Assembly: GCF_016758195.1 (NCBI RefSeq)
Contig: NZ_QYAC01000005.1
Span: 62,001 to 126,000 of the forward strand
Origin: Leucobacter chromiireducens subsp. solipictus
GTDB taxonomy: Bacteria; Actinomycetota; Actinomycetes; Actinomycetales; Microbacteriaceae
Direction of reading: 5' to 3'
DNA: 64,000 bases
A model generated the notes under the pieces. It was given only the letters and a program-made list of their open reading frames with translations. It did not search any database and was not told where the DNA came from. The position numbers and the translations under genes are program-made. Each line of letters starts with the position of its first letter. Position 1 is the first letter of the stretch. Positions 1-64,000 of this stretch are shown here, piece after piece.

Positions 1-302
1 AGATTTCCCGTGCCCTGCGGCACAATGCCCAGGGGTACCCCGGTGCCGCGCAGCACCTCGGACACCGCTCGGATCGTGCCGTCGCCGCCGCTGACCAGGA
101 CCACGCTCGCGCCGTGCGCGAGGGCGTTCTGCGCGGCGCTCACCCCCGCGTCATCGGCGGCCGTCTCGTACCACTGTGTGGGCGCCCAGCCGGTCTGCTG
201 CTCATGCCGCGATACCGCGGATCGGAGCGCGGTGATATCGGTCTTGAGCGGGTGGTACACCACGGCCGCGCTCGGTTGCGGGCGCGCGGGGGAGTCAGAC
301 AT
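1..302 (-). CDS. Diacylglycerol kinase family lipid kinase (N-terminal part)
   Basis: Reading leftwards from ATG at 302, the first 100 residues run off the window edge, so the C-terminus is missing. The sequence contains [14 protein letters not shown] followed by GIVPQGTGN, the nucleotide-binding GGDGT and GTGN signatures of the diacylglycerol kinase catalytic (DAGK_cat) fold. Members phosphorylate lipids such as diacylglycerol or act on related substrates. It is divergent from serS with about 100 bp between the starts. The exact lipid substrate cannot be told from this fragment. Confidence 0.85.
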
Positions 303-405
303 GGCACCAGCGTACTGCCCGCGGGGGTCGGAGCCCGGACCGGACGCGCGAGCCCCGGGGGCGGAAGCCGCCACCGTTCAGCCGGGCACGGCTAAGCTGG
401 GAGGC

Positions 406-1677
406 GTGATCGATCCAGTCTTGCTCCGCACAGATCCCGAAGCCGTGAAGCGCTCGCAGCGCGCACGAGGCAGCGACGAGGGGGTGGTGGACAGCGCGCT
501 CGCCGCAGACGCCGCGCGGCGTTCCGCCCTGGCTGAGTTCGAGTCCCTCCGCGCCGAACAGAATGAGTTCGGCAAGCAGGTCAAGTCGGCCTCGAAGGAG
601 GATAAGCCCGCGCTGATCGCTCGCGCCCAGGAGCTCGCGGCCGCAGTGAAGGCCGCAGATGCCCGCGCGAAGGAGGCGGACGCGGAGTTCACCGCGCTCG
701 CGATGCGCATCGAGAACATCGTCATCGATGGCGTGCCGGCCGGCGGCGAGGAGAACTTCGTCACGCTGCGCGAGGTCGGGACCAAGCCGGAGTTCGACTT
801 CCCGGCGCGTGACCACCTGGAGCTGGGCGAGATGCTCGGCGCTATCGACATGGAGCGCGGGGCAAAGGTGTCCGGCGCGCGCTTCTACTTCCTTCGGGGA
901 GTGGGGGCCCGGCTGGAGCTCGCCCTCATGAACCTCGCGCTCGACCGGGCGCTGAGCCACGGCTTCACCCCGTTGATCACGCCCACGCTCGTGAAGCCCG
1001 AGGTGATGCGCGGCACCGGGTTCCTGGGTGAGCACGCTGACGAGGTGTACCACCTCCCCGCCGACGACCTGTTCCTGACGGGCACCAGCGAGGTTGCGCT
1101 CGCCGGGTACCACTCGGACGAGATCATTGACCTGACCCCCGGCGCGATGCGCTACGCGGGCTGGTCGACCTGCTACCGCCGCGAGGCCGGATCGCACGGC
1201 AAGGACACCCGCGGGATCCTGCGCGTGCACCAGTTCAACAAGCTCGAGATGTTCGTCTACGCCGATCCGGCAGACGCCGAGGCGGAACACGATCGCCTCG
1301 TCGCGTGGCAGGAGGAGATGCTGCAGGCGCTCGGCCTGCACTACCGGGTGATCGACGTCGCGGCGGGGGATCTCGGATCCAGCGCCGCGCGCAAGTTCGA
1401 CATCGAGGCCTGGGTGCCCACCCAGGACGCGTACCGCGAGCTCACGTCGACGAGCAACTGCACCACGTTCCAGTCGCGCCGGCTCGCGACGCGATTCCGC
1501 ACCGAGAGCGGCAAGACCGCCCCCGTGGCGACCCTGAACGGCACCCTCGCGACGACCCGCTGGCTGGTCGCGATCCTCGAAACCCACCAGCAGGCCGACG
1601 GTAGCGTCATCGTGCCCGAAGCGCTGCGCCCCTATCTCGGAGGGCTTGAGGTCCTCACCCCGATCGCTGGAGCGTAA
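406..1677 (+). CDS. serS: Serine--tRNA ligase
   Basis: Charges tRNA-Ser (and tRNA-Sec where present) with serine in the cytoplasm. GTG at 406 gives 423 residues, the usual length; the reading frame stays open upstream but that extension is unlike the family. The N-terminal third is a charged, helical tRNA-binding arm. The class II motif 2 region reads [17 protein letters not shown] and is followed by [11 protein letters not shown]; motif 3 reads [15 protein letters not shown] near the C-terminus. The downstream HAD gene starts 4 nt after the stop, so the two are probably co-transcribed. A tRNA-Ser gene lies 1 kb downstream. Confidence 0.97.
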
Positions 1678-1681
1678 CCGA

Positions 1682-2560
1682 ATGACGACCCCCCTGCTGT
1701 CGCCTGTTTCCGAGGCGGCACGCCACCTCGTTGCCCTGGACATCGACGGCACCGTGCTGAGCCACGGCTTCGGGGAGGGAGCTGGCGACGACGCGGAAGG
1801 CGGCCGGATCGACCCGGATCTGGCCGTTGCGATCCGCGCCCTGCACGAGGCCGGCCACGAGGTGGTCATCGCCACGGGGCGGTCGGTGGACGCGACGCTC
1901 CCCATCGTGGAGCGGCTCGGGATCCGCCCCGACTGGGTGGTGGCGGCCAACGGTGCGGTGACGCTGAAACGCGATCCGCTCGCGACGCGGGCGTACCGCC
2001 GGGAGATCGTCGAGGCCTTCGACCCGAGCGACGCGCTTCGGAAGATCCGCCCACAGCTGCTCACCGCCCGCTTCGCGGTGGAGCTCGCCGATGGCGGGTT
2101 CCTGTACACCGAGCAGATTCCCACCGGCACGCTCCCCACGAAGCAGCGGAAGGTGCCCTTCGAGGACCTCCTCGGGGTGCAGGCCTCCCGCGTGGTTGTC
2201 GTGTCGCCGGATCACCGCCTCGAAGAGTTCCTCGGGGCCGTGGAATCCCTCGGGCTCACGCACGTCTCGTACGCGGTGGGGACCACGTCCTGGCTCGATA
2301 TCGCCCCGGACGGGGTGACGAAGGCGAGCGCCCTCGAGGTGGTGCGTGAGCGGCTCGGCATTGATCGTTCGCGCGTGTTCGCGGCGGGGGATGGGCGCAA
2401 CGACGTCGACATGCTCCGGTGGGCGGCGCACCGCGGGGACGCGGTCGCCATGGGGCAGGCCGACCCAAACGTGCAGCAGGTCGCCTCACGCGTGACGCTG
2501 CCGATCGAACAGAACGGCTTGCTGCTCGCCCTCCGTGATCGCTTCCCCGAGCTCGGATAG
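1682..2560 (+). CDS. Cof-type HAD-superfamily phosphatase
   Basis: 292-residue haloacid-dehalogenase-family hydrolase. Motif I is LDIDGTVL (nucleophile Asp20, acid/base Asp22), motif II lies in VIATGRS, and the metal-binding motif IV is GDGRNDVDML, near residue 240. The large insertion between motifs II and III is the cap of the Cof (IIB) subfamily, whose members dephosphorylate sugar phosphates and flavin precursors. The ATG lies 4 nt after the serS stop, so the gene is in an operon with serS; an in-frame start further upstream would overlap serS and was not used. Substrate unknown. Confidence 0.9.
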   Translation: MTTPLLSPVSEAARHLVALDIDGTVLSHGFGEGAGDDAEGGRIDPDLAVAIRALHEAGHEVVIATGRSVDATLPIVERLGIRPDWVVAANGAVTLKRDPLATRAYRREIVEAFDPSDALRKIRPQLLTARFAVELADGGFLYTEQIPTGTLPTKQRKVPFEDLLGVQASRVVVVSPDHRLEEFLGAVESLGLTHVSYAVGTTSWLDIAPDGVTKASALEVVRERLGIDRSRVFAAGDGRNDVDMLRWAAHRGDAVAMGQADPNVQQVASRVTLPIEQNGLLLALRDRFPELG

Positions 2561-2618
2561 CGCGGCCCGGGGGCTGCCCCGCGCACGAAGGGGGCCGCGG
2601 TTTGCTAGGCTCTTCCGC

Positions 2619-2709
2619 GGAGGGTTGTCCGAGCGGCCGAAGGAACTTGTCTTGAAAACAAGCAGGCGGTAACCCCGTCTCAGGGGTTCAAATCCCCTAC
2701 CCTCCGCCA
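2619..2709 (+). tRNA. tRNA-Ser (anticodon TGA)
   Basis: A class II tRNA with a 7-bp acceptor stem (GGAGGGT with ACCCTCC), an anticodon stem CTTGT/ACAAG, a loop with TGA at 2653-2655, a long variable arm, and an encoded CCA at 2707-2709 after discriminator G. Confidence 0.95.
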
Positions 2710-2713
2710 CGAA

Positions 2714-2743
2714 GTGCCCGAGCAGGTGATCCTGCTCGGGCAC
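2714..2743 (+). terminator. Hairpin terminator after tRNA-Ser
   Basis: A perfect 13-bp GC-rich inverted repeat (2714-2726 with 2731-2743) with a 4-nt loop starts 5 nt after the tRNA. There is no long T run, as is common in high-GC actinobacteria. Confidence 0.75.
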
Positions 2744-2891
2744 GTTCTGCGTTGGGGCGCTGGTCCGTGTCCGCGCTGCGGGCCCCTTTCCCGCGCTGCC
2801 ACCAGCCCGCTCCCTCGCTGAGACGCCAATTTCGCACCCGTTCCGGCGGAATAACGCGCGAAAGTGCGATCTCGCGAGCTACCGAGCCCGC

Positions 2892-3365
2892 CTACTGCAG
2901 CGGGTGTGGCACCATCGTGCCCTCGAGCCCCTCGTCCTCTTCGGGTTTGGGGTCGCGGGCGTCGGAGTAGGCGAACATGATCGAGGCGGTGGCGAGCACA
3001 AACGCGATGATCCCGAGCGGGTTACACAGGGCGATCGACATTTCCGCCGAGAACGCGGACCCGGACGCAAGGCTCAGGATCGACTCCAGTTCCCCGTTCG
3101 CGAGATCGGGCACCGTGAACCCGAAGCCGATCGCGCACACCCAGGTCAGGATCAGGGTGACGATGGTGCTGCGGCCCGTGCGTTTGCCGCGCTCACGCGT
3201 GATCGCGATCCGGCGCGCCAGCCACAGTTGCAGCCCGGCAAAGATGAGCCCGATGGTGGGGACGTACCACCAGGAGAGTGACCCGCCGATCCCGAATGGC
3301 CACCGGCCCAGCGCCATCCACAGCGCCAGCACCACTCCAACAACACCTACTACGCGGCTGTTCAC
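2892..3365 (-). CDS. Small integral membrane protein of unknown function
   Basis: 157-residue protein with about four hydrophobic segments: one at the N-terminus (VVGVVGVVLALWMALG), a segment beginning WWYVPTIGLIFAG, one in the middle (IVTLILTWVCAIGFGF), and one near the C-terminus (LGIIAFVLATASIMFAY). The tail is short and acidic. GTG at 3365 was chosen because AGAAGGAG lies about 7 nt upstream; the open frame runs further upstream but without a ribosome site. No family was recognised. It points towards tRNA-Ser and away from the island. Confidence 0.7.
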   Translation of the reverse strand: MNSRVVGVVGVVLALWMALGRWPFGIGGSLSWWYVPTIGLIFAGLQLWLARRIAITRERGKRTGRSTIVTLILTWVCAIGFGFTVPDLANGELESILSLASGSAFSAEMSIALCNPLGIIAFVLATASIMFAYSDARDPKPEEDEGLEGTMVPHPLQ

Positions 3366-3486
3366 GCGCGCTCCTTCTCTGCAAACGTCCCGCCGACATG
3401 CCCGGCGTTCATGTATAGCCAAGCAGATTTCGTATCGCGATGCGAAAGGTGCTATTCTCAAACGGTTGTCATCGCAAGGTGGCCGC

Positions 3487-3560
<74 letters not shown>

Positions 3561-3587
3561 GGTCTGTTTGATCTGTATGGTCAGCAT

Positions 3588-3661
3588 GGCTGAGTAGCTC
3601 AGCTGGTTAGAGCGCACGACTCATAATCGTGAGGTCGCGGGATCGAGCCCCGCCTCAGCTA
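3588..3661 (+). tRNA. tRNA-Met (CAT), copy A, carried by element 1
   Basis: 74-nt cloverleaf with acceptor GGCTGAG/CTCAGCT, anticodon stem CACGA/TCGTG, CAT at 3622-3624, and no encoded CCA. The anticodon stem lacks the three G-C pairs typical of initiators, so it is an elongator type. It lies 29 nt after tRNA-Thr. Identical copies stand at 24532 and 32491. Because it is inside the left att core boundary, this copy belongs to element 1. Confidence 0.95.
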
Positions 3662-3676
3662 CGACAGGCCGCAATT

Positions 3677-3704
3677 AAAACCCCTGGTCAAACCAGGGGT
3701 TTTG
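3677..3704 (+). terminator. Rho-independent terminator after tRNA-Met copy A
   Basis: Hairpin AAAACCCCTGGT, loop CAA, ACCAGGGGTTTT, ending in a T run, 15 nt after the tRNA. It closes the tRNA-Thr/tRNA-Met transcript. Confidence 0.9.
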
Positions 3705-3838
3705 TTGCATCTGTTGGCTGTCTGGTGTTCTGAATGCTGCCGACCTGCCCTGACAAGAGGGTGTCTTCTGCTGGCCTCGCTCAGGGCTCATCGCCATGGG
3801 TGTGGCCGAATCTGCTCGGCCCTGTCGCCGGTGCTCGG

Positions 3839-3879
3839 CGTGCCTCAAATGCTGCCCAAAATCCAGTGTGTGCACATTT
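3839..3879. repeat. 41-bp left-end repeat, element 1 (possible integrase arm site)
   Basis: This 41-bp stretch is identical to 24766-24806 in element 2 and lies at a similar distance from its att core. It ends in GTGTGTGCACATTT and runs into TTTGCACAC, which gives an inverted TGTGCA pair. The same TGTGCA word recurs in the 14-mer at the right ends. The rest of 3705-3985 shows no gene. Confidence 0.65.
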
Positions 3880-3985
3880 TTTGCACACGCTCGCGGGGTG
3901 TTCGGTCGGGGAGCCTGACCCGTGATCGCACGTTCATCATCGGCGGCAACGTGCCGCTCATCGATGAGACGGAAGGCGGGTCATC

Positions 3986-4603
3986 ATGGCTCACCAAGAT
4001 TACGGATACATGCACCTCGACTACAGCGACGAGCGCCCCGAGCAGCGTGCGGAAGCACTCGGATCAGTGACGGTCTTCTGCGACTACGGGCCACGGCATG
4101 ACACGGCGAGGGTGAACCTGAACCGGATGCTCGCAGCAACCCAGGCGGGCGATTTCATCTTCGTGGACCGTATCGACCGGATCGCGGACTCCGTGTCCGA
4201 CTTCTACGACCTCCTGCTGTTCTTGAAAGAGCGTGGGGTCGGGTTTGAAGCGCTGGAAGACGCGTTCATCTTGAAGCCCGCGACCGGCGCTGACGGGCAT
4301 GCAGTCAATCGGAAGGACTCGTGGCCTGCCCAGGTGCCGGACGAATCGCTTGAACTGATTGGCCGCATGGCAGCGCTTGAGCGGGGAACCTCGATGAAGG
4401 GTCCTCGCGGCTTCGCGTTCGATTTCGCGACGATGCACGAGACCGATCCGTTGCTGTCGTTGGAACGGGTCTTGGGCGCTGAGCAGCAGCTCGCAGCCGG
4501 TGTGCCGCTGGCACGGATCGCTACCGCGTTGCGAGTGACCGCGGTGGAGCTGTTCAAAGCGTTGCGCCGCGATAACGAGTATGCGTCGTATCTGAAGAGG
4601 TAG
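3986..4603 (+). CDS. Serine-recombinase-like protein lacking catalytic residues
   Basis: 205 residues. The layout matches a small resolvase: an N-terminal catalytic-type domain starting YGYMHLDYSDERPEQR, then a C-terminal helix-turn-helix with the pattern LAAGVPLARIATALRV. Aligned with the intact resolvase at 12484, Asp12 replaces the catalytic Ser12, His10 replaces Arg10, and the DRxxRS motif reads DRIADS. Strand cleavage is therefore unlikely; DNA binding may remain. The start at 3986 follows GGAAGGCGGG, and a 12-bp palindrome CTCATCGATGAG lies just upstream. A related but broken 5' end occurs at 27791 in element 2. A regulatory or accessory role is inferred only. Confidence 0.8.
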   Translation: MAHQDYGYMHLDYSDERPEQRAEALGSVTVFCDYGPRHDTARVNLNRMLAATQAGDFIFVDRIDRIADSVSDFYDLLLFLKERGVGFEALEDAFILKPATGADGHAVNRKDSWPAQVPDESLELIGRMAALERGTSMKGPRGFAFDFATMHETDPLLSLERVLGAEQQLAAGVPLARIATALRVTAVELFKALRRDNEYASYLKR

Positions 4604-4695
4604 CCTCAGAAGATAAGCGGGAGACCCGCTCTGTTCGGTGCTGATGGTGCTGAGCAGGGCGGGCCTCTGTGCATCTGGTGAGCGAGAGGGAAGTG

Positions 4696-5514
4696 ATGAA
4701 GCTGTTCGGGAACGATGCCGTGTACCGTGACGGCTGTTTCTATCGCTTTGACTTCGGGTATCGCAATGTGCCGGGCGCTCAGCTCCACGCGGAAGCTCAC
4801 AGCATGATCCTGAGGGGTGTGCAGCGCTGCATGATGCCCATTAATGCGCCGTACTCTGACGCGAATATGTGGGAGGTCTGGCGGTATGACCCGCGCCCCG
4901 TGCGGCACGAGGATGGTTCGGTCAAGGTCGGAACGATCCTGAGCATTGAACATCAGCGTCGTTTGCGTGTCACGAATGACACTCCTGCGGCAGCGACGAC
5001 GCTAGCCGTGATTCGTTTTCCGAGGCAGCAGCAGTTGCATGGTGCGGTGATGTGTGGGCTTCCTTCCCCGATGTGGTTGGTCGAGGTCGACCGGCAGTAT
5101 GAGGCCGGTTGGGTGCTCTCGCGTCGGGTTGCTGACGTTGATAAGGAGGCTGCCACTTACCGTGATGAGTGGAAAGCGCAGGAGAGCGCCAAGAAGGAAC
5201 GTCGGGTGCACACGCCGAAACCGACCAGTGCCATGCTGAATCGTTCTGGGGAGAATGAAGTGATAGAGGGTTTGGCGGTTGTGCTCGGCGGCAAGGTGGT
5301 TGAGCAGTATTTAAATCCGTTGCATGTGCGGGCGAAGCTGCGCATGGTGAATTTCTTCGAGGGGTGGCCACACATTGCAGAGGTCAGCCGGTGGGTTGGC
5401 GCGGAGCACAGCGATGACAAGCATCGTGAGGAGGGGGAGCGCTCGTATCGGCAGATGCAGGCATTCCACGGGGCGAGCCGCGCGGACGCAAAGAAGGCGG
5501 CAGCGGGATCATGA
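4696..5514 (+). CDS. Unknown protein coupled to the DNA methyltransferase gene
   Basis: 272 residues from ATG 4696, which has GAGAGGGA just upstream; in-frame GTG codons at 4669, 4678 and 4693 are alternatives. No family was recognised. The first 110 residues are rich in aromatic and His residues, including FGNDAVYRDGCFYRFDFGY. The C-terminal part is charged and helical, with WKAQESAKKERR and a tail RADAKKAAAGS. It looks soluble, with no membrane segment. Its stop overlaps the methyltransferase start (ATGA at 5511-5514), so the two are translated together and may work as a pair. One GGGTATCG lies within it. Confidence 0.75.
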   Translation: MKLFGNDAVYRDGCFYRFDFGYRNVPGAQLHAEAHSMILRGVQRCMMPINAPYSDANMWEVWRYDPRPVRHEDGSVKVGTILSIEHQRRLRVTNDTPAAATTLAVIRFPRQQQLHGAVMCGLPSPMWLVEVDRQYEAGWVLSRRVADVDKEAATYRDEWKAQESAKKERRVHTPKPTSAMLNRSGENEVIEGLAVVLGGKVVEQYLNPLHVRAKLRMVNFFEGWPHIAEVSRWVGAEHSDDKHREEGERSYRQMQAFHGASRADAKKAAAGS

Positions 5515-6926
5515 CCTCGGATGTTGAAACGTCGAAGAAGTCACCAAAACGAGGTGCCTACACGTGGGCGAATGAGACTTGGTTGCCTGAGCGTGAAGCA
5601 TGGGTACTCGATTGGAAATTCAAGGTGCCAGAACCCGCGATGACTGCGACCGGGTATGAAGAAATCGAGGAGCACTGGCAGGCTCTCAGACGCAGGGAGC
5701 AGAATGCCCGCTTGGGCGTGAAGGCTGAGACTGTCATTTCGAGGGCTGAGCGGGGAAGCCTCATGCCGGACCGTGAAGTGCTGGCAGCGTCTGATGGCCG
5801 GGCCGAAACGCACCGCGCGGAGATTCGGGCGGTTGCTGAGGAGGCCGTGCAGTTGGTGAGGGAGCGGAACATCTTCCCGATCACTTACTACTCGACTGCT
5901 GGCGCTGAACTCGAAGTGTTGAAATGCATGGAGCGCGGTCTGGGTATCGCTCCAACGACCAAGAAGAATGCAGGGCGACGGAGAGACCGGTACTCGGTGG
6001 TGTCGTCAGGGCACACCGAGGGGGCGGACTTGTGCCGGTGGATGTTCCCGAACCTTTTTGACGTTGGGAGAAAAGATGGTGGACTGACGTGGTTTGGGCA
6101 GTTTCAGCAGATACAGGAACCGGGGAACCAGAAGCTCGCGAAGACCCTGCAACGAACCGGACTGCCAGAGAGTACCACGACGCTGCGAAGTCGGGTGCGA
6201 GATGGGAAGCCGCAGCCGACGAACTTCTATCCGATGGCCGCGCAAGAGATCTACCGAAGGTGGGCGCCAGAAGGCGGTGTGGTGTGGGATATGAGTTGCG
6301 GGTTCGGCGGCAGGATGCTCGGCGCGCTGACCTCACCAAAACGACTCACCTATATCGGAACCGACCCAGCGGGCGAGACGAGGCACAACCTCGGCAAGCT
6401 CGGGAACCTCATCGAGACGGTGACCGGGAAGCGCCATAGTTATGAACTCCATCAAGCCGGTTCCGAAGAAGATATTGGCCTGGTCTCAGAGATTGATTTT
6501 GCGTTCACGTCGCCGCCGTACTGGAACCTTGAATGGTACGAGACCACCGACAAAGACCAGACCCTAGAGAGATGGTTCGATGAATACGTCACCGTCACCA
6601 TCAAGCGGATATTCCGGGCGTTGAAGCCCGGGGCGAGGTATGCGGTGAATATTGCAGACTTCGATGTGGACGCAGCAGCAGACGGCGACAGCGGGAAACA
6701 GGGCCGGAAGAAGGAGCGGGTGAACTACGTTGACCGGTGGGTGGAGCTGAGCCTCAAGGAGGGATTCCGCTTCATTCGTCAAGACTCCCTCGAACTCACC
6801 GCTGGTTCGAGGACCCCATTGCAAAGCAAAGTGAACAACGTCACCCGCGACATCTTGCAGCTCGCGCCAGCGAAGAAGTCAGAACCCCTCCTGCACTTCT
6901 ACAAACCGCATACCACTGCTAAATAG
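5511..6926 (+). CDS. DNA methyltransferase (TSPPYW type)
   Basis: 471 residues. The SAM-binding motif I is DMSCGFGGRMLG (about residues 260-271), and the catalytic motif IV is TSPPYW (about 333-338), as in amino-methylating N4-cytosine/N6-adenine enzymes. About 200 residues precede motif I and may hold target recognition; they match nothing I recognise. The gene overlaps its upstream partner by 4 nt. No restriction endonuclease lies beside it, so it could be an orphan enzyme that protects the element, or part of a two-gene system with 4696-5514. Target sequence unknown. Confidence 0.85.
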   Translation: MTSDVETSKKSPKRGAYTWANETWLPEREAWVLDWKFKVPEPAMTATGYEEIEEHWQALRRREQNARLGVKAETVISRAERGSLMPDREVLAASDGRAETHRAEIRAVAEEAVQLVRERNIFPITYYSTAGAELEVLKCMERGLGIAPTTKKNAGRRRDRYSVVSSGHTEGADLCRWMFPNLFDVGRKDGGLTWFGQFQQIQEPGNQKLAKTLQRTGLPESTTTLRSRVRDGKPQPTNFYPMAAQEIYRRWAPEGGVVWDMSCGFGGRMLGALTSPKRLTYIGTDPAGETRHNLGKLGNLIETVTGKRHSYELHQAGSEEDIGLVSEIDFAFTSPPYWNLEWYETTDKDQTLERWFDEYVTVTIKRIFRALKPGARYAVNIADFDVDAAADGDSGKQGRKKERVNYVDRWVELSLKEGFRFIRQDSLELTAGSRTPLQSKVNNVTRDILQLAPAKKSEPLLHFYKPHTTAK

Positions 6927-6957
6927 ACCTTGTCAAGCAATGTACGAAGCAGTTTAA

Positions 6958-7029
6958 GTGCAGGTGGAAGGGGCTGATAGTGCAGGTGAACGTGCACAGT
7001 AGTGCAGTCGGCCAGCAATCCGAGTGCAG
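6958..7029. repeat. Iteron-like array of AGTGCAG
   Basis: AGTGCAG occurs at 6958, 6979, 7001 and 7023, at spacings of 21, 22 and 22 bp, close to two helical turns each. It lies just after the methyltransferase gene in non-coding sequence. Such phased repeats usually bind a replication initiator or a regulator; no initiator gene was recognised. Confidence 0.6.
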
Positions 7030-7716
7030 AGTTTATGCGGATTGCCGATGAGGGTATGTGGTTTTCTGGAGGCCAATTCTGTGTGGTTCTGAGGCTGGTT
7101 TGCCATGCTCGTGGGCCGCTCTGGGCCTCGTGTTACCTCTCGTTCGGCTCCGTTTTACCCCGCGTGTGCTCCTGGGCGCGCGACACGGCCTCTTACGCGG
7201 CCTTTCCTGCCTCTCGGGTGGCTAGGGGCTTCCTGGCTAGTTTCGTCGCTTACAGCGCCGTTACGGGCATTCGTGGTCAATTGGTGGATACTGAAGCCTC
7301 ACTGGAACCCTGAGCGGTACTAGAATCGGCATGAATACCCCGTTCAGCCACAGAAACGTTCGATTGGCTCCCGGCGCTCGGGCACTGAGTGACGTTCTGG
7401 TGCGGCTGAATGCCAGGGTTGTCGGCCTTCCTGTGCTCTCGCGCGAAATACGGTCCGTTACAGGAACAGACGGAACATCATGAGGCAGTCTCTTTCAATC
7501 AAGTGAGTCGGCGGTTGAATAGACCTACAACACAAGCCGGGGGCTGGAGAGAGAACGCCCATCGGAGACCTCCCTCCGGCTGCCGTGAGTCGCCGGGATA
7601 TTCGCCGAATCGAGCTTGGTGCGTGCCGGTGAGTCGTCCGGTGTGAGTGCCACCCGGTGATGGTGCCGGTGTCGTCGCACGAGGGTATCGCTGAGGAGGC
7701 AGGGCTTCTGAGGAAC
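7030..7716. other. Non-coding stretch of element 1
   Basis: About 690 bp between the iteron-like repeats and the 3' end of the membrane-protein cluster. Short open frames here have no ribosome site and read as low-complexity Ser/Arg-rich shadows. It holds one GGGTATCG (7683). A cis-acting role (origin or transfer site) is possible but only by position. Confidence 0.4.
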
Positions 7717-8898
7717 CTATTTGAGATACATGAACCAGTTCCCGATCAATCGATCCCGTGACACATCCTCAGTCTGATCGCCGCTCTTCAAGCTGTAGAT
7801 GTTCTCGTGCGCTTCCACCGGGACCGGGGTGCCCGCTGGGCAGAACCACAGTTGGCTATGGCGATGCACCTTCCCAGTTGCGCGGAGGCACCCGCCCTGT
7901 TTGCTCCAGGTCGGGGTATCGTGCACGAAGATGGCAGGGCCGGTGTATGCACCGCTTGGAACGTCGATCATGCTGATCTGGGTGCCTTCGACGAAGAGCC
8001 CGATTGCGCCTCCGGTGCCGAGAGATTCGCCGGGGAGGATGCTCCACTCACCGTCAGCGATGTCTTCTACTCGCGGCCCAGCCGAGTCCTTCACCTTCCC
8101 GCTGAGGGTATTCAGATTCTCCATAGTGGTGCGCAGATCTGCGGGGTGTGCCTTCGGATCGTCGGCCAGCACCTGGGCATCGCTGATCGCCTGCTCCAGC
8201 TGAGCAACGAGTTCAGCGTCGCCTGTATCTCGTGAGGCGTCGAGGATCTGCTCAGCTTTCTCAATCTCGTTGGTGAGTGACTTCACCATTGTTTGCCGGT
8301 GGCTGTCGAGAAACAGTGCGGATGCGTCGGCAAGCTGTTTCGTGACCGCCCGCACCTCACTGGTGGCTTTCTCGATGTGCTGGGTGTCGCTCCCGATCTG
8401 CTCGTTCGTCTCGCTCGGATCGGCCTTGATGAAGTCGTGATGTTCGAGTTCGTCAGCCGCAGCTATCGCAGTGGTGAACGATTCATTGACCTCTTCGATG
8501 TTGTCAAGCGAGGTCATCGACAGCTGCCCGTGATCGTCCCGGGTATCGGTGCTCTGGCGATCAAACTCAGTCCATGCGGCTTCGTATGCGGTGATTGCAT
8601 CGGCGTGCTTCGTGAGTGCGGCCTTGTGCTCAGCGGCTTGGGTCGCCTGATTGATGAACACAACCGTAGTCGCGGCTCCGCCCCCGAGAACAAGTGCCGC
8701 GGCCGTGATGATCCACAACCACTTGTGCCGCTTCTTCTTCGGCGTGCTGGAGACACCGGGGGTATCGCTCGGAGGTGGCGGTGGAGTGGCCTGTTGAGCC
8801 TCCGGCCCAAGCGCCGCTGACGGCAGAGGCGCGGTGCTAACTGAGGGTGGTGGGAGCTGTGACAGGTCGGGCGTAGTCGGGGTATCGGGGGTGTTCAT
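7717..8898 (-). CDS. Single-pass membrane protein with Pro-rich head and coiled-coil ectodomain
   Basis: 393 residues. A Pro/Ser/Thr-rich N-terminus carries PDLSQLPPP and ends in the basic stretch TPKKKRHK. One membrane helix follows (WLWIITAAALVLGGGAATTVVF, about residues 60-81). A long helical region with heptad-like spacing then runs to about residue 280, and a compact C-terminal domain contains two Cys. The likely topology is Pro-rich head inside and coiled coil outside. It is the last gene of a minus-strand cluster and shares LSQLPPP with the gene before it. Function unknown; cell-surface or envelope work is inferred. Confidence 0.75.
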   Translation of the reverse strand: MNTPDTPTTPDLSQLPPPSVSTAPLPSAALGPEAQQATPPPPPSDTPGVSSTPKKKRHKWLWIITAAALVLGGGAATTVVFINQATQAAEHKAALTKHADAITAYEAAWTEFDRQSTDTRDDHGQLSMTSLDNIEEVNESFTTAIAAADELEHHDFIKADPSETNEQIGSDTQHIEKATSEVRAVTKQLADASALFLDSHRQTMVKSLTNEIEKAEQILDASRDTGDAELVAQLEQAISDAQVLADDPKAHPADLRTTMENLNTLSGKVKDSAGPRVEDIADGEWSILPGESLGTGGAIGLFVEGTQISMIDVPSGAYTGPAIFVHDTPTWSKQGGCLRATGKVHRHSQLWFCPAGTPVPVEAHENIYSLKSGDQTEDVSRDRLIGNWFMYLK

Positions 8899-8916
8899 CG
8901 TTGATCCGTTCGAGGG

Positions 8917-9621
8917 TTAGCAGCCGTATTGTTCCCAGCTGCGGACGATCTGATAGAAACCTTCACCATTTGCCGGGGTGACAGTGAGTTCGTGCCCGGT
9001 GAGGTAATACTCCGTGCCGTCAGCGTTGGTCATACGGTGCCCGGAGACCCCGCCACCCGGGAAATAGACGGCCTTGGCCGGGAGAGTGAGGTAGCCAAGG
9101 TCAGCGTTCCCGCCGACGTAGATCCAATCACCCGAAGCAGTGTTGCTGTTCTCGAACAGATACACCTCGACCTCTTTGGTGGTGCCGTACACGCAGAGCT
9201 TTGTAGCTTCTTCGGGTATCGGTGCCGCACCACTGCCGGGAACCTCGAGCGTTGGCGCTGACTCGGTGGTCGGCTGGGGTTCCGTCTCGCCCGGTGTGGG
9301 CGTGACCGGCATTACCTCCGGGACGTCGCTATCGACGCGTGCTGTCGGAGCGGAGTCTGGCTGCTCAGAGGTGCCCGGTGATGACGAGAACGGTGTGAAA
9401 ACGAGCACGGCGACCACTGCCCCGACCAGCACGACCGCGGAGGTGGCTGCGGTGACAATGATGCCGAGGTGCCGGGGCTTTTCGGTGACTTTCTGAGTGT
9501 CTGTGCTGAAATCCGGCGGGGGTAGCTCCGACAGGCTCGGGTCTGGCAGCGACGCGTTGCCTGGCAGCGGAGGAGGCGGTAACTGTGACAGATCAGGGCC
9601 AGGGGTTTCGGGAACGCTCAT
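8917..9621 (-). CDS. Single-pass membrane protein, LSQLPPP family
   Basis: 234 residues from ATG 9621, whose ATGA overlaps the stop of the upstream DUF2510 gene; this translational coupling decides the start over one at 9672. The N-terminus has PDLSQLPPPP and LSELPPPDF, a short basic stretch, then a membrane helix (IIVTAATSAVVLVGAVVAVL). After it come a Pro/Thr/Glu-rich stalk and a small C-terminal domain with two Cys (KLCVYG and the final YGC), which could be disulfide-bonded outside the cell. Only 18 bp separate it from the downstream partner. Function unknown. Confidence 0.75.
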   Translation of the reverse strand: MSVPETPGPDLSQLPPPPLPGNASLPDPSLSELPPPDFSTDTQKVTEKPRHLGIIVTAATSAVVLVGAVVAVLVFTPFSSSPGTSEQPDSAPTARVDSDVPEVMPVTPTPGETEPQPTTESAPTLEVPGSGAAPIPEEATKLCVYGTTKEVEVYLFENSNTASGDWIYVGGNADLGYLTLPAKAVYFPGGGVSGHRMTNADGTEYYLTGHELTVTPANGEGFYQIVRSWEQYGC

Positions 9622-9905
9622 GATGTGCTCGTAGGGTGCCCGGGTATCGCTGGCTGCTCGTGTTCGGTCCATGCTGACCCATCCCAGTAGCGTTCAATGC
9701 TTGTATTCGTGGGGTCGAGATACCAGCCTGCGGGCGTCTCAAGCCGTTCGGCTTGCCGCTGCTTCGCTTTGCCCCTGATAGAGAGGAAGACGATAGCGAA
9801 CACGATCACGGCGATCACCAGGATCGGCACGATGATGATGAGCCAAGGGAGCATGTTGAAGCCCGAACCGCCGCCGGTTATGCCTTCACCTCCGGTGTTG
9901 AACAC
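9618..9905 (-). CDS. DUF2510 membrane protein
   Basis: 95 residues from GTG 9905, which follows AGGAGG by about 7 nt. One strong membrane helix (MLPWLIIIVPILVIAVIVFA) is followed by a cytoplasmic DUF2510 module, PAGWYLDPTNTS then RYWDGSAWTEH. DUF2510 is a short Trp-containing motif common in actinobacterial membrane proteins; its ligand is not known. The gene overlaps its upstream neighbour by 28 nt and its downstream neighbour by 4 nt, so the cluster is one operon. Confidence 0.8.
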   Translation of the reverse strand: MFNTGGEGITGGGSGFNMLPWLIIIVPILVIAVIVFAIVFLSIRGKAKQRQAERLETPAGWYLDPTNTSIERYWDGSAWTEHEQPAIPGHPTSTS

Positions 9906-10552
9906 TGTGCACCTCCTGAAGTTTCCGTCAGGTGTACGAGCTTCGCGGTGTGCTGCGAGGTGCGGATGAGTGCGATGGTCACTTCGAGCGTGACCCGGCA
10001 GAACAGGACCGTCAAGAGCACACCGATAGGGCCGAGAACCAGTTGCAGCACTCCCAAGACCTGGAAGAATTCGAGGTCGGAAGATTGGCCTCCGATAGTA
10101 AACAGAATGATCGCGCCGACGATCCACCAGAGCACCGAAAAGATCGACACCAACAGATAGATCAACCGCGCAAACGAAACCGTGACCACGCGATCTGATG
10201 CGAACGAAAGATCGAAGAGGCTGCGGAAGAACCCCGCCTCACGGCTCGGACGTGGCGGAGCGACCTGTGGACGCATCGAGGCGGGCGGGATCGAGCCGCG
10301 CACCGAAGCAACGGACTCGGGCGGCGCGGGTGGAAGCCCTGCCCCGGAACCTTGGGGCGCTGGTGATGGTGATGGTGTTGGCGCTGGCTGTTGGGGCGCG
10401 TTGCCTCTCGCCGGGGTATCGCCTGCGACCTCGGGTGCGACGGGGCGAACCTTTTCAGTCCAGGTTGTTCCATCCCAGTAGCGGAGTTGCTCGCTGTGAG
10501 TGGGATCGGGATGCCAGCCAGCAGGAGGCAAATTGTTTGGATGCTCAGTCAT
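9878..10552 (-). CDS. DUF2510-DUF4282 membrane protein
   Basis: 224 residues. The N-terminal DUF2510 motif reads PPAGWHPDPTHSEQ then RYWDGTTWTEK (residues 9-33). A Pro/Ala linker leads to a C-terminal DUF4282 domain, which starts FFRSLFDLSFASDRVVTVSF and holds two membrane helices, then FCRVTLEVTIALIRTSQHT. It is the first gene of the DUF2510/LSQLPPP operon, lies downstream of a surface-protein gene, and is separated from that gene by a hairpin. Function unknown. Confidence 0.82.
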   Translation of the reverse strand: MTEHPNNLPPAGWHPDPTHSEQLRYWDGTTWTEKVRPVAPEVAGDTPARGNAPQQPAPTPSPSPAPQGSGAGLPPAPPESVASVRGSIPPASMRPQVAPPRPSREAGFFRSLFDLSFASDRVVTVSFARLIYLLVSIFSVLWWIVGAIILFTIGGQSSDLEFFQVLGVLQLVLGPIGVLLTVLFCRVTLEVTIALIRTSQHTAKLVHLTETSGGAQCSTPEVKA

Positions 10553-10569
10553 GACTCTCCTACGTCACT

Positions 10570-10605
10570 GAGGAGGTCTCCCGGCAAGTACTGGGAGACC
10601 TCCTC
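10570..10605 (-). terminator. Hairpin between surface protein and DUF2510 operon
   Basis: A perfect 13-bp inverted repeat (10570-10582 with 10593-10605) lies 20 bp after the stop of the surface-protein gene and just upstream of the DUF4282 gene. It probably ends or attenuates the minus-strand transcript. Confidence 0.7.
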
Positions 10606-10625
10606 AAGATTTGTTAGATGCGGTT

Positions 10626-11528
10626 CTACGCCTGGCGGCGCTTCGCCGCGAAACCGAGGAGCCCTGCTCCAGCGGCAAGGATTGTGGCAGCGGCCCCTGC
10701 GAGTACTCCAAACGGTGTGCTGCCGGTCTCAGCAAGCGTTGCGGGAACCTGGGTATCGGTCTTCACTGCAACGGGAGTCGCGCCGCTCTCGCCTTGGGGG
10801 CCGTCAGGAACCGTTGGGTTGACCGGAGGAACAGGCTTCGGATCAACCGGGGGAACGGGATCGACTGGGTCCACAGGATTAACGGGGTCTACGGGATCGA
10901 CCGGGTCCACGGGGTCTACCGGATCAACAGGGTCGACTGGGTCGGTCGGTCCTGACGGCTTGCCGGTCGTATTGAACATGATCAACGAGTTCAGTTCGAG
11001 GCCGTTGTCACCCACCCAGGTCAGGTCGAAGGTGATGCGATCAGCGTCGCGGTAGTCCATCTCATAAGAGAACTCGCACGAAGCTGAGCCGCCAGCCGGG
11101 ATCGCGATAGGGAGTGGGCAGGTAGACATATCGACGTTGCCGTAGGCCCCGGTCTTTACCAGGTCGTAGCCGGTGATGAGCTGGTCCTGGTCGGTGTAGT
11201 TCATGAACCACTGGAAGCTCCAGTAGGTCGAACCAACTGACTCGCCGTAGGCACCCCACGAGTTGTCAGCATCGCCCGGGCGGGGATGATCGGCGGGGTC
11301 AAATCCCCAATCAATACCCGATCCTGCGGCTACGGGTGCTGCCAGTGTCTCGGCTGAGGTCTCCTCGCTGTTTGCGGACACCTCGACGTCAACAGTTGGA
11401 GCCGTGTCGATGGTGTCAACTGCGAATGCAGCCGCAGGACTCAGAAGCCCCGCTGCTACAACCCCGGTTGCCACGACTGTGGCCATGGCTTTCTTCTTGT
11501 CGTTCCGCCAAAAACTTGAACGCTGCAT
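10626..11528 (-). CDS. Secreted surface protein with DPV repeats and LAETG sortase motif
   Basis: 300 residues. A signal peptide (basic start, then [22 protein letters not shown]) is followed by a mature domain of about 150 residues with two Cys and many Trp/Tyr. Next comes a low-complexity spacer of about a dozen DPV or NPV triplets. LAETG (265-269), a hydrophobic helix and a KRR tail end the protein. LAXTG is the class E sortase signal of actinobacteria, so the protein is expected to be linked to peptidoglycan. A GAGAGGGA ribosome site precedes the ATG. No sortase gene is in this window. Its place in the element suggests a cell-contact role. Confidence 0.85.
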
Positions 11529-11685
11529 GTGTTGTTCCCTCTCGGTGTCTCAGGCAATCGCTGCTGCCCTGATTGCTATAGATGCACGCGTCTAGGTATC
11601 GGCTATGCGTGCCTCAACTTGACACTTTATAGCATGACCTCAATAAAGGGTGTTCTATTGCTGTACCCGTGCAGATGATTAATTA

Positions 11686-11943
11686 GTGGCATGGGACAAA
11701 CAGAAAGCTGAGCGGTTCGGGGAAACGCTGAAGGACCTCCGAGGAGCGAAGGGCTTCACGCAAGAGTCGTTGGCTTGGCATGCTGGGACGACCAAGAACC
11801 AGATTCAGCTCCTTGAATCGGGAAAAGCTTCTGGGAATCAGGGCGTTGATCGGCCTTCAAATCCGAGAATCACATCACTGATGGGGCTTGCGGATGCGCT
11901 TGGCATGTCTCTTGCTGAACTCATGGAAGCTGCTGACCTCTAA
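11686..11943 (+). CDS. XRE-family HTH regulator
   Basis: 85-residue single-domain helix-turn-helix protein: LRGAKGFTQESLAWHAGTTK is the recognition region, and NPRITSLMGLADALGMSLAEL is the typical last helices. The start is GTG 11686; no clear ribosome site precedes it, so it may be leaderless. It is divergent from the LAETG surface gene, with a TTGACA word at about 11619 in between. It may repress the surface cluster or element genes; this is inference from position. Confidence 0.85.
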   Translation: MAWDKQKAERFGETLKDLRGAKGFTQESLAWHAGTTKNQIQLLESGKASGNQGVDRPSNPRITSLMGLADALGMSLAELMEAADL

Positions 11944-12423
11944 CTGGCCCAAAGGTGTCAGCATTAGAAACGTGAATGGCAGTATTAGAAACCACAATTC
12001 GAAACTCGCCGACTGATCCGCGCACATTTCTCGCGCCTGCGCCATAGATGATTGTGATCCGCGCGCGAGTAAGCGCTGAGGCGCGAAAGAGTTAGTACGG
12101 CCCTTCATGGGCCTTTGCGTAGTTAGTTTTTCTTGTTAGCTCCGCGCTCACAATAAACCCTTCCGGGTCCCTGTTTCCTGCCCCGGACGGCCCCGTGGCG
12201 CGCTTTTCGGGCGCGCGTGGCCCCTCGGGGCCGCATCACGCTTGTTAGTTCGCCTCCGCGTCGCGTGCGGGCTTCGGCGGTTCGGACGGCGTTACAGGTG
12301 CCAGCCCGATAGCTGAGCGCCCTCGCTCCGTGTGCTTAGCTTTCGGGCGCTGATTCGAGAGCGTCGTGGGAGGTGATGTGTGCGGTGGGGTACACCTCAC
12401 CGGGCAGTGAGCATGCTGCCTGA
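11944..12423. other. Non-coding, structured stretch of element 1
   Basis: No gene seen. It has a small hairpin GGCCC-TTCAT-GGGCC then TTTG (12099-12113), probably the terminator of the XRE gene. It also has a GC-rich nested structure: GGCCCC 12189-12194 with GGGGCC 12227-12232, enclosing GCGCGC 12198-12203 with 12211-12216. This could be an untranslated RNA or a single-strand origin hairpin; neither is shown. Confidence 0.45.
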
Positions 12424-12465
12424 AAGTGTGTTGTTCAGGGTGGCATCCCGCCACAAAACACACTT
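12424..12465 (+). promoter_or_regulatory. Nested inverted repeat before the resolvase gene
   Basis: Outer arms AAGTGTGTT (12424-12432) and AACACACTT (12457-12465) enclose inner arms GTGGC (12440-12444) and GCCAC (12450-12454). It ends 18 bp before the resolvase ATG. It may be a res-like binding site for autoregulation or an mRNA hairpin. Confidence 0.5.
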
Positions 12466-12483
12466 ACGCATGGAGGTCTAGAC

Positions 12484-13080
12484 ATGGCCGGTCAACTCAT
12501 CGGATACCTACGAGTCAGTAGCATCGACCAGAACCCCGAACGGCAGGTCGAAAGCATCGGCTCAACCGACCGGAACTTCACCGACTACGCATCAGGAGGC
12601 AGCACCGACCGACCAGAACTGCGCGAACTCATCGGATACGCGAGAACCGGCGACAAGATCCGAGTGGCGAGCATCGACCGTCTCGCGCGCTCAACCCACG
12701 ACCTACACGAGCTGATCCACTTCTTCACCGACGAGGGTATCGGTGTGGAGTTCGTGAAAGAAGGACTGAAGTTTGAGCCCGGCGCGGATGCCTCCCCGAT
12801 GGATCAACTCATGCTCGCGATGCTCGGCGCTATCGCCCAATTCGAACGCGCACTGATCCGGGAACGACAGGCAGAAGGCATCCGGGCTGCGAGGAAGCGC
12901 GGAGTGTACGACCGCGCACCGAAGCTCTCATCGGAGCAGATCACGGAAGCACAGGCGCTGATTGCCTCAGGGGTGCCGAAGACCCGGATTGCCGAACGCC
13001 TAGGGGTATCGCGCTCGACGTTGTACCAAGCATTGAAGGGTACTGGTAGGTACAGTGAAGTGGAAGTCGAGCACGAATAG
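12484..13080 (+). CDS. Serine recombinase, resolvase/invertase family (intact)
   Basis: 198 residues. The catalytic domain begins IGYLRVSSIDQNPERQ with nucleophile Ser12, and the arginine motif is intact (ASIDRLARST). The dimer helix region contains LGAIAQFERALIRERQAEGI, followed by a C-terminal helix-turn-helix (IAERLGVSRSTLYQAL). Length fits Tn3-type resolvases and Pin-type invertases. ATG 12484 follows TGGAGG. It could resolve element multimers or invert DNA. It is the only complete active site among the three family members in element 1. Confidence 0.92.
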   Translation: MAGQLIGYLRVSSIDQNPERQVESIGSTDRNFTDYASGGSTDRPELRELIGYARTGDKIRVASIDRLARSTHDLHELIHFFTDEGIGVEFVKEGLKFEPGADASPMDQLMLAMLGAIAQFERALIRERQAEGIRAARKRGVYDRAPKLSSEQITEAQALIASGVPKTRIAERLGVSRSTLYQALKGTGRYSEVEVEHE

Positions 13081-13215
13081 TCCACCGCAGCTCTTGATCT
13101 CTAATGTATCGGGCGCAAAGTACTGAGACCCGCTTTTGTGGATTAGACCTTCCCCACCCCCGCCAGGGTCTATTGCCATAAGGTGCTCCACGCGTGTCTC
13201 TGCATGCGGTCGCGG

Positions 13216-14778
13216 TTAGATAATTCCCAGCGCAATACTCTTAGTACGTGCCTCTTGGATGCTTGAAACGCTGAGCTTCCGAAACGCCGAACGGCTCTGG
13301 GACTTTACCGTATTTAGAGATACTGATTCACGAGCAGCGACTTCCTTTCTCGAAGAACCTCTCAATAGCTGCTTGAGGATTACGAGTTCGCGAGACGTGA
13401 GGCCAACTAATGGTGCCTTGTCATCTCCCTGCGGAAAGTTAAATTGGGGGCCGACGCCACTGGACCGCCATTTCTCGTAGATAGCGTCAGTACAGGGAGA
13501 TTCCGGAACGAGGTCAAATAGAGCCCGAGCGGCGTCCGATGGGGCTGAAGCGAACACCGAGATGCAGCCATTAAAGCGATTTAACAGTTCCTCAAACGTT
13601 TCCTTGGCTTCGATTCTCCTGCCTAACACCAGTTGACAACTTGCTTCGAGGGCCAGATAGTCCAGCTTCGCGCGGTCTTCAGCTTTGATTGCACCTGCGG
13701 CTAGCTCATCAAGTGAGTGTTGGTAATCGCCGCTCAATGACGCGATCCGCGCCCGAAACAGCTGTACAAATGCAGTGTCATGGATTGAGTCCAGCTGCCC
13801 TGAAGCTTCTTCGATGTCTCCAAGACTGATGAGAGCTTCGACGTTCAACCGTTTCAAGACGTCCTGTGGCAGCCAGCTAGACGCTTCGGCAATTTGCTGT
13901 TGAGCCTGTAGCGGTTGTCCCGACAGGAGCAAGAACTTCACCCGTGCTTCAACAATCAGATGATAGAACTCGAATCCGTGTGTCGGTTGCGCCAGATCCT
14001 GAAGCAAGGTTCTAGCCCTCAAGAGATCCAGTTCCTCGGTGGCAATGATGAACTCAGCAAGCGGAGCGGCAAACTGCACCACCGGAGAGTAGTCCGGGCT
14101 AATCGATGAGGGCCAGGCGCGCGACCGGGTAAGCCATTCTTTTCCTTGTTCGAGTCGGCCCATGAGAGCATGGATCAGCCCAATGTTCCCGGCTGCCTCG
14201 TGCGCAATGACCCCTAATTCATCTTGATGCCTCCAGCGCCATGCCTGCAGATACGCTTCGAGCGCTTTCGCAAGGTTTCCTGCCAGCAGATGCGTCTTGG
14301 CCGCTTGGGCAAAATATGCGGACGCGGCCTTCTCAGCTGCGGAGCCGATCCTGCTGGCCTCAGCAAGAACCCAGGCTTCTGAATCGCCAACAAGCTCGAG
14401 TGCTTCATCTACGAGTCCATCCAACCTGCGCGCAATTACAGCAAGAGTTACTCTCCGCACGAGCGCAGCGCGTGACATAGGAGTCCTTGCCGCAGAGTAC
14501 CTAGCAGCCTCGAACTGAAAGTCCGATATTGGCGCTAGGCCAGTGAGCTCCAAATGAAATCGCAGGTCTGGTCGAGCGTCGCGAAATTCCCTAGGCATTT
14601 GCTCCAAGGTGCGTTGCATCAGGGACAAACCCCCAGAGTCGTGTACGAGCGACAAGGGGGCATCCACCAGCAACTCCGCTACCTTGTCCCAATCACAAGA
14701 ATGCAAGGCTGGTTCTAGAGCCCAGGCAAGGCCACGACCGTTGGCCAGTGAAGCCGACTCGCTGCCCTCGACAGACAT
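13216..14778 (-). CDS. LuxR-family transcriptional regulator with helical-repeat sensor region
   Basis: 520 residues. The first 440 are Ala/Leu-rich helices in TPR-like pairs, with no P-loop. The C-terminal 60 residues are a LuxR DNA-binding domain: LTSRELVILKQLLRG, then RKEVAARESVSLNTVKSQ. GAGGTG lies about 10 nt before the ATG. It is divergent from the giant adhesin gene and shares a 390-bp intergenic region holding phased GGGTGAA repeats, so it probably controls that gene. The signal it senses is unknown. The codon mix is less GC-rich than the chromosome. Confidence 0.85.
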   Translation of the reverse strand: MSVEGSESASLANGRGLAWALEPALHSCDWDKVAELLVDAPLSLVHDSGGLSLMQRTLEQMPREFRDARPDLRFHLELTGLAPISDFQFEAARYSAARTPMSRAALVRRVTLAVIARRLDGLVDEALELVGDSEAWVLAEASRIGSAAEKAASAYFAQAAKTHLLAGNLAKALEAYLQAWRWRHQDELGVIAHEAAGNIGLIHALMGRLEQGKEWLTRSRAWPSSISPDYSPVVQFAAPLAEFIIATEELDLLRARTLLQDLAQPTHGFEFYHLIVEARVKFLLLSGQPLQAQQQIAEASSWLPQDVLKRLNVEALISLGDIEEASGQLDSIHDTAFVQLFRARIASLSGDYQHSLDELAAGAIKAEDRAKLDYLALEASCQLVLGRRIEAKETFEELLNRFNGCISVFASAPSDAARALFDLVPESPCTDAIYEKWRSSGVGPQFNFPQGDDKAPLVGLTSRELVILKQLLRGSSRKEVAARESVSLNTVKSQSRSAFRKLSVSSIQEARTKSIALGII

Positions 14779-14854
14779 TTCTCACGCACCTCTCTGCATG
14801 CTGAACCTGGAGTTCATGCTCACACGACTCAGGGGTGGAGGCGAGAACCGCCCG

Positions 14855-14892
14855 GGGTGAAGTAAGGGTGAAGTTCCCACAGGCGGGGTGAA
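14855..14892 (+). promoter_or_regulatory. Helically phased GGGTGAA repeats between LuxR and adhesin genes
   Basis: GGGTGAA starts at 14855, 14866 and 14886, spacings of 11 and 20 bp, about one and two helical turns. This is the pattern of an activator binding array. It lies between the divergent LuxR and adhesin genes and is a candidate operator for the LuxR protein. Confidence 0.55.
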
Positions 14893-15171
14893 ATCCCTGC
14901 TCAGCTGCGAAAAATCTAAGAATACTGGGTGACTGGAGGCTTTACCTTTAAGCCCAGTACCCTCGCATGCGCCTCGACGTGCCTTGTGAGCGTTCCCACT
15001 GGTCTGGATCAAGGTTCAAAGAGGGTACGTCGTTTCTGGATTCCGAATCATACGAATCGATGACCATCGACGAAACCAGAACCAATGCCTCCACTGAAAG
15101 TGGAAAGGAATAACGTGCAACGGAAAACTTTGCGGGGCAAAGAAGTGCCCTTTACGACGGAGGAGGTGACT

Positions 15172-18100
15172 ATGGGGTCCGACCATTCCTACAGCGGGTT
15201 TGGGCGTGGTATCAAGAAAGTGCTAGCAACTGCGCTTGCAGCCTCCCTTCTGACTTTCGGTGGCGCAGGAGCTGCGCAGGCAGTTCAAGCACAGGTACCG
15301 CCCGCCGACAACCCACCCATGCCAGCTCAGTGCGAACTCGACCTCGTCATGAGCCTCGACCTTTCGAACAGCGTCGATGACGCGCAGTTGCAGCAAATGC
15401 GCGACGGCGTGGCAGAACTGGCCGAGTCACTGAGCGAATATCCCGTGCGGTTGTCGCTGCACAACTTCGCCTCGAATGCACCGGCAACAAACGCAGGCAG
15501 CAACGCTCCGTTGCCGATCACGGCGCTCGACAATGCAGGCGTGCAAGCGGTGACAAGTTGGGTCAACGGTATCCAACGCCCCTCCAGCCAGCAGGGGGGC
15601 ACGAACTGGGACCGAGCCTTCGCTGCAGTGGGTAGCAGCAGTGACACCTACGACGCGCTCCTGTTCGTCACCGATGGAAACCCGACTCAGTACGGCAGCC
15701 CCGCACAGGGGCCCGGCAACTCCACGAACACTGCCACGATTAACGCCGCAGTGACGAGCGCGAATGCCGTCAAGGCTCAGGGCACCCGTGTCGTCGGTGT
15801 TGGCCTGACGGACAACATCACTGACATGGACGAGTTCCGCGAGCACATGTCACAGATCTCGGGTCCCGTTGAAGGCAGCGACTACCTGTCAACGAACTTC
15901 GAGGGGCTCTCGGACATTCTCCTCGCCCTCATTTCAGACAACTGTGCTGCAGCATCGAATCCAGCGATCGAGCTCGTGAAGACCGCAGCACTCGCTGACG
16001 GCTCTGTCGGGCTTGCCGGAGACACGGTTGAGTACTCGTTCGCTGCGACGAACACTGGCAACGTCACCCTGACTGGCGTTGAGATCTCAGATCCGAAGCC
16101 GGGGCTGTCGGACTTGGTGTACAGCTGGCCCGGCGAGCCAGGAGTGCTTGAGCCTGGTCAGCAAGTCACAGCGACAGCAACGTACACGATCATTGAGTCG
16201 GACCGGGACAACAAGGTTGTCCAGAACTCCGCAAGCGTCACCGGAAACCCGCCGACCGGCCCTCCGGTGACCGATGAAGATGACGCAGAGGTACTCCTTC
16301 CGAACGATCCGGCTATCGAGCTTGTGAAGACTGGTGGCCTCTCTGACGGCGCGACTGGCGTCGCCGGAGATATCGTTGAGTACGCGTTCACCGCAACGAA
16401 CACCGGTGGGGTGACCCTCACCGGTGTTGAAATCACTGATCCGCTCCCTGGGCTCTCGGACCTCACCTATGTTGAATGGCCAGGAGCGCCTGGCGTTCTC
16501 GAGCCCGGCCAGAGCGTTACCGCGAACGCCACGTACACGGTGAAGCAGTCGGACGTGAACGCTGGCAACATCCACAACGTCGCAACCGCTACCGGCACCC
16601 CGCCTACCGGCGACAATGTGGCTGACACTGATGACAACGATGTGCCGCTGGCGTCCAACCCGGCAATCACCCTTGTGAAGACCGGTGCTATCGCTGAGGG
16701 GCAGACCGGCAAGCCCGGTGACACCGTCGAGTACAAGTTCACGGCAACCAATACCGGGAACGTGACCCTCACTGATGTGTCGATCGCCGATCACATGCCC
16801 GGCCTCTCCGACATTGTGTACGGTGACTGGCCCAGTGAAACAGGTGTTCTTGCGCCCGGTCAGAACATCACTGCCACCGCAAACTACACGGTGAAGCAGT
16901 CGGACGTGAACGCAGGAGTAGTCGATAACACCGCTACGACCGTTGGCACCCCGCCCGCTGGCGACGATGTCACCGACACCGACGATGCCACCGTCCCGCT
17001 GCCGCAGGATGCGCGCATCGCTGTTGAGAAGACGGGTGCGCTTGCACAGGATGCGACTGGTCGGGCGGGTGACACTGTGGAGTTCGGCTTCACTGTCACC
17101 AACACCGGCTCAGTGACCCTCACTAATGTCGAGCTCGAAGATCCGCTTCCCGGCCTGTCTGACATCACGTACGGCGCATGGCCCGCTGCTGCTGGCGTCC
17201 TCGAACCCGGGGAGAGCGTCACGGCTACGGCAACCTACGTCCTCACTCAGAACGATGTGAATGCAGGCGGCGTGGACAACTCTGTCACCGCCACCGGCAA
17301 CCCGCCAACTGGTGAACCTGTCGAAGACCAGGACGACGTGACTGTTCCTGTGGATTCAAACCCGGCGATCAACCTTGTGAAGACAGGCGGTCTCGAAGAC
17401 GGCGCAACCGGTGAAGCTGGCGACACCGTCCAGTACTCGTTCACCGCAACGAATACCGGCAATGTGACACTTACGGGTGTCACGATCTCGGACGAGCTCA
17501 ACGGCCTGTCAGAGATCGCGTACGGCGTGTGGCCTGGTGACACTGGTGTGCTTGCACCCGGAGAGAGTGTGACTGCGACCGCATCGTATGTCCTCACGCA
17601 AAGCGATGTAGATAGCGGGCGTGTGGAGAACACCGCAACCGCTACTGGCAACCCGCCAACGGGTGATCCGGTGGAGGATGACGACATTGTGATTGTTCCC
17701 GTTGAGCCCTCACCTGCGATCACTCTAGTGAAAGCCGGCGGGCTGGAAGACGGTGCAACCGTAGTCCCGGGCGATCTCATCGAGTACTCGTTCACCGCGC
17801 AGAACACGGGCAATGTAACGCTCATTGACGTGACAATCGCTGACGAGCTGGAAGGCCTGTCGGAGCTGACCTACACGTGGCCCGGCGAAGCAGGCGTCCT
17901 CGCTCCCGGTGAGCAGGTGACTGCAACCGCGACCTACACCATCACCCAGGCCGATATCGACGCGGGTATTGTCCACAACTCCGCTATCTCGACCGGCAAC
18001 CCGCCCACTGGCGAGCCAGTCGAGGACGAGGATGAGCATGACGTGCCGCTCACGCAGCTGCCCGTAATTGATCTGGTGAAGACCGGTCAGCTCGACGGTG

Positions 18101-19212
18101 AAGGATTCGCAGGCGATACGGTCAACTACGGTTTCACTGTCACCAACACCGGCAATGTCACACTTACTGATGTCACGGTTGTCGACGAGCTGGAGGGCCT
18201 GTCAGACATCGTGTTCGGCACGTGGCCCGGAACGGCTGGGGTTCTTGCCCCGGGTGAGAGCGTCACAGCCAGTGCCGCCTACACGCTCACCCAGGCTGAC
18301 GTGGATGCAGGCAGTGTAGACAACACTGCAACTGCGACCGGTACCCCGCCGAAGGGGGAGGACGTGACGGACACGGACGACGTGACCGTACCTGTCGCCC
18401 CTGGCCCCGGGATCGATCTGCGGAAGTCGAGCAGCCTCGAACAGGGAGCCGGCTCAGTTGCGGGCGATACCGTCAACTACCGTTTCACCGCCACCAACAC
18501 CGGCAACGTGACACTTACAGGCGTGACGATCGTCGATGAGATGGAAGGCCTCTCTGAGCTGAGCTACACCTGGCCCGGCGAAGCAGGGACCCTCGCTCCA
18601 GGTGAACAGGTGACCGCGACAGCGACCTACACGCTCACCCAAGCTGATGTAGACGCTGGAAACGTGGACAACCACGCGATCACGACCGGCACCCCGCCGA
18701 CCGGCGATCCAGTGGACGATGACGACGACGAGAAGACGCCGTTGCCCCAGTCCCCCTCCATCGAGCTGGTGAAGACCGGGAAGCTGAACGGTGACACTAT
18801 CGCTTACAGCTTCACCGTGACCAATACCGGCAACGTCACGCTCACGGGCGTAGAGATCACTGACAAGCTCGCGGGCCTGTCGGAGATCACCTACGGCGGA
18901 TGGCCAACCGAAGCTGGTGTACTCGCCCCGGGCGAGCAGGTCACTGCTTCCGCAGAGTACAAGGTCACCGATGCCGATCGAGACCGTGGACGAGTGGATA
19001 ACCATGCCACCGTTACCGGAAACCCGCCTTCGGGACAGTCAGTGACCGACGAAGACGACGTGAAGGTCGTCGTTGGGACGCTCGCGATCACCGGTTCTGA
19101 CTACGTCGGTGCGGGGATCCTCGCCGCAGGTCTGCTGCTCGGAGGCGGAGCGCTCCTGCTACTGATGGTGCGCAAGCGCCGCACAGCTGGCGAGCTCACT
19201 CAGCTGAGCTAG
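15172..19212 (+). CDS. Giant surface adhesin: VWA domain, nine DUF7507/DUF11-type repeats, LAITG anchor
   Basis: 1346 residues from ATG 15172, preceded at 7 nt by AGGAGG; GTG 15115 with AAAGGA is an alternative giving a longer signal peptide. A signal peptide ends near AAQAVQA. A von Willebrand A domain follows, with a MIDAS-type DLSNS and FVTDG. Nine repeats of about 117 residues each begin around AIELVKTG and contain TNTGNVTL and TGNPPTG. The protein ends in LAITG (about 1304-1308), a membrane helix and RKRR. It is expected on the wall through a class E sortase. Repeat-type stalks usually extend a binding head; here the head is VWA. It is divergent from a LuxR regulator. Confidence 0.88.
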
Positions 19213-19228
19213 CAACGAGTTCATTGGG

Positions 19229-19276
19229 GCACCGTCTCAAGCCCTCGGGTTCCCCCGTAAAGGCTTGAGACGGTGC
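19229..19276 (+). terminator. Hairpin terminator after the adhesin gene
   Basis: 15-bp perfect inverted repeat (19229-19243 with 19262-19276) with an 18-nt loop, 17 bp after the adhesin stop. Confidence 0.75.
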
Positions 19277-19410
19277 TCCGTGACTTGCAGCAGCCCAAAG
19301 ACCCGTCACGCAAGCCGAAGGGCACCGCCGTTTAGCGGAGCTTCTTAAGTGCTGGTTGTGGCGTCCAACGCCGCCGGGCTCATCCCCCCCTTGCGAGCCT
19401 AGGCGGCGTT

Positions 19411-19452
19411 TGTGTGCCCCGTATCGGACTAAGGTCCGATACGGGGCACACA
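19411..19452. terminator. Second strong hairpin, 19-bp arms
   Basis: Perfect 19-bp arms (19411-19429 with 19434-19452) and a TAAG loop, followed by CCTTTTGG. It could act on either strand. The stretch 19453-19861 shows no gene. Confidence 0.75.
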
Positions 19453-19861
19453 CCTTTTGGGGCAGTTGATGTCCTGTTAAAGCCTGAGCTGGGAGCCGGG
19501 CCGATGTTTGTTGCCGCGGTGGAACATCACGCTCCTACATAGCCGACGAGGTGAGCTTGATCTGTCTGCGCGATGCGAACCCGCATCCGATTCTCACCCC
19601 GAAGCTCATGAGAAGCCGGGCCTACCCAAGCACGGCTTGTCGGAGTCTGGCCTAACGATCGCCTCGACGGCAGATTAGCCAATTGGATGCGAGCCGGACC
19701 CCAAACGAGCGCCGACGCGAGCACATAGACGTGCAGAAGCGAGCGTCGAGCGACCAGGAGCGGGAAATGCTCATGGGTGATGAAACTCTTGCAATTTCAG
19801 ATGGATGAAAGTCGTTCTGTAGATCGGTCGCGGGCACGTAGCGGCGCGGGCATGATCGAGA

Positions 19862-19897
19862 CCCCTTGGGAAGCAGCCAACCCCTGGCTGCCAAGGG
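19862..19897 (+). promoter_or_regulatory. Nested inverted repeat before the second recombinase-like gene
   Basis: CCCTTG with CAAGGG encloses GCAGCC with GGCTGC, about 25 bp before the ATG at 19922. The nested layout resembles the one before the intact resolvase gene at 12424, although the sequence differs. Confidence 0.45.
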
Positions 19898-19921
19898 CAA
19901 ACGATTAAGGAACAGCAAGCT

Positions 19922-20557
19922 ATGGCACTCAAAGCCTCAAAACTTATGCCCCGCACCTATGCACCCGAACGCGAGCCCCGCGTGATCGGATACCTCCGCA
20001 TCCACGACAACGACACCGAACCAGAGGCCCAGGAAGCGCTCCTGGGAACCGTCGAGGCCCTATTCATCGACGCCACCTCAGGCATGAACGGCTCTCAACC
20101 ACAGCTCAACGCAATGCTGACTATCGCAAGGCGGGGCGACGTGATCAGAGTCGCCACTATCGACCGCCTCGGCACCACCCTCGCTGACGCAATCGACATG
20201 CTGACGCTCCTCACCGGTAAGGGGCTGGAAGTGCAGTTCGGTGACCAGAAGCTGATCTGCCAGCCAGTGACGCTTGAACGGTCAACGGCAGAGGAACGCG
20301 ACTGGCTCGTACTCAACCACATCCGCGCAGCTGACCGAGCCCTCCGCAACGCTGGGGCCGTCTGGCACAACCACTTCTTCAGTAATGGCGGAGACGAAGA
20401 TACGAAGCCTGCGCTGTCCATCGAGGACGTGGAACTTGCCGAGCGGCAGATCGAGGCACACATCCCCCGCAAGAAGATAGCGGAAGGCCTTGGGGTATCG
20501 CCCGCAACACTCTTCCTCGCAACCCACCGACACGGGGAGTATTCCAACTACCCCTGA
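19922..20557 (+). CDS. Serine-recombinase-like protein with His in place of the catalytic Ser
   Basis: 211 residues. After about 20 extra N-terminal residues the domain reads VIGYLRIHDNDTEPEAQ; His28 stands where the intact resolvase has Ser12. The arginine motif reads ATIDRLGTTLAD, so the second active-site Arg is also lost. The dimer helix region is shortened and altered, but the C-terminal helix-turn-helix remains (RKKIAEGLGVSPATLFLATH). AAGGA lies 10 nt before the ATG. It should still bind DNA but not cut it. With 3986-4603 this makes two inactive family members beside one active enzyme in the same element. Confidence 0.8.
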   Translation: MALKASKLMPRTYAPEREPRVIGYLRIHDNDTEPEAQEALLGTVEALFIDATSGMNGSQPQLNAMLTIARRGDVIRVATIDRLGTTLADAIDMLTLLTGKGLEVQFGDQKLICQPVTLERSTAEERDWLVLNHIRAADRALRNAGAVWHNHFFSNGGDEDTKPALSIEDVELAERQIEAHIPRKKIAEGLGVSPATLFLATHRHGEYSNYP

Positions 20558-20929
20558 GCGCTAATCCCCTCTCGGGCATAGGTCCGGCTGAGGCCGTCAA
20601 GACGGAGAGAGTTGTGTGCCTACGTGATCACTTTCAGGTGGGCGCGCAACCGCCGTCCAAGCACGGTGCTACCGCGAGCAGCGTCGGAAACGAGCAAACC
20701 GAATCAGTAAAGAAGGACACCAAGAAGAAGGTCCGAGCGGGAAGAAGTCGTGGGAGTAGCCCATCTTGCTCGTCATCCCGAAGGCAGTCATTGTGCTCAG
20801 CGTGTGAAGCGGTGCTTATTGTGACGCATGTGTCTGAGTCGCTTCTCGTAGGTGGCAGCCCGCACCACCCCGCACCGGGGCAGGTGCTAGCCGCCGCACC
20901 TATCAATGATTCAAGAAGGAGAATCACCA
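20558..20929. other. Non-coding gap before the excisionase gene
   Basis: About 370 bp. An open frame exists, but it runs through the excisionase gene in another frame and lacks a ribosome site. A short inverted repeat AGGTGC/GCACCT lies near 20882-20902, just before the excisionase ribosome site, and may be a regulatory site. Nothing else is seen. Confidence 0.4.
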
Positions 20930-21169
20930 ATGATTCCAAAGATGCAAGAACAGACACCTCCAGAAGTGGCGACGGTCGAGGTTGGCACCTACACCGAGAC
21001 CGAGACGGCAACGCGCATCGGCGTTGACCGCACGTCAGTGCGACGAGTCGCGCTCACTAAGCCCGACCACCCGATCGCTAGAGCGTGCCTCACGGTCACG
21101 GAGAACAAGCGGGTCTACTCGCGCGAACTCATAGACGCATACGTACGTGGGCAGGGGGCAGCCAAATGA
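20930..21169 (+). CDS. Excisionase-like small DNA-binding protein
   Basis: 79 residues from ATG 20930, with AAGGAG 9 nt upstream; an earlier in-frame start lacks such a site. The core YTETETATRIGVDRTSVRRVAL is a winged-helix/HTH_17-like recognition region, and the protein ends with SRELIDAYVRG, the usual wing and last helix. Its stop overlaps the integrase ATG (ATGA at 21166-21169). Small HTH proteins in this position usually act as recombination directionality factors, needed for excision. Confidence 0.75.
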   Translation: MIPKMQEQTPPEVATVEVGTYTETETATRIGVDRTSVRRVALTKPDHPIARACLTVTENKRVYSRELIDAYVRGQGAAK

Positions 21170-22227
21170 CCGTCAAGAAGCATGGGAACCGTTGGCGGGC
21201 GATGGTGCGCAAAAACGGCGAGTACCTCGGATCGAGGAAGTTTGATCTGAAGCGTGACGCGGAGGCATACGAGCGGAAGCTCTTGGAAGAATATGCTGAC
21301 GGTATCGATGTGCGTCAGGGCAGTCGTCAGGTATCTGAGTATGTGGCTGATTTTCATGAGTATCGGGAACTCATGAACCGAGTTTCTGAAGCAACACGGG
21401 AAACTGATAAGCATATGTTCAAACGAGTTCCGACATGGTTCCTGAGCCTCCGGGTGAAAGACGTGAAGACTCATCATGTTGAGAAGGCGTTAGCCGAGGA
21501 CGCGCGAGAGCACGAGCGAAAAGAAGGAAGCATTATCCGGTATCGGACGACTCTCTCTGCGTTCTTTACCTACTTGATGAACACGCGGCAGATCATCACA
21601 CGGAACCCTGCACGAGCCGCGGCGATCCCTGGCACGCAACTGTCACCAGAGAAAATCCCGTGGCTGGGCACTGAGATCGATGAGCGCTTCCTCATTTGGA
21701 AGGAAAAGGACAGAGGGATGGCTGAGATCGCGTTGGTGATCTACTTCCTCGCACTGCGCTGGGGAGAGGCTCGCGCGATGGAAGTCGGTGATGTGATGCT
21801 TGATGGTAAGCCGCGCGTGCTCGTTCAGCGGTCTCTGTCAGAAGGGAAGACTGTTCCGAAGAGCACGAAGACGAAAAAGGTTCGTTGGGTTCCGATCTCT
21901 AACGTGATTCTGCCGACCTTGCAGCGGATGGTGGAAGGCCGAGGAAAACGAGAACGACTTTTTCCTGAGCTAACCCGCACACGTTTCAAGTGGCGGCTGC
22001 GCTGGGACGAGACCGGGCAGGGGAAGAATCTCCACTCGCTGAGGCATGGAGGTATTACTGCGTGGGCAGAAGCCGGGCTGCCAGTGCCGCTCATGCAGAA
22101 GTGGGCTGGACATGCTCGGGTTGAGACCACGATGAAGTATGTGCACTTGGTGGGTGATCAGGCGAGCGCTGCGGGTGTAGCAATGATCAACGCCCATAAC
22201 CAACGCCTTGGAATCACAGCCAAATAG
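21166..22227 (+). CDS. Tyrosine recombinase/integrase of element 1
   Basis: 353 residues. An N-terminal arm-binding domain (KHGNRWRAMVRKNGEYLGSR) and a core-binding SAM-like domain precede the catalytic domain. Its residues are visible: Arg198 (ALRWGEARAME), His290 and Arg293 (HSLRHGG), His316 and the nucleophile Tyr325 in ETTMKYVHL. The first four fit the R-H-R-H/W pattern. It is translationally coupled to the excisionase-like gene. It should act on the 49-bp tRNA-Thr core. It lies 2.2 kb from the right end of element 1 and is the only full-length tyrosine recombinase in the island, so it may also serve element 2. Confidence 0.95.
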   Translation: MTVKKHGNRWRAMVRKNGEYLGSRKFDLKRDAEAYERKLLEEYADGIDVRQGSRQVSEYVADFHEYRELMNRVSEATRETDKHMFKRVPTWFLSLRVKDVKTHHVEKALAEDAREHERKEGSIIRYRTTLSAFFTYLMNTRQIITRNPARAAAIPGTQLSPEKIPWLGTEIDERFLIWKEKDRGMAEIALVIYFLALRWGEARAMEVGDVMLDGKPRVLVQRSLSEGKTVPKSTKTKKVRWVPISNVILPTLQRMVEGRGKRERLFPELTRTRFKWRLRWDETGQGKNLHSLRHGGITAWAEAGLPVPLMQKWAGHARVETTMKYVHLVGDQASAAGVAMINAHNQRLGITAK

Positions 22228-22287
22228 GTAATTGGGTCTGGTGCGGGCTGAGAAGACTGGTCGTCTTGGTCCGCATCAGGCCCGCTG

Positions 22288-23223
22288 ATGCGGAGCTACT
22301 CTTATTTTGTGAGCAATCAACATCCGAAGAAGCATCACTTTGTTCCCCAGCTTTTGCTTAACAACTTTGCCTCCGACGAACAACTATGGGTGATGCCAAT
22401 CGAGCAGGAGAGAAGTCTTCCATACAAGGCATCGGTCAAGAACGTTGGCCATGTCAATGGTGGACATCGCATGATCAAGGCCGATGGCACTGAAGATTGG
22501 ACGACGCTCGAAGCATCTATGAACAAGTTAGAGACCGCCGCAAGCTTAGCGATCAAACAGCTTCATGAGGACAAAAGCATTTCCTTGGTTTCGCGTGAAT
22601 TGAAAGAGCCCATCGCTTGGCTAGCTGCGCTCCAGAGGGCAAGGAGCAGGACATTCCTTGGCTCGGTGGCCCACGTCCTGGGGGACGCGCCCAACGAAGA
22701 GGAACTCAAAGGTACTCAGTTCGAGCTGCAGACCACCCTTCTTCGAACGGGACTGTGGAACCTTTTGGGTAAGTGGGCGGTTCAGGATAATGATTCGGTT
22801 TCCGTAGCAGAAAGTTATGAACCATTCGTCCACTACCTATTGTCGCTGCGATGGGACGTGATGCGCTTCGAACAGCCCGAACTTGTTGTCTCAGATGCGT
22901 TTGCTGCTCAGTATGGTGTCAGCGCTCTCGGCAAGCCCCCCAGCCCGTCGGAAGTTTGGGGAGCAAAATTTGGAGTCAACGTCCCGTTCTCGCGCGCGGA
23001 GGGATTCACGATAGCTTTATCCCCGAGGATGGCGCTTCATATTCACCATCGGAATGAACGCTGGGGTGGTGATCCAAATACTGTAAACATGCACACTGTC
23101 CTTAACGCGAGGTCCTTCATCGCGTTCCCTGGTGATGCGAATCCTAAGGAAGTCCTTGTCCCTCTCCTGGACTGGGTTTTCGAAGCGAGGGGATTGCGTT
23201 CCTGTATTCCTCCTTCTTTGTGA
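22288..23223 (+). CDS. DUF4238 family protein
   Basis: 311 residues (304 if GTG 22309 is used; neither has a strong ribosome site). The N-terminal signature KKHHFVPQLLLNNFASDEQ, then SVKNVGHVNGG and DGTEDWTTLEASMNKLE, identify DUF4238, a family of unknown biochemistry found in mobile and defence-rich regions. The conserved HHFVPQ and acidic residues suggest a possible enzyme. The gene sits between the integrase and the right end of element 1, the usual cargo position. Composition is less GC-rich than the chromosome. Confidence 0.8.
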   Translation: MRSYSYFVSNQHPKKHHFVPQLLLNNFASDEQLWVMPIEQERSLPYKASVKNVGHVNGGHRMIKADGTEDWTTLEASMNKLETAASLAIKQLHEDKSISLVSRELKEPIAWLAALQRARSRTFLGSVAHVLGDAPNEEELKGTQFELQTTLLRTGLWNLLGKWAVQDNDSVSVAESYEPFVHYLLSLRWDVMRFEQPELVVSDAFAAQYGVSALGKPPSPSEVWGAKFGVNVPFSRAEGFTIALSPRMALHIHHRNERWGGDPNTVNMHTVLNARSFIAFPGDANPKEVLVPLLDWVFEARGLRSCIPPSL

Positions 23224-23457
23224 AGGAGGACCGTTGTTGATTTTCTAAGTGTGCTGAACGCGGCTACTGCGTGGAATTAGCGGCTTAAGGTCGTTCCGAA
23301 GTGAGCAGTTGGATCTGACGCTTGTTCGCGTAGTAAGCCGGGTTGGCATCTCACCTTGCATCACGCCCGAACGAACGATAGAAGCAGTAGTTAGGTGAAT
23401 TGATCTTCTGCGCATGTAGCAGCCTCAAGAGAACATGATTCCCTGTTGAAGGACGAT

Positions 23458-24099
23458 TTAAGTCGTCTGATCGCCGCGTATCGATGCGTGCGCGAAATCT
23501 TGAACGGCCATCGCAGCTCGCACGGAGTACTCCAGAATCTGGCTCGACATCGGACTTCCGCCATTGTTCCGCTGTGTCGCTGTCGTCAGCATCCAGGTGA
23601 TGCTGGGGTCCATCGTGGCGGACTTCTTGTCGGCGTGGTGGGCCGCCACGGCATTACGGATCAGAGATAGCGCCTTCATGAAGTCAGCGTCCTGACGAAT
23701 GGGGCGGAGATCCTCGCGGAACTGTCGGGCAGCAGCCTTATGGAGTTCTGGGTCAGCCTTGGACGCGCTGCCGGGTCTACTCATCTCGCGGATAGCCTCA
23801 CTGATTGCAAGAGGCGCGCGTTCTAGTACTTCGTAAAGGTGTAGCGCGAGATATTTCTCCCAGACGTACCGGTCCTCAGGGGATTCCAGAAGACGATATA
23901 CCAGCGCCTTCGTTTCGTAGTCGATGAGTGCCAGGTAGAAGACAAGCTCGACGCCCGGACGGTGTGACTCCCAGTCAGGGCGCTTCTTCGCGCTGACGAT
24001 AAAGTAGGCCGTTTGCTCGACGGTCTCACGAGCTTTTGATGCTCCCTCGGCGAAACGCCTTGCGTCCCAAATCTCTGAATCCTGTTTCCTAGTTGCCAT
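23458..24099 (-). CDS. Helical protein of unknown function with HEPN-like RNxxxxH motif
   Basis: 213 residues, almost wholly helical. Near residue 150 it has LIRNAVAAHHADKKSA, which resembles the R-x(4-6)-H motif of HEPN nucleases; this is a visual resemblance only. No ribosome site is visible before the ATG at 24099. It is the last gene of element 1, opposite in strand to the DUF4238 gene. If HEPN-like, it could be an RNase or abortive-infection protein. Otherwise unknown. Confidence 0.6.
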   Translation of the reverse strand: MATRKQDSEIWDARRFAEGASKARETVEQTAYFIVSAKKRPDWESHRPGVELVFYLALIDYETKALVYRLLESPEDRYVWEKYLALHLYEVLERAPLAISEAIREMSRPGSASKADPELHKAAARQFREDLRPIRQDADFMKALSLIRNAVAAHHADKKSATMDPSITWMLTTATQRNNGGSPMSSQILEYSVRAAMAVQDFAHASIRGDQTT

Positions 24100-24402
24100 A
24101 CGGAGAGCTTAGGAGGCGCATCCGACATTTCAGTCCGGTTCTTTGAGCGTACTTGTGTGGCTTGTTGTGTAGCCAGCGATCAAGAACGAAGCGAGGCTTG
24201 GGCTGGCTTCTTCTAAATCCGGCCTCAGCGTTTGATGGCGTTAATCCGGCTAGGCCGTTGCCGTCCGTGTCAGGGGTGCACGGCGTGCGTTCAGGGGCCT
24301 ATTCTGTGCCGGATGGACACGGCATGGACACCTCTCCTGGGTATCGATTCGTTGATGCGACCCACTGGCTATGGGGAGCAGCTAAAACTACTAATGAGTC
24401 AT

Positions 24403-24416
24403 GTGCAAAATGTGCA
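24403..24416. repeat. Right-end 14-mer of element 1
   Basis: GTGCAAAATGTGCA ends 40 bp before att core B. The same 14-mer stands 40 bp before core C at 32355-32368. It is a likely integrase arm or accessory site. The rest of 24100-24456 shows no gene. Confidence 0.65.
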
Positions 24417-24456
24417 GACCACAGTAAAGCAAAATGCCTGATGAGAGATAAGACAA

Positions 24457-24505
24457 CTTCCATGGTAAAGAAGGGGTCGCCAGTTCAATCCTGGCTCGGG
24501 GCTCT
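24457..24505. repeat. att core copy B (junction of elements 1 and 2), tRNA-Thr fragment
   Basis: Repeats the 3' portion of tRNA-Thr from the anticodon stem onward, with one change (A24469 where copies A and C have G) that breaks an anticodon-stem pair. The 5' half of the tRNA is absent, so it is not a working tRNA gene. Confidence 0.88.
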
Positions 24506-24531
24506 GACTCTGCTTGGTTCGCCAAGAGTTT

Positions 24532-24605
24532 GGCTGAGTAGCTCAGCTGGTTAGAGCGCACGACTCATAATCGTGAGGTCGCGGGATCGAGCCCCGCCTC
24601 AGCTA
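24532..24605 (+). tRNA. tRNA-Met (CAT), copy B, carried by element 2
   Basis: Identical over 74 nt to 3588-3661 and 32491-32564. It is preceded by the tRNA-Thr fragment rather than a full tRNA-Thr, so its promoter is unclear while the elements remain in tandem. Confidence 0.95.
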
Positions 24606-24616
24606 CCAGAGTCACA

Positions 24617-24645
24617 CAAAACCCCTGCTGATGGTGGGGGTTTTG
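24617..24645 (+). terminator. Terminator after tRNA-Met copy B
   Basis: CAAAACCCC with GGGGTTTTG, ending in a T run, 12 nt after the tRNA. Its sequence differs from the terminators of the other two copies. Confidence 0.85.
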
Positions 24646-24765
24646 TTGTAGATGGAAGATGCTGATGGGGGCTCCGGCAGCGTTGATACAGGCTCACTGA
24701 TGGTGCTCTATCAGCCTTGTTTCCCTGATTCTAGGCCGACGGCCAGCACTGTCGCTGTTGTGTCG

Positions 24766-24806
24766 CGTGCCTCAAATGCTGCCCAAAATCCAGTGTGTGC
24801 ACATTT
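24766..24806. repeat. 41-bp left-end repeat, element 2
   Basis: Identical to 3839-3879 in element 1, at a similar distance from its att core (about 310 bp). It is followed by CATGTACAC rather than TTTGCACAC, so the second half-site is altered. Confidence 0.65.
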
Positions 24807-25001
24807 CATGTACACGCTTGGTGCGTGTGGCAAACTTGTTTACTGCATCCCAATGTTCAGCCTGGGGTGTCGACGTCACATTCGGGCCACTCGATAAGAT
24901 GACAATTGGTAATCCATGCGCATAGGGAAGCCTGTGTCGCCAGATATTCAGCTGTGCCCTGACTCAAATTTAGGATGGGCTTGGTTCATTCGGAGGTTTG
25001 A

Positions 25002-26252
25002 GTGGCTCGTCGTAGGGGATTCTTGGCGGAAATGCAGCATCAGGCCCGGCTTGCTGAGCAAAGGCAGCGTGCGGCTGCGAGGCAGCAGCTTGCCGCTGCA
25101 AGGCGCGCCGAGCAGGCTCAGAAAGCTGCGGAACGGGCTCAAGCAGCGGCTGCCCGCGCGGCTGAAGCGGATAGAAAGCGACTCGAACGTGAGGCGCTTG
25201 CCGCTCACGTTGCCGCGATGCAGGCAGAAGTTGAGTCGTTGAACCTCGGACTGGCTGAGCATTATGCAGAGCTTGATGGACTTCTTGAAGCAACACTTGG
25301 TGTCGATGATTTCGTGGACCTTGAAACGCTGCGGGTGGTAGCGGAGCATCCACCATTTCCTGCTGAACAGTTGAGGCGACCGACTCCTTCGCCTACCCCG
25401 ATTGCTGATCCACCCCTGCCTGTACGCGGTGAAGTGCCAGCTCCGACAGGGTTCTTCGGTAAGAAAAAGAAGCTCGAAGCGGCACAGGCAGCCGTGGAGC
25501 AACAGTATGCGACTGACTACTATGCCTGGCAAGCCGCTACGGAAGCGTTGCCTGGTCGCCGGGCAGCACAAGCTACCAAGTACGATGAGGCCGAGCGGGC
25601 CAGACTTGTGTCGCTGGAAGAAGCCGAGCAGCGTTACGCGTCTGAGTGCGAAGCGCGCGAGCGAGATGCGGCCGAACAAAACGAGGAGCTTGACCAGCTC
25701 ATCGCAGGTCTTGGGTATGGGACCGTCGATGCTGTCCAAGAATACGTGAGCATTGTGCTCATGAACTCGGTGTATCCCGAGCACTTCCCGGTGAAGCACG
25801 AGTCGAGTTTTGACCCGACAGCGGCGGAGCTTACGCTGCGACTCACAATTCCGGGGCCTGAGGCTGTCCCAAAGACCAAAGCGTTTAAGTACACGAAGTC
25901 GACGGATCAGATCACTGAAACGCAGCTCTCGCAAAAGGATATGAAAGATCGATACGCCGGTATCGTGCACCAGGTCGCCTTAAGGAGCCTCCACGAAGTC
26001 TTTGAGGCAGATCGTCGCGAAATTGTGCGTAGTATCTCCCTGGAACTGGGGGCGAAGACGATCAGCCCAGCGACTGGACGAGAAACATATGTTCCATTCG
26101 TTGCTGTTGCAGTAGAGCGAAGCGCCTTTGCTGGTTTGGATCTTTCTTCTGTAGTTCCCTCGGCAACGCTCGATCACCTTGGAGCTACGGTTTCTAAAAA
26201 CCCGATGGGTCTTGTAGAAATTGATTCTTCTGGTATTAAGCGAGTGTCGTAG
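25002..26252 (+). CDS. Coiled-coil protein, partner of the GIY-YIG protein
   Basis: 416 residues from GTG 25002, with GGAGG 7 nt before it. The first 90 residues are an Ala/Gln/Arg-rich coiled coil, followed by a Pro-rich hinge (PTPSPTPIADPPLPVRG), a second charged coil, and a globular C-terminal half with VYPEHFPVKHESSFDP and RSLHEVFEADRRE. From memory this half resembles the non-catalytic part of actinobacterial Mrr-type restriction proteins, but no nuclease motif is present; that link is weak. The next gene begins 3 nt after the stop, so they form an operon and perhaps a complex. Confidence 0.7.
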   Translation: MARRRGFLAEMQHQARLAEQRQRAAARQQLAAARRAEQAQKAAERAQAAAARAAEADRKRLEREALAAHVAAMQAEVESLNLGLAEHYAELDGLLEATLGVDDFVDLETLRVVAEHPPFPAEQLRRPTPSPTPIADPPLPVRGEVPAPTGFFGKKKKLEAAQAAVEQQYATDYYAWQAATEALPGRRAAQATKYDEAERARLVSLEEAEQRYASECEARERDAAEQNEELDQLIAGLGYGTVDAVQEYVSIVLMNSVYPEHFPVKHESSFDPTAAELTLRLTIPGPEAVPKTKAFKYTKSTDQITETQLSQKDMKDRYAGIVHQVALRSLHEVFEADRREIVRSISLELGAKTISPATGRETYVPFVAVAVERSAFAGLDLSSVVPSATLDHLGATVSKNPMGLVEIDSSGIKRVS

Positions 26253-26255
26253 ACA

Positions 26256-27581
26256 ATGAGCGTTGTATTCAATCCACCACCGGGCTGGCCTAAGCCCCCG
26301 GCAGGATGGCAACCGCCCGCGGGGTGGACCCCAGACTCAAACTGGCCGGAACCGCCTGCAGGGTGGCAACTCTGGGTATCTGATGACGGGACACCTGCCG
26401 TAAATACAACTGGGGATGCCGAGAACGAGGCAGCTAAGGCAGCTAAGACCAGCACTCCCGGGACTAGCGAAAATGCAAGAGTCGAGTTTCTTGAAGCAGA
26501 GAACGCTGAGCTGAGACTTCGACTTGAGGAATCATCAGGGCATGGGCTTATCGAATTGGATGACGCACGTGTCCTTCAGGACGTAGGAATCTATCGCTAT
26601 CACCATCCACTTGAGTCGGCGGCAGCATACAAAGAACGCCTGAAATCTCTTGAATCAGACATTGCCGACTTGGTGCGAAGCGGTCGGGCTATTGCAAAGT
26701 CTGAGTTGTTCACATTGAACAACTCCCTCGCCCAAGGGCGACGGATGACCGCTGACCTTGGCAAGTTGATGCTTCGTGCCTATAACGCTGAAGCAGACAA
26801 TGTGATCCGCTCGCTCCGGGCGGGAAACATAGAGACTGCGAAGCGGCGTCTTGAAGCTTCACGTTCGGCGATTGCAAAACTTGGCGCTCTCATGGAAATG
26901 CGGATCGACGAGGCTTTCCACCAGCTTCGCATAGCCGAAATTGAGCTTACGGCTGATTGGCTGATGAAGAAGCAAGAAGAGCGTGAAGAGGCCAAGGAAG
27001 AACGAGCGCGGCTTCGGGAGGAAGCCCGAGTGCAACGCGAACTTGAAGAAGAACGCGCTCGGTTGGATAAGGAACGAACCCACCTTACAAATACCCTTGC
27101 AGCGCTCCGGTTGCAAGGTCGAGAAGACTCAGATCTGATCGCGCGGCTTGCAGCTGTAGATCAAGCCATCGAGCAGAACGATTATCGTGCAGCTAACATT
27201 CGGGCGGGTTACATTTATGTAATTTCGAACGAGGGAGCCTTTGGCTCGGGCGTGGTCAAGATTGGACTAACCCGGCGTCTTCAGCCTTTGGAACGTATCT
27301 CTGAACTCAGCGGTGCTTCCGTGCCATTCAGATTTGACGTACATGCGCTCTTCTTCTCAGAGGATGCCGTGACGCTGGAAAATGACTTGCACAAGAATTT
27401 CGCCACGCGGGCGCTTAACCAGGCAAATTCGCGGAAGGAATTCTTCTTTGCCACACCTAGCGAAGTACGAGAAGTTTTGCTGCAACGAGTTGGAAATATT
27501 CTCGAGTTCACGGAAGAGGCGGAAGCTACTGAATACAGGCAATCAGTCGGCTCCTGGCCTCACCAGATGCGTGCAACCTGA
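26256..27581 (+). CDS. DUF4041 plus T5orf172 (GIY-YIG-like) nuclease-type protein
   Basis: 441 residues. The N-terminus has four copies of a PxGW-type unit (PPPGWPKPPAGWQPPAGW, then EPPAGWQLW), like shortened DUF2510 motifs. A DUF4041 region follows (LDDARVLQDVGIYRYHHPLE), then a long charged coiled coil. The C-terminal T5orf172 domain reads GYIYVISNEGAFGSGVVKIG and ends near FFFATPSEVREVL, a GIY-YIG-like nuclease fold also found in phages. With the coiled-coil partner upstream it looks like a two-gene module, possibly antiphage. Activity is inferred from family only. Confidence 0.82.
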   Translation: MSVVFNPPPGWPKPPAGWQPPAGWTPDSNWPEPPAGWQLWVSDDGTPAVNTTGDAENEAAKAAKTSTPGTSENARVEFLEAENAELRLRLEESSGHGLIELDDARVLQDVGIYRYHHPLESAAAYKERLKSLESDIADLVRSGRAIAKSELFTLNNSLAQGRRMTADLGKLMLRAYNAEADNVIRSLRAGNIETAKRRLEASRSAIAKLGALMEMRIDEAFHQLRIAEIELTADWLMKKQEEREEAKEERARLREEARVQRELEEERARLDKERTHLTNTLAALRLQGREDSDLIARLAAVDQAIEQNDYRAANIRAGYIYVISNEGAFGSGVVKIGLTRRLQPLERISELSGASVPFRFDVHALFFSEDAVTLENDLHKNFATRALNQANSRKEFFFATPSEVREVLLQRVGNILEFTEEAEATEYRQSVGSWPHQMRAT

Positions 27582-27790
27582 TGAGCATGACGTGCTCCAA
27601 GCAACTGGTGCTCGAACGTCTTTGGCCGCGCCTGAGTTCCGGGCTTCGTCGCTGAGAAGTGTCTTGTAAGCAACCTCTGCGCTTATACTCATGCTTTCGA
27701 TGGTGTAAGGCTGCGAAGTGCGAGCAGTGAGAGTGGTTTCCTCATTGGCGGAACGATGCCGCTCATCGATGAAACGGAAGGCGGGTCATC

Positions 27791-27842
27791 ATGGCTCACC
27801 AGGTTATGGATATAGGGTCTGACGCACCTTTAGGTGACATTC
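27791..27842 (+). pseudogene. 5' stub of the recombinase-like gene, next to the IS
   Basis: The leader (about 27743-27790, including GCTCATCGATGA and GAAGGCGGGTCATC) and the first codons match the region before and at the start of the element 1 gene at 3986. A one-base deletion shifts the frame after MAHQ, and similarity ends within about 25 bp. The IS begins at 27843 and the rest of the gene is not found on the other side, so it was lost. Confidence 0.75.
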
Positions 27843-27911
27843 TGACCTGACCTACAGTTTGGTTTCCACTCGGGGTAGCTAGTCGATGGCCTTCATGAAA
27901 GGCTCACCAGC

Positions 27912-28211
27912 ATGCCACGCCCGTATCCACCTGAGTTCCGTGCACACGCAATCGCGCTCGTCCGCGAGGGCCGACAGGTCACGCAAACCGCTGCAGACCT
28001 TGGCATCCACGAGGTCACGCTGCATTCCTGGCTCCGTCAAGACGATATAGATTGTGGCCGCAGACCTGGTAGATCTAGCAGCGAAGACGCTGAGCTGCGA
28101 GCAGCACGAAGCCGAATCAGACAGCTCGAGCAGGAGCTTGAGATCGTGAAACTGGCATCGAAATGGCTCTCCGAGGAGGAACGCGTTGACCCAAAAGGGC
28201 GCACCCGGTGA
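27912..28211 (+). CDS. IS3-family transposase OrfA
   Basis: 99 residues. An N-terminal helix-turn-helix (RPYPPEFRAHAIALVREG, then AADLGIHEVTLHSWLRQ) binds the terminal repeats. A leucine-zipper-like stretch follows (RIRQLEQELEIVKLASKWL). The end overlaps orfB by 4 nt (GTGA at 28208-28211). An A-rich run before the overlap (CCCAAAAGGG) is a possible site for the programmed -1 frameshift that makes the OrfAB fusion in this family. Confidence 0.92.
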   Translation: MPRPYPPEFRAHAIALVREGRQVTQTAADLGIHEVTLHSWLRQDDIDCGRRPGRSSSEDAELRAARSRIRQLEQELEIVKLASKWLSEEERVDPKGRTR

Positions 28212-29069
28212 TCGATCGTCTCGTCGACACCAGGGCACCCGTAGAGACCTGCTGCCGACTCTTGGGTGTCTCCAGGCAGGGCTATTACCGGTATCGAAAA
28301 CGTCCCACGAGCGCTACGCAGTTGCGGAGGCAGTGGCTCACGGGTCTGATTCGTGAAATTCACACGGCCTCCCGCGGAACATGCGGGTACCGGCGCATCC
28401 ACGCTGAGCTCACCATCGGGATGGAGATCCCGTGTTCGAGTCGACTGATCTCAGTACTGATGACTCGCGGCGCGATGTACGGGCTTCCGGGCCCGACCCA
28501 GGTGAAGCGACTGAAAGGGGGTGGCTACTGCTGATGATCTCGTGCATCGCAAGTTCCACAGGCACACGCCGGACGAGCTCTGGGTGACGGATATCACGGA
28601 GCATCCTACACGGGAAGGAAAAGTGTTCTGTGCCGCGGTGCTTGACGCCTGTAGCCGGAAGATCGTGGGATGGGCGATCGATTCCAAGCAAGATTCAACG
28701 CTCGTGGTGAATGCCCTCGACATGGCGCTCCGCGCGCGAAAACCAGCCCCAGGTGGCATCGTCCACGCCGATCACGGAGTCCAGTTCACCTCGTGGGCGT
28801 TCACCCAGAAGATCCGCTCTGCAGGGCTTCTGCCGTTGTTCGGAACCGTCGGTGATGCGCTTGATAACGCGATGATGGAATCGTTCTGGTCATCGATGCA
28901 GATCGAGTTGCTGAACCGGAAGAAATGGAGAACGCGGATTGAGCTCGCGAATGCGATATTCGAGTACATCGAGGTGTTCACCAATCGCAGACGAAGGCAT
29001 TCGTCGTTGGGTTATCGAACTCCCACGGACTTCGATCTCGCCCTTTCAAAGCAGTTGACATCCGCCTGA
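28208..29069 (+). pseudogene. IS3-family transposase OrfB, split by a frameshift
   Basis: The two halves lie in different frames. 28208-28534 holds the HTH_21 region (CGYRRIHAELTIGMEIPCSS). The frame ending at 29069 holds the DDE integrase core with Asp in LWVTDITEH, Asp in VHADHGVQFTSWAF and Glu in DNAMMESFW. Moving one base within the run of five G at about 28517-28521 joins them into a normal OrfB (LKGVATADDLV). Either one G was gained, which inactivates the element, or this is a homopolymer sequencing error. The three catalytic residues are present. Confidence 0.85.
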
Positions 29070-29160
29070 AGCTAGCGACCGGGACTGGAAACCAAACTGT
29101 AGGTCAGGTCAAACTGTCCCTGAAACCTGCATCGGACCCGTATGGCGACCTCATCAGCTC

Positions 29161-30606
29161 CTAGATTATTTCCATGTATCTCTGTTTTAGATGTTCGAAG
29201 AGGGTCATGTGCCCGTCAATCCGAGCCTGAACAAGGAGCTTTAGATCGTCGTCGTCTAAGGCAATAATGATGCCGCGGTTGTCGAGAGCAGTGTCCTTGC
29301 ACCGCGCAATAACTCTTGACCTATTGTCTCCAAACCCGCGGTAGCAAAGCAGCCCAAGTCGCCCTTTGCGCGGCGAAAACCTTCCTGACAGTTGATCAAA
29401 TTCTGGATTCGCCAAGTTGTTACTGTAGTTTTTGCATTCGACAAACACATTTGGTGCCTCCACGTTGCCCTTGGTTGTGATCCAGTGAAAGAAACCCGTT
29501 TCTGCAACGTTTGTGTATACGAGGTCGACGCGCTTGCGCCCTTCATGAATTTGGAATTCCCGGATTGGCATATCCAAAGCAGGGTAAAGGAGCGCTGTCA
29601 GAAGGTTTTGAATAGCTCGGTGATAATCATCCGCATGTTTCGTGCCGGGCGGAATAATCAAAACTGCCTCGAGGAGCGAACTCCAATCAGGGGGCGGTGT
29701 GCCTGTTATCGCGGCGATGTCGTCGTGGCCCGGTGGCTCAGTGAGTCCGGCCTTGTCCCCCCTGTACTGGCTAAGTAGTTTTGGCCGTTCCTCGGTGACT
29801 TCTTCATTCCATGGTTTAGTGGGTTTTCTATTCTGCTCCCGTAAAGACTTCTTGGTCACGTACCGCGCAAAGCCCCTGCGTTTAGAGCGCTGTTTGACTA
29901 AAGGTGAGTGAGTCTTTCTGAGTTCCTTCTCTTGAAGGTACGGCAGCACGTAGTGGGTCAGATAATCCCCTGCGTCGAATATGGAAGTTTTGCGGACTAT
30001 TCCCTTCGGGATTAGTAGGAGCTTGCTGTTCGGCATTGGAAGGGAAACGTGTTCTGCCTCCCACCTGTGTGTGTGCCGATTCCACTGCGGTCCAGAATCA
30101 AGCCCTGGCTCCAGAGGGATTCCATGCTCCAAGCACATCCTTTGGGTGAACTTGATGAGTTGGCTCCGGATGATGTTGATCGTCATGTCTGAGATGCGAT
30201 CATGGCCAATGCCCGGTACAAACAGGGCTGTTTCTTCGATGTCGTTGAGGAGTCCGCTTGTTACCGCCCCGCTACTGCTGAGTGCGTCGTAGATGTCAGC
30301 CGCTAGACCAGCTGCCACTCCACTTCCGCTGGAAGCCGCACGCGACAACCCAAGATGAGCTTCGTTGGACTCGCCCAGCATTGAAAGTAGGTAGATACCT
30401 CTGTTTCGATCGCCTGAACGGATGGATGCCAGAACCTCGTCGTAAAAGTCCTGTAGCAGACTTACGCATTCTTGAGCCCACTCGGACTTCATTCCCCTAA
30501 GTGCGCTTGGGTCAACGAATACGGGAGTATCCAAGATGGTGTCTACATCAAGGAAATCGAGCGAAGGCTGTGAAACTGCGAGCCCGTAGAACTCTGAAAC
30601 TCTCAT
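29161..30606 (-). CDS. PD-(D/E)XK nuclease-like protein, candidate defence gene
   Basis: 481 residues. In the C-terminal third, GRKRVDLVYTN is followed about 30 residues later by VFVECKNYSNNLANPEFDQL, the Asp ... Glu-x-Lys layout of PD-(D/E)XK nucleases. The first 330 residues match nothing recognised; they include a helical region, DRISDMTINIIRSQLIKF, and a basic segment RSKRRGFARYVTKKSLREQNRK that may bind nucleic acid. No methyltransferase is beside it. It stands alone between the IS and the FRG gene, with lower GC than the chromosome. A stand-alone antiphage or antiplasmid nuclease is the best inference. Confidence 0.7.
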   Translation of the reverse strand: MRVSEFYGLAVSQPSLDFLDVDTILDTPVFVDPSALRGMKSEWAQECVSLLQDFYDEVLASIRSGDRNRGIYLLSMLGESNEAHLGLSRAASSGSGVAAGLAADIYDALSSSGAVTSGLLNDIEETALFVPGIGHDRISDMTINIIRSQLIKFTQRMCLEHGIPLEPGLDSGPQWNRHTHRWEAEHVSLPMPNSKLLLIPKGIVRKTSIFDAGDYLTHYVLPYLQEKELRKTHSPLVKQRSKRRGFARYVTKKSLREQNRKPTKPWNEEVTEERPKLLSQYRGDKAGLTEPPGHDDIAAITGTPPPDWSSLLEAVLIIPPGTKHADDYHRAIQNLLTALLYPALDMPIREFQIHEGRKRVDLVYTNVAETGFFHWITTKGNVEAPNVFVECKNYSNNLANPEFDQLSGRFSPRKGRLGLLCYRGFGDNRSRVIARCKDTALDNRGIIIALDDDDLKLLVQARIDGHMTLFEHLKQRYMEII

Positions 30607-30979
30607 TGTCTCTCCAAGTGGCAGCTATGACAAACGTTTCTGCCAGCATATCTGTGGGCTAGGGAGCTTCTCGTTCTCTCTGGGGTAGAGCCATTTCAAC
30701 GCCGAGTGGAGCAGACTTGACTTGCTGTCCGATTTAGGGGCGGCGTCCCTTAGCTAGCCGCGCACTCGGAGTTTTGAGTAAATTGCCTGGGGGTTGATGG
30801 ACATTCAAACGGCAGGTGGGTAAGAGGGAAGATGTGAGTGATCTGATGGTGCGTAGCTGAATGCCTTTGGGGTCGCATAAGGCATTCGTAACGAGTCTCT
30901 GGAGTTTATGCCACAATCCCTCCACATTTCACACCGCCCGACCAGGGCAAGGTTGCCCTCACCCCAAGAAGCGCTGCTT
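30607..30979. other. Intergenic stretch, element 2
   Basis: About 370 bp between two minus-strand genes. No open frame with a ribosome site, no clear hairpin. It presumably contains the promoter of the PD-(D/E)XK gene. Confidence 0.4.
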
Positions 30980-31978
30980 CTAGCCGTCTTCTCGCAAAGA
31001 GCTACTGATCAAGTATTTTGAGAGTCTCGCAATCTCCGTTACCGGAGGGTAAAGGGTGTCCTTGCGGATATCCGCTTCGGATAGGTGCCCCAGGAGTTCT
31101 CGCTTCCAGCTCGCAGGTATTGTCACTACCCAGCCGACCGGCTGGTCTCTGCCGCGACGGGCTTGGTTTTTTTGCAGTTGCCAATCGATCCAGAAATTGC
31201 TCAGATCTTCTTCGAGGGGAACCGCGAATTGCTCCCCTCTGCCTCTGCTGTGGAATCCTTCATCGTGCAGTGCTTCGTTCAGGAATGTATCTAGGCCGCC
31301 GCAAATAAAGGCTCCCCGTTGCGCGTGCATTCGGGAATCGAGGGACAGATGCTTCACTGGGACTACTTTTCGGATCCACTTATTCCCAGGCTGGTCGTCT
31401 CTTCCTGCCATCAGCCAGGGCAAGTTGTCGCTGTCGTGGAGCTTACCCTCCTTGGCTTTGGCAACGCGGGTATGAAGTAGGAAGAGTACTCCGTCACGGT
31501 CGTGATTAGTTTCAACTGCAAAGTACAGTGCTTCTAAAGGGCCGAGTGAAACGTCCAATAGGCGAGTCGGAGATCCATGGTGTTGCATCACCATGAGTAG
31601 CTGGCCATCTGTCATACCTAGGCCTAAGCCTTGCCGTCTGGCTTCCGCTATGAGCTTTCGCTCCATCATTTGAAGTCTTGCCTCAGTAACGGCTCCCCTT
31701 AGCGACGCACCCCGCATCTCGCGATAAAGTGAGCTCGTAAGCCCGTAGAAGATATCTGACTGCCCTCGGAAGAACAGCTTCTGCTTGTCGCCCTTCAGGT
31801 CGCCTTGTGCTTGGTATTGAAAGTCCCAGGCTCCGAGTTCAACAAAGTCGGACTCGAGAAAAGACCAGAGAGCAGCAGCGCTATTCAGCCCCATTTCCTC
31901 ATTGATGCTGAATGCCCGCCAGCTTTCTTGCCGCATCTTATTGAGCTGTTGCAGTGTGATGCGTCTCAATTGGTTCAC
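30980..31978 (-). CDS. FRG-domain protein
   Basis: 332 residues. The FRG signature is clear: KLFFRGQSDIFYGLTSSLYR near residue 70, then MQHHGSPTRLLDVSLGPLEALYFAV near residue 130, and RMHAQRGAFICGG. Family members share conserved Arg, His and Asp residues and are found in phage-defence and mobile settings; their chemistry is not settled. The N-terminal 60 residues are helical. It is the last gene of element 2 before the right end, next to the PD-(D/E)XK gene on the same strand but 370 bp away, so a shared operon is uncertain. Confidence 0.85.
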   Translation of the reverse strand: MNQLRRITLQQLNKMRQESWRAFSINEEMGLNSAAALWSFLESDFVELGAWDFQYQAQGDLKGDKQKLFFRGQSDIFYGLTSSLYREMRGASLRGAVTEARLQMMERKLIAEARRQGLGLGMTDGQLLMVMQHHGSPTRLLDVSLGPLEALYFAVETNHDRDGVLFLLHTRVAKAKEGKLHDSDNLPWLMAGRDDQPGNKWIRKVVPVKHLSLDSRMHAQRGAFICGGLDTFLNEALHDEGFHSRGRGEQFAVPLEEDLSNFWIDWQLQKNQARRGRDQPVGWVVTIPASWKRELLGHLSEADIRKDTLYPPVTEIARLSKYLISSSLREDG

Positions 31979-32354
31979 CTACTATCTGTCACCGAATTAT
32001 GGATCGGGGATCCCTGCCCAGTCAAATAGCGGACGATAAGAAGTGGCTATCGATTTGGTTGGGTCACCTACGCGTTATCTTGGGCTCCGAGTCAAAGTGT
32101 TGCAACAGCGGACAAATCTTCGGCATTTGAGAGGTAGCCGGCTTCCGGACTTTGGTGCTGGGGCTCGCGCCGCACAAGTGACGCGAGAGCTCGTGTCCTT
32201 CCCCCTGCCCTGATTCAGTGCGCCTATTCGCGCCAATCGGGACTATCTAGTTCGGTTCCTGCACCGTTGCACACGGTGTGCACACAGCGCACTCCCTGAA
32301 AATCGTGATTTAAGTTTTGGTACAAGGTGAGTGTGATGGAGTCGCCCAAAGGGG
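31979..32354. other. Right-end region of element 2
   Basis: About 375 bp without a gene. It contains the palindrome TGCACACGGTGTGCA at 32269-32283, which repeats the TGTGCA word seen at the other element ends and may be an accessory binding site. Confidence 0.5.
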
Positions 32355-32368
32355 GTGCAAAATGTGCA
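32355..32368. repeat. Right-end 14-mer of element 2
   Basis: GTGCAAAATGTGCA, identical in sequence and in its 40-bp distance to the core to 24403-24416 at the right end of element 1. Confidence 0.65.
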
Positions 32369-32408
32369 AACACCTGTTGCGTAAAAGCCCAGATCGGAGA
32401 TGGTATTG

Positions 32409-32457
32409 CTTCCATGGTAAGGAAGGGGTCGCCAGTTCAATCCTGGCTCGGGGCTCT
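32409..32457. repeat. att core copy C (right boundary of the island), tRNA-Thr fragment
   Basis: Identical over 49 bp to copy A. It lacks the 5' half of tRNA-Thr. Copies B and C are both followed by GACTCT, copy A is not. Confidence 0.88.
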
Positions 32458-32490
32458 GACTCTCTGGCTCGCACTCGTGCGGGCCAGTTT

Positions 32491-32564
32491 GGCTGAGTAG
32501 CTCAGCTGGTTAGAGCGCACGACTCATAATCGTGAGGTCGCGGGATCGAGCCCCGCCTCAGCTA
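32491..32564 (+). tRNA. tRNA-Met (CAT), copy C, the resident chromosomal copy
   Basis: Third identical copy. It is outside the right-hand core, so it is the host's own gene, which before integration would have followed tRNA-Thr directly. Confidence 0.95.
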
Positions 32565-32573
32565 CAGAGGGTC

Positions 32574-32610
32574 ACGACAAACCCCCGGTTTCGGCCGGGG
32601 GTTTTGTCGT
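32574..32610 (+). terminator. Terminator after tRNA-Met copy C
   Basis: ACGACAAACCCCCGG with CCGGGGGTTTTGTCGT, a long GC-rich hairpin with an internal T run, 10 nt after the tRNA. Confidence 0.88.
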
Positions 32611-32923
32611 CCCGCTCGCGCATCGGCTCCGGTCGACGCTCCGACACGCAGCTTGTCCTGCGACGTGGGCGAGTCGGTGAAGCGGCTGAGCCGGGCGAGC
32701 CGGGCGCTGAGCGCCTGAACCACCGAGGGGTTGAGTTCGCTGCATTCGAGTCGGGTGGGTCGCCGGGGAGACGCCGGGAAATCACTGAGTGCAGGAAGGC
32801 CTTTCGCCGCGGGGGACTGTCCTCCCCACACTCAGCTGGGCACCGATACACTGGTGGGCGCTGCCCTGGGTTCGCTCGGACGCGGCATCCACGGGGCTCG
32901 GGGGACCGAACCTGGAGGTCCAG

Positions 32924-35485
32924 TTGCGCAAGATCGCTTATCAGCCGCGTCCACACTTGGTGCAGATCCTGCGCCGATACTTGCTCGCCGGATACGACAT
33001 CGAACTGCTGTCTCCGCGGGGCAACGGCGGATCGCGGTTTCTGCGTGAGTTCCTCGCGGAGATCAAAGAGCACGGCCACTCTGCCGTATTGCTCCCCGAC
33101 GTCGGGGAGGAGCGTCCCGTCCCGAGCACGCTGCTGGCGGCTCTTGCCGATCAGGGGCGGACCGTCCCGAACGCGTCGGTGAGCTCCCCGCTCGAGCTCG
33201 CGGCGCACATGGAGCGGGCGTTTGGCAATCGCTCCCTGATCCTGATTGTCGATGGCCCGCAGGCGTTGACCCCGTTGCTCCAGGCTGCGATTGCGCTCTA
33301 CCGGGCCTCCGCTCAGTTGCAGATCGTCCTGCTCTGCGAGAGTGAGGATTCCGCTCCCGAGCGCGCCCCACGAGCGGTCACGGTGCCCCTGCCAACGCTC
33401 ACGCTCGAAGAACTGGGCGCCGTGCTCCACGGGGTGAGCGGTGCGCCGCTCGACGCGGGCTCGCTGAGTCGGGTGTACGCGAAATCCGCGGGGCTCGTCA
33501 AACTTGCGATCGCGATTACGGAGATCGGCACGATTGAGGGGAACCTCAAGCTCGTCGACGGCGTGTGGACGGCCGCCCGGGATCTGTGGAGCCCCCGCCT
33601 CCTCCCGATGGTGCGGCGGTATGCGCAGGCGGCACCCACCGAGGACCGAGAAGCGCTCGAAGCGCTCTCGGTGGCGGGCGTGGTGGCGGCCACCGACGCG
33701 GTCGCTCTCGTCGGGGAAGAGCGCCTGGAGCGCCAGCGATTGGTCGCCGTAGAGGTCTCGGGGACGCGACATTGGGTGACGGTGAATCCGCCGATCCTCG
33801 GTGAAATGCTCCGGCGCGGCGGGTCCGCAATGAGGCTGAGCCGTGTCCGGACTCAGGTCGAGGCGGTCACGTCGAAGCCCGTGAAACCTGTCGTTGCCGG
33901 GGAAACGGGACTTCGGATCGGTCGCATCGACCCACTCATGATGCGTCGTGTGGCCGAGAGCCGGGCGGCCGCGCTGCGAAACGCGCGCCGTGCCTGGACT
34001 GAGCAGGCGAGCGCCGGCGCTGGCCTGCGGCTGATCGAAGAGCTTGTCGCGACGAGCGCCCCGGCACCGGAGGTGCTCGACGTTGTCGCGCGGGTATCGC
34101 AGTACAGCCTCAGCCAGGAACAGCGCGCAACGCTCCGGATCTGGGAGGCGCGCGTACAGGGGTACCAGAACGGCGAAGTGCGTCGAGCGCTTTCGCTGCT
34201 GGATACGTCCGGGGAGCGGGGCCGAGAGCTCGGCGCGTATCGCGGCCTGGTCGTCGCCGCCCGGGTGCGGCTCGCTGCGGACCTGGACGTCATTCCCGCG
34301 GACGCGGAAACCCAGCTCGCCGACTCGGATACCTTGCCGTTGCTGGTGCGACACGAACTCCGGACCGAGCTGAGCGCGGTGCGCTACGCGCGAGGACACC
34401 TGGCGGCAGCGAGTGCCGGGCTCGCAGAGCTTCGGCAGTGGAGCTCCGGTCGGGTCGGTCATCGTGTGCGGCTCTACGAGGCCCTGGTGGATCTGGGGGC
34501 GGGGAGAGTCGACGCCGCGACCGATGCCGCGACACGGGGATTTGACGACGCAAAGGATGAGCTCGACGGGGCCATGATGCGGGCCTATACCTATGTGTTG
34601 CTGCTACTCATCGTGGCGCGTGGACAGAGCCTCGGAGTGCCGCGGGTGAACGAACTCTTCGCCGCGCTGGGCAGCGTCCCCACGTTCCCGCAGAACGCCG
34701 ATTTGGGAGTGCGCGTCTGCGGCGTGATGAGTGCAAGCGGCTCCGCGGAAGAGATTCATGCGCTCGTGCAGGATCTGGGAGCGGTTCCGCTCTCGTCAGG
34801 AACGCTGCCCGGAACGAGTCGGGCTCTGGTAGACGCAAAACTTGCGGCGATCCGAGGCGATGCCGCGGTCGCGGCCGAGCTGTGCTGGAACGACGCCCTG
34901 GAGTTGCGTCGGCGCGGCGGCGCGCTCGCCGCCGCGTACAGCGCCATCCGGGCGTTGGAGTATTCCTACGATGAGGCGCATGCCCGTGAGCTCGCTGAGT
35001 GGCTGCAAGACATCGACAGCGAACCGCTCCGCGCGATCCTTGAGTACTTCCGTGCGCGTGCGCGTGGGGACGCCGCCGGGGTGCGGGATGTGATTCAGCG
35101 CCTTGCGGCAACCGGCCAGGTGGGCCACGCAATGCAGGCCTACCGCGATCTCGGGCGGCTGCAGGAAGTGAGAAATGATCACCAGCTTGCGGCCGATATT
35201 TCCGCGGAGCGAGATGCGTTCAGCAGCGCACTTGAGAGTAACGGCATTGACCTCCTCCAGATCGTTGCCACCGAGGCGAGGCTCACGCGGCGAGAGGAGG
35301 AGGTCGCACGACTGATCGCGACCGGCCTCACGAATCGACAGATCCAGGAAGAACTCGTGCTGAGCATTCGGACCGTCGAGAACCACGTGCACCGGCTCAT
35401 GCGAAAGCTCCGCGTATCGTCGCGACAGGAAGTCATTGATGCGGTGCGCGGATGGGTGGGAGAACCCGTGACGGATCGCGCCTAG
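32924..35485 (+). CDS. Large LuxR-family regulator (LAL-like, degenerate P-loop)
   Basis: 853 residues from TTG 32924, which has GGAGG 5 nt upstream. The frame stays open to GTG 32789, but that extension is unlike the family. The N-terminus looks like a STAND/AAA ATPase whose Walker A is degenerate (LLSPRGNGGSRF), with a Walker B-like stretch SLILIVDGPQ. A helical-repeat middle follows. The C-terminal LuxR domain reads LTRREEEVARLIATGLTNRQ, then SIRTVENHVHRLMRKL. ATP use is doubtful without the Lys-Ser/Thr pair. It probably regulates the surface-protein genes about 1 kb downstream; this is inferred from position. Confidence 0.85.
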   Translation: MRKIAYQPRPHLVQILRRYLLAGYDIELLSPRGNGGSRFLREFLAEIKEHGHSAVLLPDVGEERPVPSTLLAALADQGRTVPNASVSSPLELAAHMERAFGNRSLILIVDGPQALTPLLQAAIALYRASAQLQIVLLCESEDSAPERAPRAVTVPLPTLTLEELGAVLHGVSGAPLDAGSLSRVYAKSAGLVKLAIAITEIGTIEGNLKLVDGVWTAARDLWSPRLLPMVRRYAQAAPTEDREALEALSVAGVVAATDAVALVGEERLERQRLVAVEVSGTRHWVTVNPPILGEMLRRGGSAMRLSRVRTQVEAVTSKPVKPVVAGETGLRIGRIDPLMMRRVAESRAAALRNARRAWTEQASAGAGLRLIEELVATSAPAPEVLDVVARVSQYSLSQEQRATLRIWEARVQGYQNGEVRRALSLLDTSGERGRELGAYRGLVVAARVRLAADLDVIPADAETQLADSDTLPLLVRHELRTELSAVRYARGHLAAASAGLAELRQWSSGRVGHRVRLYEALVDLGAGRVDAATDAATRGFDDAKDELDGAMMRAYTYVLLLLIVARGQSLGVPRVNELFAALGSVPTFPQNADLGVRVCGVMSASGSAEEIHALVQDLGAVPLSSGTLPGTSRALVDAKLAAIRGDAAVAAELCWNDALELRRRGGALAAAYSAIRALEYSYDEAHARELAEWLQDIDSEPLRAILEYFRARARGDAAGVRDVIQRLAATGQVGHAMQAYRDLGRLQEVRNDHQLAADISAERDAFSSALESNGIDLLQIVATEARLTRREEEVARLIATGLTNRQIQEELVLSIRTVENHVHRLMRKLRVSSRQEVIDAVRGWVGEPVTDRA

Positions 35486-36050
35486 TTTCGGTGAACGATA
35501 CTCAGAACCGCTCCGCGGCGCACTCGACTCAGCATGCTGGCTACTCAGTTTCCGCGGAGCCGCGAAAATCGGGCCTAGTCTCAATGTTGAGAGGTTCGCA
35601 ACGCACCACACAGACTCGGTTCCCGAGTCGCGGAGCGGAAAGGGAGGGGCACGGCAATGGTCATGTCTCTGCGAATCTCTCAACGCTGGTGGAATCTTCG
35701 CAACGACGGAGTTGATGAAGCTAGCACTTCGCTGTGGTCGACCGATACCCCCATCCCCCATCCCCTCGGTCGACCACAGCGTCATTCTTCCGCCGTTCCC
35801 GCACGGGTCGGGTACGGTGGCCCGCGGCGACAGCGTACTCGTATCTTCGAAAGCTCGCGATTCCCCTTGACGAAATGCGAGTTCAGACGTACTTTTCAGA
35901 GTGCAGGGCCTCGCAGCGATGCCGCGTCGTGATCCCCAACACATCCCCAGGCGCGATCTGCACTCGGGTGAGGCCGGGTCTCCTGAGAAACACGATTGGG
36001 TTCCGGGAGACCCTTGCATGTGTGCAGGATTCTCGACGAGTGTCGAGCGG
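35486..36050. other. Non-coding region with two large hairpins
   Basis: A perfect 16-bp inverted repeat (35730-35745 with 35766-35781, 20-nt loop) and an 8-bp one (35976-35983 with 36006-36013). The first may terminate the LuxR transcript, although it lies 245 bp beyond the stop. No convincing gene. Confidence 0.5.
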
Positions 36051-36326
36051 TCACCCGTGCAGCCCTGCCCAGGGGGCACCGCTCGGCGCAGTGTGCGACG
36101 AGGCTTGAACCGCGCGGAGCTCACGCACGAAATGACTGCACAGCGCCGAGGCCTCGAATTCGGAGTCCGCCGAACACCGGATCATGTCGATGACCTCGCC
36201 GATCAGTTCGCACCCGGCACACTCGGAGAGCGGAGCGGACTCGGCCGCGTGCGTGCACAACCGACGGTAGGCGTGGATCAGTGCGGCGGCGACCGTGCCC
36301 AGTCGCGCTCGCGGATCCTCGTTCAC
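36051..36326 (-). CDS. Small hypothetical Cys-containing protein
   Basis: 91 residues from GTG 36326, with GAGGAGG a few nt upstream. Third positions are GC-rich over most of its length, as in real genes here. The sequence is helical with four Cys, including LSECAGCELIGEVIDMIRC. No family recognised. The CxxC with further Cys could bind metal. It is divergent from the 57-residue gene at 36542. Confidence 0.5.
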   Translation of the reverse strand: MNEDPRARLGTVAAALIHAYRRLCTHAAESAPLSECAGCELIGEVIDMIRCSADSEFEASALCSHFVRELRAVQASSHTAPSGAPWAGLHG

Positions 36327-36541
36327 ACGCCCTCCTCGCTGAGGTCATCGCCGCTCCAGACGCTCACCACAGTCAAGTTGGGACGGCCCGCGCTGTCAAG
36401 TAGCGGGGGACAACACTTGACGGATCCCCGAATTCCCACGAGAGTTACTGACAAGAAGCGTGATTCTCAGAGCCACGATGTTCATCGCCGAACACGAGTG
36501 GTGCGTTCCCGAGTACACAGGGTCATAAAGGAGACGTGAGT

Positions 36542-36715
36542 ATGGGGCGGTTCACTGATTCGGTGAAGTCACTGTTTGGGCGACGCGAGCGCCGGGTCTT
36601 TACACCCGAGGACGCCGCGGAGATCGACGACTGGGTCGGCGAGGGTGGTGCGGCTCATCCGGACGGGCCGCCGCGCGTGACCGACGACGCAGACGACACG
36701 CTCCCAGAGCGGTAG
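36542..36715 (+). CDS. 57-residue acidic hypothetical protein
   Basis: ATG 36542 lies 9 nt after AAAGGAG. The protein has an amphipathic basic start (MGRFTDSVKSLFGRRERR) and an acidic tail with VTDDADDTLPER. It ends 56 bp before the surface-protein gene and is probably co-transcribed with it. The N-terminal helix could bind membrane. No family recognised. Confidence 0.6.
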   Translation: MGRFTDSVKSLFGRRERRVFTPEDAAEIDDWVGEGGAAHPDGPPRVTDDADDTLPER

Positions 36716-36771
36716 TCGAAAGTACATCAGGGGCTCGGGGGAGTCCTGTGCACAGGCACGAGGGGGAAACA

Positions 36772-39450
36772 ATGGGGAAACGCCGAACTGGTGTGTGGGG
36801 TGCCGTCGGACTGAGCGCGGCGATGTTCGCGGCGGTGCTGAGTCCGGCCTCGCCGGCGCTCGCCGCCGGCACCAGCGTCGCCAATGTCGCGGAGCTGAAG
36901 ACCGCGGTTGAGGCGTTACCAGCGGGGGCCGCGACGATCGAGCTGGCGAACGGTTTCGCGCCGGTCGGGGCACCCCCGACCATCACCGTGCCCGATGGGG
37001 TGGATCTCACGCTTGCGGGTGCGGGGACGACCGTGACCAAGGCTGACGGCACCACGGGGCGCCACCTCGACCTCGTGGGGAACGGCAGCCAGACGATGAC
37101 GGTGACCGGGATCGACTTCGTCGGCTTCAACGATCCCGACCCCGCGGGACAAGCGGGCGGCGTCCCGGGCGGCGGCCTGGGCCTGCAGAACTTTGCCAAG
37201 GTTGTGGTGATGGAGGCGACGTTCGCGGGGATCGACAGTTCGGCGGGGCTCGCCCTCGGAGGCGTGAAGCGCCTCGAGGTCTCCGACGCGAGTTTCCTGG
37301 GGAACCGGGCGGCCGCAGGGGCCGCGGTGGAGCTCCCCGTGGGGATCGACGCGACGTTCACGCGAACCACCATGCACAAGAACTGGGGAACGCAGCCGGG
37401 ATACTCGGGCGGCGCCCTTCGGGCAATGGGCAAGAGTACCTTGACCGTGGAGAATTCGGTGTTTACGGGGAACGTTTCGCTGACCCGCGGCGGCGCGATT
37501 GCGTTCCACCAGATGGACGGTGCGCTCACGGTTCGCGACAGCGTGTTCACGGGAAACCGGGTCCCGCTTGCGGCGAACAACACCACCGTGAATGACGGCG
37601 GCGCGATCGCGGTCAATGAACGCCCGATCGCGGGGGCGCAGACAGGAAAGACGCGGATCACCGGCAGCACCTTCAGCGAAAACGTCGCGGCGGACGAGGG
37701 CGGTGCCCTGCTGATTCAGTCGGGGAATGGTTCCTCCGCCGTCATCCAGAACAGCACGTTCTACGCGAACCGAGCTGAGGGCAAACAGGTGTCCTTCGAC
37801 GATACGAGCGGTGGCGGTGCGATCGAGGCGTTCGGCACACCGCTCACGCTGGAGCACAACACCTTCGTGAATAATCTGGCCCACAAGGGCACCTCGTTCT
37901 TTGGGCATCAGCGCGGCGGTGCGGTGTCCACGACCGGCGATACCGCACACCTGACCGCGCAGCCGTTGACGCTGTCCCACAACCTGTTCGTGGGGAACGA
38001 CGTCGTCACGAACGACGGCGTCTCTGCACCTTCAAGCCTCTACCGGCAGGTCTCGGCGCGAGGCGGGATCGAGACTCCGGAGGCGCTGGCGGACCCGACG
38101 ATCGCCGTGGACGAGTCTCCTGACGCCCCGGACCTCACGAGCGATGACGCGGAACTGCAGTACCCGGTGCGGACGCAGCACCCCGCCGACGGGGACGAGA
38201 CCGACTTTGTGCCGCTTGTCGAGGTGGATGAGCGGAAGAACGTGGGCGTCGACAACGGCACCGCCATTGACTACGACGCGGTGAGCCGCCTCGCCGTCCT
38301 GGGCGACGACGCGGCGAGCCCGGCGGCCAACGGGAGCACGGTGATCGCGGGCGACGCGCGGACCGGCACCGCGCAGACACCGGGCACCATCCGGTTCCTG
38401 CCCGAGGACGCCCCGTTCCTCGTCGGATTGGCGGACGGGGCCGCTGGTGACCCCGCCGCTGCCGCGGGAGTGTCCCAGGACCAGCGTGGCTTCCCGGTGG
38501 ACGAGCCGGCCGATGCGGGTGCGCTGCAGCAGGCGTTCATCCGATACGACCCGAACGGCGGCGACTGGGAGGCTCTCGTGGAGCGGCCATTTGACGGTGC
38601 TCGGATCGTGCTCCGCGATGAGACGGCGCTCGTGTGGGCGGTCGGGCCGGTGGGCAGCGAAATCAGCACGGAGCCGGCACCCACCACCGCACCCGAGGGG
38701 AAGGTGTTCGCCGGCTGGAACACCGCGGCGGATGGATCCGGCACGGCCTTCCCCGCCGGGACGATCGCGATCCCCCCGGGCAATCTGCGCGTATTCGCAC
38801 AGTGGGACACCGAGACGCCGCCCGTGAAGGACGGCACGGTGACCGTCGAGTATGTGGACGCTGACGGTGCGCCGCTTCGCGACCCGATCGTGCTCACCGG
38901 AAAGGTGGGAGATCCCTACACGACCGAGCAGGTGGTGTTCGAGGGATACGACTTGCTGCGGATCGAGGGCGTGCCCAATGGTACGTACGGCGACGAAGCG
39001 GTGATCGTGCGCTACCACTATCGTGCGCAAGATATTCCGCCACCCACCGGAACCGGAACGGTGGTCACCGCCTACGTCGACGATGCCGGGAAAGCGTTGC
39101 GGAGCCCCATTACCCAGACGGGCAAGATCGGAGAGAAGTATCAGACCAAACGGCTGAGCTTCTCGGGCTACTCGTTCGCGCGCGTCGACGGCAAAGCGAC
39201 AGGAACCTACGCGCAGACCCCGATCGCGGTGACCTACGTCTATCAACAGGACGGTGCGGTGACTCCGCCCCCGGTCGTGGACCCGCCGGAGGGGAAGACG
39301 CCCCCCGCGACCGTCACCGGGCCCCTCGCGACCACAGGCCTGAACCTGGGATGGCCGCTCGCCGCCGCAACGGGCGTCGCCATGGTCGTCGCGGCAGGCG
39401 TCTTCCTCCTGGGGCGGCGTCGGCTCGGAGAAGGTGACCCGACGGAGTAA
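36772..39450 (+). CDS. Cell-wall surface protein: beta-helix, InlB-type repeat, MucBP pair, LATTG anchor
   Basis: 892 residues from ATG 36772, after AGGGGGAAAC; 36748 is an earlier but weaker start. A signal peptide ends at SPALAAG. A right-handed parallel beta-helix of about 400 residues follows, with recurring GGAI and SxFxxN turns (for example NSVFTGNVSLTRGGAI). Next come a Listeria-Bacteroides repeat (KVFAGWNTAADGSGTAFPAG) and two MucBP-type domains beginning VTVEYVDADGAPL and VVTAYVDDAGKAL. LATTG (852-856), a helix and GRRR end the protein. It is expected to be anchored by a class E sortase and to bind glycans or mucus-like polymers. Confidence 0.88.
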   Translation: MGKRRTGVWGAVGLSAAMFAAVLSPASPALAAGTSVANVAELKTAVEALPAGAATIELANGFAPVGAPPTITVPDGVDLTLAGAGTTVTKADGTTGRHLDLVGNGSQTMTVTGIDFVGFNDPDPAGQAGGVPGGGLGLQNFAKVVVMEATFAGIDSSAGLALGGVKRLEVSDASFLGNRAAAGAAVELPVGIDATFTRTTMHKNWGTQPGYSGGALRAMGKSTLTVENSVFTGNVSLTRGGAIAFHQMDGALTVRDSVFTGNRVPLAANNTTVNDGGAIAVNERPIAGAQTGKTRITGSTFSENVAADEGGALLIQSGNGSSAVIQNSTFYANRAEGKQVSFDDTSGGGAIEAFGTPLTLEHNTFVNNLAHKGTSFFGHQRGGAVSTTGDTAHLTAQPLTLSHNLFVGNDVVTNDGVSAPSSLYRQVSARGGIETPEALADPTIAVDESPDAPDLTSDDAELQYPVRTQHPADGDETDFVPLVEVDERKNVGVDNGTAIDYDAVSRLAVLGDDAASPAANGSTVIAGDARTGTAQTPGTIRFLPEDAPFLVGLADGAAGDPAAAAGVSQDQRGFPVDEPADAGALQQAFIRYDPNGGDWEALVERPFDGARIVLRDETALVWAVGPVGSEISTEPAPTTAPEGKVFAGWNTAADGSGTAFPAGTIAIPPGNLRVFAQWDTETPPVKDGTVTVEYVDADGAPLRDPIVLTGKVGDPYTTEQVVFEGYDLLRIEGVPNGTYGDEAVIVRYHYRAQDIPPPTGTGTVVTAYVDDAGKALRSPITQTGKIGEKYQTKRLSFSGYSFARVDGKATGTYAQTPIAVTYVYQQDGAVTPPPVVDPPEGKTPPATVTGPLATTGLNLGWPLAAATGVAMVVAAGVFLLGRRRLGEGDPTE

Positions 39451-39477
39451 CGGGAACCGGTGTCGGCCGCGGTGACC

Positions 39478-40464
39478 TCAGGCGGCCGACACTGTGAACC
39501 GCACGGACGCGAGCTGCTCTTCCCGGGTCGGCGCGGCGTGCACCGTGACGAGTTCGTCCACATCGGCGAACTTCGCGAATGCGGCGAGTTCGGTGCGCAC
39601 GCGTTCGGGGCCGCCGATTGCCGTGTGGGTGAGCATCTTCCGAATCTCCAGTCCCGCGGGCGTATCGAGCAGCGGTGCCGCCTCGTCAGCGGTGAGTTCC
39701 TGCTCGCGACCGCGGGAGAGGAACCGGCGGACGCGATCCAGCTCAGCCCGGGCGAAGAGTTGCTCCGCGGCCGCATCGGACTCCGCGGCGATCACATTGA
39801 CGCCCGCGCTCACGTACGGGGTCGGGTGGGCGGTGCTCGGCACATAGTTCGCGCGGTAGTGCTGCACCGCGGTGGTGAGCAGCTCCGGGGCAAAGTGCGA
39901 GGCGAAAGAGTACGGCAGGCCGAGCTGCGCGGCGAGTTGCGCCCCGAACAGGGACGAGCCGAGGATCGTGAGCGGGACGCGGGTGCCGCGTCCCGGGTAC
40001 GCGTTGACCGCGGTGCGGGAGAGATCCTCCGAGAGGAACTGCTGCAGCTCGAGCACGTCGGAGGGGAAGCGTTCCGCCGCCTCGTGGGTGCGCCGCAGCG
40101 CGCGGAACGTGGCCCCGTCGGTGCCGGGAGCGCGCCCCAGCCCCAGGTGGATGCGCCCGGGGTGCAGCTCGGCAAGCGTGCCGAACTGCTCGGCAATGAG
40201 CAGCGGCGCGTGGTTCGGGAGCATCACGCCACCCGCGCCCAGGCCGATGGTGCGGGTCTGGGACGCGATGTGGGCGATCAGCACCGCCGTGGCGCTCGAC
40301 GCGATCGACGGCATGTTGTGGTGTTCGGCGTACCAGATCCGGCTGTAGCCGTGCGTCTCCGCGGTCTGGGCGAGCGCCACGGAGTGCGCCAGCGCGTCGG
40401 CGATGGTGCCGTCGGCCTCCACGGTCGCAAGGTCCAGGACAGAGAGGGGCGGCAGCGCAGTCAT
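39478..40464 (-). CDS. LLM-class flavin-dependent oxidoreductase
   Basis: 328 residues of the bacterial luciferase-like fold. It opens [14 protein letters not shown], then [20 protein letters not shown] and [20 protein letters not shown], the MsnO8/YhbW-type group signature, with [14 protein letters not shown]. These enzymes use FMNH2 or F420; substrate unknown. It is a single gene, convergent with the surface-protein gene across a short gap. Confidence 0.9.
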
Positions 40465-40524
40465 ATGGGGTACAACGCACCGCCGCGGCGCGTATTCCGT
40501 GATCTCCTGTGCGGGGAGACGCGA

Positions 40525-40559
40525 ACGGCGGTCGCCCCCGCTGGGGAAGCGACCGCCGT
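40525..40559 (-). terminator. Terminator of the MHS transporter gene
   Basis: ACGGCGGTCGC with GCGACCGCCGT (40525-40535, 40549-40559), 16 bp after the transporter stop. Confidence 0.75.
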
Positions 40560-40575
40560 GGAACGCGGACGTGCT

Positions 40576-41943
40576 CTACTTGCCCGCCGGGGTCCAGCTC
40601 TGCCACTGGCCGCTGCGCTCGAACTCCAGGTCGAGCGGGATGTTGCTGCGATCCCGCAGCAGGATCGTGGCGAGCATACCGAGGCTCGTCATCAGCAGCA
40701 GGTACACGACGATGGCCCACGTGCTGCCGAAGGACTGCAGCAGCACCTGCGCGATGGTCGGGGCGAACGCGCCGCCGATGATGCCGCCGAGCGCGTAGCT
40801 GATCGAAATCCCGGAGTACCGCACGGACGCGGGGAAGCTCTCCGCAAACCAGACGGCCGCGGGCCCGTAGGTCAGGCCGAGGCCGATCGCGAGCAGACTC
40901 GTGCCGAGCAGCACCCCGAGGACGCCGCCGTTGAAGACGAACTGGAACAGCGGGATGACTGCCGCGGCCTGCGCGACCCAGCCGATCGCCATGATCGACT
41001 TGCGGCCGTAGCGGTCGGAGAGCGGGCCGGAGGCGTAGGTGAAGATCGCCCACACGATGGCGGCCGTCAGCACTGCGAGCTGCACCTGTACCGGATCGTA
41101 GCCGAGGCCGCCGTCTGCCTCAGGGCGCGAGGCGAGCCCCTGCACGTAGCCGCCGGTCAGCATGTAACCGACGGCGTTGTTCCCGGCAAACAGCAGCGCG
41201 CTCAGGATCACGAGCGGGAGGTGCTGCTTGAAGATCTGCACGATGGGGGCCGATTCCTGCTGCTTCGCCTCGGCGATCTCGCTGAACACGGGGGACTCGT
41301 TGACGGTGCGCCGGATCACGAAACCCACGATGATGAGCACCACGGAGAACAGGAACGGCACCCGCCAGCCCCACTCTTCGAAGGCGTCGCCGGGCGCGAT
41401 GATCCGCATGAGCGCGAGCATCGCGGACGCGAGCAGCATGCCGAAGGGCACGCCCAGCTGCGGGAAGATTCCGAACAGGCCACGCTTGCCCTCGGGGGCG
41501 TGCTCGACGGACATGAGCACCGCGCCGCCCCACTCGCCGCCGGCCGACAAGCCCTGCAGGATGCGCAAGGCGATCAGCAGGACGGGGGCGATGATCCCGA
41601 TCGACTGGTAGGTCGGCAGGATCCCGATGCCGACGGTGGCGACCCCCATTAGGAGCAGCGTAATGACCAGCATGGGCTGCCGGCCGAGCTTGTCGCCGAA
41701 GTGCCCCGCGAGGAACGCGCCCAGGGGGCGGAAGAGGAAGGAGAGGCCGATCGTGACGAGCGAAAGGATCTGCATCATGCCCGGCCCCGCGGGCTCGAAG
41801 AAGAGCTTCGCGAGGACAAGATTCGCGGCGAACGCGTAGATGAAGAAGTCGTACCACTCGATGGTGGTGCCGATGATGGAGGCCGCGACGACCTTGCGGC
41901 GCTCCTGTGGCGTGCTCGCTACGGCGGGTGTGATATGTGTCAT
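40576..41943 (-). CDS. MFS transporter, metabolite:H+ symporter (MHS) family
   Basis: 455 residues with 12 membrane helices. It has the family start IGTTIEWYDFFIYAFAANLV and the MFS loop 2-3 motif GHFGDKLGRQPML. RILQGLSAGGEWGGAVLM and the mid-protein repeat GPLSDRYGRKSIM are typical of the ShiA/ProP-like MHS group, which imports dicarboxylates, betaines or shikimate with protons. The substrate cannot be set. It is divergent from the acetyltransferase gene, with a 140-bp shared promoter region. Confidence 0.92.
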   Translation of the reverse strand: MTHITPAVASTPQERRKVVAASIIGTTIEWYDFFIYAFAANLVLAKLFFEPAGPGMMQILSLVTIGLSFLFRPLGAFLAGHFGDKLGRQPMLVITLLLMGVATVGIGILPTYQSIGIIAPVLLIALRILQGLSAGGEWGGAVLMSVEHAPEGKRGLFGIFPQLGVPFGMLLASAMLALMRIIAPGDAFEEWGWRVPFLFSVVLIIVGFVIRRTVNESPVFSEIAEAKQQESAPIVQIFKQHLPLVILSALLFAGNNAVGYMLTGGYVQGLASRPEADGGLGYDPVQVQLAVLTAAIVWAIFTYASGPLSDRYGRKSIMAIGWVAQAAAVIPLFQFVFNGGVLGVLLGTSLLAIGLGLTYGPAAVWFAESFPASVRYSGISISYALGGIIGGAFAPTIAQVLLQSFGSTWAIVVYLLLMTSLGMLATILLRDRSNIPLDLEFERSGQWQSWTPAGK

Positions 41944-42084
41944 TATTTGACGCCCTTGTCCAACTATTGAAAACTTCGATGTCTGACAGATATTTTACGC
42001 TGCTGCCCGTGTCCGGTCGAATCCCACCCGACTTCTGGGGGGAATGCGTATCGATCTGTGGAGATTCTCCGCAATACTGGGGGC

Positions 42085-43350
42085 ATGCTTCCCCACGGCA
42101 CAGCCCTCACGCTCTTGGATTCGCCCGCTCGCCTCGAAGAGGTGCTGCGCTTCGACACCTGGGCTTTCCCGTCGGAGGTGCCGCTGAGCGACCTCCTGGA
42201 ACTGCACAGCCCGATCCCGTGGGGCCGCACGTGGGGCGTCGAAACGGGCGGGGATGAGCTCGCGGCCATGTACGGGGCCTACACCCTGACTCAGTTCCCG
42301 GTACCGGGCGCGCGGGTGGCGGGAGCGTGGCTCACCTGGGTGGGCGTGCACCCAGGCTTCCGCCGGCGCGGGATCCTGCGTCACCTCATCACCCATCACT
42401 TCGCAGACGCGCTCGCTCGGGGCGAAGCGATCTCGGGGCTCAACGCGTCCGAGGCCGCCATTTACGGCCGCTTCGGATACGGAATGGCTGCGCCCCAGGT
42501 GTCGCTCACGATCCCGCGCGGTGCGAAGCTGCGGCCCGTTCCCGGCGCCGACGAGCTGGACGTTGAGTTGAGCGAGTGGGACGCGGCGCGCCACGGCTCC
42601 GAGATCGCGCGGCTCCACGCCGACTACGCAACGCTCCCCGAGGGGGTCGGGCGGCCCGGCTGGGTCACCTGGGAGACCCCGGAGCTGCGCGCTACTGCCG
42701 ACCAAGACCCTCCCGCGCTGCGGCACGGGCTTGAATCACTGCGGCTGCTCGTGGTCCGCGACGCAGGCGGGACGGCGCTCGGGTACGCCCGGTTCCGGCG
42801 CAAGCCGGACTGGAACCGGCACGTTGCGGAGGGGACCGTGCAGCTCCGCGACGTGGTCGCCCACACCGCGGCCGCCGCGCACCGGCTCTGGAGCGTGCTC
42901 CTCGATCTCGACCTGATGGCGCGGGTCGAGACGGGGCTGCTGACCACCGATGACCCGATTCTGACGTTGCTCGAGAACACCCGCGCCGCGCTGCCGGTCG
43001 CCGCCGACCTGCAGTGGGTGCGCATCCTCGACCTGCCGCGCGCGCTCGCGGATCGGCGCTTCGCGGCCCCGATCGACGTAGTGCTCGAGGTGACCGACGC
43101 GTTGCTCCCCGCGAACGCCGGACGGTGGCGCGTGGTGGCCGACAGCTTCGGGTACGCGGAAGTGACGCGCAGCGATGCCGCGCCGGATCTGCGGCTCGAT
43201 ATCCGGGAACTCGGTGCCGCACACCTGGGCTCGACGTCCCTCTCGGCGCTTGCGCAGGCGGGGCTGGTGCAGGGCGACGCGGCAGTGATCGCTCACGCGG
43301 CGACGGCCTGGTCGTGGCCGGTCGCCGCGGGAGCGAGCTGGGTGTTCTAG
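42085..43350 (+). CDS. Eis-like GNAT N-acetyltransferase
   Basis: 421 residues from ATG 42085, preceded by a G-rich site; GTG 42058 is the alternative. The N-terminal GNAT fold binds acetyl-CoA at VGVHPGFRRRGILRHLI, followed by FGYGMAAPQVSL. A second GNAT-like domain and a C-terminal SCP2-like domain ending WSWPVAAGASWVF complete the three-domain Eis layout. Eis relatives acetylate aminoglycosides, peptides or lysine side chains; the substrate here is unknown. The C-terminal carboxylate, often near the active site in Eis, is present as Phe. Confidence 0.9.
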   Translation: MLPHGTALTLLDSPARLEEVLRFDTWAFPSEVPLSDLLELHSPIPWGRTWGVETGGDELAAMYGAYTLTQFPVPGARVAGAWLTWVGVHPGFRRRGILRHLITHHFADALARGEAISGLNASEAAIYGRFGYGMAAPQVSLTIPRGAKLRPVPGADELDVELSEWDAARHGSEIARLHADYATLPEGVGRPGWVTWETPELRATADQDPPALRHGLESLRLLVVRDAGGTALGYARFRRKPDWNRHVAEGTVQLRDVVAHTAAAAHRLWSVLLDLDLMARVETGLLTTDDPILTLLENTRAALPVAADLQWVRILDLPRALADRRFAAPIDVVLEVTDALLPANAGRWRVVADSFGYAEVTRSDAAPDLRLDIRELGAAHLGSTSLSALAQAGLVQGDAAVIAHAATAWSWPVAAGASWVF

Positions 43351-43354
43351 CGGG

Positions 43355-45121
43355 TTACTCCGCGTCGACGATGGACAGCAGCAGGTGCCCGCTCGGCACC
43401 GTCTGCCCCACGGGTGCGTCGATGCCCGCGACGACGCCGGCGCGGTGCGCGTAAATCGACTGCTCCATCTTCATCGCCTCAAGCACCACGACCAGATCAC
43501 CCTCGGCGACCGTCTCGCCCTCAGCGGTGGCGAGCTTCAGGACGGTTGCCTGCATGGGCGCGGTGATCCCGTTCCCGGCGGCGGCGGAAACGCCGGCACC
43601 CTTCGCGCGGCGCGGGGCAGGGCCACGGGTCACGTCCTGATCCACGAGGGGGAGGAGCGTGGCCGGCATGGAGACCTCGACACGGCGTCCCTCGACCTCA
43701 ACGACCACCGCGCGGCGCTTCGGGTCCTGGCCGAGGGCCGGGACCTCGCCCTCCCACGGCTCAATGTCGTTGTCGAACTCGGTCTCGATCCACAGCGTGT
43801 AGATGCCGAAGTTGCCGTCTTCCGCGGTGAACGCGGGATCGCGGACGATCTTCCGGTGGAACGGCAGGACGGTCGGCAGCCCCTGGACCTCGAACTCATC
43901 GAGGGCGCGGCGGGCGCGCTGCAGCGCTTCCTCGCGGGTGGCGCCGGTGACGATCAGCTTGCCGAGCATCGAGTCGAACGCGCCGGAGACGACGTCGCCG
44001 GAGGTCACGCCCGTGTCGACGCGCACGCCGGGTCCCGAGGCCGCCTTGAACAGGGTGACCGGGCCCGGGGCGGGGAGGAAGCCATTGCCCGGATCCTCGC
44101 CGTTCAGCCGGAACTCGAAGGAGTGGCCGTGGGGGACCGGGTCGGCGTAGTCGATGGTGCCGCCCTCGGCGATCCGGAACTGCTCGCGAACGAGATCGAT
44201 CCCGGTGACCTCTTCGGTCACGGGATGCTCGACCTGCAGGCGGGTGTTGACCTCGAGGAAGGAGACCGTGCCGTCCTTCGCGACGAGGAACTCGCAGGTG
44301 CCGGCGCCGACGTACCCGACCTCCTTGAGGATGGCCTTCGACGACGACACGAGCTGCGCGTTTTGCGCGTCGGTGAGGAACGGCGCGGGGGCCTCCTCGA
44401 CGAGCTTCTGGTGGCGGCGCTGCAGGGAGCAGTCGCGCGTCGACACGACCACGACGTTGCCGTGGCTGTCGGCGAGGCACTGGGTCTCGACGTGACGGGG
44501 CTTCTCGAGGTACTTCTCCACGAAGCACTCGCCGCGGCCGAACGCTGCCACGGCCTCACGGGTGGCGGACTCGAACAGCTCCGCGATCTCATCCCGCTCG
44601 TACGCGACCTTGAGGCCACGGCCCCCGCCGCCAAACGCGGCCTTGATCGCGATCGGCAGCCCCACCTCATCGGCGAAGGCGACGACCTCATCGGCGTTCG
44701 CCACCGGATCGCTGGTGCCCGCCGCGAGCGGTGCCCCCACCTTCTCGGCGACGTGCCGCGCGGAAACCTTGTCGCCGAGGCGCTCGATGGCCTCCGGGCT
44801 CGGGCCGATCCAGGTCAGGCCCGCCGCGATGACGGCGCGAGCGAAGTCGGCGTTCTCCGCGAGGAAGCCGTAGCCGGGGTGCACCGCGTACGCGCCGGAG
44901 CGCCGTGCGACTCCGAGGATCTTGTCGATGACCAGGTAGGTCTCGGCGCTGGTCGTGCCGTTCAGCGCGTACGCCTCGTCGGCCAGCTGGGCGTGCAGGG
45001 CGTCGCGATCCTGGTCGGCGAAGACGGCGACGGAGGCGATGCCGCTGTCAGCGGCGGCACGGATAATGCGGACGGCGATCTCACCACGGTTGGCGATGAG
45101 GACTTTACGAATGCGCGACAT
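43355..45121 (-). CDS. Acetyl/propionyl-CoA carboxylase alpha chain (biotin carboxylase plus BCCP)
   Basis: 588 residues from ATG 45121. It opens with the biotin carboxylase N-domain [18 protein letters not shown]. The ATP-grasp region contains [12 protein letters not shown] and the catalytic stretch [15 protein letters not shown], and the biotinylated lysine lies in VLEAMKMEQ near the C-terminus. The two-domain size fits AccA3-type subunits of actinobacteria, which pair with AccD-type carboxyltransferases to make malonyl-CoA or methylmalonyl-CoA. No beta subunit is adjacent. The open frame continues upstream but is a shadow of the DUF937 gene. Confidence 0.95.
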
Positions 45122-45356
45122 GCGTTCCAGCCTATTGGAGGGGGCCCACCCATCCTTGGATATACACAACAAACCTTTCTGAGATCCGTTGCGGAAACGA
45201 ACAGGTGGCGGTCTGCCCGGGCGTGACCCGTGCGGTGCCACAGGCTTCGCGGGTGCGCGTGCGGCTATTTCGCACAGCTGACGCAGCGAGTACGCTGAGA
45301 CTGGGCGGCCGCGGGCCGGTTCCCACCCCCTCCCGTACGCACAGATGGAGCACACC

Positions 45357-45986
45357 ATGGCACAGAACACCGATCTTGATTCCCTGCTGCAGAACATTCC
45401 CTTGGGCGAGCTCGCCGCAAAGTTTGGCGTCGATGAGAACACGATCGGTGCGGCCGTGCAGCAGGCGCTGCCCGGGCTGATCGGCGGCATGGCCGTGAAC
45501 GCGAGCGACGCCGACGGTGCGTCGAAGCTCGAGAGCGCCCTGCAGAAGCACCAGCCCGCAGACGGTGCCGTCTCGCTCGAGAATATCGACACCGCTGACG
45601 GCGAGAAGATCGTCAAGCATGTCCTCGGTGACAAGCAGGAGCAGGTGGCGCAGGCGCTCGGCGAGCAGGCTGGCAACAACGCCATCGCGACGCTGGTGCC
45701 GCAGCTGCTGCCGATGCTGGCACCGCTCGTCATGCAGTTCCTCGCGGGGAAGATGGGTGGCGGGCAGGGCACCGTCGCGGCCTCGAACGACCAGGGTGGC
45801 CTCGGTGGCGTCCTCGGCAACCTGCTGGGCGGGCTCGTCGGTGGCGGCCAGCAGACCCAGCAGGCCTCCGCGGGTGGCGGCCTGGGCGATCTGCTCGGTG
45901 GCCTCCTCGGCGGCGGCGGCCAGCAGCAGTCCGCTGGCGGCGGGCTCGGCGATCTGCTTGGCGGCCTGCTTGGCGGCAAGAAGTAA
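45357..45986 (+). CDS. DUF937 family protein
   Basis: 209 residues from ATG 45357 with TGGAG before it. The N-terminal 130 residues have the DUF937 pattern: [20 protein letters not shown], then [14 protein letters not shown] and [20 protein letters not shown]. The tail is a Gly/Leu-rich repeat with three or so copies of [12 protein letters not shown], probably flexible or self-associating. Function unknown for the family; YidB-like proteins are relatives. It is divergent from the carboxylase gene. Confidence 0.88.
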
Positions 45987-46043
45987 GTCCCCACTCCGGA
46001 TCCCACCCCGCCGGGTCGCACAGTGACTCTGTACACTGGCGGG

Positions 46044-46508
46044 GTGGTGAATCCTGAAATCCAAGGCCGGGTCTACCCGCCGACCGCCCCCTATCTGGTG
46101 GGCCGTGAAAAGATCCGCGAGTTCGCTCGCGCCGTGCTCAGCGAGTCTGCGCTCCATTCCGACCCCGAGGCCGCGCGCAGCGCCGGGTACGCCGACGTGG
46201 TTGCACCGCCCACCTTCGCGGTCGTGGTGCAGGAAGCAACGCTCGCTCAGCTGCTGGCCGACCCCGAGGCCGGGGTCGACTTCACGCGCGTGGTCCACGG
46301 CGACCAGCGTTTCAGCTATACGCGCCCGATCGTGGCCGGTGACGAGCTGACCGCAACACTGACCATCGCGGCGGTGAAGCAGCTCGGTGGGCACTCGATG
46401 GTGACCGCCTCGAGCAGCATGACCGACGCCGCCGGGGAACACGTCGTCACCGCGATCTCGACGCTCGTGGTGCGCGCGCCGGAGCAGGACCAGGGGGACG
46501 TCGCATGA
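46044..46508 (+). CDS. MaoC-type dehydratase, HadA-like subunit
   Basis: 154 residues. The start is GTG 46044 or the next codon, GTG 46047; the open frame begins slightly earlier without support. An FAS1-type dehydratase N-domain is visible: [20 protein letters not shown], then [16 protein letters not shown]. HadA subunits lack the catalytic Asp-His pair and bind substrate beside a HadB partner, as expected for the next gene, which overlaps by 4 nt. Role in fatty-acid elongation is inferred from the HadA-HadB-murB order seen in actinobacteria. Confidence 0.85.
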
Positions 46509-46933
46509 CCACCGCACCCGTATTCGCCGAACTCGCCGTGGGCGACACCGTCGCCGAGCGAGAACTGACGCTCACCCGCGATCGCCTGGTGCGGTACGCC
46601 GGAGCCTCCGGCGACTTCAACCCGATCCACTACCGCGACGACGTTGCGCAGTCCGTCGGGCTTCCCGGGGTACTCGCGCACGGCATGCTCACCATGGGGG
46701 CCGCGGGCGCGGTCGGGAGCGACTGGCTGGGCGCAGCCGGCTGGGTGCGCGACTTCCAGTCCCGCTTCACCCGGCCCGTCCCCGTGGACGCCGCAGAAGG
46801 TGCCACCGTCTCCGTCACCGCCGTGGTCGGTGCGATCGACGCCGAGGCCCGCACCGTCCGGCTCGACCTGAAGGTCGTCTTCGACGGGGCCACCGTACTC
46901 GGCAAGGCGCAGCTGCTGGCGGAGTTCGCGTGA
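46505..46933 (+). CDS. MaoC-type dehydratase, HadB-like catalytic subunit
   Basis: 142-residue hot-dog fold. The hydratase motif is visible: YAGASGDFNPIHYRDDVAQS gives the catalytic Asp and His five residues apart, followed by GLPGVLAHGMLTMG. With the HadA-like subunit it should dehydrate 3-hydroxyacyl-thioesters. Starts overlap at both ends (ATGA at 46505 and GTGA at 46930) make the three genes, including murB, one translational unit. Confidence 0.9.
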   Translation: MTTAPVFAELAVGDTVAERELTLTRDRLVRYAGASGDFNPIHYRDDVAQSVGLPGVLAHGMLTMGAAGAVGSDWLGAAGWVRDFQSRFTRPVPVDAAEGATVSVTAVVGAIDAEARTVRLDLKVVFDGATVLGKAQLLAEFA

Positions 46934-48162
46934 CCCAGGCCGGCACGCGCGGGGAGGGTCCGGTCACGGACCACACGCCGCTGTCGCAGCTCACCACCAT
47001 GCGCGTGGGGGGCCCGGCGCACCGGATCCTGACCGCGGAAACGCGGGACGAGCTGATCGCCCGCGCCACGGAACTCTGGCGTGACGGCGAGCCGTGGCTG
47101 CTCCTCGGGGGCGGCTCCAACACCGTCGTGCACGACGACGGCTATCCGGGACCTGTGCTGCTCGTACGCAGCTCCGGCATCGAGCGGATCGATGATCCGG
47201 AAGTGGCTCCCGGTCACGTGCGCATCCGCGTCGCCGCCGGCGAGGACTGGGACGGCCTCGTCGCCACCGCGGTATCGCGGGGCTGGGCGGGGATCGAAGC
47301 CCTGTCCGGGATCCCCGGCCGAGTGGGGGCCGCGCCGGTCCAAAACATCGGCGCCTACGGGCAAGAGCTTTCCGATGTGCTGCACTCCATCGAGTTTCTC
47401 GACGCGTATGCCGAGGAACCGCGACGGCTCTCCGCCGCCGAACTTGAACTCGGCTACCGGGACTCGGTGATCAAGCAGGGGCGGGAGGGCGTGGTCCTCT
47501 CGATCGACCTCGTGCTCGCCACCGCCGGCGGGTCGTCCCCGCAGCGCGGGCGCCACGGGGCACCCTCCGACGCGGACGCCGACGCGGACGCCGACGTCGC
47601 CGCACCGGTCGCGCCCGTCCGCTACGGTCAACTGGCCACCGCGCTCGGCGTCGACCCGGGAACTGAGATCCCGATCCAGGTGATGCGCGACGCGGTGCTG
47701 CGGCTGCGGGCCGCCAAGGGCATGGTCCTGGACCCCGCCGATCACGACACCTGGAGCTGCGGTTCCTTCTTCACGAACCCGATCGTGACGGAGCGGTTCG
47801 CGAATAGCCTGCCCGAGGACGCGCCGCGCTTCCCGATGGGGGCCGTGGACCAGCCGGACACGGTGATCTCGCTCGCGGACGTGGCCGCCGGGGCAGAAAT
47901 TGTGGCCCCGCGCCCCGCGCCGGAACGCATGGTGAAGCTGTCCGCGGCCTGGCTGATCGATCACGCGGGCGTCAGCAAGGGCTTCCGGCTTCCCGGATCT
48001 GGTGCCGCGGTGTCCTCAAAGCACACCCTCGCGATCACCAACCGCGGCGGCGCGACCGCGGCGCAGGTTGCCGAACTAGCCCGCCTCATCGTGCAGCGCG
48101 TGCAGCAGGAATTCGGGGTGATTCTCGTTCCCGAGCCCAATCTGTACGGACTCGAGCTCTAG
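46930..48162 (+). CDS. murB: UDP-N-acetylmuramate dehydrogenase
   Basis: 410 residues from GTG 46930. FAD-binding type I MurB: TTMRVGGPAHRI, LLLGGGSNTVVHDDG, GIEALSGIPGRVGAAPVQNI, and the C-terminal SAAWLIDHAGVSKGFRL. It reduces enolpyruvyl-UDP-GlcNAc to UDP-MurNAc for peptidoglycan. A low-complexity Asp-Ala insert (DADADADADV) lies in the middle, at about residues 215-225, a loop of variable length in this family. The order HadA-like, HadB-like, murB is usual in these bacteria. Confidence 0.96.
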   Translation: MTQAGTRGEGPVTDHTPLSQLTTMRVGGPAHRILTAETRDELIARATELWRDGEPWLLLGGGSNTVVHDDGYPGPVLLVRSSGIERIDDPEVAPGHVRIRVAAGEDWDGLVATAVSRGWAGIEALSGIPGRVGAAPVQNIGAYGQELSDVLHSIEFLDAYAEEPRRLSAAELELGYRDSVIKQGREGVVLSIDLVLATAGGSSPQRGRHGAPSDADADADADVAAPVAPVRYGQLATALGVDPGTEIPIQVMRDAVLRLRAAKGMVLDPADHDTWSCGSFFTNPIVTERFANSLPEDAPRFPMGAVDQPDTVISLADVAAGAEIVAPRPAPERMVKLSAAWLIDHAGVSKGFRLPGSGAAVSSKHTLAITNRGGATAAQVAELARLIVQRVQQEFGVILVPEPNLYGLEL

Positions 48163-48167
48163 CGCGC

Positions 48168-48920
48168 GTGATGCGGATCCAGATCGTCGGCGCGGGCCGC
48201 ATGGGCACGGCACTCGACGCCGCGCTGCGCGCGGCGGGAGCGGACGTGCTGGCGCTCGCCGGCCGCGGCGCGGACGGACGGGACCCCACCGGATCCCCCG
48301 TGGATCTGGTGCTGCTCGCCGTGCCGGACGCCGCGATCCCGGCGGCCGCGGCCGCGATCCTGCCGGGGCCGCTGGTCGGACACCTCTCCGGGATGACCGG
48401 TGTGGACGCGCTCGCCCCGCACGAGGCATTCAGCCTGCACCCGCTCCTGAGCGTGACCGGGGTAGGCACCGAATTCACCGGGGCGCACGCGGCCGTGGCG
48501 GGTTCCACGGCGCGGGCGCGGGGCGCGGCCGAGGAGCTCGCGACCCGGCTCGGGCTCGTCCCCTTCGCGGTCGCCGACGCCGACCGCGCCGCCTACCACG
48601 CCGCCGCGAGTCTCGCCGCGAACGCGCTCGTGACGTTGGAGGACATCGCCGAACGACTGGCCGCCACCGCGGGCGTTCCCCGCGCGGCCCTCGTGCCCCT
48701 GGCCCGGGTCGCCCTCGACAACTGGGCTGCGATGGGCGGGGAGGCAGCGCTCACCGGGCCCCTCGTCCGGGGCGACGAGGCGACCGTCGCACGCCAGCGC
48801 GCGGCCGTCGCGGAGCGGCTTCCCGCGGAGCTCGCCCTGTTCGACGCCCTCACCGACGCCGGCCGTGCGCTCGCCGCTCGCCGCGTCCCAGCCGATACCC
48901 CCACAGAGGACTCACCATGA
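48168..48920 (+). CDS. Rossmann-fold/DUF2520 oxidoreductase in the pan operon
   Basis: 250 residues from GTG 48168 (ATG 48171 is equally close). The NAD(P)-binding fold begins IQIVGAGRMGTALDAAL, followed by VDLVLLAVPDAAIP. The C-terminal DUF2520 helical domain has AAYHAAASLAANALVTL. The last bases overlap panC (ATGA at 48917). No classical ketopantoate reductase (panE) is in this window, so this protein may do that step (ketopantoate to pantoate); this is inferred from position and fold. Confidence 0.85.
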   Translation: MMRIQIVGAGRMGTALDAALRAAGADVLALAGRGADGRDPTGSPVDLVLLAVPDAAIPAAAAAILPGPLVGHLSGMTGVDALAPHEAFSLHPLLSVTGVGTEFTGAHAAVAGSTARARGAAEELATRLGLVPFAVADADRAAYHAAASLAANALVTLEDIAERLAATAGVPRAALVPLARVALDNWAAMGGEAALTGPLVRGDEATVARQRAAVAERLPAELALFDALTDAGRALAARRVPADTPTEDSP

Positions 48921-49789
48921 GGATCATCCGCACCATTCCCGAGCTGCACGCGGCGCGCGCAGAGGCCCGCGCCGCGGGTGCCACCCGGGTCGGTTTTGTG
49001 CCGACCATGGGGGCGCTCCACGAGGGGCACCTCTCCCTGCTGCGGGCGGCCCGTGCCGAAAACGACGTCGTGGTGCTGTCCATCTTCGTGAACCCGACGC
49101 AGTTCACGGATTCGAGCGACCTCGACGCCTATCCGCGCACCGAGGAGGCCGATGCCGAGCTCGCCGCCGCCGCCGGAGTCGACCTCCTCTTTGCGCCCGA
49201 CGCGGCAGAACTGTATCCCGCCGGCTACGCGACCACCGTGCGCGTCGCGGGACCGCTGACCGAGACCCTCGAGGGCGCGGGCCGCGGTCAGGGACACTTC
49301 GACGGCATGGCCACGATCGTGACCAAGCTGCTGCTGGCCGTCCTCCCCGGCACGGCCTACCTCGGGCAGAAGGACGCGCAGCAGCTGCTCGTCGTGCGGC
49401 GTATGGTCGCTGACCTGGGGATTCCGACGCGTATCGCCGCGTGTCCTACCGCCCGCGACCAGGACGGACTCGCGCTGTCGAGCCGGAACGTGCGGCTGAG
49501 CACAGCGGAACGATCTCGCGCGCTCGCGATCCCGCGCGCTCTGGAGGCCGCGGCCGCGCTCGTCGCGGAGGGGGTGCACGAGGTGGCCCCGCTGCGGGAG
49601 GCGGCGAGCGAGATTCTCGCCGCCGCAGACGTCGCTCCGGAGTATCTCGCGTTTGTCGTCCCCGAGTCGCTGGCACCGGTCGAGTCGGTGACCGGGCCCG
49701 TGCTGTGCGCGATCGCCGCGCGCGTCGGCGAGGTCCGGCTGATCGATAATGTGGTGTTGACCCCGACCCCCGTTCCCACAAAGGAGTGA
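48917..49789 (+). CDS. panC: Pantothenate synthetase
   Basis: 290 residues. Joins pantoate and beta-alanine with ATP to make pantothenate. Signatures are FVPTMGALHEGHLSLL, FVNPTQF, the GRGQGHFDGMATIVTKLL segment, and QKDAQQLLVVRRM. It overlaps the DUF2520 gene and is followed by panB. No aspartate decarboxylase (panD) is present nearby. Confidence 0.97.
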   Translation: MRIIRTIPELHAARAEARAAGATRVGFVPTMGALHEGHLSLLRAARAENDVVVLSIFVNPTQFTDSSDLDAYPRTEEADAELAAAAGVDLLFAPDAAELYPAGYATTVRVAGPLTETLEGAGRGQGHFDGMATIVTKLLLAVLPGTAYLGQKDAQQLLVVRRMVADLGIPTRIAACPTARDQDGLALSSRNVRLSTAERSRALAIPRALEAAAALVAEGVHEVAPLREAASEILAAADVAPEYLAFVVPESLAPVESVTGPVLCAIAARVGEVRLIDNVVLTPTPVPTKE

Positions 49790-49794
49790 CCGGC

Positions 49795-50643
49795 ATGGCA
49801 CGAATCACGATTCCCCAGTTGCGCGATCGACGAGCGGCGGGTGACGCCATCGTGATGGTGACCGCCTACGACTACCCGGGGGCGCGCGCCGCCGAACGCG
49901 CGGGCGTCGACATGGTGCTGGTCGGCGACTCCGGGGCGCAGGTGGTGCTGGGACACGATTCCACGGTCGCGGTCACCACGGACGAGTTGTTGGTGCTCGC
50001 GAAGGCCGTGCGCCGCGGCACCGACACCGCGTTTGTCGTGTGCGATGTGGCCTTCGGCACGACCGAGACCTCCGACGCGCAGGCCGTGGACACGGCGGTG
50101 CGCTTCGTGAAGGAGGCCGGTGCCGACGCCGTGAAACTTGAGGGCGGCAGCGAGGCGCGCCTGAGCCGGATCCGCGCGATCGTCGCGGCCGGGATACCGG
50201 TGGTGGGCCACATCGGCCTGACGCCCCAGACCGCCACCGCGCTGGGCGGGCTTCGCGCGCAGGGACGGACCGTCGAGAGCGCGACGCGGCTCGTCGCCGA
50301 GGCACTCGGCGTGCAAGCGGCCGGTGCGTTCTGCCTCGTGGTCGAGGCCGTGCCGAGCGAGATCACCGCGGTGCTGCGCGAGGCGCTCGACATCCCGATC
50401 ATCGGCATCGGTGCCGGCCCCGCCGACGGGCAGGTGCTCGTGCTGCACGACCTGCTCGGGATCACCGAGGGGCACACCGCGAAGTTCGTGAAGTCCTACG
50501 GCACGATCGGTGCGGACATGACCGCCGCGATTGCGGCCTACGCGGCTGAGGTCCGAGCCGCGGCATTCCCCGGGCCGGAGCACGGCTACGCGGCGACCCC
50601 GGAGGCGGTCGCCGCGGCCCGCGCGGCGCTCCCGAACGCCTAG
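49795..50643 (+). CDS. panB: 3-methyl-2-oxobutanoate hydroxymethyltransferase
   Basis: 282 residues from ATG 49795, which has AAAGGAG 9 nt upstream; GTG 49786 is possible but less well placed. A TIM barrel with VMVTAYDYPGARAAERAG, LVGDSGAQVVLGHDST (metal-binding Asp) and IIGIGAGPADGQVLVLHDLL. Makes ketopantoate from ketoisovalerate and methylene-THF, the first step of pantothenate synthesis. Last gene of the run; convergent with the sulfur-enzyme operon. Confidence 0.97.
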   Translation: MARITIPQLRDRRAAGDAIVMVTAYDYPGARAAERAGVDMVLVGDSGAQVVLGHDSTVAVTTDELLVLAKAVRRGTDTAFVVCDVAFGTTETSDAQAVDTAVRFVKEAGADAVKLEGGSEARLSRIRAIVAAGIPVVGHIGLTPQTATALGGLRAQGRTVESATRLVAEALGVQAAGAFCLVVEAVPSEITAVLREALDIPIIGIGAGPADGQVLVLHDLLGITEGHTAKFVKSYGTIGADMTAAIAAYAAEVRAAAFPGPEHGYAATPEAVAAARAALPNA

Positions 50644-50686
50644 CCGCCCGCCCCCGCCCCGGCGCGTCACCCGGATCCCGCCCAAA

Positions 50687-50754
50687 CTGAGGCAAATTAT
50701 CTAAACCGACGGTTTCTCGCCCGAAAAACCATCACGTTAGATAATTTGCCTCAG
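50687..50754. repeat. AT-rich palindromic element between convergent operons
   Basis: Perfect 18-bp arms (50687-50704 with 50737-50754) around a 32-nt centre. The arms begin CTGAGGCAAATTATC. Arms this rich in A/T are odd in a GC-rich chromosome; most terminators here are GC stems. It may serve as a bidirectional terminator or be a small repeated element. Confidence 0.6.
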
Positions 50755-50812
50755 GGTGGATGGCGGTGTTCGGCTGCCCGCGCCGGGCGCCCGGGCCGGG
50801 GTCCGGGTCGGA

Positions 50813-52219
50813 TCAGACGCGGTCGAGGGCGGTGCGCAGATCCCGGATCAGGTCGTCGGCCGACTCCAGGCCGACGGAGAGCCGCAGGAGTCCGGGCGTG
50901 ATCCCGAGCCGCTCGGTGATCTCCGGCGCGAACGTCGCGTGCGTCGAGCTGAGCGGGTGGATCACCATTGAGCGGGTGTCGCCGATCCCGGTCATCCGCG
51001 AGAACACGCGCAGCCCGTCGACACACGACCGAGCGCCGTCGATGCCGCCGCGGACGGTCACCCCGAACACGGATCCGGTGCGCCCGGCGTAGTCTCGCTC
51101 GGCGATCCCGAACAGAGGGTTGGAAGGCAATCCCGCGTAGTCGACGGACTCGACCTCGGGCTGCTGTTCGAGCCACGCGGCGATCCGCTGGGAGGACGCG
51201 ACGTGCCGGTCCATGCGCAACGACAGCGTTTCCATCCCCTGGTGGAGCAGGAAGCCCGTGAACGGGGAGAGCGCGGGGCCGATGTCGTTCACGACCGCCT
51301 CGCGCACGGCCCGCGAGTAGGCGATCGGCCCAAAACGGTCGAGCAGGGACCCGAGCCCGGGGCGGGGCGCTGCGGTAATGAGCGGGAACGAGCGGCCAGC
51401 TCGCTCGGCCGCCTCCCAATCGAAGGTGCCGCCGTCGACGATGGCACCGCCCACGGCCGCGCCGTGCCCGGTCAGGAACTTCGTGGTGGAGTGCACCACG
51501 ATGTTCGCGCCGTGCTCGAACGGGCGAATCAGCGCGGGCGTGCCGACCGTGTTGTCGACCACCAGCGGCAGGTTGTGGCGAGCGGCGACCGCTGCGATTC
51601 GGCGCAGATCCGTGACGTCGTTGCGGGGGTTCGGGATCGTCTCGGTGTAGATCGCCTTGGTGGTGGGGCGGATCGCCCGATCCCACTCAGCATCGTCGTC
51701 TGCGTCCCAGACGTAGTCGATGCCGATTCCGAAACGCTTGAAGCTGCGGCCGAACAGGATTCGCGTGCCGCCGTAGATCGAGGCCGTCGACACGATGTGG
51801 TCGCCCTGCCCGGCGAGCGCGAACAGCGCCGACGAGATCGCGGCCTGGCCGCTGGAGACCGCAACCGCGGCCGTGCCCCCTTCGAGGGAGGCCAGCCGGT
51901 CCTCGGCGACCGCGTTTGTCGGGTTGCCCTGGCGCGAGTAGATGGGCGCGGGCTCGCCGGGGGCAAGCTCGTCGACGATGTCGGGCACCGCGTCGGTACC
52001 GCGGGTGAGCCCGACCCCGCCGCGCCACAACGCCCGGCCGGCGAACCGATCAACCTGATCGTCGAAGCTGTCGAACACATAGCCCGCGGAGAGCGCGATC
52101 GGGGGGATGCGCAGCCCGGCGTTCCGGTCGACGTACTCGCCCGCGTGAACCTGACGGGTATCGAAATCGAAACCCGCCCAGTCGGTGACCGGCGTCGCAG
52201 GAGTGGGAGCAGCGTTCAT
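50813..52219 (-). CDS. O-acetylhomoserine/O-acetylserine sulfhydrylase-type PLP enzyme
   Basis: 468 residues from ATG 52219 with GGAGG 7 nt before it. Cys/Met-metabolism PLP family: TRQVHAGEYVDRNAGLRIPP, IYSRQGNPTNAVAEDRLASL, SSGQAAISSALFAL, and the PLP lysine in VVHSTTKFLTGHGAAVGG. It likely makes homocysteine or cysteine from the acetylated amino acid and sulfide. The open frame runs upstream only as a shadow of the next gene. It overlaps that gene by 4 nt, so the two act together in sulfur amino-acid metabolism. Confidence 0.93.
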   Translation of the reverse strand: MNAAPTPATPVTDWAGFDFDTRQVHAGEYVDRNAGLRIPPIALSAGYVFDSFDDQVDRFAGRALWRGGVGLTRGTDAVPDIVDELAPGEPAPIYSRQGNPTNAVAEDRLASLEGGTAAVAVSSGQAAISSALFALAGQGDHIVSTASIYGGTRILFGRSFKRFGIGIDYVWDADDDAEWDRAIRPTTKAIYTETIPNPRNDVTDLRRIAAVAARHNLPLVVDNTVGTPALIRPFEHGANIVVHSTTKFLTGHGAAVGGAIVDGGTFDWEAAERAGRSFPLITAAPRPGLGSLLDRFGPIAYSRAVREAVVNDIGPALSPFTGFLLHQGMETLSLRMDRHVASSQRIAAWLEQQPEVESVDYAGLPSNPLFGIAERDYAGRTGSVFGVTVRGGIDGARSCVDGLRVFSRMTGIGDTRSMVIHPLSSTHATFAPEITERLGITPGLLRLSVGLESADDLIRDLRTALDRV

Positions 52220-53490
52220 CGGGAGACCTCCGCGGATGTCGGGGCGGCCGCGGGGAGGATCGCGGCGATCCGCGCGACCGCCTCGCGGATCGTCTCGGGC
52301 GCGCAGGCGAGGTTCAGCCTGACGTGCCCGGCACCGCCGAGCCCGAAGTCGGCACCGTTGTTGAGTGCGACGCGGGCCTCCGAGAGGATCTGCCCGTGCG
52401 GGTCGGGGCCGAGCCCGGCCTCCCGGAAATCGAGCCAGGCCAGGTATCCGGCCTGGGCGGGTGCGAGGCGCACGCCCGGCAGCTGGGTCGCCACGAGTTC
52501 GGCCAGGTACGCGGTGTTCGCTTCGATCTGCGCGATCGCGCGGTCGAGCCAGGCGCGGCCGTGGGTGAACGCGGCAACGCCGGCGTGCAATCCGAGGATG
52601 CTCGCCCGCGTCGTGGTCTCCGGAGGGAGAGACGCGAGCGCGGCGTGTGCGCGCGCATCGGCGGCGACGATCACGGAGCACTTCGCGCCAGCAATGTTCC
52701 AGCCTTTGCTCGGGGACGTCGTGGTCACCGAAAGCGCGCCGGCGGCGGCCGCGAGGGGCGCGAACGGCACGAAGCGCGCGCCCGAGTGGGTGAGCGGCGC
52801 GTGGATCTCGTCGGCGATCACACAGACCCCGTGCTGCGCGGCGAGCCGTGCCAGCTCCGCGAGCTCGGCTTCGGTGTGCACCGTGCCGTGCGGGTTGTGC
52901 GGGCTGCACAAGAGGAAGGCCTCGGCACCGTCCGCGAAGGCACGAGCCACGGCGTCGAGGTCGAGGCGGAACTCCTGCCCGATGGGCGTCTCGCGGGCGA
53001 CGCGGAGGGGCACCTCGACGATGTCGTACGGCAGCTCCTCAAGCATCTCGAAGAAGCCGGGATACACGGGGGTGGGGAGCACGATCCGCTGCCGCCGAGC
53101 CAACTCGGGGCCGGCCTGGTCGCGCAGCTCCCAGGCCACCCGGAGCGATTCGACCACGCCGGTTGCGACGTCGGTCGCGAGATGGACGTGCTCGTGTGGG
53201 ACGGTCCAGCCCCACGCCGCCTCGGCGTACCCCGCGAAGGCGGGGGCGAGCGGCCCCGGCCCATCGAGGTAGCCGATGTCGGATGCCGTGACCCGTTCGA
53301 TGATCGCCTGCTGCACCTCGGGGGCGACGGCGAAGTCCATTTCCGCCACAAACAGGGGCAGAACGTCGGCGGGGTAGCGCGTCCACTTCAGGCTCGTGCG
53401 CTCGGTGCGCAGGAGCGCGGGGTCCAGCGTGGTGAAGGGCACGCCCGACGGATCAGCGTCGGGGGCGTTGCGACAGTCGGGCTCGGTCAT
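52216..53490 (-). CDS. MalY/PatB-type aminotransferase-fold cystathionine beta-lyase
   Basis: 424-residue fold type I PLP enzyme. TSLKWTRYPADVLPLFVAEM is the MalY/PatB opening, followed by FLLCSPHNPHGTVH and VCVIADEIHAPLTHSG; the PLP lysine is in TTTSPSKGWNIAGAKCS. It should cleave cystathionine to homocysteine, pyruvate and ammonia. ATGA overlap with the sulfhydrylase gene shows one operon. MalY-type regulators are a less likely alternative. Confidence 0.92.
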   Translation of the reverse strand: MTEPDCRNAPDADPSGVPFTTLDPALLRTERTSLKWTRYPADVLPLFVAEMDFAVAPEVQQAIIERVTASDIGYLDGPGPLAPAFAGYAEAAWGWTVPHEHVHLATDVATGVVESLRVAWELRDQAGPELARRQRIVLPTPVYPGFFEMLEELPYDIVEVPLRVARETPIGQEFRLDLDAVARAFADGAEAFLLCSPHNPHGTVHTEAELAELARLAAQHGVCVIADEIHAPLTHSGARFVPFAPLAAAAGALSVTTTSPSKGWNIAGAKCSVIVAADARAHAALASLPPETTTRASILGLHAGVAAFTHGRAWLDRAIAQIEANTAYLAELVATQLPGVRLAPAQAGYLAWLDFREAGLGPDPHGQILSEARVALNNGADFGLGGAGHVRLNLACAPETIREAVARIAAILPAAAPTSAEVSR

Positions 53491-53572
53491 GCCTCCATGC
53501 TCGCGGCTCGCGCCGGATCCCGCGACCCCGCGAGTAAAGCGGCGTCACACGCGGCCTGCGAGCGCGCCCGAG

Positions 53573-54841
53573 CTAGGGGCGCACCGCGAGCCGAACGATC
53601 CCTGACACCGCGGCTTCGAGCGGTCCGCGTCTCCCGGTCACCGCAAGAATCGCACCGATCAGGAGGGCCCCCGCGAGCTGCAGCGCGTACGCTCCGACCC
53701 CCGCCGCCCACCAGGGGAACCCGGTGTCCCAGATCGCGGGATCCTGCAGCGCCGGTTCGAGCCAGATACCCGTCGCGACGATGTGGAGCGCATAGATGGT
53801 GAGCGGCGCGGCGCCCGCGGCGCGGATCGTGCCGAGCACGGGTCCCAGCGGTCGGGGCGGGGTGTGCCGGCCATCGCCGGGGTCGCGGCCGGTCCCACGC
53901 GCGACGTCGCAGACGAGCACGAGCAGACCGATCACGGCACACGCGATGCCCGCGGTGCGCAGGATGTCGACCGGGGAGCCGGAGTGTGGCGTGGCGATCA
54001 GTTGCGCCCACAGCTCCGGGGCGAGCGGCGCCCCCGCGGCAGAGTGCGTCACCACCTCGCGGATTGCGTCGGGGTCGGTGCCGACCGGCCAGGGCGTACC
54101 CAGGCGCGGGAGATTCGCGATCACCAGGGACGAGAGGAGCTGCGCCGCCGCGGCGACGACCGCCCCGCCCCCGAAACACGCGAGCGCGACGCGGCCGAGC
54201 GTGCCCTGTGCGGTCGCGGAGACGAGTGCTCGGCCCACGAGGATCCCGATCAAGAGGTATACGCACCAGGTCAGGGCGGGATACTCCCCGGTCATGAGCA
54301 ACGCTCGGGTCGCGCCCACCCAGTCGATCCCGAAATCCTCGAACGTCACCGATCCCGAGGGGTCGGTCGTGCTGAGCTCCGACAGCCCCTCGCGCAGCAT
54401 CGCATTGAGCGGACCGCCGACGAGTCCGAGCGCACCGGCCAGGAGACCGAGGACCCAGCCGCGCGCTGCGATCAGGGGCGCAACCAGGATCATCGCGGCA
54501 CCGTAGTACGCGAGAACGATCGCGACGGGCGTCTCGATCAGCCCCAGGAGCAGCCCGATCAGGATCAAGAGCGCACCGCGGATCAGGGTGCCCGAGATCG
54601 CGGCACCGACGCGCCCCTCACGAAGCGGCCGGCGGGACGCGAACACGACGCTGACGCCACCGAGCACCGCGAACAGTGGTGCCGCGATGCCCTCGGTGAG
54701 CGTGTCCGTGAGCGCTCCGGCCGACTCCGCGAAAGAACCGGGCTCCGCGAGGAGCGCGCCGATGGTGACGAGGTGCGCCGCCATCATGCCGGCGATGGCA
54801 AGGAACCGGGCGACGTCGACGCCGATGTATCGCGCGGTCAT
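53573..54841 (-). CDS. DUF418/heparan acetyltransferase-like membrane protein
   Basis: 422 residues with about ten membrane helices. The start RYIGVDVARFLAIAGMMAAH is the acyltransferase-like DUF1624 opening, with the conserved Asp and a His in helix 1. The C-terminal part has LTIYALHIVATGIW and WWAAGVGAYALQL, as in DUF418. These proteins may move acetyl groups across the membrane onto sugars. It overlaps the SulP gene by 4 nt (ATGA), so they are co-translated. Confidence 0.85.
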   Translation of the reverse strand: MTARYIGVDVARFLAIAGMMAAHLVTIGALLAEPGSFAESAGALTDTLTEGIAAPLFAVLGGVSVVFASRRPLREGRVGAAISGTLIRGALLILIGLLLGLIETPVAIVLAYYGAAMILVAPLIAARGWVLGLLAGALGLVGGPLNAMLREGLSELSTTDPSGSVTFEDFGIDWVGATRALLMTGEYPALTWCVYLLIGILVGRALVSATAQGTLGRVALACFGGGAVVAAAAQLLSSLVIANLPRLGTPWPVGTDPDAIREVVTHSAAGAPLAPELWAQLIATPHSGSPVDILRTAGIACAVIGLLVLVCDVARGTGRDPGDGRHTPPRPLGPVLGTIRAAGAAPLTIYALHIVATGIWLEPALQDPAIWDTGFPWWAAGVGAYALQLAGALLIGAILAVTGRRGPLEAAVSGIVRLAVRP

Positions 54842-56511
54842 GGGGTGGGTGCTCCCGGCGGGGCCGCACGGTCGGCCTCGCCGCGGCGGATGTGGTCGCG
54901 GGCATGCGCGAGCGCGGGCCCGAGCTCGTCGAAGAGGTGGTGCGGGTGGCGCAGCGCGGTGATGACGCCGAGCTGTTCGAGCAGCGGCCGGTGCTCGGCG
55001 CGGATGCCCTTGAGGAGTACGGTGGCCCCGCGGCGTTCGAGCGCGGCGATCAGCTCCGAGAGCGCGTTCGCGCCGGTCGCGTCGATGATCTGGACGTCGG
55101 AGAGGCGCAGCACGACGACCTCAACGTCGGGAGTCTCGGCGATCTGATCGATTAGGCGATCGGCGGCACCGAAGAACAGGGAGCCGCGCACCGTGAAGAG
55201 CGCGATGCGCTCGTCGCCCGTTTCGGGATGGCCGGGAAGCTCCGAGCGTTCCGCGTCGCTCATGCGGCTCAGCGCTCGCAGGGCGAAGAACGCGGCGGCG
55301 GCCAGGCCGATACCGACTGCGATGACCAGGTCAAAGGCGACGGTGACGAACAGTGTGACCGCGAATACGGCCGCGCTGGAGCGGCCGGAGCGCAGCACGC
55401 GCCGGATCGTCGCTGGCGCGACCATGCGCGCCGCGGTCATCATCAAGACACCGGAGAGCGCGGCGAGGGGGATCGCGCCGACCACGGGTGCGGCCACCAG
55501 TACGACCAGCAGAAGTGCGAGCGCGTGAACGACCGCGGCGAACCGGGTGCGCGCCCCACTCCGGACATTCACCGCGGTGCGGGCGATCGCCCCGGTCGCG
55601 GGCATTCCGCCAAAGAACCCGGAAGCGATCGACGCGAGCCCCTGCCCGAAGAGCTCGCGGTCCGCGTTCACGGGGCCCGTGTCGACGATTGTTGCCGCGA
55701 CGCGCGCGGAGAGCAGCGATTCGATTGCAGCGAGCGCCGCGACCGCCACGGCGGGCCCCGCGAGCGCCGTCAGCATCGCGGGATCGAACGCGGGCAGCGT
55801 GGGCGCGGGCAGCGTGCTCGGAAGCTCGCCGATCACGGGCAGCGGTGAGCCGGAGAGCGCGGTGATCACGGACACCACCACGATCGCGACGAAGGACGCG
55901 GGGATGGCCGGGGCGAAGCGCCCGAGCACCTGCATGACGACGGCGACCCCGACGACGGCCGCGAGCGGGAGCAGCGCCTGCGGCCAGCTCGCCTCGGTGA
56001 CCACCTGCCAGGCCGCGACGACCGCGTTGGAGGAGTGGCCCGCCGCGGAAACGCCGAGCGCCGCAGGGACCTGCTGCAGAAAGATGATGATGCCGATCCC
56101 CGCGGTGAAACCCTCGATGACGGGCCAGGGAATGTAGCTGACGGCCCGGCCGAGGCGCAGCACTCCCGCGGCGACGACGAGCAGGCCGGCCATGAGACTG
56201 ACGACGGCGACCGCTCCGACGCCGTGCGCCATCACGATCGGGGCGAGCACCACCACCATGGCCCCGGTCGGGCCCGACACCTGCACGTTCGATCCGCCGA
56301 ATACGGCGGCGACCAGCCCGGCCACGATCGCCGTGATGAGCCCCGCTTCGGCCCCGACACCGGAACTCACCCCAAACGCGAGGGCGAGCGGCAGGGCCAC
56401 GATACCCACCGTGAGTCCGGCGACGAGGTCGGCCCGCCAGCTGCTTCCCAGCCCGTGGTAATCGGCGCGAGTGGGGAGCAGCGCGCGAAGTCCGTGCAGG
56501 ATTGCCGTCAT
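54838..56511 (-). CDS. SulP-family anion transporter with STAS domain
   Basis: 557 residues from ATG 56511 with GGGAGG 7 nt upstream. It opens WRADLVAGLTVGIVALPLAL and has SGPTGAMVVVLAP, the SulP signature, with about 12 helices. A C-terminal STAS domain begins FTVRGSLFFGAADRLI and contains VVVLRLSDVQIIDATGANAL. It imports sulfate or bicarbonate with Na+ or H+. The sulfur enzymes lie just downstream, which favours sulfate, but that is only proximity. Confidence 0.92.
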   Translation of the reverse strand: MTAILHGLRALLPTRADYHGLGSSWRADLVAGLTVGIVALPLALAFGVSSGVGAEAGLITAIVAGLVAAVFGGSNVQVSGPTGAMVVVLAPIVMAHGVGAVAVVSLMAGLLVVAAGVLRLGRAVSYIPWPVIEGFTAGIGIIIFLQQVPAALGVSAAGHSSNAVVAAWQVVTEASWPQALLPLAAVVGVAVVMQVLGRFAPAIPASFVAIVVVSVITALSGSPLPVIGELPSTLPAPTLPAFDPAMLTALAGPAVAVAALAAIESLLSARVAATIVDTGPVNADRELFGQGLASIASGFFGGMPATGAIARTAVNVRSGARTRFAAVVHALALLLVVLVAAPVVGAIPLAALSGVLMMTAARMVAPATIRRVLRSGRSSAAVFAVTLFVTVAFDLVIAVGIGLAAAAFFALRALSRMSDAERSELPGHPETGDERIALFTVRGSLFFGAADRLIDQIAETPDVEVVVLRLSDVQIIDATGANALSELIAALERRGATVLLKGIRAEHRPLLEQLGVITALRHPHHLFDELGPALAHARDHIRRGEADRAAPPGAPTP

Positions 56512-56649
56512 GTGATGCCTCCCTGGTTCCCCTCCATCTTGCCGTACTCGGGGCGTGCGGAGGAGAACGATGACACGGGTCCAGATTGGTGCTGTGCGCG
56601 GGGCGATCCACGGGCTAATCTGTGACACAGAAGACTCAAGGGGGATCCT

Positions 56650-57993
56650 ATGGACGTGTTGCTCTTTATCACTCAGTTGCTGGTGGTGCTCGGCTGTATT
56701 GTTATGGGCACGCGCTCGAGTGGTGTCGGCCTCGGCCTCTGGGGCGGTGCCGGAGTCGCGATCCTCGTGTTCGTGTTCGGGCTTGTCCCCGGTTCGCCTC
56801 CCGTCGACGCACTGCTGATTGTGCTCGCCGTGGTGCTCGCCTCCTCCATGATGCAGTCCGCGGGCGGGATCGATTGGATGGTCTCGATCGCGGCGAAGCT
56901 GATCGCGCGCAGCCCGAAGCAGATCACGCTGGTCGCCCCGCTGGTGTCGTTCCTGTTCGCCGTTGGCGCCGGAACCTCGAACATCCTGTACCCGCTGCTT
57001 CCCGTGATCCAGGATCTGTCCTACCGCAATGGCGTGCGCCCCTCACGTCCGCTGTCGCTCTCGGTGGTCGCGACGGGCGTGGCGCTGGCCTGTAGCCCGG
57101 TCTCCGCGGCCATGGCAGCGATGGTGACCCTCACGGACACGGCACCCTGGGACTTCGAACTCGTCGACATCCTGAAGGTCACGATCCCCGCGGCCGTCGT
57201 GGGCATCATCATTTCGGGCATCATCGTCAACCGGCTCGGCAAGGACATCGCCGACGATCCCGAGATCCAGGAGCGCATCGCCTCCGGGAAGATCCCGGCC
57301 CCCTCCGCAAACGCCGCTGAGGTCCGCGCCGAGGTCACGGTGACAGCAGCCGGCCGCAACGCCGCCATCATCTTCTTGCTCGGCGTCGCCGCGATCGTCG
57401 CGTTCGGCCTGTTCAAGGGGATGCGCCCGCTCGATGCCGCGGGTGACCCGGTCGCGATGACGCCGATCATCGAGATCGTGATGTTCGTGGTCGGCACGCT
57501 GATCCTCGTGGTGTCCCGACCGAAGGTTGCCGAGATCCCGACCATGACGGTGTTCAAGGCGGGTATGGTCTCGGCGATCGCGCTCTTCGGGCTCGCCTGG
57601 CTGACGGACACCTTCCTCGGTGCCCACACCACGCTGATCGCTGATGGTGTCGGCGGGCTCGTGACGGCGGCCCCCTGGATCTTCGCGCTGGGCGTGTTCC
57701 TCGTGTGCGTGCTCACGACGAGTCAATCCACCGCCACCCGGACCATCGTGCCGATCGGACTGGCGGCGGGGATCCCGCTCGGACTCCTCTCGGGCATGTG
57801 GGCGGGCGCGTTTGCCGGCATCTACCTGCTGCCGACCAACGGCTCGCAGATCGCCGCCGCGAACTTCGACACCTCGGGCTCCACGAAGCTCGGCACAAAG
57901 CTCGTCGACCACTCCTTCTTCCTCCCCACACTGATCCTCGCGGTGACCACCATTGCCGTCGGTGCCCTGTTCGGGGTGCTCTGGGGCGGATAA
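56650..57993 (+). CDS. Anaerobic C4-dicarboxylate transporter (DcuA/DcuB type)
   Basis: 447 residues, about 11 helices. It opens LLFITQLLVVLGCIVMGTRS and has GVGLGLWGGAGVAILVFVFG. VGAGTSNILYPLLPVIQDLS and LLPTNGSQIAAANFDTSGST are strong Dcu-family marks. It exchanges fumarate, malate, aspartate or succinate. AAGGGGGATC precedes the ATG. It is divergent from SulP, followed by a terminator, and has no partner gene. Confidence 0.92.
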   Translation: MDVLLFITQLLVVLGCIVMGTRSSGVGLGLWGGAGVAILVFVFGLVPGSPPVDALLIVLAVVLASSMMQSAGGIDWMVSIAAKLIARSPKQITLVAPLVSFLFAVGAGTSNILYPLLPVIQDLSYRNGVRPSRPLSLSVVATGVALACSPVSAAMAAMVTLTDTAPWDFELVDILKVTIPAAVVGIIISGIIVNRLGKDIADDPEIQERIASGKIPAPSANAAEVRAEVTVTAAGRNAAIIFLLGVAAIVAFGLFKGMRPLDAAGDPVAMTPIIEIVMFVVGTLILVVSRPKVAEIPTMTVFKAGMVSAIALFGLAWLTDTFLGAHTTLIADGVGGLVTAAPWIFALGVFLVCVLTTSQSTATRTIVPIGLAAGIPLGLLSGMWAGAFAGIYLLPTNGSQIAAANFDTSGSTKLGTKLVDHSFFLPTLILAVTTIAVGALFGVLWGG

Positions 57994-58014
57994 GTTCACG
58001 CCGGGACAGAAACG

Positions 58015-58048
58015 ACGCCCCCGAGGAGCTCCGGCTCCTCGGGGGCGT
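58015..58048 (+). terminator. Terminator after the Dcu gene
   Basis: Perfect 14-bp arms ACGCCCCCGAGGAG and CTCCTCGGGGGCGT with a 6-nt loop, 21 bp after the stop. Convergent with the GNAT gene, so likely bidirectional. Confidence 0.88.
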
Positions 58049-58067
58049 CGCGTGTGGGGCAGCGGGC

Positions 58068-58685
58068 CTAGCCGGCCGGCGGCCTCAGAAAGCTCTGCAC
58101 CACCGGGGAACCCGGGATGTGGATTCGCTGTGCCGGGCGATATCCGAGCCGCTCGTACCGCGCATCGTTCGCGGGATTCGACGACTCCAGATAGCTCTGC
58201 AGCCCCGCGGCGTCATACCGCTCGAGTGCCGCCTGCACCAGGCGCATCCCGATCCCGAGGCCGCGGGCCTCGCGGGCGACCGCCAGCAGGGAGAGGTATG
58301 CGTGCGGCGTCGTGGGGCGGGCGGCCGCGAAGAGCTCGCCCTCGGTGAGGAGCGCTGCCGCGGCGACGTCACCGATCGTGTCGCGCAGGAGCCGCTCATA
58401 CGCGGGGAGATCGGCCTCGTGAACCTCGTCCTGCCCTGGCGGGAACCACGTCGAGACCGCGGCCACGGTGCCGTCTGGCAGCTCCGCGACGAGCGGGGTT
58501 CCGTAGCGCACGGCCTGATCCGCCATGAAGCGCCAGTGCGCGAGCGCGTGCGCCATGCGTGCGGGGTGCGCGGGAAACGCGGGCCCCCACACCGGGTCGT
58601 CCCAGAATCCTTCCGCGAGGACGCGGGCCGTCACGCCGAGGTCGGCAACGGTCAAGGGGCGGACGGTGAAATCGGTGAGCGTCAT
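58068..58685 (-). CDS. GNAT-family N-acetyltransferase
   Basis: 205 residues from ATG 58685. It opens FTVRPLTVADLGVTARVLAE, and the acetyl-CoA loop is SLLAVAREARGLGIGMRLVQ; the C-terminus has YLESSNPANDARYERLGYRP. Substrate unknown; the fold matches small-molecule acetyltransferases. A run of Ala/Leu codons in the middle is normal for this genome. Single gene. Confidence 0.88.
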   Translation of the reverse strand: MTLTDFTVRPLTVADLGVTARVLAEGFWDDPVWGPAFPAHPARMAHALAHWRFMADQAVRYGTPLVAELPDGTVAAVSTWFPPGQDEVHEADLPAYERLLRDTIGDVAAAALLTEGELFAAARPTTPHAYLSLLAVAREARGLGIGMRLVQAALERYDAAGLQSYLESSNPANDARYERLGYRPAQRIHIPGSPVVQSFLRPPAG

Positions 58686-58764
58686 GGTGTTCCTGGGGTG
58701 CAGGGCACCCGTGATCGTGTGGCAGATCGTGTCGGACGTTGGGCTGCGCGCCGCGCATGCGCCG

Positions 58765-59859
58765 CTACTGGGCGTCGCGGTATGCGTCCCACGCGCGCTT
58801 GCAGGCGTGCGCGATCGCGTCGATGTGCGCCGGATCCTCCGCGACCCACTCGGTGCCCGGCTCCTGGAGTTCGGCGGCTGCGACTGGGCCGAGCAGGTAT
58901 TCCCGCAGGAATTCTGCCTGGACCGCTCCGAGCCGCAGCCCGGCCGCGTCGGCTTCCGCCCGCATCGCCCCAAACCGGGCGCCAGCCGCGCGGATCTCCT
59001 CGCTTCCGAGGTACGGCTGGTTCAAGAGCACGGCCTCCGGATGCGACACCTCGAAGCCCGCGCGGTGGGCCTCGGCCAGTGCCCGCAGCGCGGCAGCGTC
59101 CATCGTGGGACGGTCCGCCGGGTCGCGCTCTTCGCCCTGGTGGTCGCCGCGGTTCGACAGGGCGACAACGTCGGGCAGCCTGTCTGCCTCGGCACGGGCC
59201 ACGTTCACGGCGCCGTCGCGCGTGGTCGTGGTGTTCATGGTGTCGTGGAACGAGAGGCGCGTGAACGAGCCGCCGTGAGCGAGGCCGTGCTCCAGGAACA
59301 TGTCGGTGAGTGCCTCGCGGGTGCGTTCATACACGCCGAGCCCCTGCTCCGCGGTGTCCGCGAACGCGTCGACGAGGCGTTGCAGCCCGGCGTCGGTGTC
59401 GGGGATCTCCAGGATCGGGAAGAAGGAGAACGTGACGGGGCGGATGGCGTCGACACCGGTGAGATCGACCTTGTGCCACGGGCCGGCAGCGCGTACGCGT
59501 TCAATGGCGGCGGCGAGGTCCGCGCGCACGTCGTCGGGCTTGCGGCGGTTCGGGTCCCGGATGAGCCGGGGATGCGGGTTGATGACCGCGACGATGCGGG
59601 GATCGATCTCTGCCCAGCGGCGCACGATTGATGCGGTGGCGACGTCGCTGAAGTCGTACTGCAACCGGCGGGTGAGCGCGGGAGAGAGGAACTCGGCAAC
59701 TTCCTCGGGGATCGCGGCCCCCGAGTGCGGGGTCGCCACGAGCAGGTCAGCGTCGGCGATGGCCTGCTCCAGGGTGCGGGTGTCCGAGTCGGCGTAGTGC
59801 GTGATCTGCTCGGGAGTGAACACGGTGCCGGCGGGAATGAGGTCGAGTGAGGTGCTCAT
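58765..59859 (-). CDS. N-formylglutamate amidohydrolase-like protein
   Basis: 364 residues from ATG 59859; upstream sites are weak. The FGase fold is recognised from LLVATPHSGAAIPEEVAEFL (metal His), AVINPHPRLIRDPNRR, and RLSFHDTMNTTTTRDGAVN. The family hydrolyses N-formylglutamate in histidine breakdown, but no hut genes are near, so another substrate is possible. It is longer than many FGases, with a helical C-terminal extension. Confidence 0.8.
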   Translation of the reverse strand: MSTSLDLIPAGTVFTPEQITHYADSDTRTLEQAIADADLLVATPHSGAAIPEEVAEFLSPALTRRLQYDFSDVATASIVRRWAEIDPRIVAVINPHPRLIRDPNRRKPDDVRADLAAAIERVRAAGPWHKVDLTGVDAIRPVTFSFFPILEIPDTDAGLQRLVDAFADTAEQGLGVYERTREALTDMFLEHGLAHGGSFTRLSFHDTMNTTTTRDGAVNVARAEADRLPDVVALSNRGDHQGEERDPADRPTMDAAALRALAEAHRAGFEVSHPEAVLLNQPYLGSEEIRAAGARFGAMRAEADAAGLRLGAVQAEFLREYLLGPVAAAELQEPGTEWVAEDPAHIDAIAHACKRAWDAYRDAQ

Positions 59860-59998
59860 GTGATCAGAGTATCCAGGACCGAGGTGGCTGACCAGAGCTT
59901 CGCGTGAGTTCGCTGAGACGCCCCGTGAGGGGGGCAACCCGCCACCGGGGATCCGGACGGTGCAGCTCCTGAGCGTCTGCCTGGCGTCCCCGGATTGC

Positions 59999-60047
59999 GG
60001 TGCGCCGGGCCGGGCGGATGAGTCACTCCCGCCCGGCCCGGCGCACC
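59999..60047 (-). terminator. Terminator of the S1 protease gene
   Basis: GC-rich stem with about 18-bp arms (around 59999-60016 with 60030-60047) right after the protease stop on the minus strand. Confidence 0.85.
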
Positions 60048-60057
60048 GCGCAGGGTC

Positions 60058-62157
60058 TTACACTCCGGCGGCTGCACCGTTCCGGTGTGCGCGTCGGCGT
60101 GCGCCTGCGACTGCGGCCGCGGTGCCGAGCAGTACGGCGATCACGCCCAGGACCGCAAAGGGCAGGACGGTCGAGCCGCCCGTCTCAGACAGCCCGGCGA
60201 CGGTCGGGTCCTCCGGGGAGAGTCCGGTGTCGTCGGTTCCGCTGCCGGAACCGCCGCTGCCGGCACCGGTCGCGACGACCGCGAACGTGACGGCTGCGGA
60301 CGGGGAATTCACGCCGTTGACGGTCTGTGCCGCGGTGAGCGTGTATCCGGCCGGCGCGTCCAGACCGCTGAGCGGTGCCTGCCACGTGCCGTCCGCGCCC
60401 ACCCGGATCGCCGCGTCCCCGCTGTTCGCCGACGCATCGCCCAGCGTCGCGGTGATGACGGCACCGGGCAGGCCGGTTCCGGCTACCGTGCGTGGTGCCT
60501 GTCCGACGGTGAAACGATCGTCCGGGGTGATCGAGGTGATCTGCGGCGCTGCCGGAGTCACCGTGAGCGTCGCGGTCGAGGTGCCGGAGGTGGCCCCGTC
60601 GAGTTCCTGGCTCGCCGAGATGGTGTGCCGACCAATATCGACCCCGTGGGCGACGAGGCTCCATGTCCCGTCGGCAGCCACACGTGCGGTGCGTGCCGCG
60701 TCGCCCGGGAGCCCGGTTACCGCGACGGTGGCGTCGGGTGCCCCGGTGCCCGACACCCGGGCATCGGCCGTCCGCGCGCCCTCGTCCGCCGCGACCTCCT
60801 GGTCGTCGAGCGTGGGGGCGGGCAGCGCGACCGTGAGCGCGGCGGTCGTGGTGGCCGAGGAGCTGTAACCATTCGTGGCGACGAGCGAGTAGGTCACGTC
60901 CCCGGGAGTATCCGGAGCGGAGAATTGGACCTCCCCGCCGTCGTTCGGGAACACCCGCGTCTCGAGGCCGGGAGCTGAAACGCTCAGCTCAGCGGCGTTG
61001 CTGGGCACGGCGACCACGATGTCTCCGCCTGCCGGAATGCTCTCCCCGGCAGCGGGCGTCGTGACGGTTGGGGCGTCGATATCGAGGGAGACGGTATAAC
61101 CGCCGGTGTACTCAAGTGCGTCGGCGAGCCGCGTGTACCATGCCCAGTCGTCACCGGCGGTGACGGTGGATGGACTCCCGCTCACGATCCCCACGGCCTG
61201 GTCGCCCTGGAAGACGGCACCGCCGGAATCGCCCGGATTGCTGGTCGCGCCGCCCAGGAAGCCGTGCACCCAGCGGCCGGACACCTGCATGTAGCCGTCC
61301 AGGATCTCGGTGGGGCGGAGCTGTCCGTCGGTGTACAGCAGTTCGACCGTCGTGTTTCCGGAGGTCAGCCCCGTCGTCCGGCCCGACTTCGCGATGGTCC
61401 CCGAGACCGGATCCGCCAGGCCTTTGACCGGGGTCGCTGCGGCGGCGAGGTCGTTGTCGGCGGCGGTGCTCCAATCCGTGACCGACGGGTGCAGCGTCAG
61501 GGAATCGTTCGCAATATCGATCACGCTGATGTCCGTGGAGTCCGGGGCGTTCTCTGCGCCGAGGGTATTCCCGGGGCCGCCGTACTGCGAGAAGCCGAAG
61601 TGTCCGGTGAGGCCCGTCCCGTTCGGACCGGTTGCATCGTTGTTCCCGGCGTGGGCCGCGTCGTCCGATGGCTGGGACAGGGTGACCTCGGTGAGCGCGC
61701 CGTCCGAGGTGCAGTGTCCGGCGCTGAGCAGCGCCGGATCGCCCGTGGGGCTCCACGCCGTGAATCCCACGGAGCACAGCGCGTCGAAGTTCCCGTTCTG
61801 TCCGCTGAGGTAGCCGGCACCGCCGACGACGTCGGTCGCCGTGTCCGCGACGGGAGCATCAACAAAGGCGATGTCTTCCACATCGAGACTCTCCAGGAGC
61901 TCCGCCGTACCCGGAGCGTCCCGCAGCGCCTCGTTCACGAGGACGATGGAGGTACCGTCCGTCGTGACGCCGTAGCCGAGGGCTGCGTCCGGCGTCGTGC
62001 TCGTTGCGGTGAGGGTCGCGGCGGCCGCTGCGGCGGCGGCCGTGGGGTCCAGGTCGGACGATGTGGGGCCCTCGGCGAATGCCGGTGCGGCTCCCCACAC
62101 CGTCCCGAGGGTCAGTAGAGCGGCGGCGCAAAGCGCAGCGGGGCGACGTTGTGTCAC
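60058..62157 (-). CDS. Secreted S1-family serine protease with Ig-like repeats and LSETG anchor
   Basis: 699 residues from GTG 62157, with GGGAGGAA 9 nt upstream. A signal peptide ends near APAFA. The chymotrypsin-like triad can be read as His in LLSAGHCTS, Asp in STDISVIDIAN, and Ser in TSNPGDSGGAVF, with DALCSVGFTAW typical of alpha-lytic/streptogrisin-like proteases. Three Ig-like domains follow, repeating VAADGTWSL or VGADGTWQA patterns. LSETG (656-660), a helix and ARRRAHR end it. It should be a wall-anchored protease. Confidence 0.9.
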   Translation of the reverse strand: MTQRRPAALCAAALLTLGTVWGAAPAFAEGPTSSDLDPTAAAAAAAATLTATSTTPDAALGYGVTTDGTSIVLVNEALRDAPGTAELLESLDVEDIAFVDAPVADTATDVVGGAGYLSGQNGNFDALCSVGFTAWSPTGDPALLSAGHCTSDGALTEVTLSQPSDDAAHAGNNDATGPNGTGLTGHFGFSQYGGPGNTLGAENAPDSTDISVIDIANDSLTLHPSVTDWSTAADNDLAAAATPVKGLADPVSGTIAKSGRTTGLTSGNTTVELLYTDGQLRPTEILDGYMQVSGRWVHGFLGGATSNPGDSGGAVFQGDQAVGIVSGSPSTVTAGDDWAWYTRLADALEYTGGYTVSLDIDAPTVTTPAAGESIPAGGDIVVAVPSNAAELSVSAPGLETRVFPNDGGEVQFSAPDTPGDVTYSLVATNGYSSSATTTAALTVALPAPTLDDQEVAADEGARTADARVSGTGAPDATVAVTGLPGDAARTARVAADGTWSLVAHGVDIGRHTISASQELDGATSGTSTATLTVTPAAPQITSITPDDRFTVGQAPRTVAGTGLPGAVITATLGDASANSGDAAIRVGADGTWQAPLSGLDAPAGYTLTAAQTVNGVNSPSAAVTFAVVATGAGSGGSGSGTDDTGLSPEDPTVAGLSETGGSTVLPFAVLGVIAVLLGTAAAVAGARRRAHRNGAAAGV

Positions 62158-62180
62158 GGGTGGGTTCCTCCCAGTTGGTT

Positions 62181-62225
62181 GGTGAAGCAGTGCGATCCGC
62201 CGGGTTGGTGGGTGAAGCAGTGCGA
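62181..62225 (-). repeat. Direct repeat upstream of the protease gene
   Basis: GGTGAAGCAGTGCGA occurs at 62181-62195 and again at 62211-62225, 30 bp apart. It lies just before the protease ribosome site, so it may be an operator or a leader-RNA element. Confidence 0.5.
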
Positions 62226-62496
62226 GCCGCGAGGTCCGGGACCGAGTGTCGCCCGGAGCCACCGCCCCGTGACGGCTGTTCGACAGCCCGAAGGACGGCA
62301 CCACGCTACGGAAGATTCACCGGCCCGGAAGGAAAATGAGTAGAACGGTTCTGAAACTGAAGGCGCGTTTACGAAACCACTCACGAGGGTCCGGGCCGCT
62401 GCTGAGTGGGGTTCCCCGCGACAGAGCCGGGTCGTTATCCTGTCCGTACCCTCGCGGTGCCCGCGGGGGCGAGGACCGCGAGAGAGCGAGGCGTTC

Positions 62497-62805
62497 ATGA
62501 CCGAGACCCGCGATGCGCTCTGGGGCGGCTGGGAGTCCGCGGAACCCGGAACCCCTGGACTCAATTTCGAGCCGTCGGGCACGGTCCGGGGTTCCGACGG
62601 CTGCAATGAGATCGTGAGCACGTACCGGCGCGTGGCCGGTGGGGCGCAGATCGCGCCAGCGGTGATGACTGCGCGCGCCTGCATCGGCGTTGACCAGTGG
62701 CTCGCCGCCGCTGCCGAGGTTCGTCTCGTCGGCGATCGTCTGCGCGTCTATGCGGCGGACGGCCGTCCGATCGGCTGGCTCACGCGCCGCGGCACCACGG
62801 AATGA
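62497..62805 (+). CDS. META/HslJ-like domain protein
   Basis: 102 residues. GSDGCNEIVSTYRRVAGGAQ and VMTARACIG fit the META domain (HslJ and related), which is often secreted, but no signal peptide is seen here. Two Cys could form the usual disulfide of the family. It faces away from the protease gene. Function of the family is unclear; heat-shock and stress links are known for HslJ. Confidence 0.7.
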   Translation: MTETRDALWGGWESAEPGTPGLNFEPSGTVRGSDGCNEIVSTYRRVAGGAQIAPAVMTARACIGVDQWLAAAAEVRLVGDRLRVYAADGRPIGWLTRRGTTE

Positions 62806-62871
62806 GGCGCGGCACCGTGGACTGAGGGAGCGCGCACCGAGCCCGCTCGTGCGCGGCCGAGGGCGTTGAGC

Positions 62872-63351
62872 CTAGGCGCGGCCCCGGTTGCGGCGGCGGA
62901 TCGGGCGGGGCGGCTTGCCGCCTCGAAACGACTCGGCGGAATCGACCACGAACCCCTGCCGGAGCGCTTCCCGGCCGATCAGCACGCGAAACAACATCTC
63001 CTCGCGGTCGGTGAGGGTGAACTCTGCCGAGATGCGTCGCCCCACGAGCTCAACGTCGATGCGGACGACCGGCCGCTCCTGGGCATGCCCGGACGAGCTC
63101 CGCACAGTCCGACGATCGTGCACGGGAAGCTCGACCTCGACGGCGTCATCGTCGCTGAGCTGCCACGGGTGGGCGATGAACCGCACCCACGGCGCGCCGT
63201 CGCGTTCGAATTCGGTGATCCCGGTGGCGTGGAGCGCGGAGGTCTGTGCGCCGGTGTCGATCTTGGCTTTGATCCACGGGACGCCCACATCCGGGAGCGA
63301 CACCCACTCGCGCCACCCGCAGAGAGTGCTTGAATAGTGGTGTCCGCTCAC
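62872..63351 (-). CDS. ATP-dependent zinc protease-like (RimK-associated) protein
   Basis: 159 residues from GTG 63351, which sits 24 bp from the divergent ATP-grasp gene. The retropepsin-like fold of the family reads GWREWVSLPDVGVPWIKAKI, then DTGAQTSALHA with the catalytic-type Asp-Thr-Gly, and FRVLIGREALRQGFVVD. Such genes often lie beside rimK; their role may be to process or bind the modified peptide. Confidence 0.85.
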   Translation of the reverse strand: MSGHHYSSTLCGWREWVSLPDVGVPWIKAKIDTGAQTSALHATGITEFERDGAPWVRFIAHPWQLSDDDAVEVELPVHDRRTVRSSSGHAQERPVVRIDVELVGRRISAEFTLTDREEMLFRVLIGREALRQGFVVDSAESFRGGKPPRPIRRRNRGRA

Positions 63352-63375
63352 GGTTCTATCTTGGCAGGAAACACG

Positions 63376-64000
63376 GTGAAACTCGCGATCCTTTCGCGCG
63401 CCCCCCAGGCGTACTCGACCCAGCGCCTGATGGCGGCGAGCGAGCAGCGCGGGCACCAGGCGCGTGTCCTCAACACCCTGCGGTTCGGGATTGATCTCGC
63501 TGGCGAGCAACCCGATTTGCTGTACCGGGGGAAGCAGCTCAGCGATTACGACGCGATCCTGCCCCGGATCGGGAACTCAATCACGTACTTCGGGACCGCC
63601 GTGGTGCGCCAGTTCGAGCAGATGGACGTGTATACGCCCAATACGGCCAACGGCATCTCCAACGCGCGCGACAAACTGCGCGCCATCCAGATTCTCTCGC
63701 GGCACAGCATCGATATGCCGGCGACCGCGTTTGTGCGCAATCGCGCCGACGTGCGCGCGGCGATCGAGAGCGTCGGCGGGGCGCCCGTCGTGATCAAGCT
63801 GCTCGAGGGGACCCAGGGCATCGGGGTGATCCTCGCTCCGCAGGTCAAGGTCGCGGAGGCCATTATCGAGACCCTGCACTCCACGCGGCAGAACGTGCTC
63901 ATCCAGCGTTTTATCGCGGAGAGTCGGGGGCGGGACATCCGCGCGCTCGTGGTGGGAGACCGGGTCGTCGCCGCGATGCGCCGGATCGCGAGCGGTGATG
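63376..64000 (+). CDS. rimK: RimK-type ATP-grasp alpha-L-glutamate ligase (N-terminal part)
   Basis: 208 residues before the window end; GTG 63376 follows AGGAA. It begins VKLAILSRAPQAYSTQRLMA, then DYDAILPRIGNSITYFGTAV and LLEGTQGIGVILAPQ (the ATP-binding loop), and ALVVGDRVVAAMRR. RimK adds glutamates to ribosomal protein S6, and relatives act on other substrates. The rest lies outside the window. It is divergent from the zinc-protease partner. Confidence 0.9.
   Translation, partial: MKLAILSRAPQAYSTQRLMAASEQRGHQARVLNTLRFGIDLAGEQPDLLYRGKQLSDYDAILPRIGNSITYFGTAVVRQFEQMDVYTPNTANGISNARDKLRAIQILSRHSIDMPATAFVRNRADVRAAIESVGGAPVVIKLLEGTQGIGVILAPQVKVAEAIIETLHSTRQNVLIQRFIAESRGRDIRALVVGDRVVAAMRRIASGD

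Follow-up and report, generated by a model that had tools for sequence, protein, structure and literature searches.

A selected, strand-polar octamer in a Leucobacter integrative element, possibly read by a one-way replication or transfer machine

Results

We find that the octamer GGGTATCG is a selected, strand-polar DNA word in an integrative element of Leucobacter chromiireducens subsp. solipictus, a conclusion that is well supported. Element 1 (3663..24530, approximate limits) lies in the window, the whole stretch of 64,000 nucleotides analyzed here, between copies of the 3' part of tRNA-Thr plus tRNA-Met (3506-3662 and 24451-24606). An exact count gives 15 copies of the word on the + strand and 0 on the - strand; all 15 positions in the initial annotation are exact and there are no further copies. 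The minus-strand word CGATACCC is indeed absent from element 1, a zero that by itself does not indicate avoidance (about 0.3 copies expected). Element 2 contains neither word (0 and 0), as had been claimed, and the roughly five copies of mixed orientation in the chromosomal part of the window turn out to be two forward and three reverse.

GGGTATCG is the top octamer of element 1 for both frequency and strand skew; the second-best-scoring octamer is a shifted version of it, and no unrelated octamer reaches similar counts. Markov models of orders 1-3 expect 0.2-0.9 copies (order 3: 0.86, P ~1e-13), in agreement with the earlier estimate of less than one. Across 300 order-3 simulations GGGTATCG occurs 0.88 times on average and at most 5 times, and no octamer of any kind occurs more than 9 times, vs 15 observed. 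A model of order 4 trained on the element itself necessarily accounts for most copies of the word, which is not among its top words. The octamer is sharply defined, since every one-mismatch variant has just 0-2 copies on the forward strand of element 1. It is not palindromic, has a G-rich 5' half and extends weakly to YN-GGGTATCG-CT.

It is barely credible that chance, base composition or codon use produced this pattern. Amino-acid order does generate some asymmetry between the strands, synonymous shuffles giving 1.02 copies on + vs 0.17 on -, but the maximum in 2000 such shuffles is 5 coding copies, vs 13 observed. The presence of intergenic copies, the conservation of the word and its unchanged polarity in another species also stand against this explanation. 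Codon use had already been discounted on the grounds that the word falls in genes of both strands, in all three frames and between genes, with GLGVS in two recombinase genes as an example; the conclusion holds, and so does one of the two GLGVS cases, the other being RLGVS.

The 15 sites, all on the + strand, are distributed along the element as follows. The leftmost two (4756..4763 and 5942..5949) lie in the genes of P0001 (4669..5514, +, 281 aa) and P0002 (5511..6926, +, 471 aa), and a third (7683..7690) is intergenic. The octamer-dense module comes next and consists of genes on the - strand. P0003 (7717..8898, 393 aa), whose N terminus is rich in proline and which has what looks by eye like a single membrane span and a C-terminal domain, contains four sites (7914..7921, 8541..8548, 8760..8767 and 8880..8887). 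P0004 (8917..9672, 251 aa), which has the same layout, contains one site that uses the rare ATA codon (9214..9221) and one at its start (9642..9649) that is coding only with the first start codon. The gene of the DUF2510/DUF4282 protein (9878..10552) and that of P0005 (10626..11528, 300 aa; secreted-looking, its C terminus of the sortase type as judged by eye) have one site each, at 10414..10421 and 10751..10758. Farther right are a Cro/CI-type protein with a single HTH (11686..11943, +, 85 aa), serine recombinase 2 (12484..13080, +; sites 12735..12742 and 13004..13011), the LuxR and DUF7507 adhesin cargo (13216..19212), serine recombinase 3 (19922..20557, +, partial Resolvase domain; site 20493..20500) and a tyrosine integrase (21085..22227, +). 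The last site (24339..24346) lies some 110 bp short of the element's right end. The sites therefore fall in genes of both directions (five in + genes, eight in - genes, two in neither), which means that word orientation tracks the DNA strand and not gene direction.

Sites crowd into the membrane-protein gene cluster downstream of the gene pair formed by P0001 and the methyltransferase. The adhesin block carries the octamer on neither strand, which confirms what had been noted for 13.2-19.2 kb. Over 3400-33000, Rfam at gathering cut-offs detects tRNAs only, and the hairpin-rich stretch at 12070-12380 is not special (fold z -1.4).

A related element in Leucobacter komagatae, detected via protein similarity, conserves the word in the same direction, with 23 copies all on one strand and 0 on the minus strand; element size in this family is roughly 21-27 kb. 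Neither of the outcomes that the initial annotation named as refuting, similar counts for unrelated octamers or an equally frequent minus-strand word in related elements, is seen. The sites at 7683, 7914, 8541, 8760, 8880, 9214, 9642, 10751 and 24339 are kept there, and those at 8541 and 9214 are kept in the second L. komagatae module too, a diverged duplicate of the octamer cluster. L. komagatae has GGGAATCG at 10414 and GGGTGTCG at 12735, where the word is not kept, and the sites at 13004 and 20493 are outside the alignment. Within an 83%-identical stretch, the octamer columns hold only 2/80 substitutions vs 12.1 expected. On L. komagatae contig C34, 1 site is in + genes, 11 are in - genes and 9 in neither, and at least 25 of the 38 sites of both elements together are inside coding sequence. 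In both, the direct copies (15 and 23) are crowded into 4.6-5.7 kb and thinly spread over the rest. The L. komagatae adhesin stretch is also devoid of the word, which fits the earlier proposal that this block is later cargo.

The host chromosomes behave differently. The word density is about 0.7-0.9 per kb in the element vs about 1 per 58 kb on each strand of the host genome, and the word is about 20-fold denser in element 1 than in the host chromosome. Outside element 1, the genome contains the word 73 times in forward and 48 times in reverse orientation, on contigs whose directions are arbitrary. In Leucobacter G398, 48 of the 74 copies listed (out of 77) agree with the best two-arc division, a value that all 300 shuffles reach, and contig C1 of Leucobacter G376 gives 41/62 (P 0.38). 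The lack of polarity in these two chromosomes argues against host KOPS, Chi or AIMS and makes guidance of host FtsK unlikely, so that the KOPS suggestion of the initial annotation is not sustained. Its Chi-like suggestion, a site for the recombination nuclease of the host or of a former host, is very improbable: an exact polar octamer would suit such a site, but a sample of the own chromosome has 16 copies in 322,858 bp vs 7.4-14.0 expected (1.1-2.2x), and massive enrichment is found in none of 296 sampled phylum genomes.

As separate observations, a few of 54 genus genomes are strand-uneven for the word (e.g. 54/82). Three distant genomes (G668, G518 and G472) are all-plus among the matches listed; this polarity was rejected for G668, whose full list has mixed strands, and in G518 the word is seemingly biased by chromosome arm (by eye).

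We also looked for the word in further elements. A scan of viral contigs for the pair pattern gave at least 120 stretches; the genome pair scans detect only pairs 205-235 bp apart, and the reversed control pattern gave 4 pairs in 398 genomes, the control word being several times rarer. Among viral contigs with high one-strand counts, L056 and L092 were discarded as repeats by context, and L061, L072, L102, L112 and L131 for their short regular spacing. One-sided runs were seen in L105 (6/0), L114 (10/0), L149 (0/5) and L130 (0/4), counts that are inflated because these contigs were chosen for carrying a pair. Scanning viral contigs with P0001, alignment A1 and the integrase gave no relative. 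P0002 has 32 relatives there, and none of the 28 of at least 8 kb that were scored has a comparable word; its matches in phage records (24 records) never cover more than 66% of the query. P0001, P0002 and P0003 have no match among the plasmids searched. The word is not enriched with distant P0004 relatives (G434, G351 and G423) or with four weak integrase relatives (G437, G410, G430 and G426). In a full-text literature search for the octamer, no title among the matches listed concerns such a signal, which does not prove non-publication, and the titles listed for strand-biased plasmid octamers, uptake sequences or KOPS, and Leucobacter elements include nothing on element 1.

Candidate readers of the word are suggested by the gene content. 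P0001 has no convincing sequence match in Pfam, PHROG or PDB, and a by-eye reading of it as a replicase was dropped after Pfam gave no confirmation. Its structural model comes closest to Prim-Pol (AEP) replication domains, with weak fold similarity. Three gene pairs of a P0001-like protein and a methyltransferase each precede an octamer-dense cluster. P0002 is predicted to be a class I SAM methyltransferase and contains an SPPY motif (by eye); its N6_N4_Mtase score is below the Pfam cut-off, which both L. komagatae homologues exceed, and it has PHROG and PADLOC methylase matches. These data, and the pairing with all three clusters, agree with the earlier idea of a modification target, in which P0002 and its homologues would modify the word strand-specifically as a self-mark or as an epigenetic switch over the membrane-protein cluster. 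HIP1, described in PMC6604393 as an over-represented octamer linked to methylation, provides a precedent; we nevertheless judge this function distinctly unlikely.

We doubt more strongly that these are scattered asymmetric sites bound by a repressor or silencer that the element encodes. The many asymmetric sites (15 in one element, 23 in the other), each a core with a weak flank, and the 85 aa HTH protein conserved in both elements are reminiscent of mycobacteriophage stoperators. However, stoperators are oriented along transcription, according to PMC9283540 and PMC6550527, whereas the present sites occur in genes of both directions and mostly in coding sequence.

The word could also direct an FtsK/TraB-type dsDNA translocase, which the host or a conjugative helper element would provide, for left-to-right transfer or segregation. 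The exact polar 8-mer, its G-rich 5' half and its uniform left-to-right direction are in favor, as is the binding of TraB to 8-bp TRS repeats at the clt locus of Streptomyces plasmids (PMC4170104). The TRS suggestion of the initial annotation retains some force, but no TraB/FtsK domain is detected on the element or on its L. komagatae relative: a six-frame PF01580 search matches contigs C1, C4 and C6 of G000 and C1, C7 and C19 of G413 and none of the element contigs, with 4 FtsK/SpoIIIE domain matches in one genome, 6 in the other and 0 on contigs C7, C34 and C36. In addition, PMC11724359 places KOPS bias of enterobacterial plasmids on large replicons, without enrichment. We regard a translocase guide as unlikely on balance; it is the nearest rival of the mechanism that we favor, from which it differs solely in what reads the word.

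Discussion

Based on the above data, we tentatively propose, at a probability short of even, that GGGTATCG is the recognition word of a one-way replication or transfer machine that the element owns or needs, with P0001 as the likeliest element-encoded reader. The strand-polar word GGGTATCG (weakly YN-GGGTATCG-CT) is kept by selection in a family of Leucobacter integrative elements. In this mechanism, it would be read in one direction and on one strand by a machine that is supplied by the element or on which the element depends, and the sites could serve as loading, priming or guide points while the excised element replicates or is transferred. P0001 is a candidate reader on account of its Prim-Pol (AEP)-like model and of its gene, which is paired with a methyltransferase gene upstream of all three dense clusters.

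A wider proposal, possible but doubtful, is that an actinobacterial family of integrative elements bears a polar address word of its own. The repeated unit would consist of a Prim-Pol-like protein, a methyltransferase and a GGGTATCG-studded membrane/surface cluster. Machinery belonging to the element would read the word one way on a single strand and so tell element from host during replication or cell-to-cell transfer, and coding sequences would have been bent, even to a rare codon, to retain the word.

If the word guides replication or transfer, as we favor, a mobile element would be seen to be able to carry its own direction code without a recognizable translocase. The word also offers a direct handle on a set of function-unassigned proteins.

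Known systems resemble the present one only in part. TRS is likewise an 8-bp repeated word on an actinobacterial mobile element, but it sits at clt on plasmids that encode TraB, whereas the sites here are spread over about 20 kb, mostly coding, with no TraB domain detected. KOPS and AIMS are strand-biased octamers under selection that follow whole chromosome arms; here the two chromosomes examined lack polarity, and copies of the word gather in an element of about 21-27 kb. Chi is an exact polar octamer too, but in the host genome the present word is unoriented and hardly enriched. The stoperators of cluster A mycobacteriophages are many asymmetric sites of one consensus across an actinobacterial mobile genome (20-30 in phages vs 15 and 23 here); they are found in promoters or in short gaps between genes and point in the direction of transcription, whereas our sites are independent of transcription and mostly coding. 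The stoperator repressor has an HTH plus a Stoperator domain; the protein seen in the element is an 85 aa one with a single HTH. HIP1 of cyanobacteria is a highly iterated, selected octamer with a possible methylase link, but it is palindromic and genome-wide, unlike GGGTATCG with its 0 reverse copies. Sequence-specific priming or initiation by plasmid Prim-Pol/AEP proteins is comparable in that the element encodes a weakly Prim-Pol-like protein and that the word is on one strand only. Known priming or initiation by such plasmid proteins uses a single origin or very short motifs, in contrast to the dispersed octamer found here. The polar octamers compared are either chromosomal (KOPS, Chi, AIMS) or tied to identified mobile-DNA proteins (TRS, stoperators). 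In the present case, the exact one-way word belongs to an integrative element, runs through its coding sequence and is retained both in two species and in a cluster copy that has diverged.

A one-way octamer in the integrative element

An exact count in element 1, the integrative element at approximately 3663-24530, returned 15 copies of the octamer GGGTATCG and none of the minus-strand word CGATACCC; all 15 positions listed by eye in the initial annotation are correct and the list is complete. When all octamers were counted on both strands of the element, GGGTATCG ranked first in frequency and in strand difference. Markov models of orders 1-3 predict 0.2-0.9 copies, and in 300 order-3 simulations GGGTATCG reached at most 5 and any octamer at most 9. 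One-mismatch variants occur 0-2 times each on the forward strand.

The neighbouring element 2 has no copy, as had been reported. Repeats of a tRNA-Thr 3' part plus tRNA-Met bound element 1 (3506-3662 and 24451-24606) and recur at 32403-32565; these three copies suggest that the two elements are tandem insertions at one site. Elements 1 and 2 also share 100 bp, 76% identical, at a gene start (3897-3996 and 27702-27801). At the same tRNA site, element 2 (24610-32400) carries defence-like genes for type IV restriction enzyme-like, PD-Lambda-1-like, PDC-M36A-like and FRG-domain proteins. By eye, intergenic 7070-7300 and 12090-12350 appear rich in short GC-rich inverted repeats; folding of the latter was not clearly better than that of shuffles.

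Thirteen sites lie inside genes of both directions, in all three frames. Synonymous-codon shuffles of the element 1 genes (n=2000) gave a mean of 1.02 forward and 0.17 reverse copies, with a forward maximum of 5, which bears out the earlier view that codon use does not explain the octamer. The rare Ile codon ATA (10 of 208 Ile codons) is used at one site and also at both homologous sites in Leucobacter komagatae.

Polarity and conservation in a relative

A scan with P0003, a protein of the membrane/surface cluster of element 1, over one genome for each of 84,980 species yielded one confirmed relative, on L. komagatae contig NZ_JXSQ01000034.1 (C34). Because it was found via a protein and not via the octamer, this element is an independent test. 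C34 has 21 forward and 0 reverse copies; after orienting to element 1, 2 further copies point the same way in the right end of the element, which lies on contig C36 (another C36 copy, beyond the aligned element part, was excluded). All 38 sites across both elements thus point one way, and treating each set of homologous sites as a single site gives 26/26 (sign test 3e-8); the minus-strand word is not equally frequent in the relative.

In a 4.4 kb alignment (83% identical), 8 of the 9 window sites are preserved unchanged, vs 37.6% of all octamers (P 0.0023). The 10 sites present in either species span 80 columns, of which 2 show a difference vs 12.1 expected (P 2.3e-4). Synonymous third bases are unchanged at 24 of 25 positions within sites vs 77% elsewhere (P 0.013). 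The single window site of a second alignment (12735) is altered; at the right end, 24339 is retained and one L. komagatae site is missing from the window. A second L. komagatae cluster copy, 67% identical, retains 2 of 5 alignable window sites vs 8% of octamers and has additional sites of its own. The flanks (n=26) favour C at +9 (16/26), T at +10 (18/26; 11 of 13 sites classed intergenic or unclassified) and a pyrimidine at -2 (20/26).

Placement of sites and the candidate reader

The sites are densest in the P0003-P0004-DUF2510/DUF4282-P0005 membrane/surface cluster, with 9 in 4.6 kb, and in its L. komagatae counterparts, with 11 in 5.0 kb and 9 in 5.7 kb, cluster limits being set by us. In L. 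komagatae, the element contains a unit of P0001-like gene, methyltransferase and membrane cluster twice, in diverged form (locus L012 267-7660; L012 13991-20000 with L013 1-1700), and in each copy the dense part bears the octamer. A pair resembling P0001 (281 aa, weak Prim-Pol (AEP)-like model) and P0002 (class I SAM methyltransferase with an SPPY motif by eye) precedes each of the three dense clusters. Since a candidate encoded by the element thus stands before every cluster, we rank first, by judgement and tentatively, one of the element's own proteins for replication or transfer as the octamer's reader; that the octamer is a methylation mark is, by the same judgement, an unlikely reading, placed third. 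Beyond the dense clusters lie 6 copies in element 1, all forward, and 3 in the L. komagatae element. The adhesin cargo (13216-19212) is octamer-free, as first noticed, and so is that of L. komagatae. A slight excess of G on the + strand, seen in the element 1 backbone and in the flanking chromosome, makes it probable that + is the leading strand here.

Rarity elsewhere

In scans for octamer pairs 205-235 bp apart, more than one pair was found only in the genomes of the two elements. Any such pair occurs in 4 of 54 genus genomes and in 23 of 398 family genomes, singly in every one of the latter except the own genome; by rough estimate, single-pair genomes are near chance level given copy numbers. 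When one-sided words were scored with similar contexts merged, the best score over 28 viral loci that carry P0002 relatives, 6 further Leucobacter loci and 15 stretches of chromosome was -8.7, vs -16.6 and -20.7 for the two octamer elements. Separately, 20 kb adjoining a distant integrase relative (L170, genome G437) contain 16 copies of CCCTGGCT, all on one strand; this word leaves the top scores once contexts are merged and is therefore probably a repeat. Among the matches listed, viral contigs chosen via the pair search have one-sided GGGTATCG runs (L105 6/0, L114 10/0, L149 0/5, L130 0/4) whose contexts are not plain repeats.

Of the 136 copies in the own genome, 121 lie beyond element 1, with 73 forward and 48 reverse on contigs whose directions are arbitrary. 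Across 54 Leucobacter genomes, the own one among them, counts range from 45 to 201 per genome, with strands mostly similar. A 322,858 bp chromosome sample holds 16 copies, on both strands, vs 7.4-14.0 expected (Markov orders 1-6). Two-arm polarity was not found in the two Leucobacter chromosomes examined, nor a massive excess among 296 genomes sampled from the phylum, where the top count is 857 in 7.5 Mb with strands nearly equal. These results argue against host KOPS, AIMS or Chi. Of the functions first proposed, a TRS/KOPS-like translocase guide is a doubtful reading ranked second by judgement. In G518, a distant phylum relative, GGGTATCG is mainly forward over the first 1.2 Mb and then mainly reverse, as if biased by chromosome arm.

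Comparison with known systems

The octamer lies in 5 + and 8 - genes in element 1 and in 1 and 11, respectively, on C34; its direction is tied to the DNA strand and not to genes. RNA-level readings therefore fit poorly, and the octamer would be read directionally on DNA. The systems compared are TRS (PMC4170104), AIMS and KOPS (PMC5993296), KOPS on plasmids (PMC11724359), HIP1 (PMC6604393) and stoperators (PMC9283540, PMC6550527). Repressor sites rank fourth by judgement, as an improbable reading, and strictly defined stoperators are a poor match for an octamer whose direction follows the DNA strand rather than the genes.
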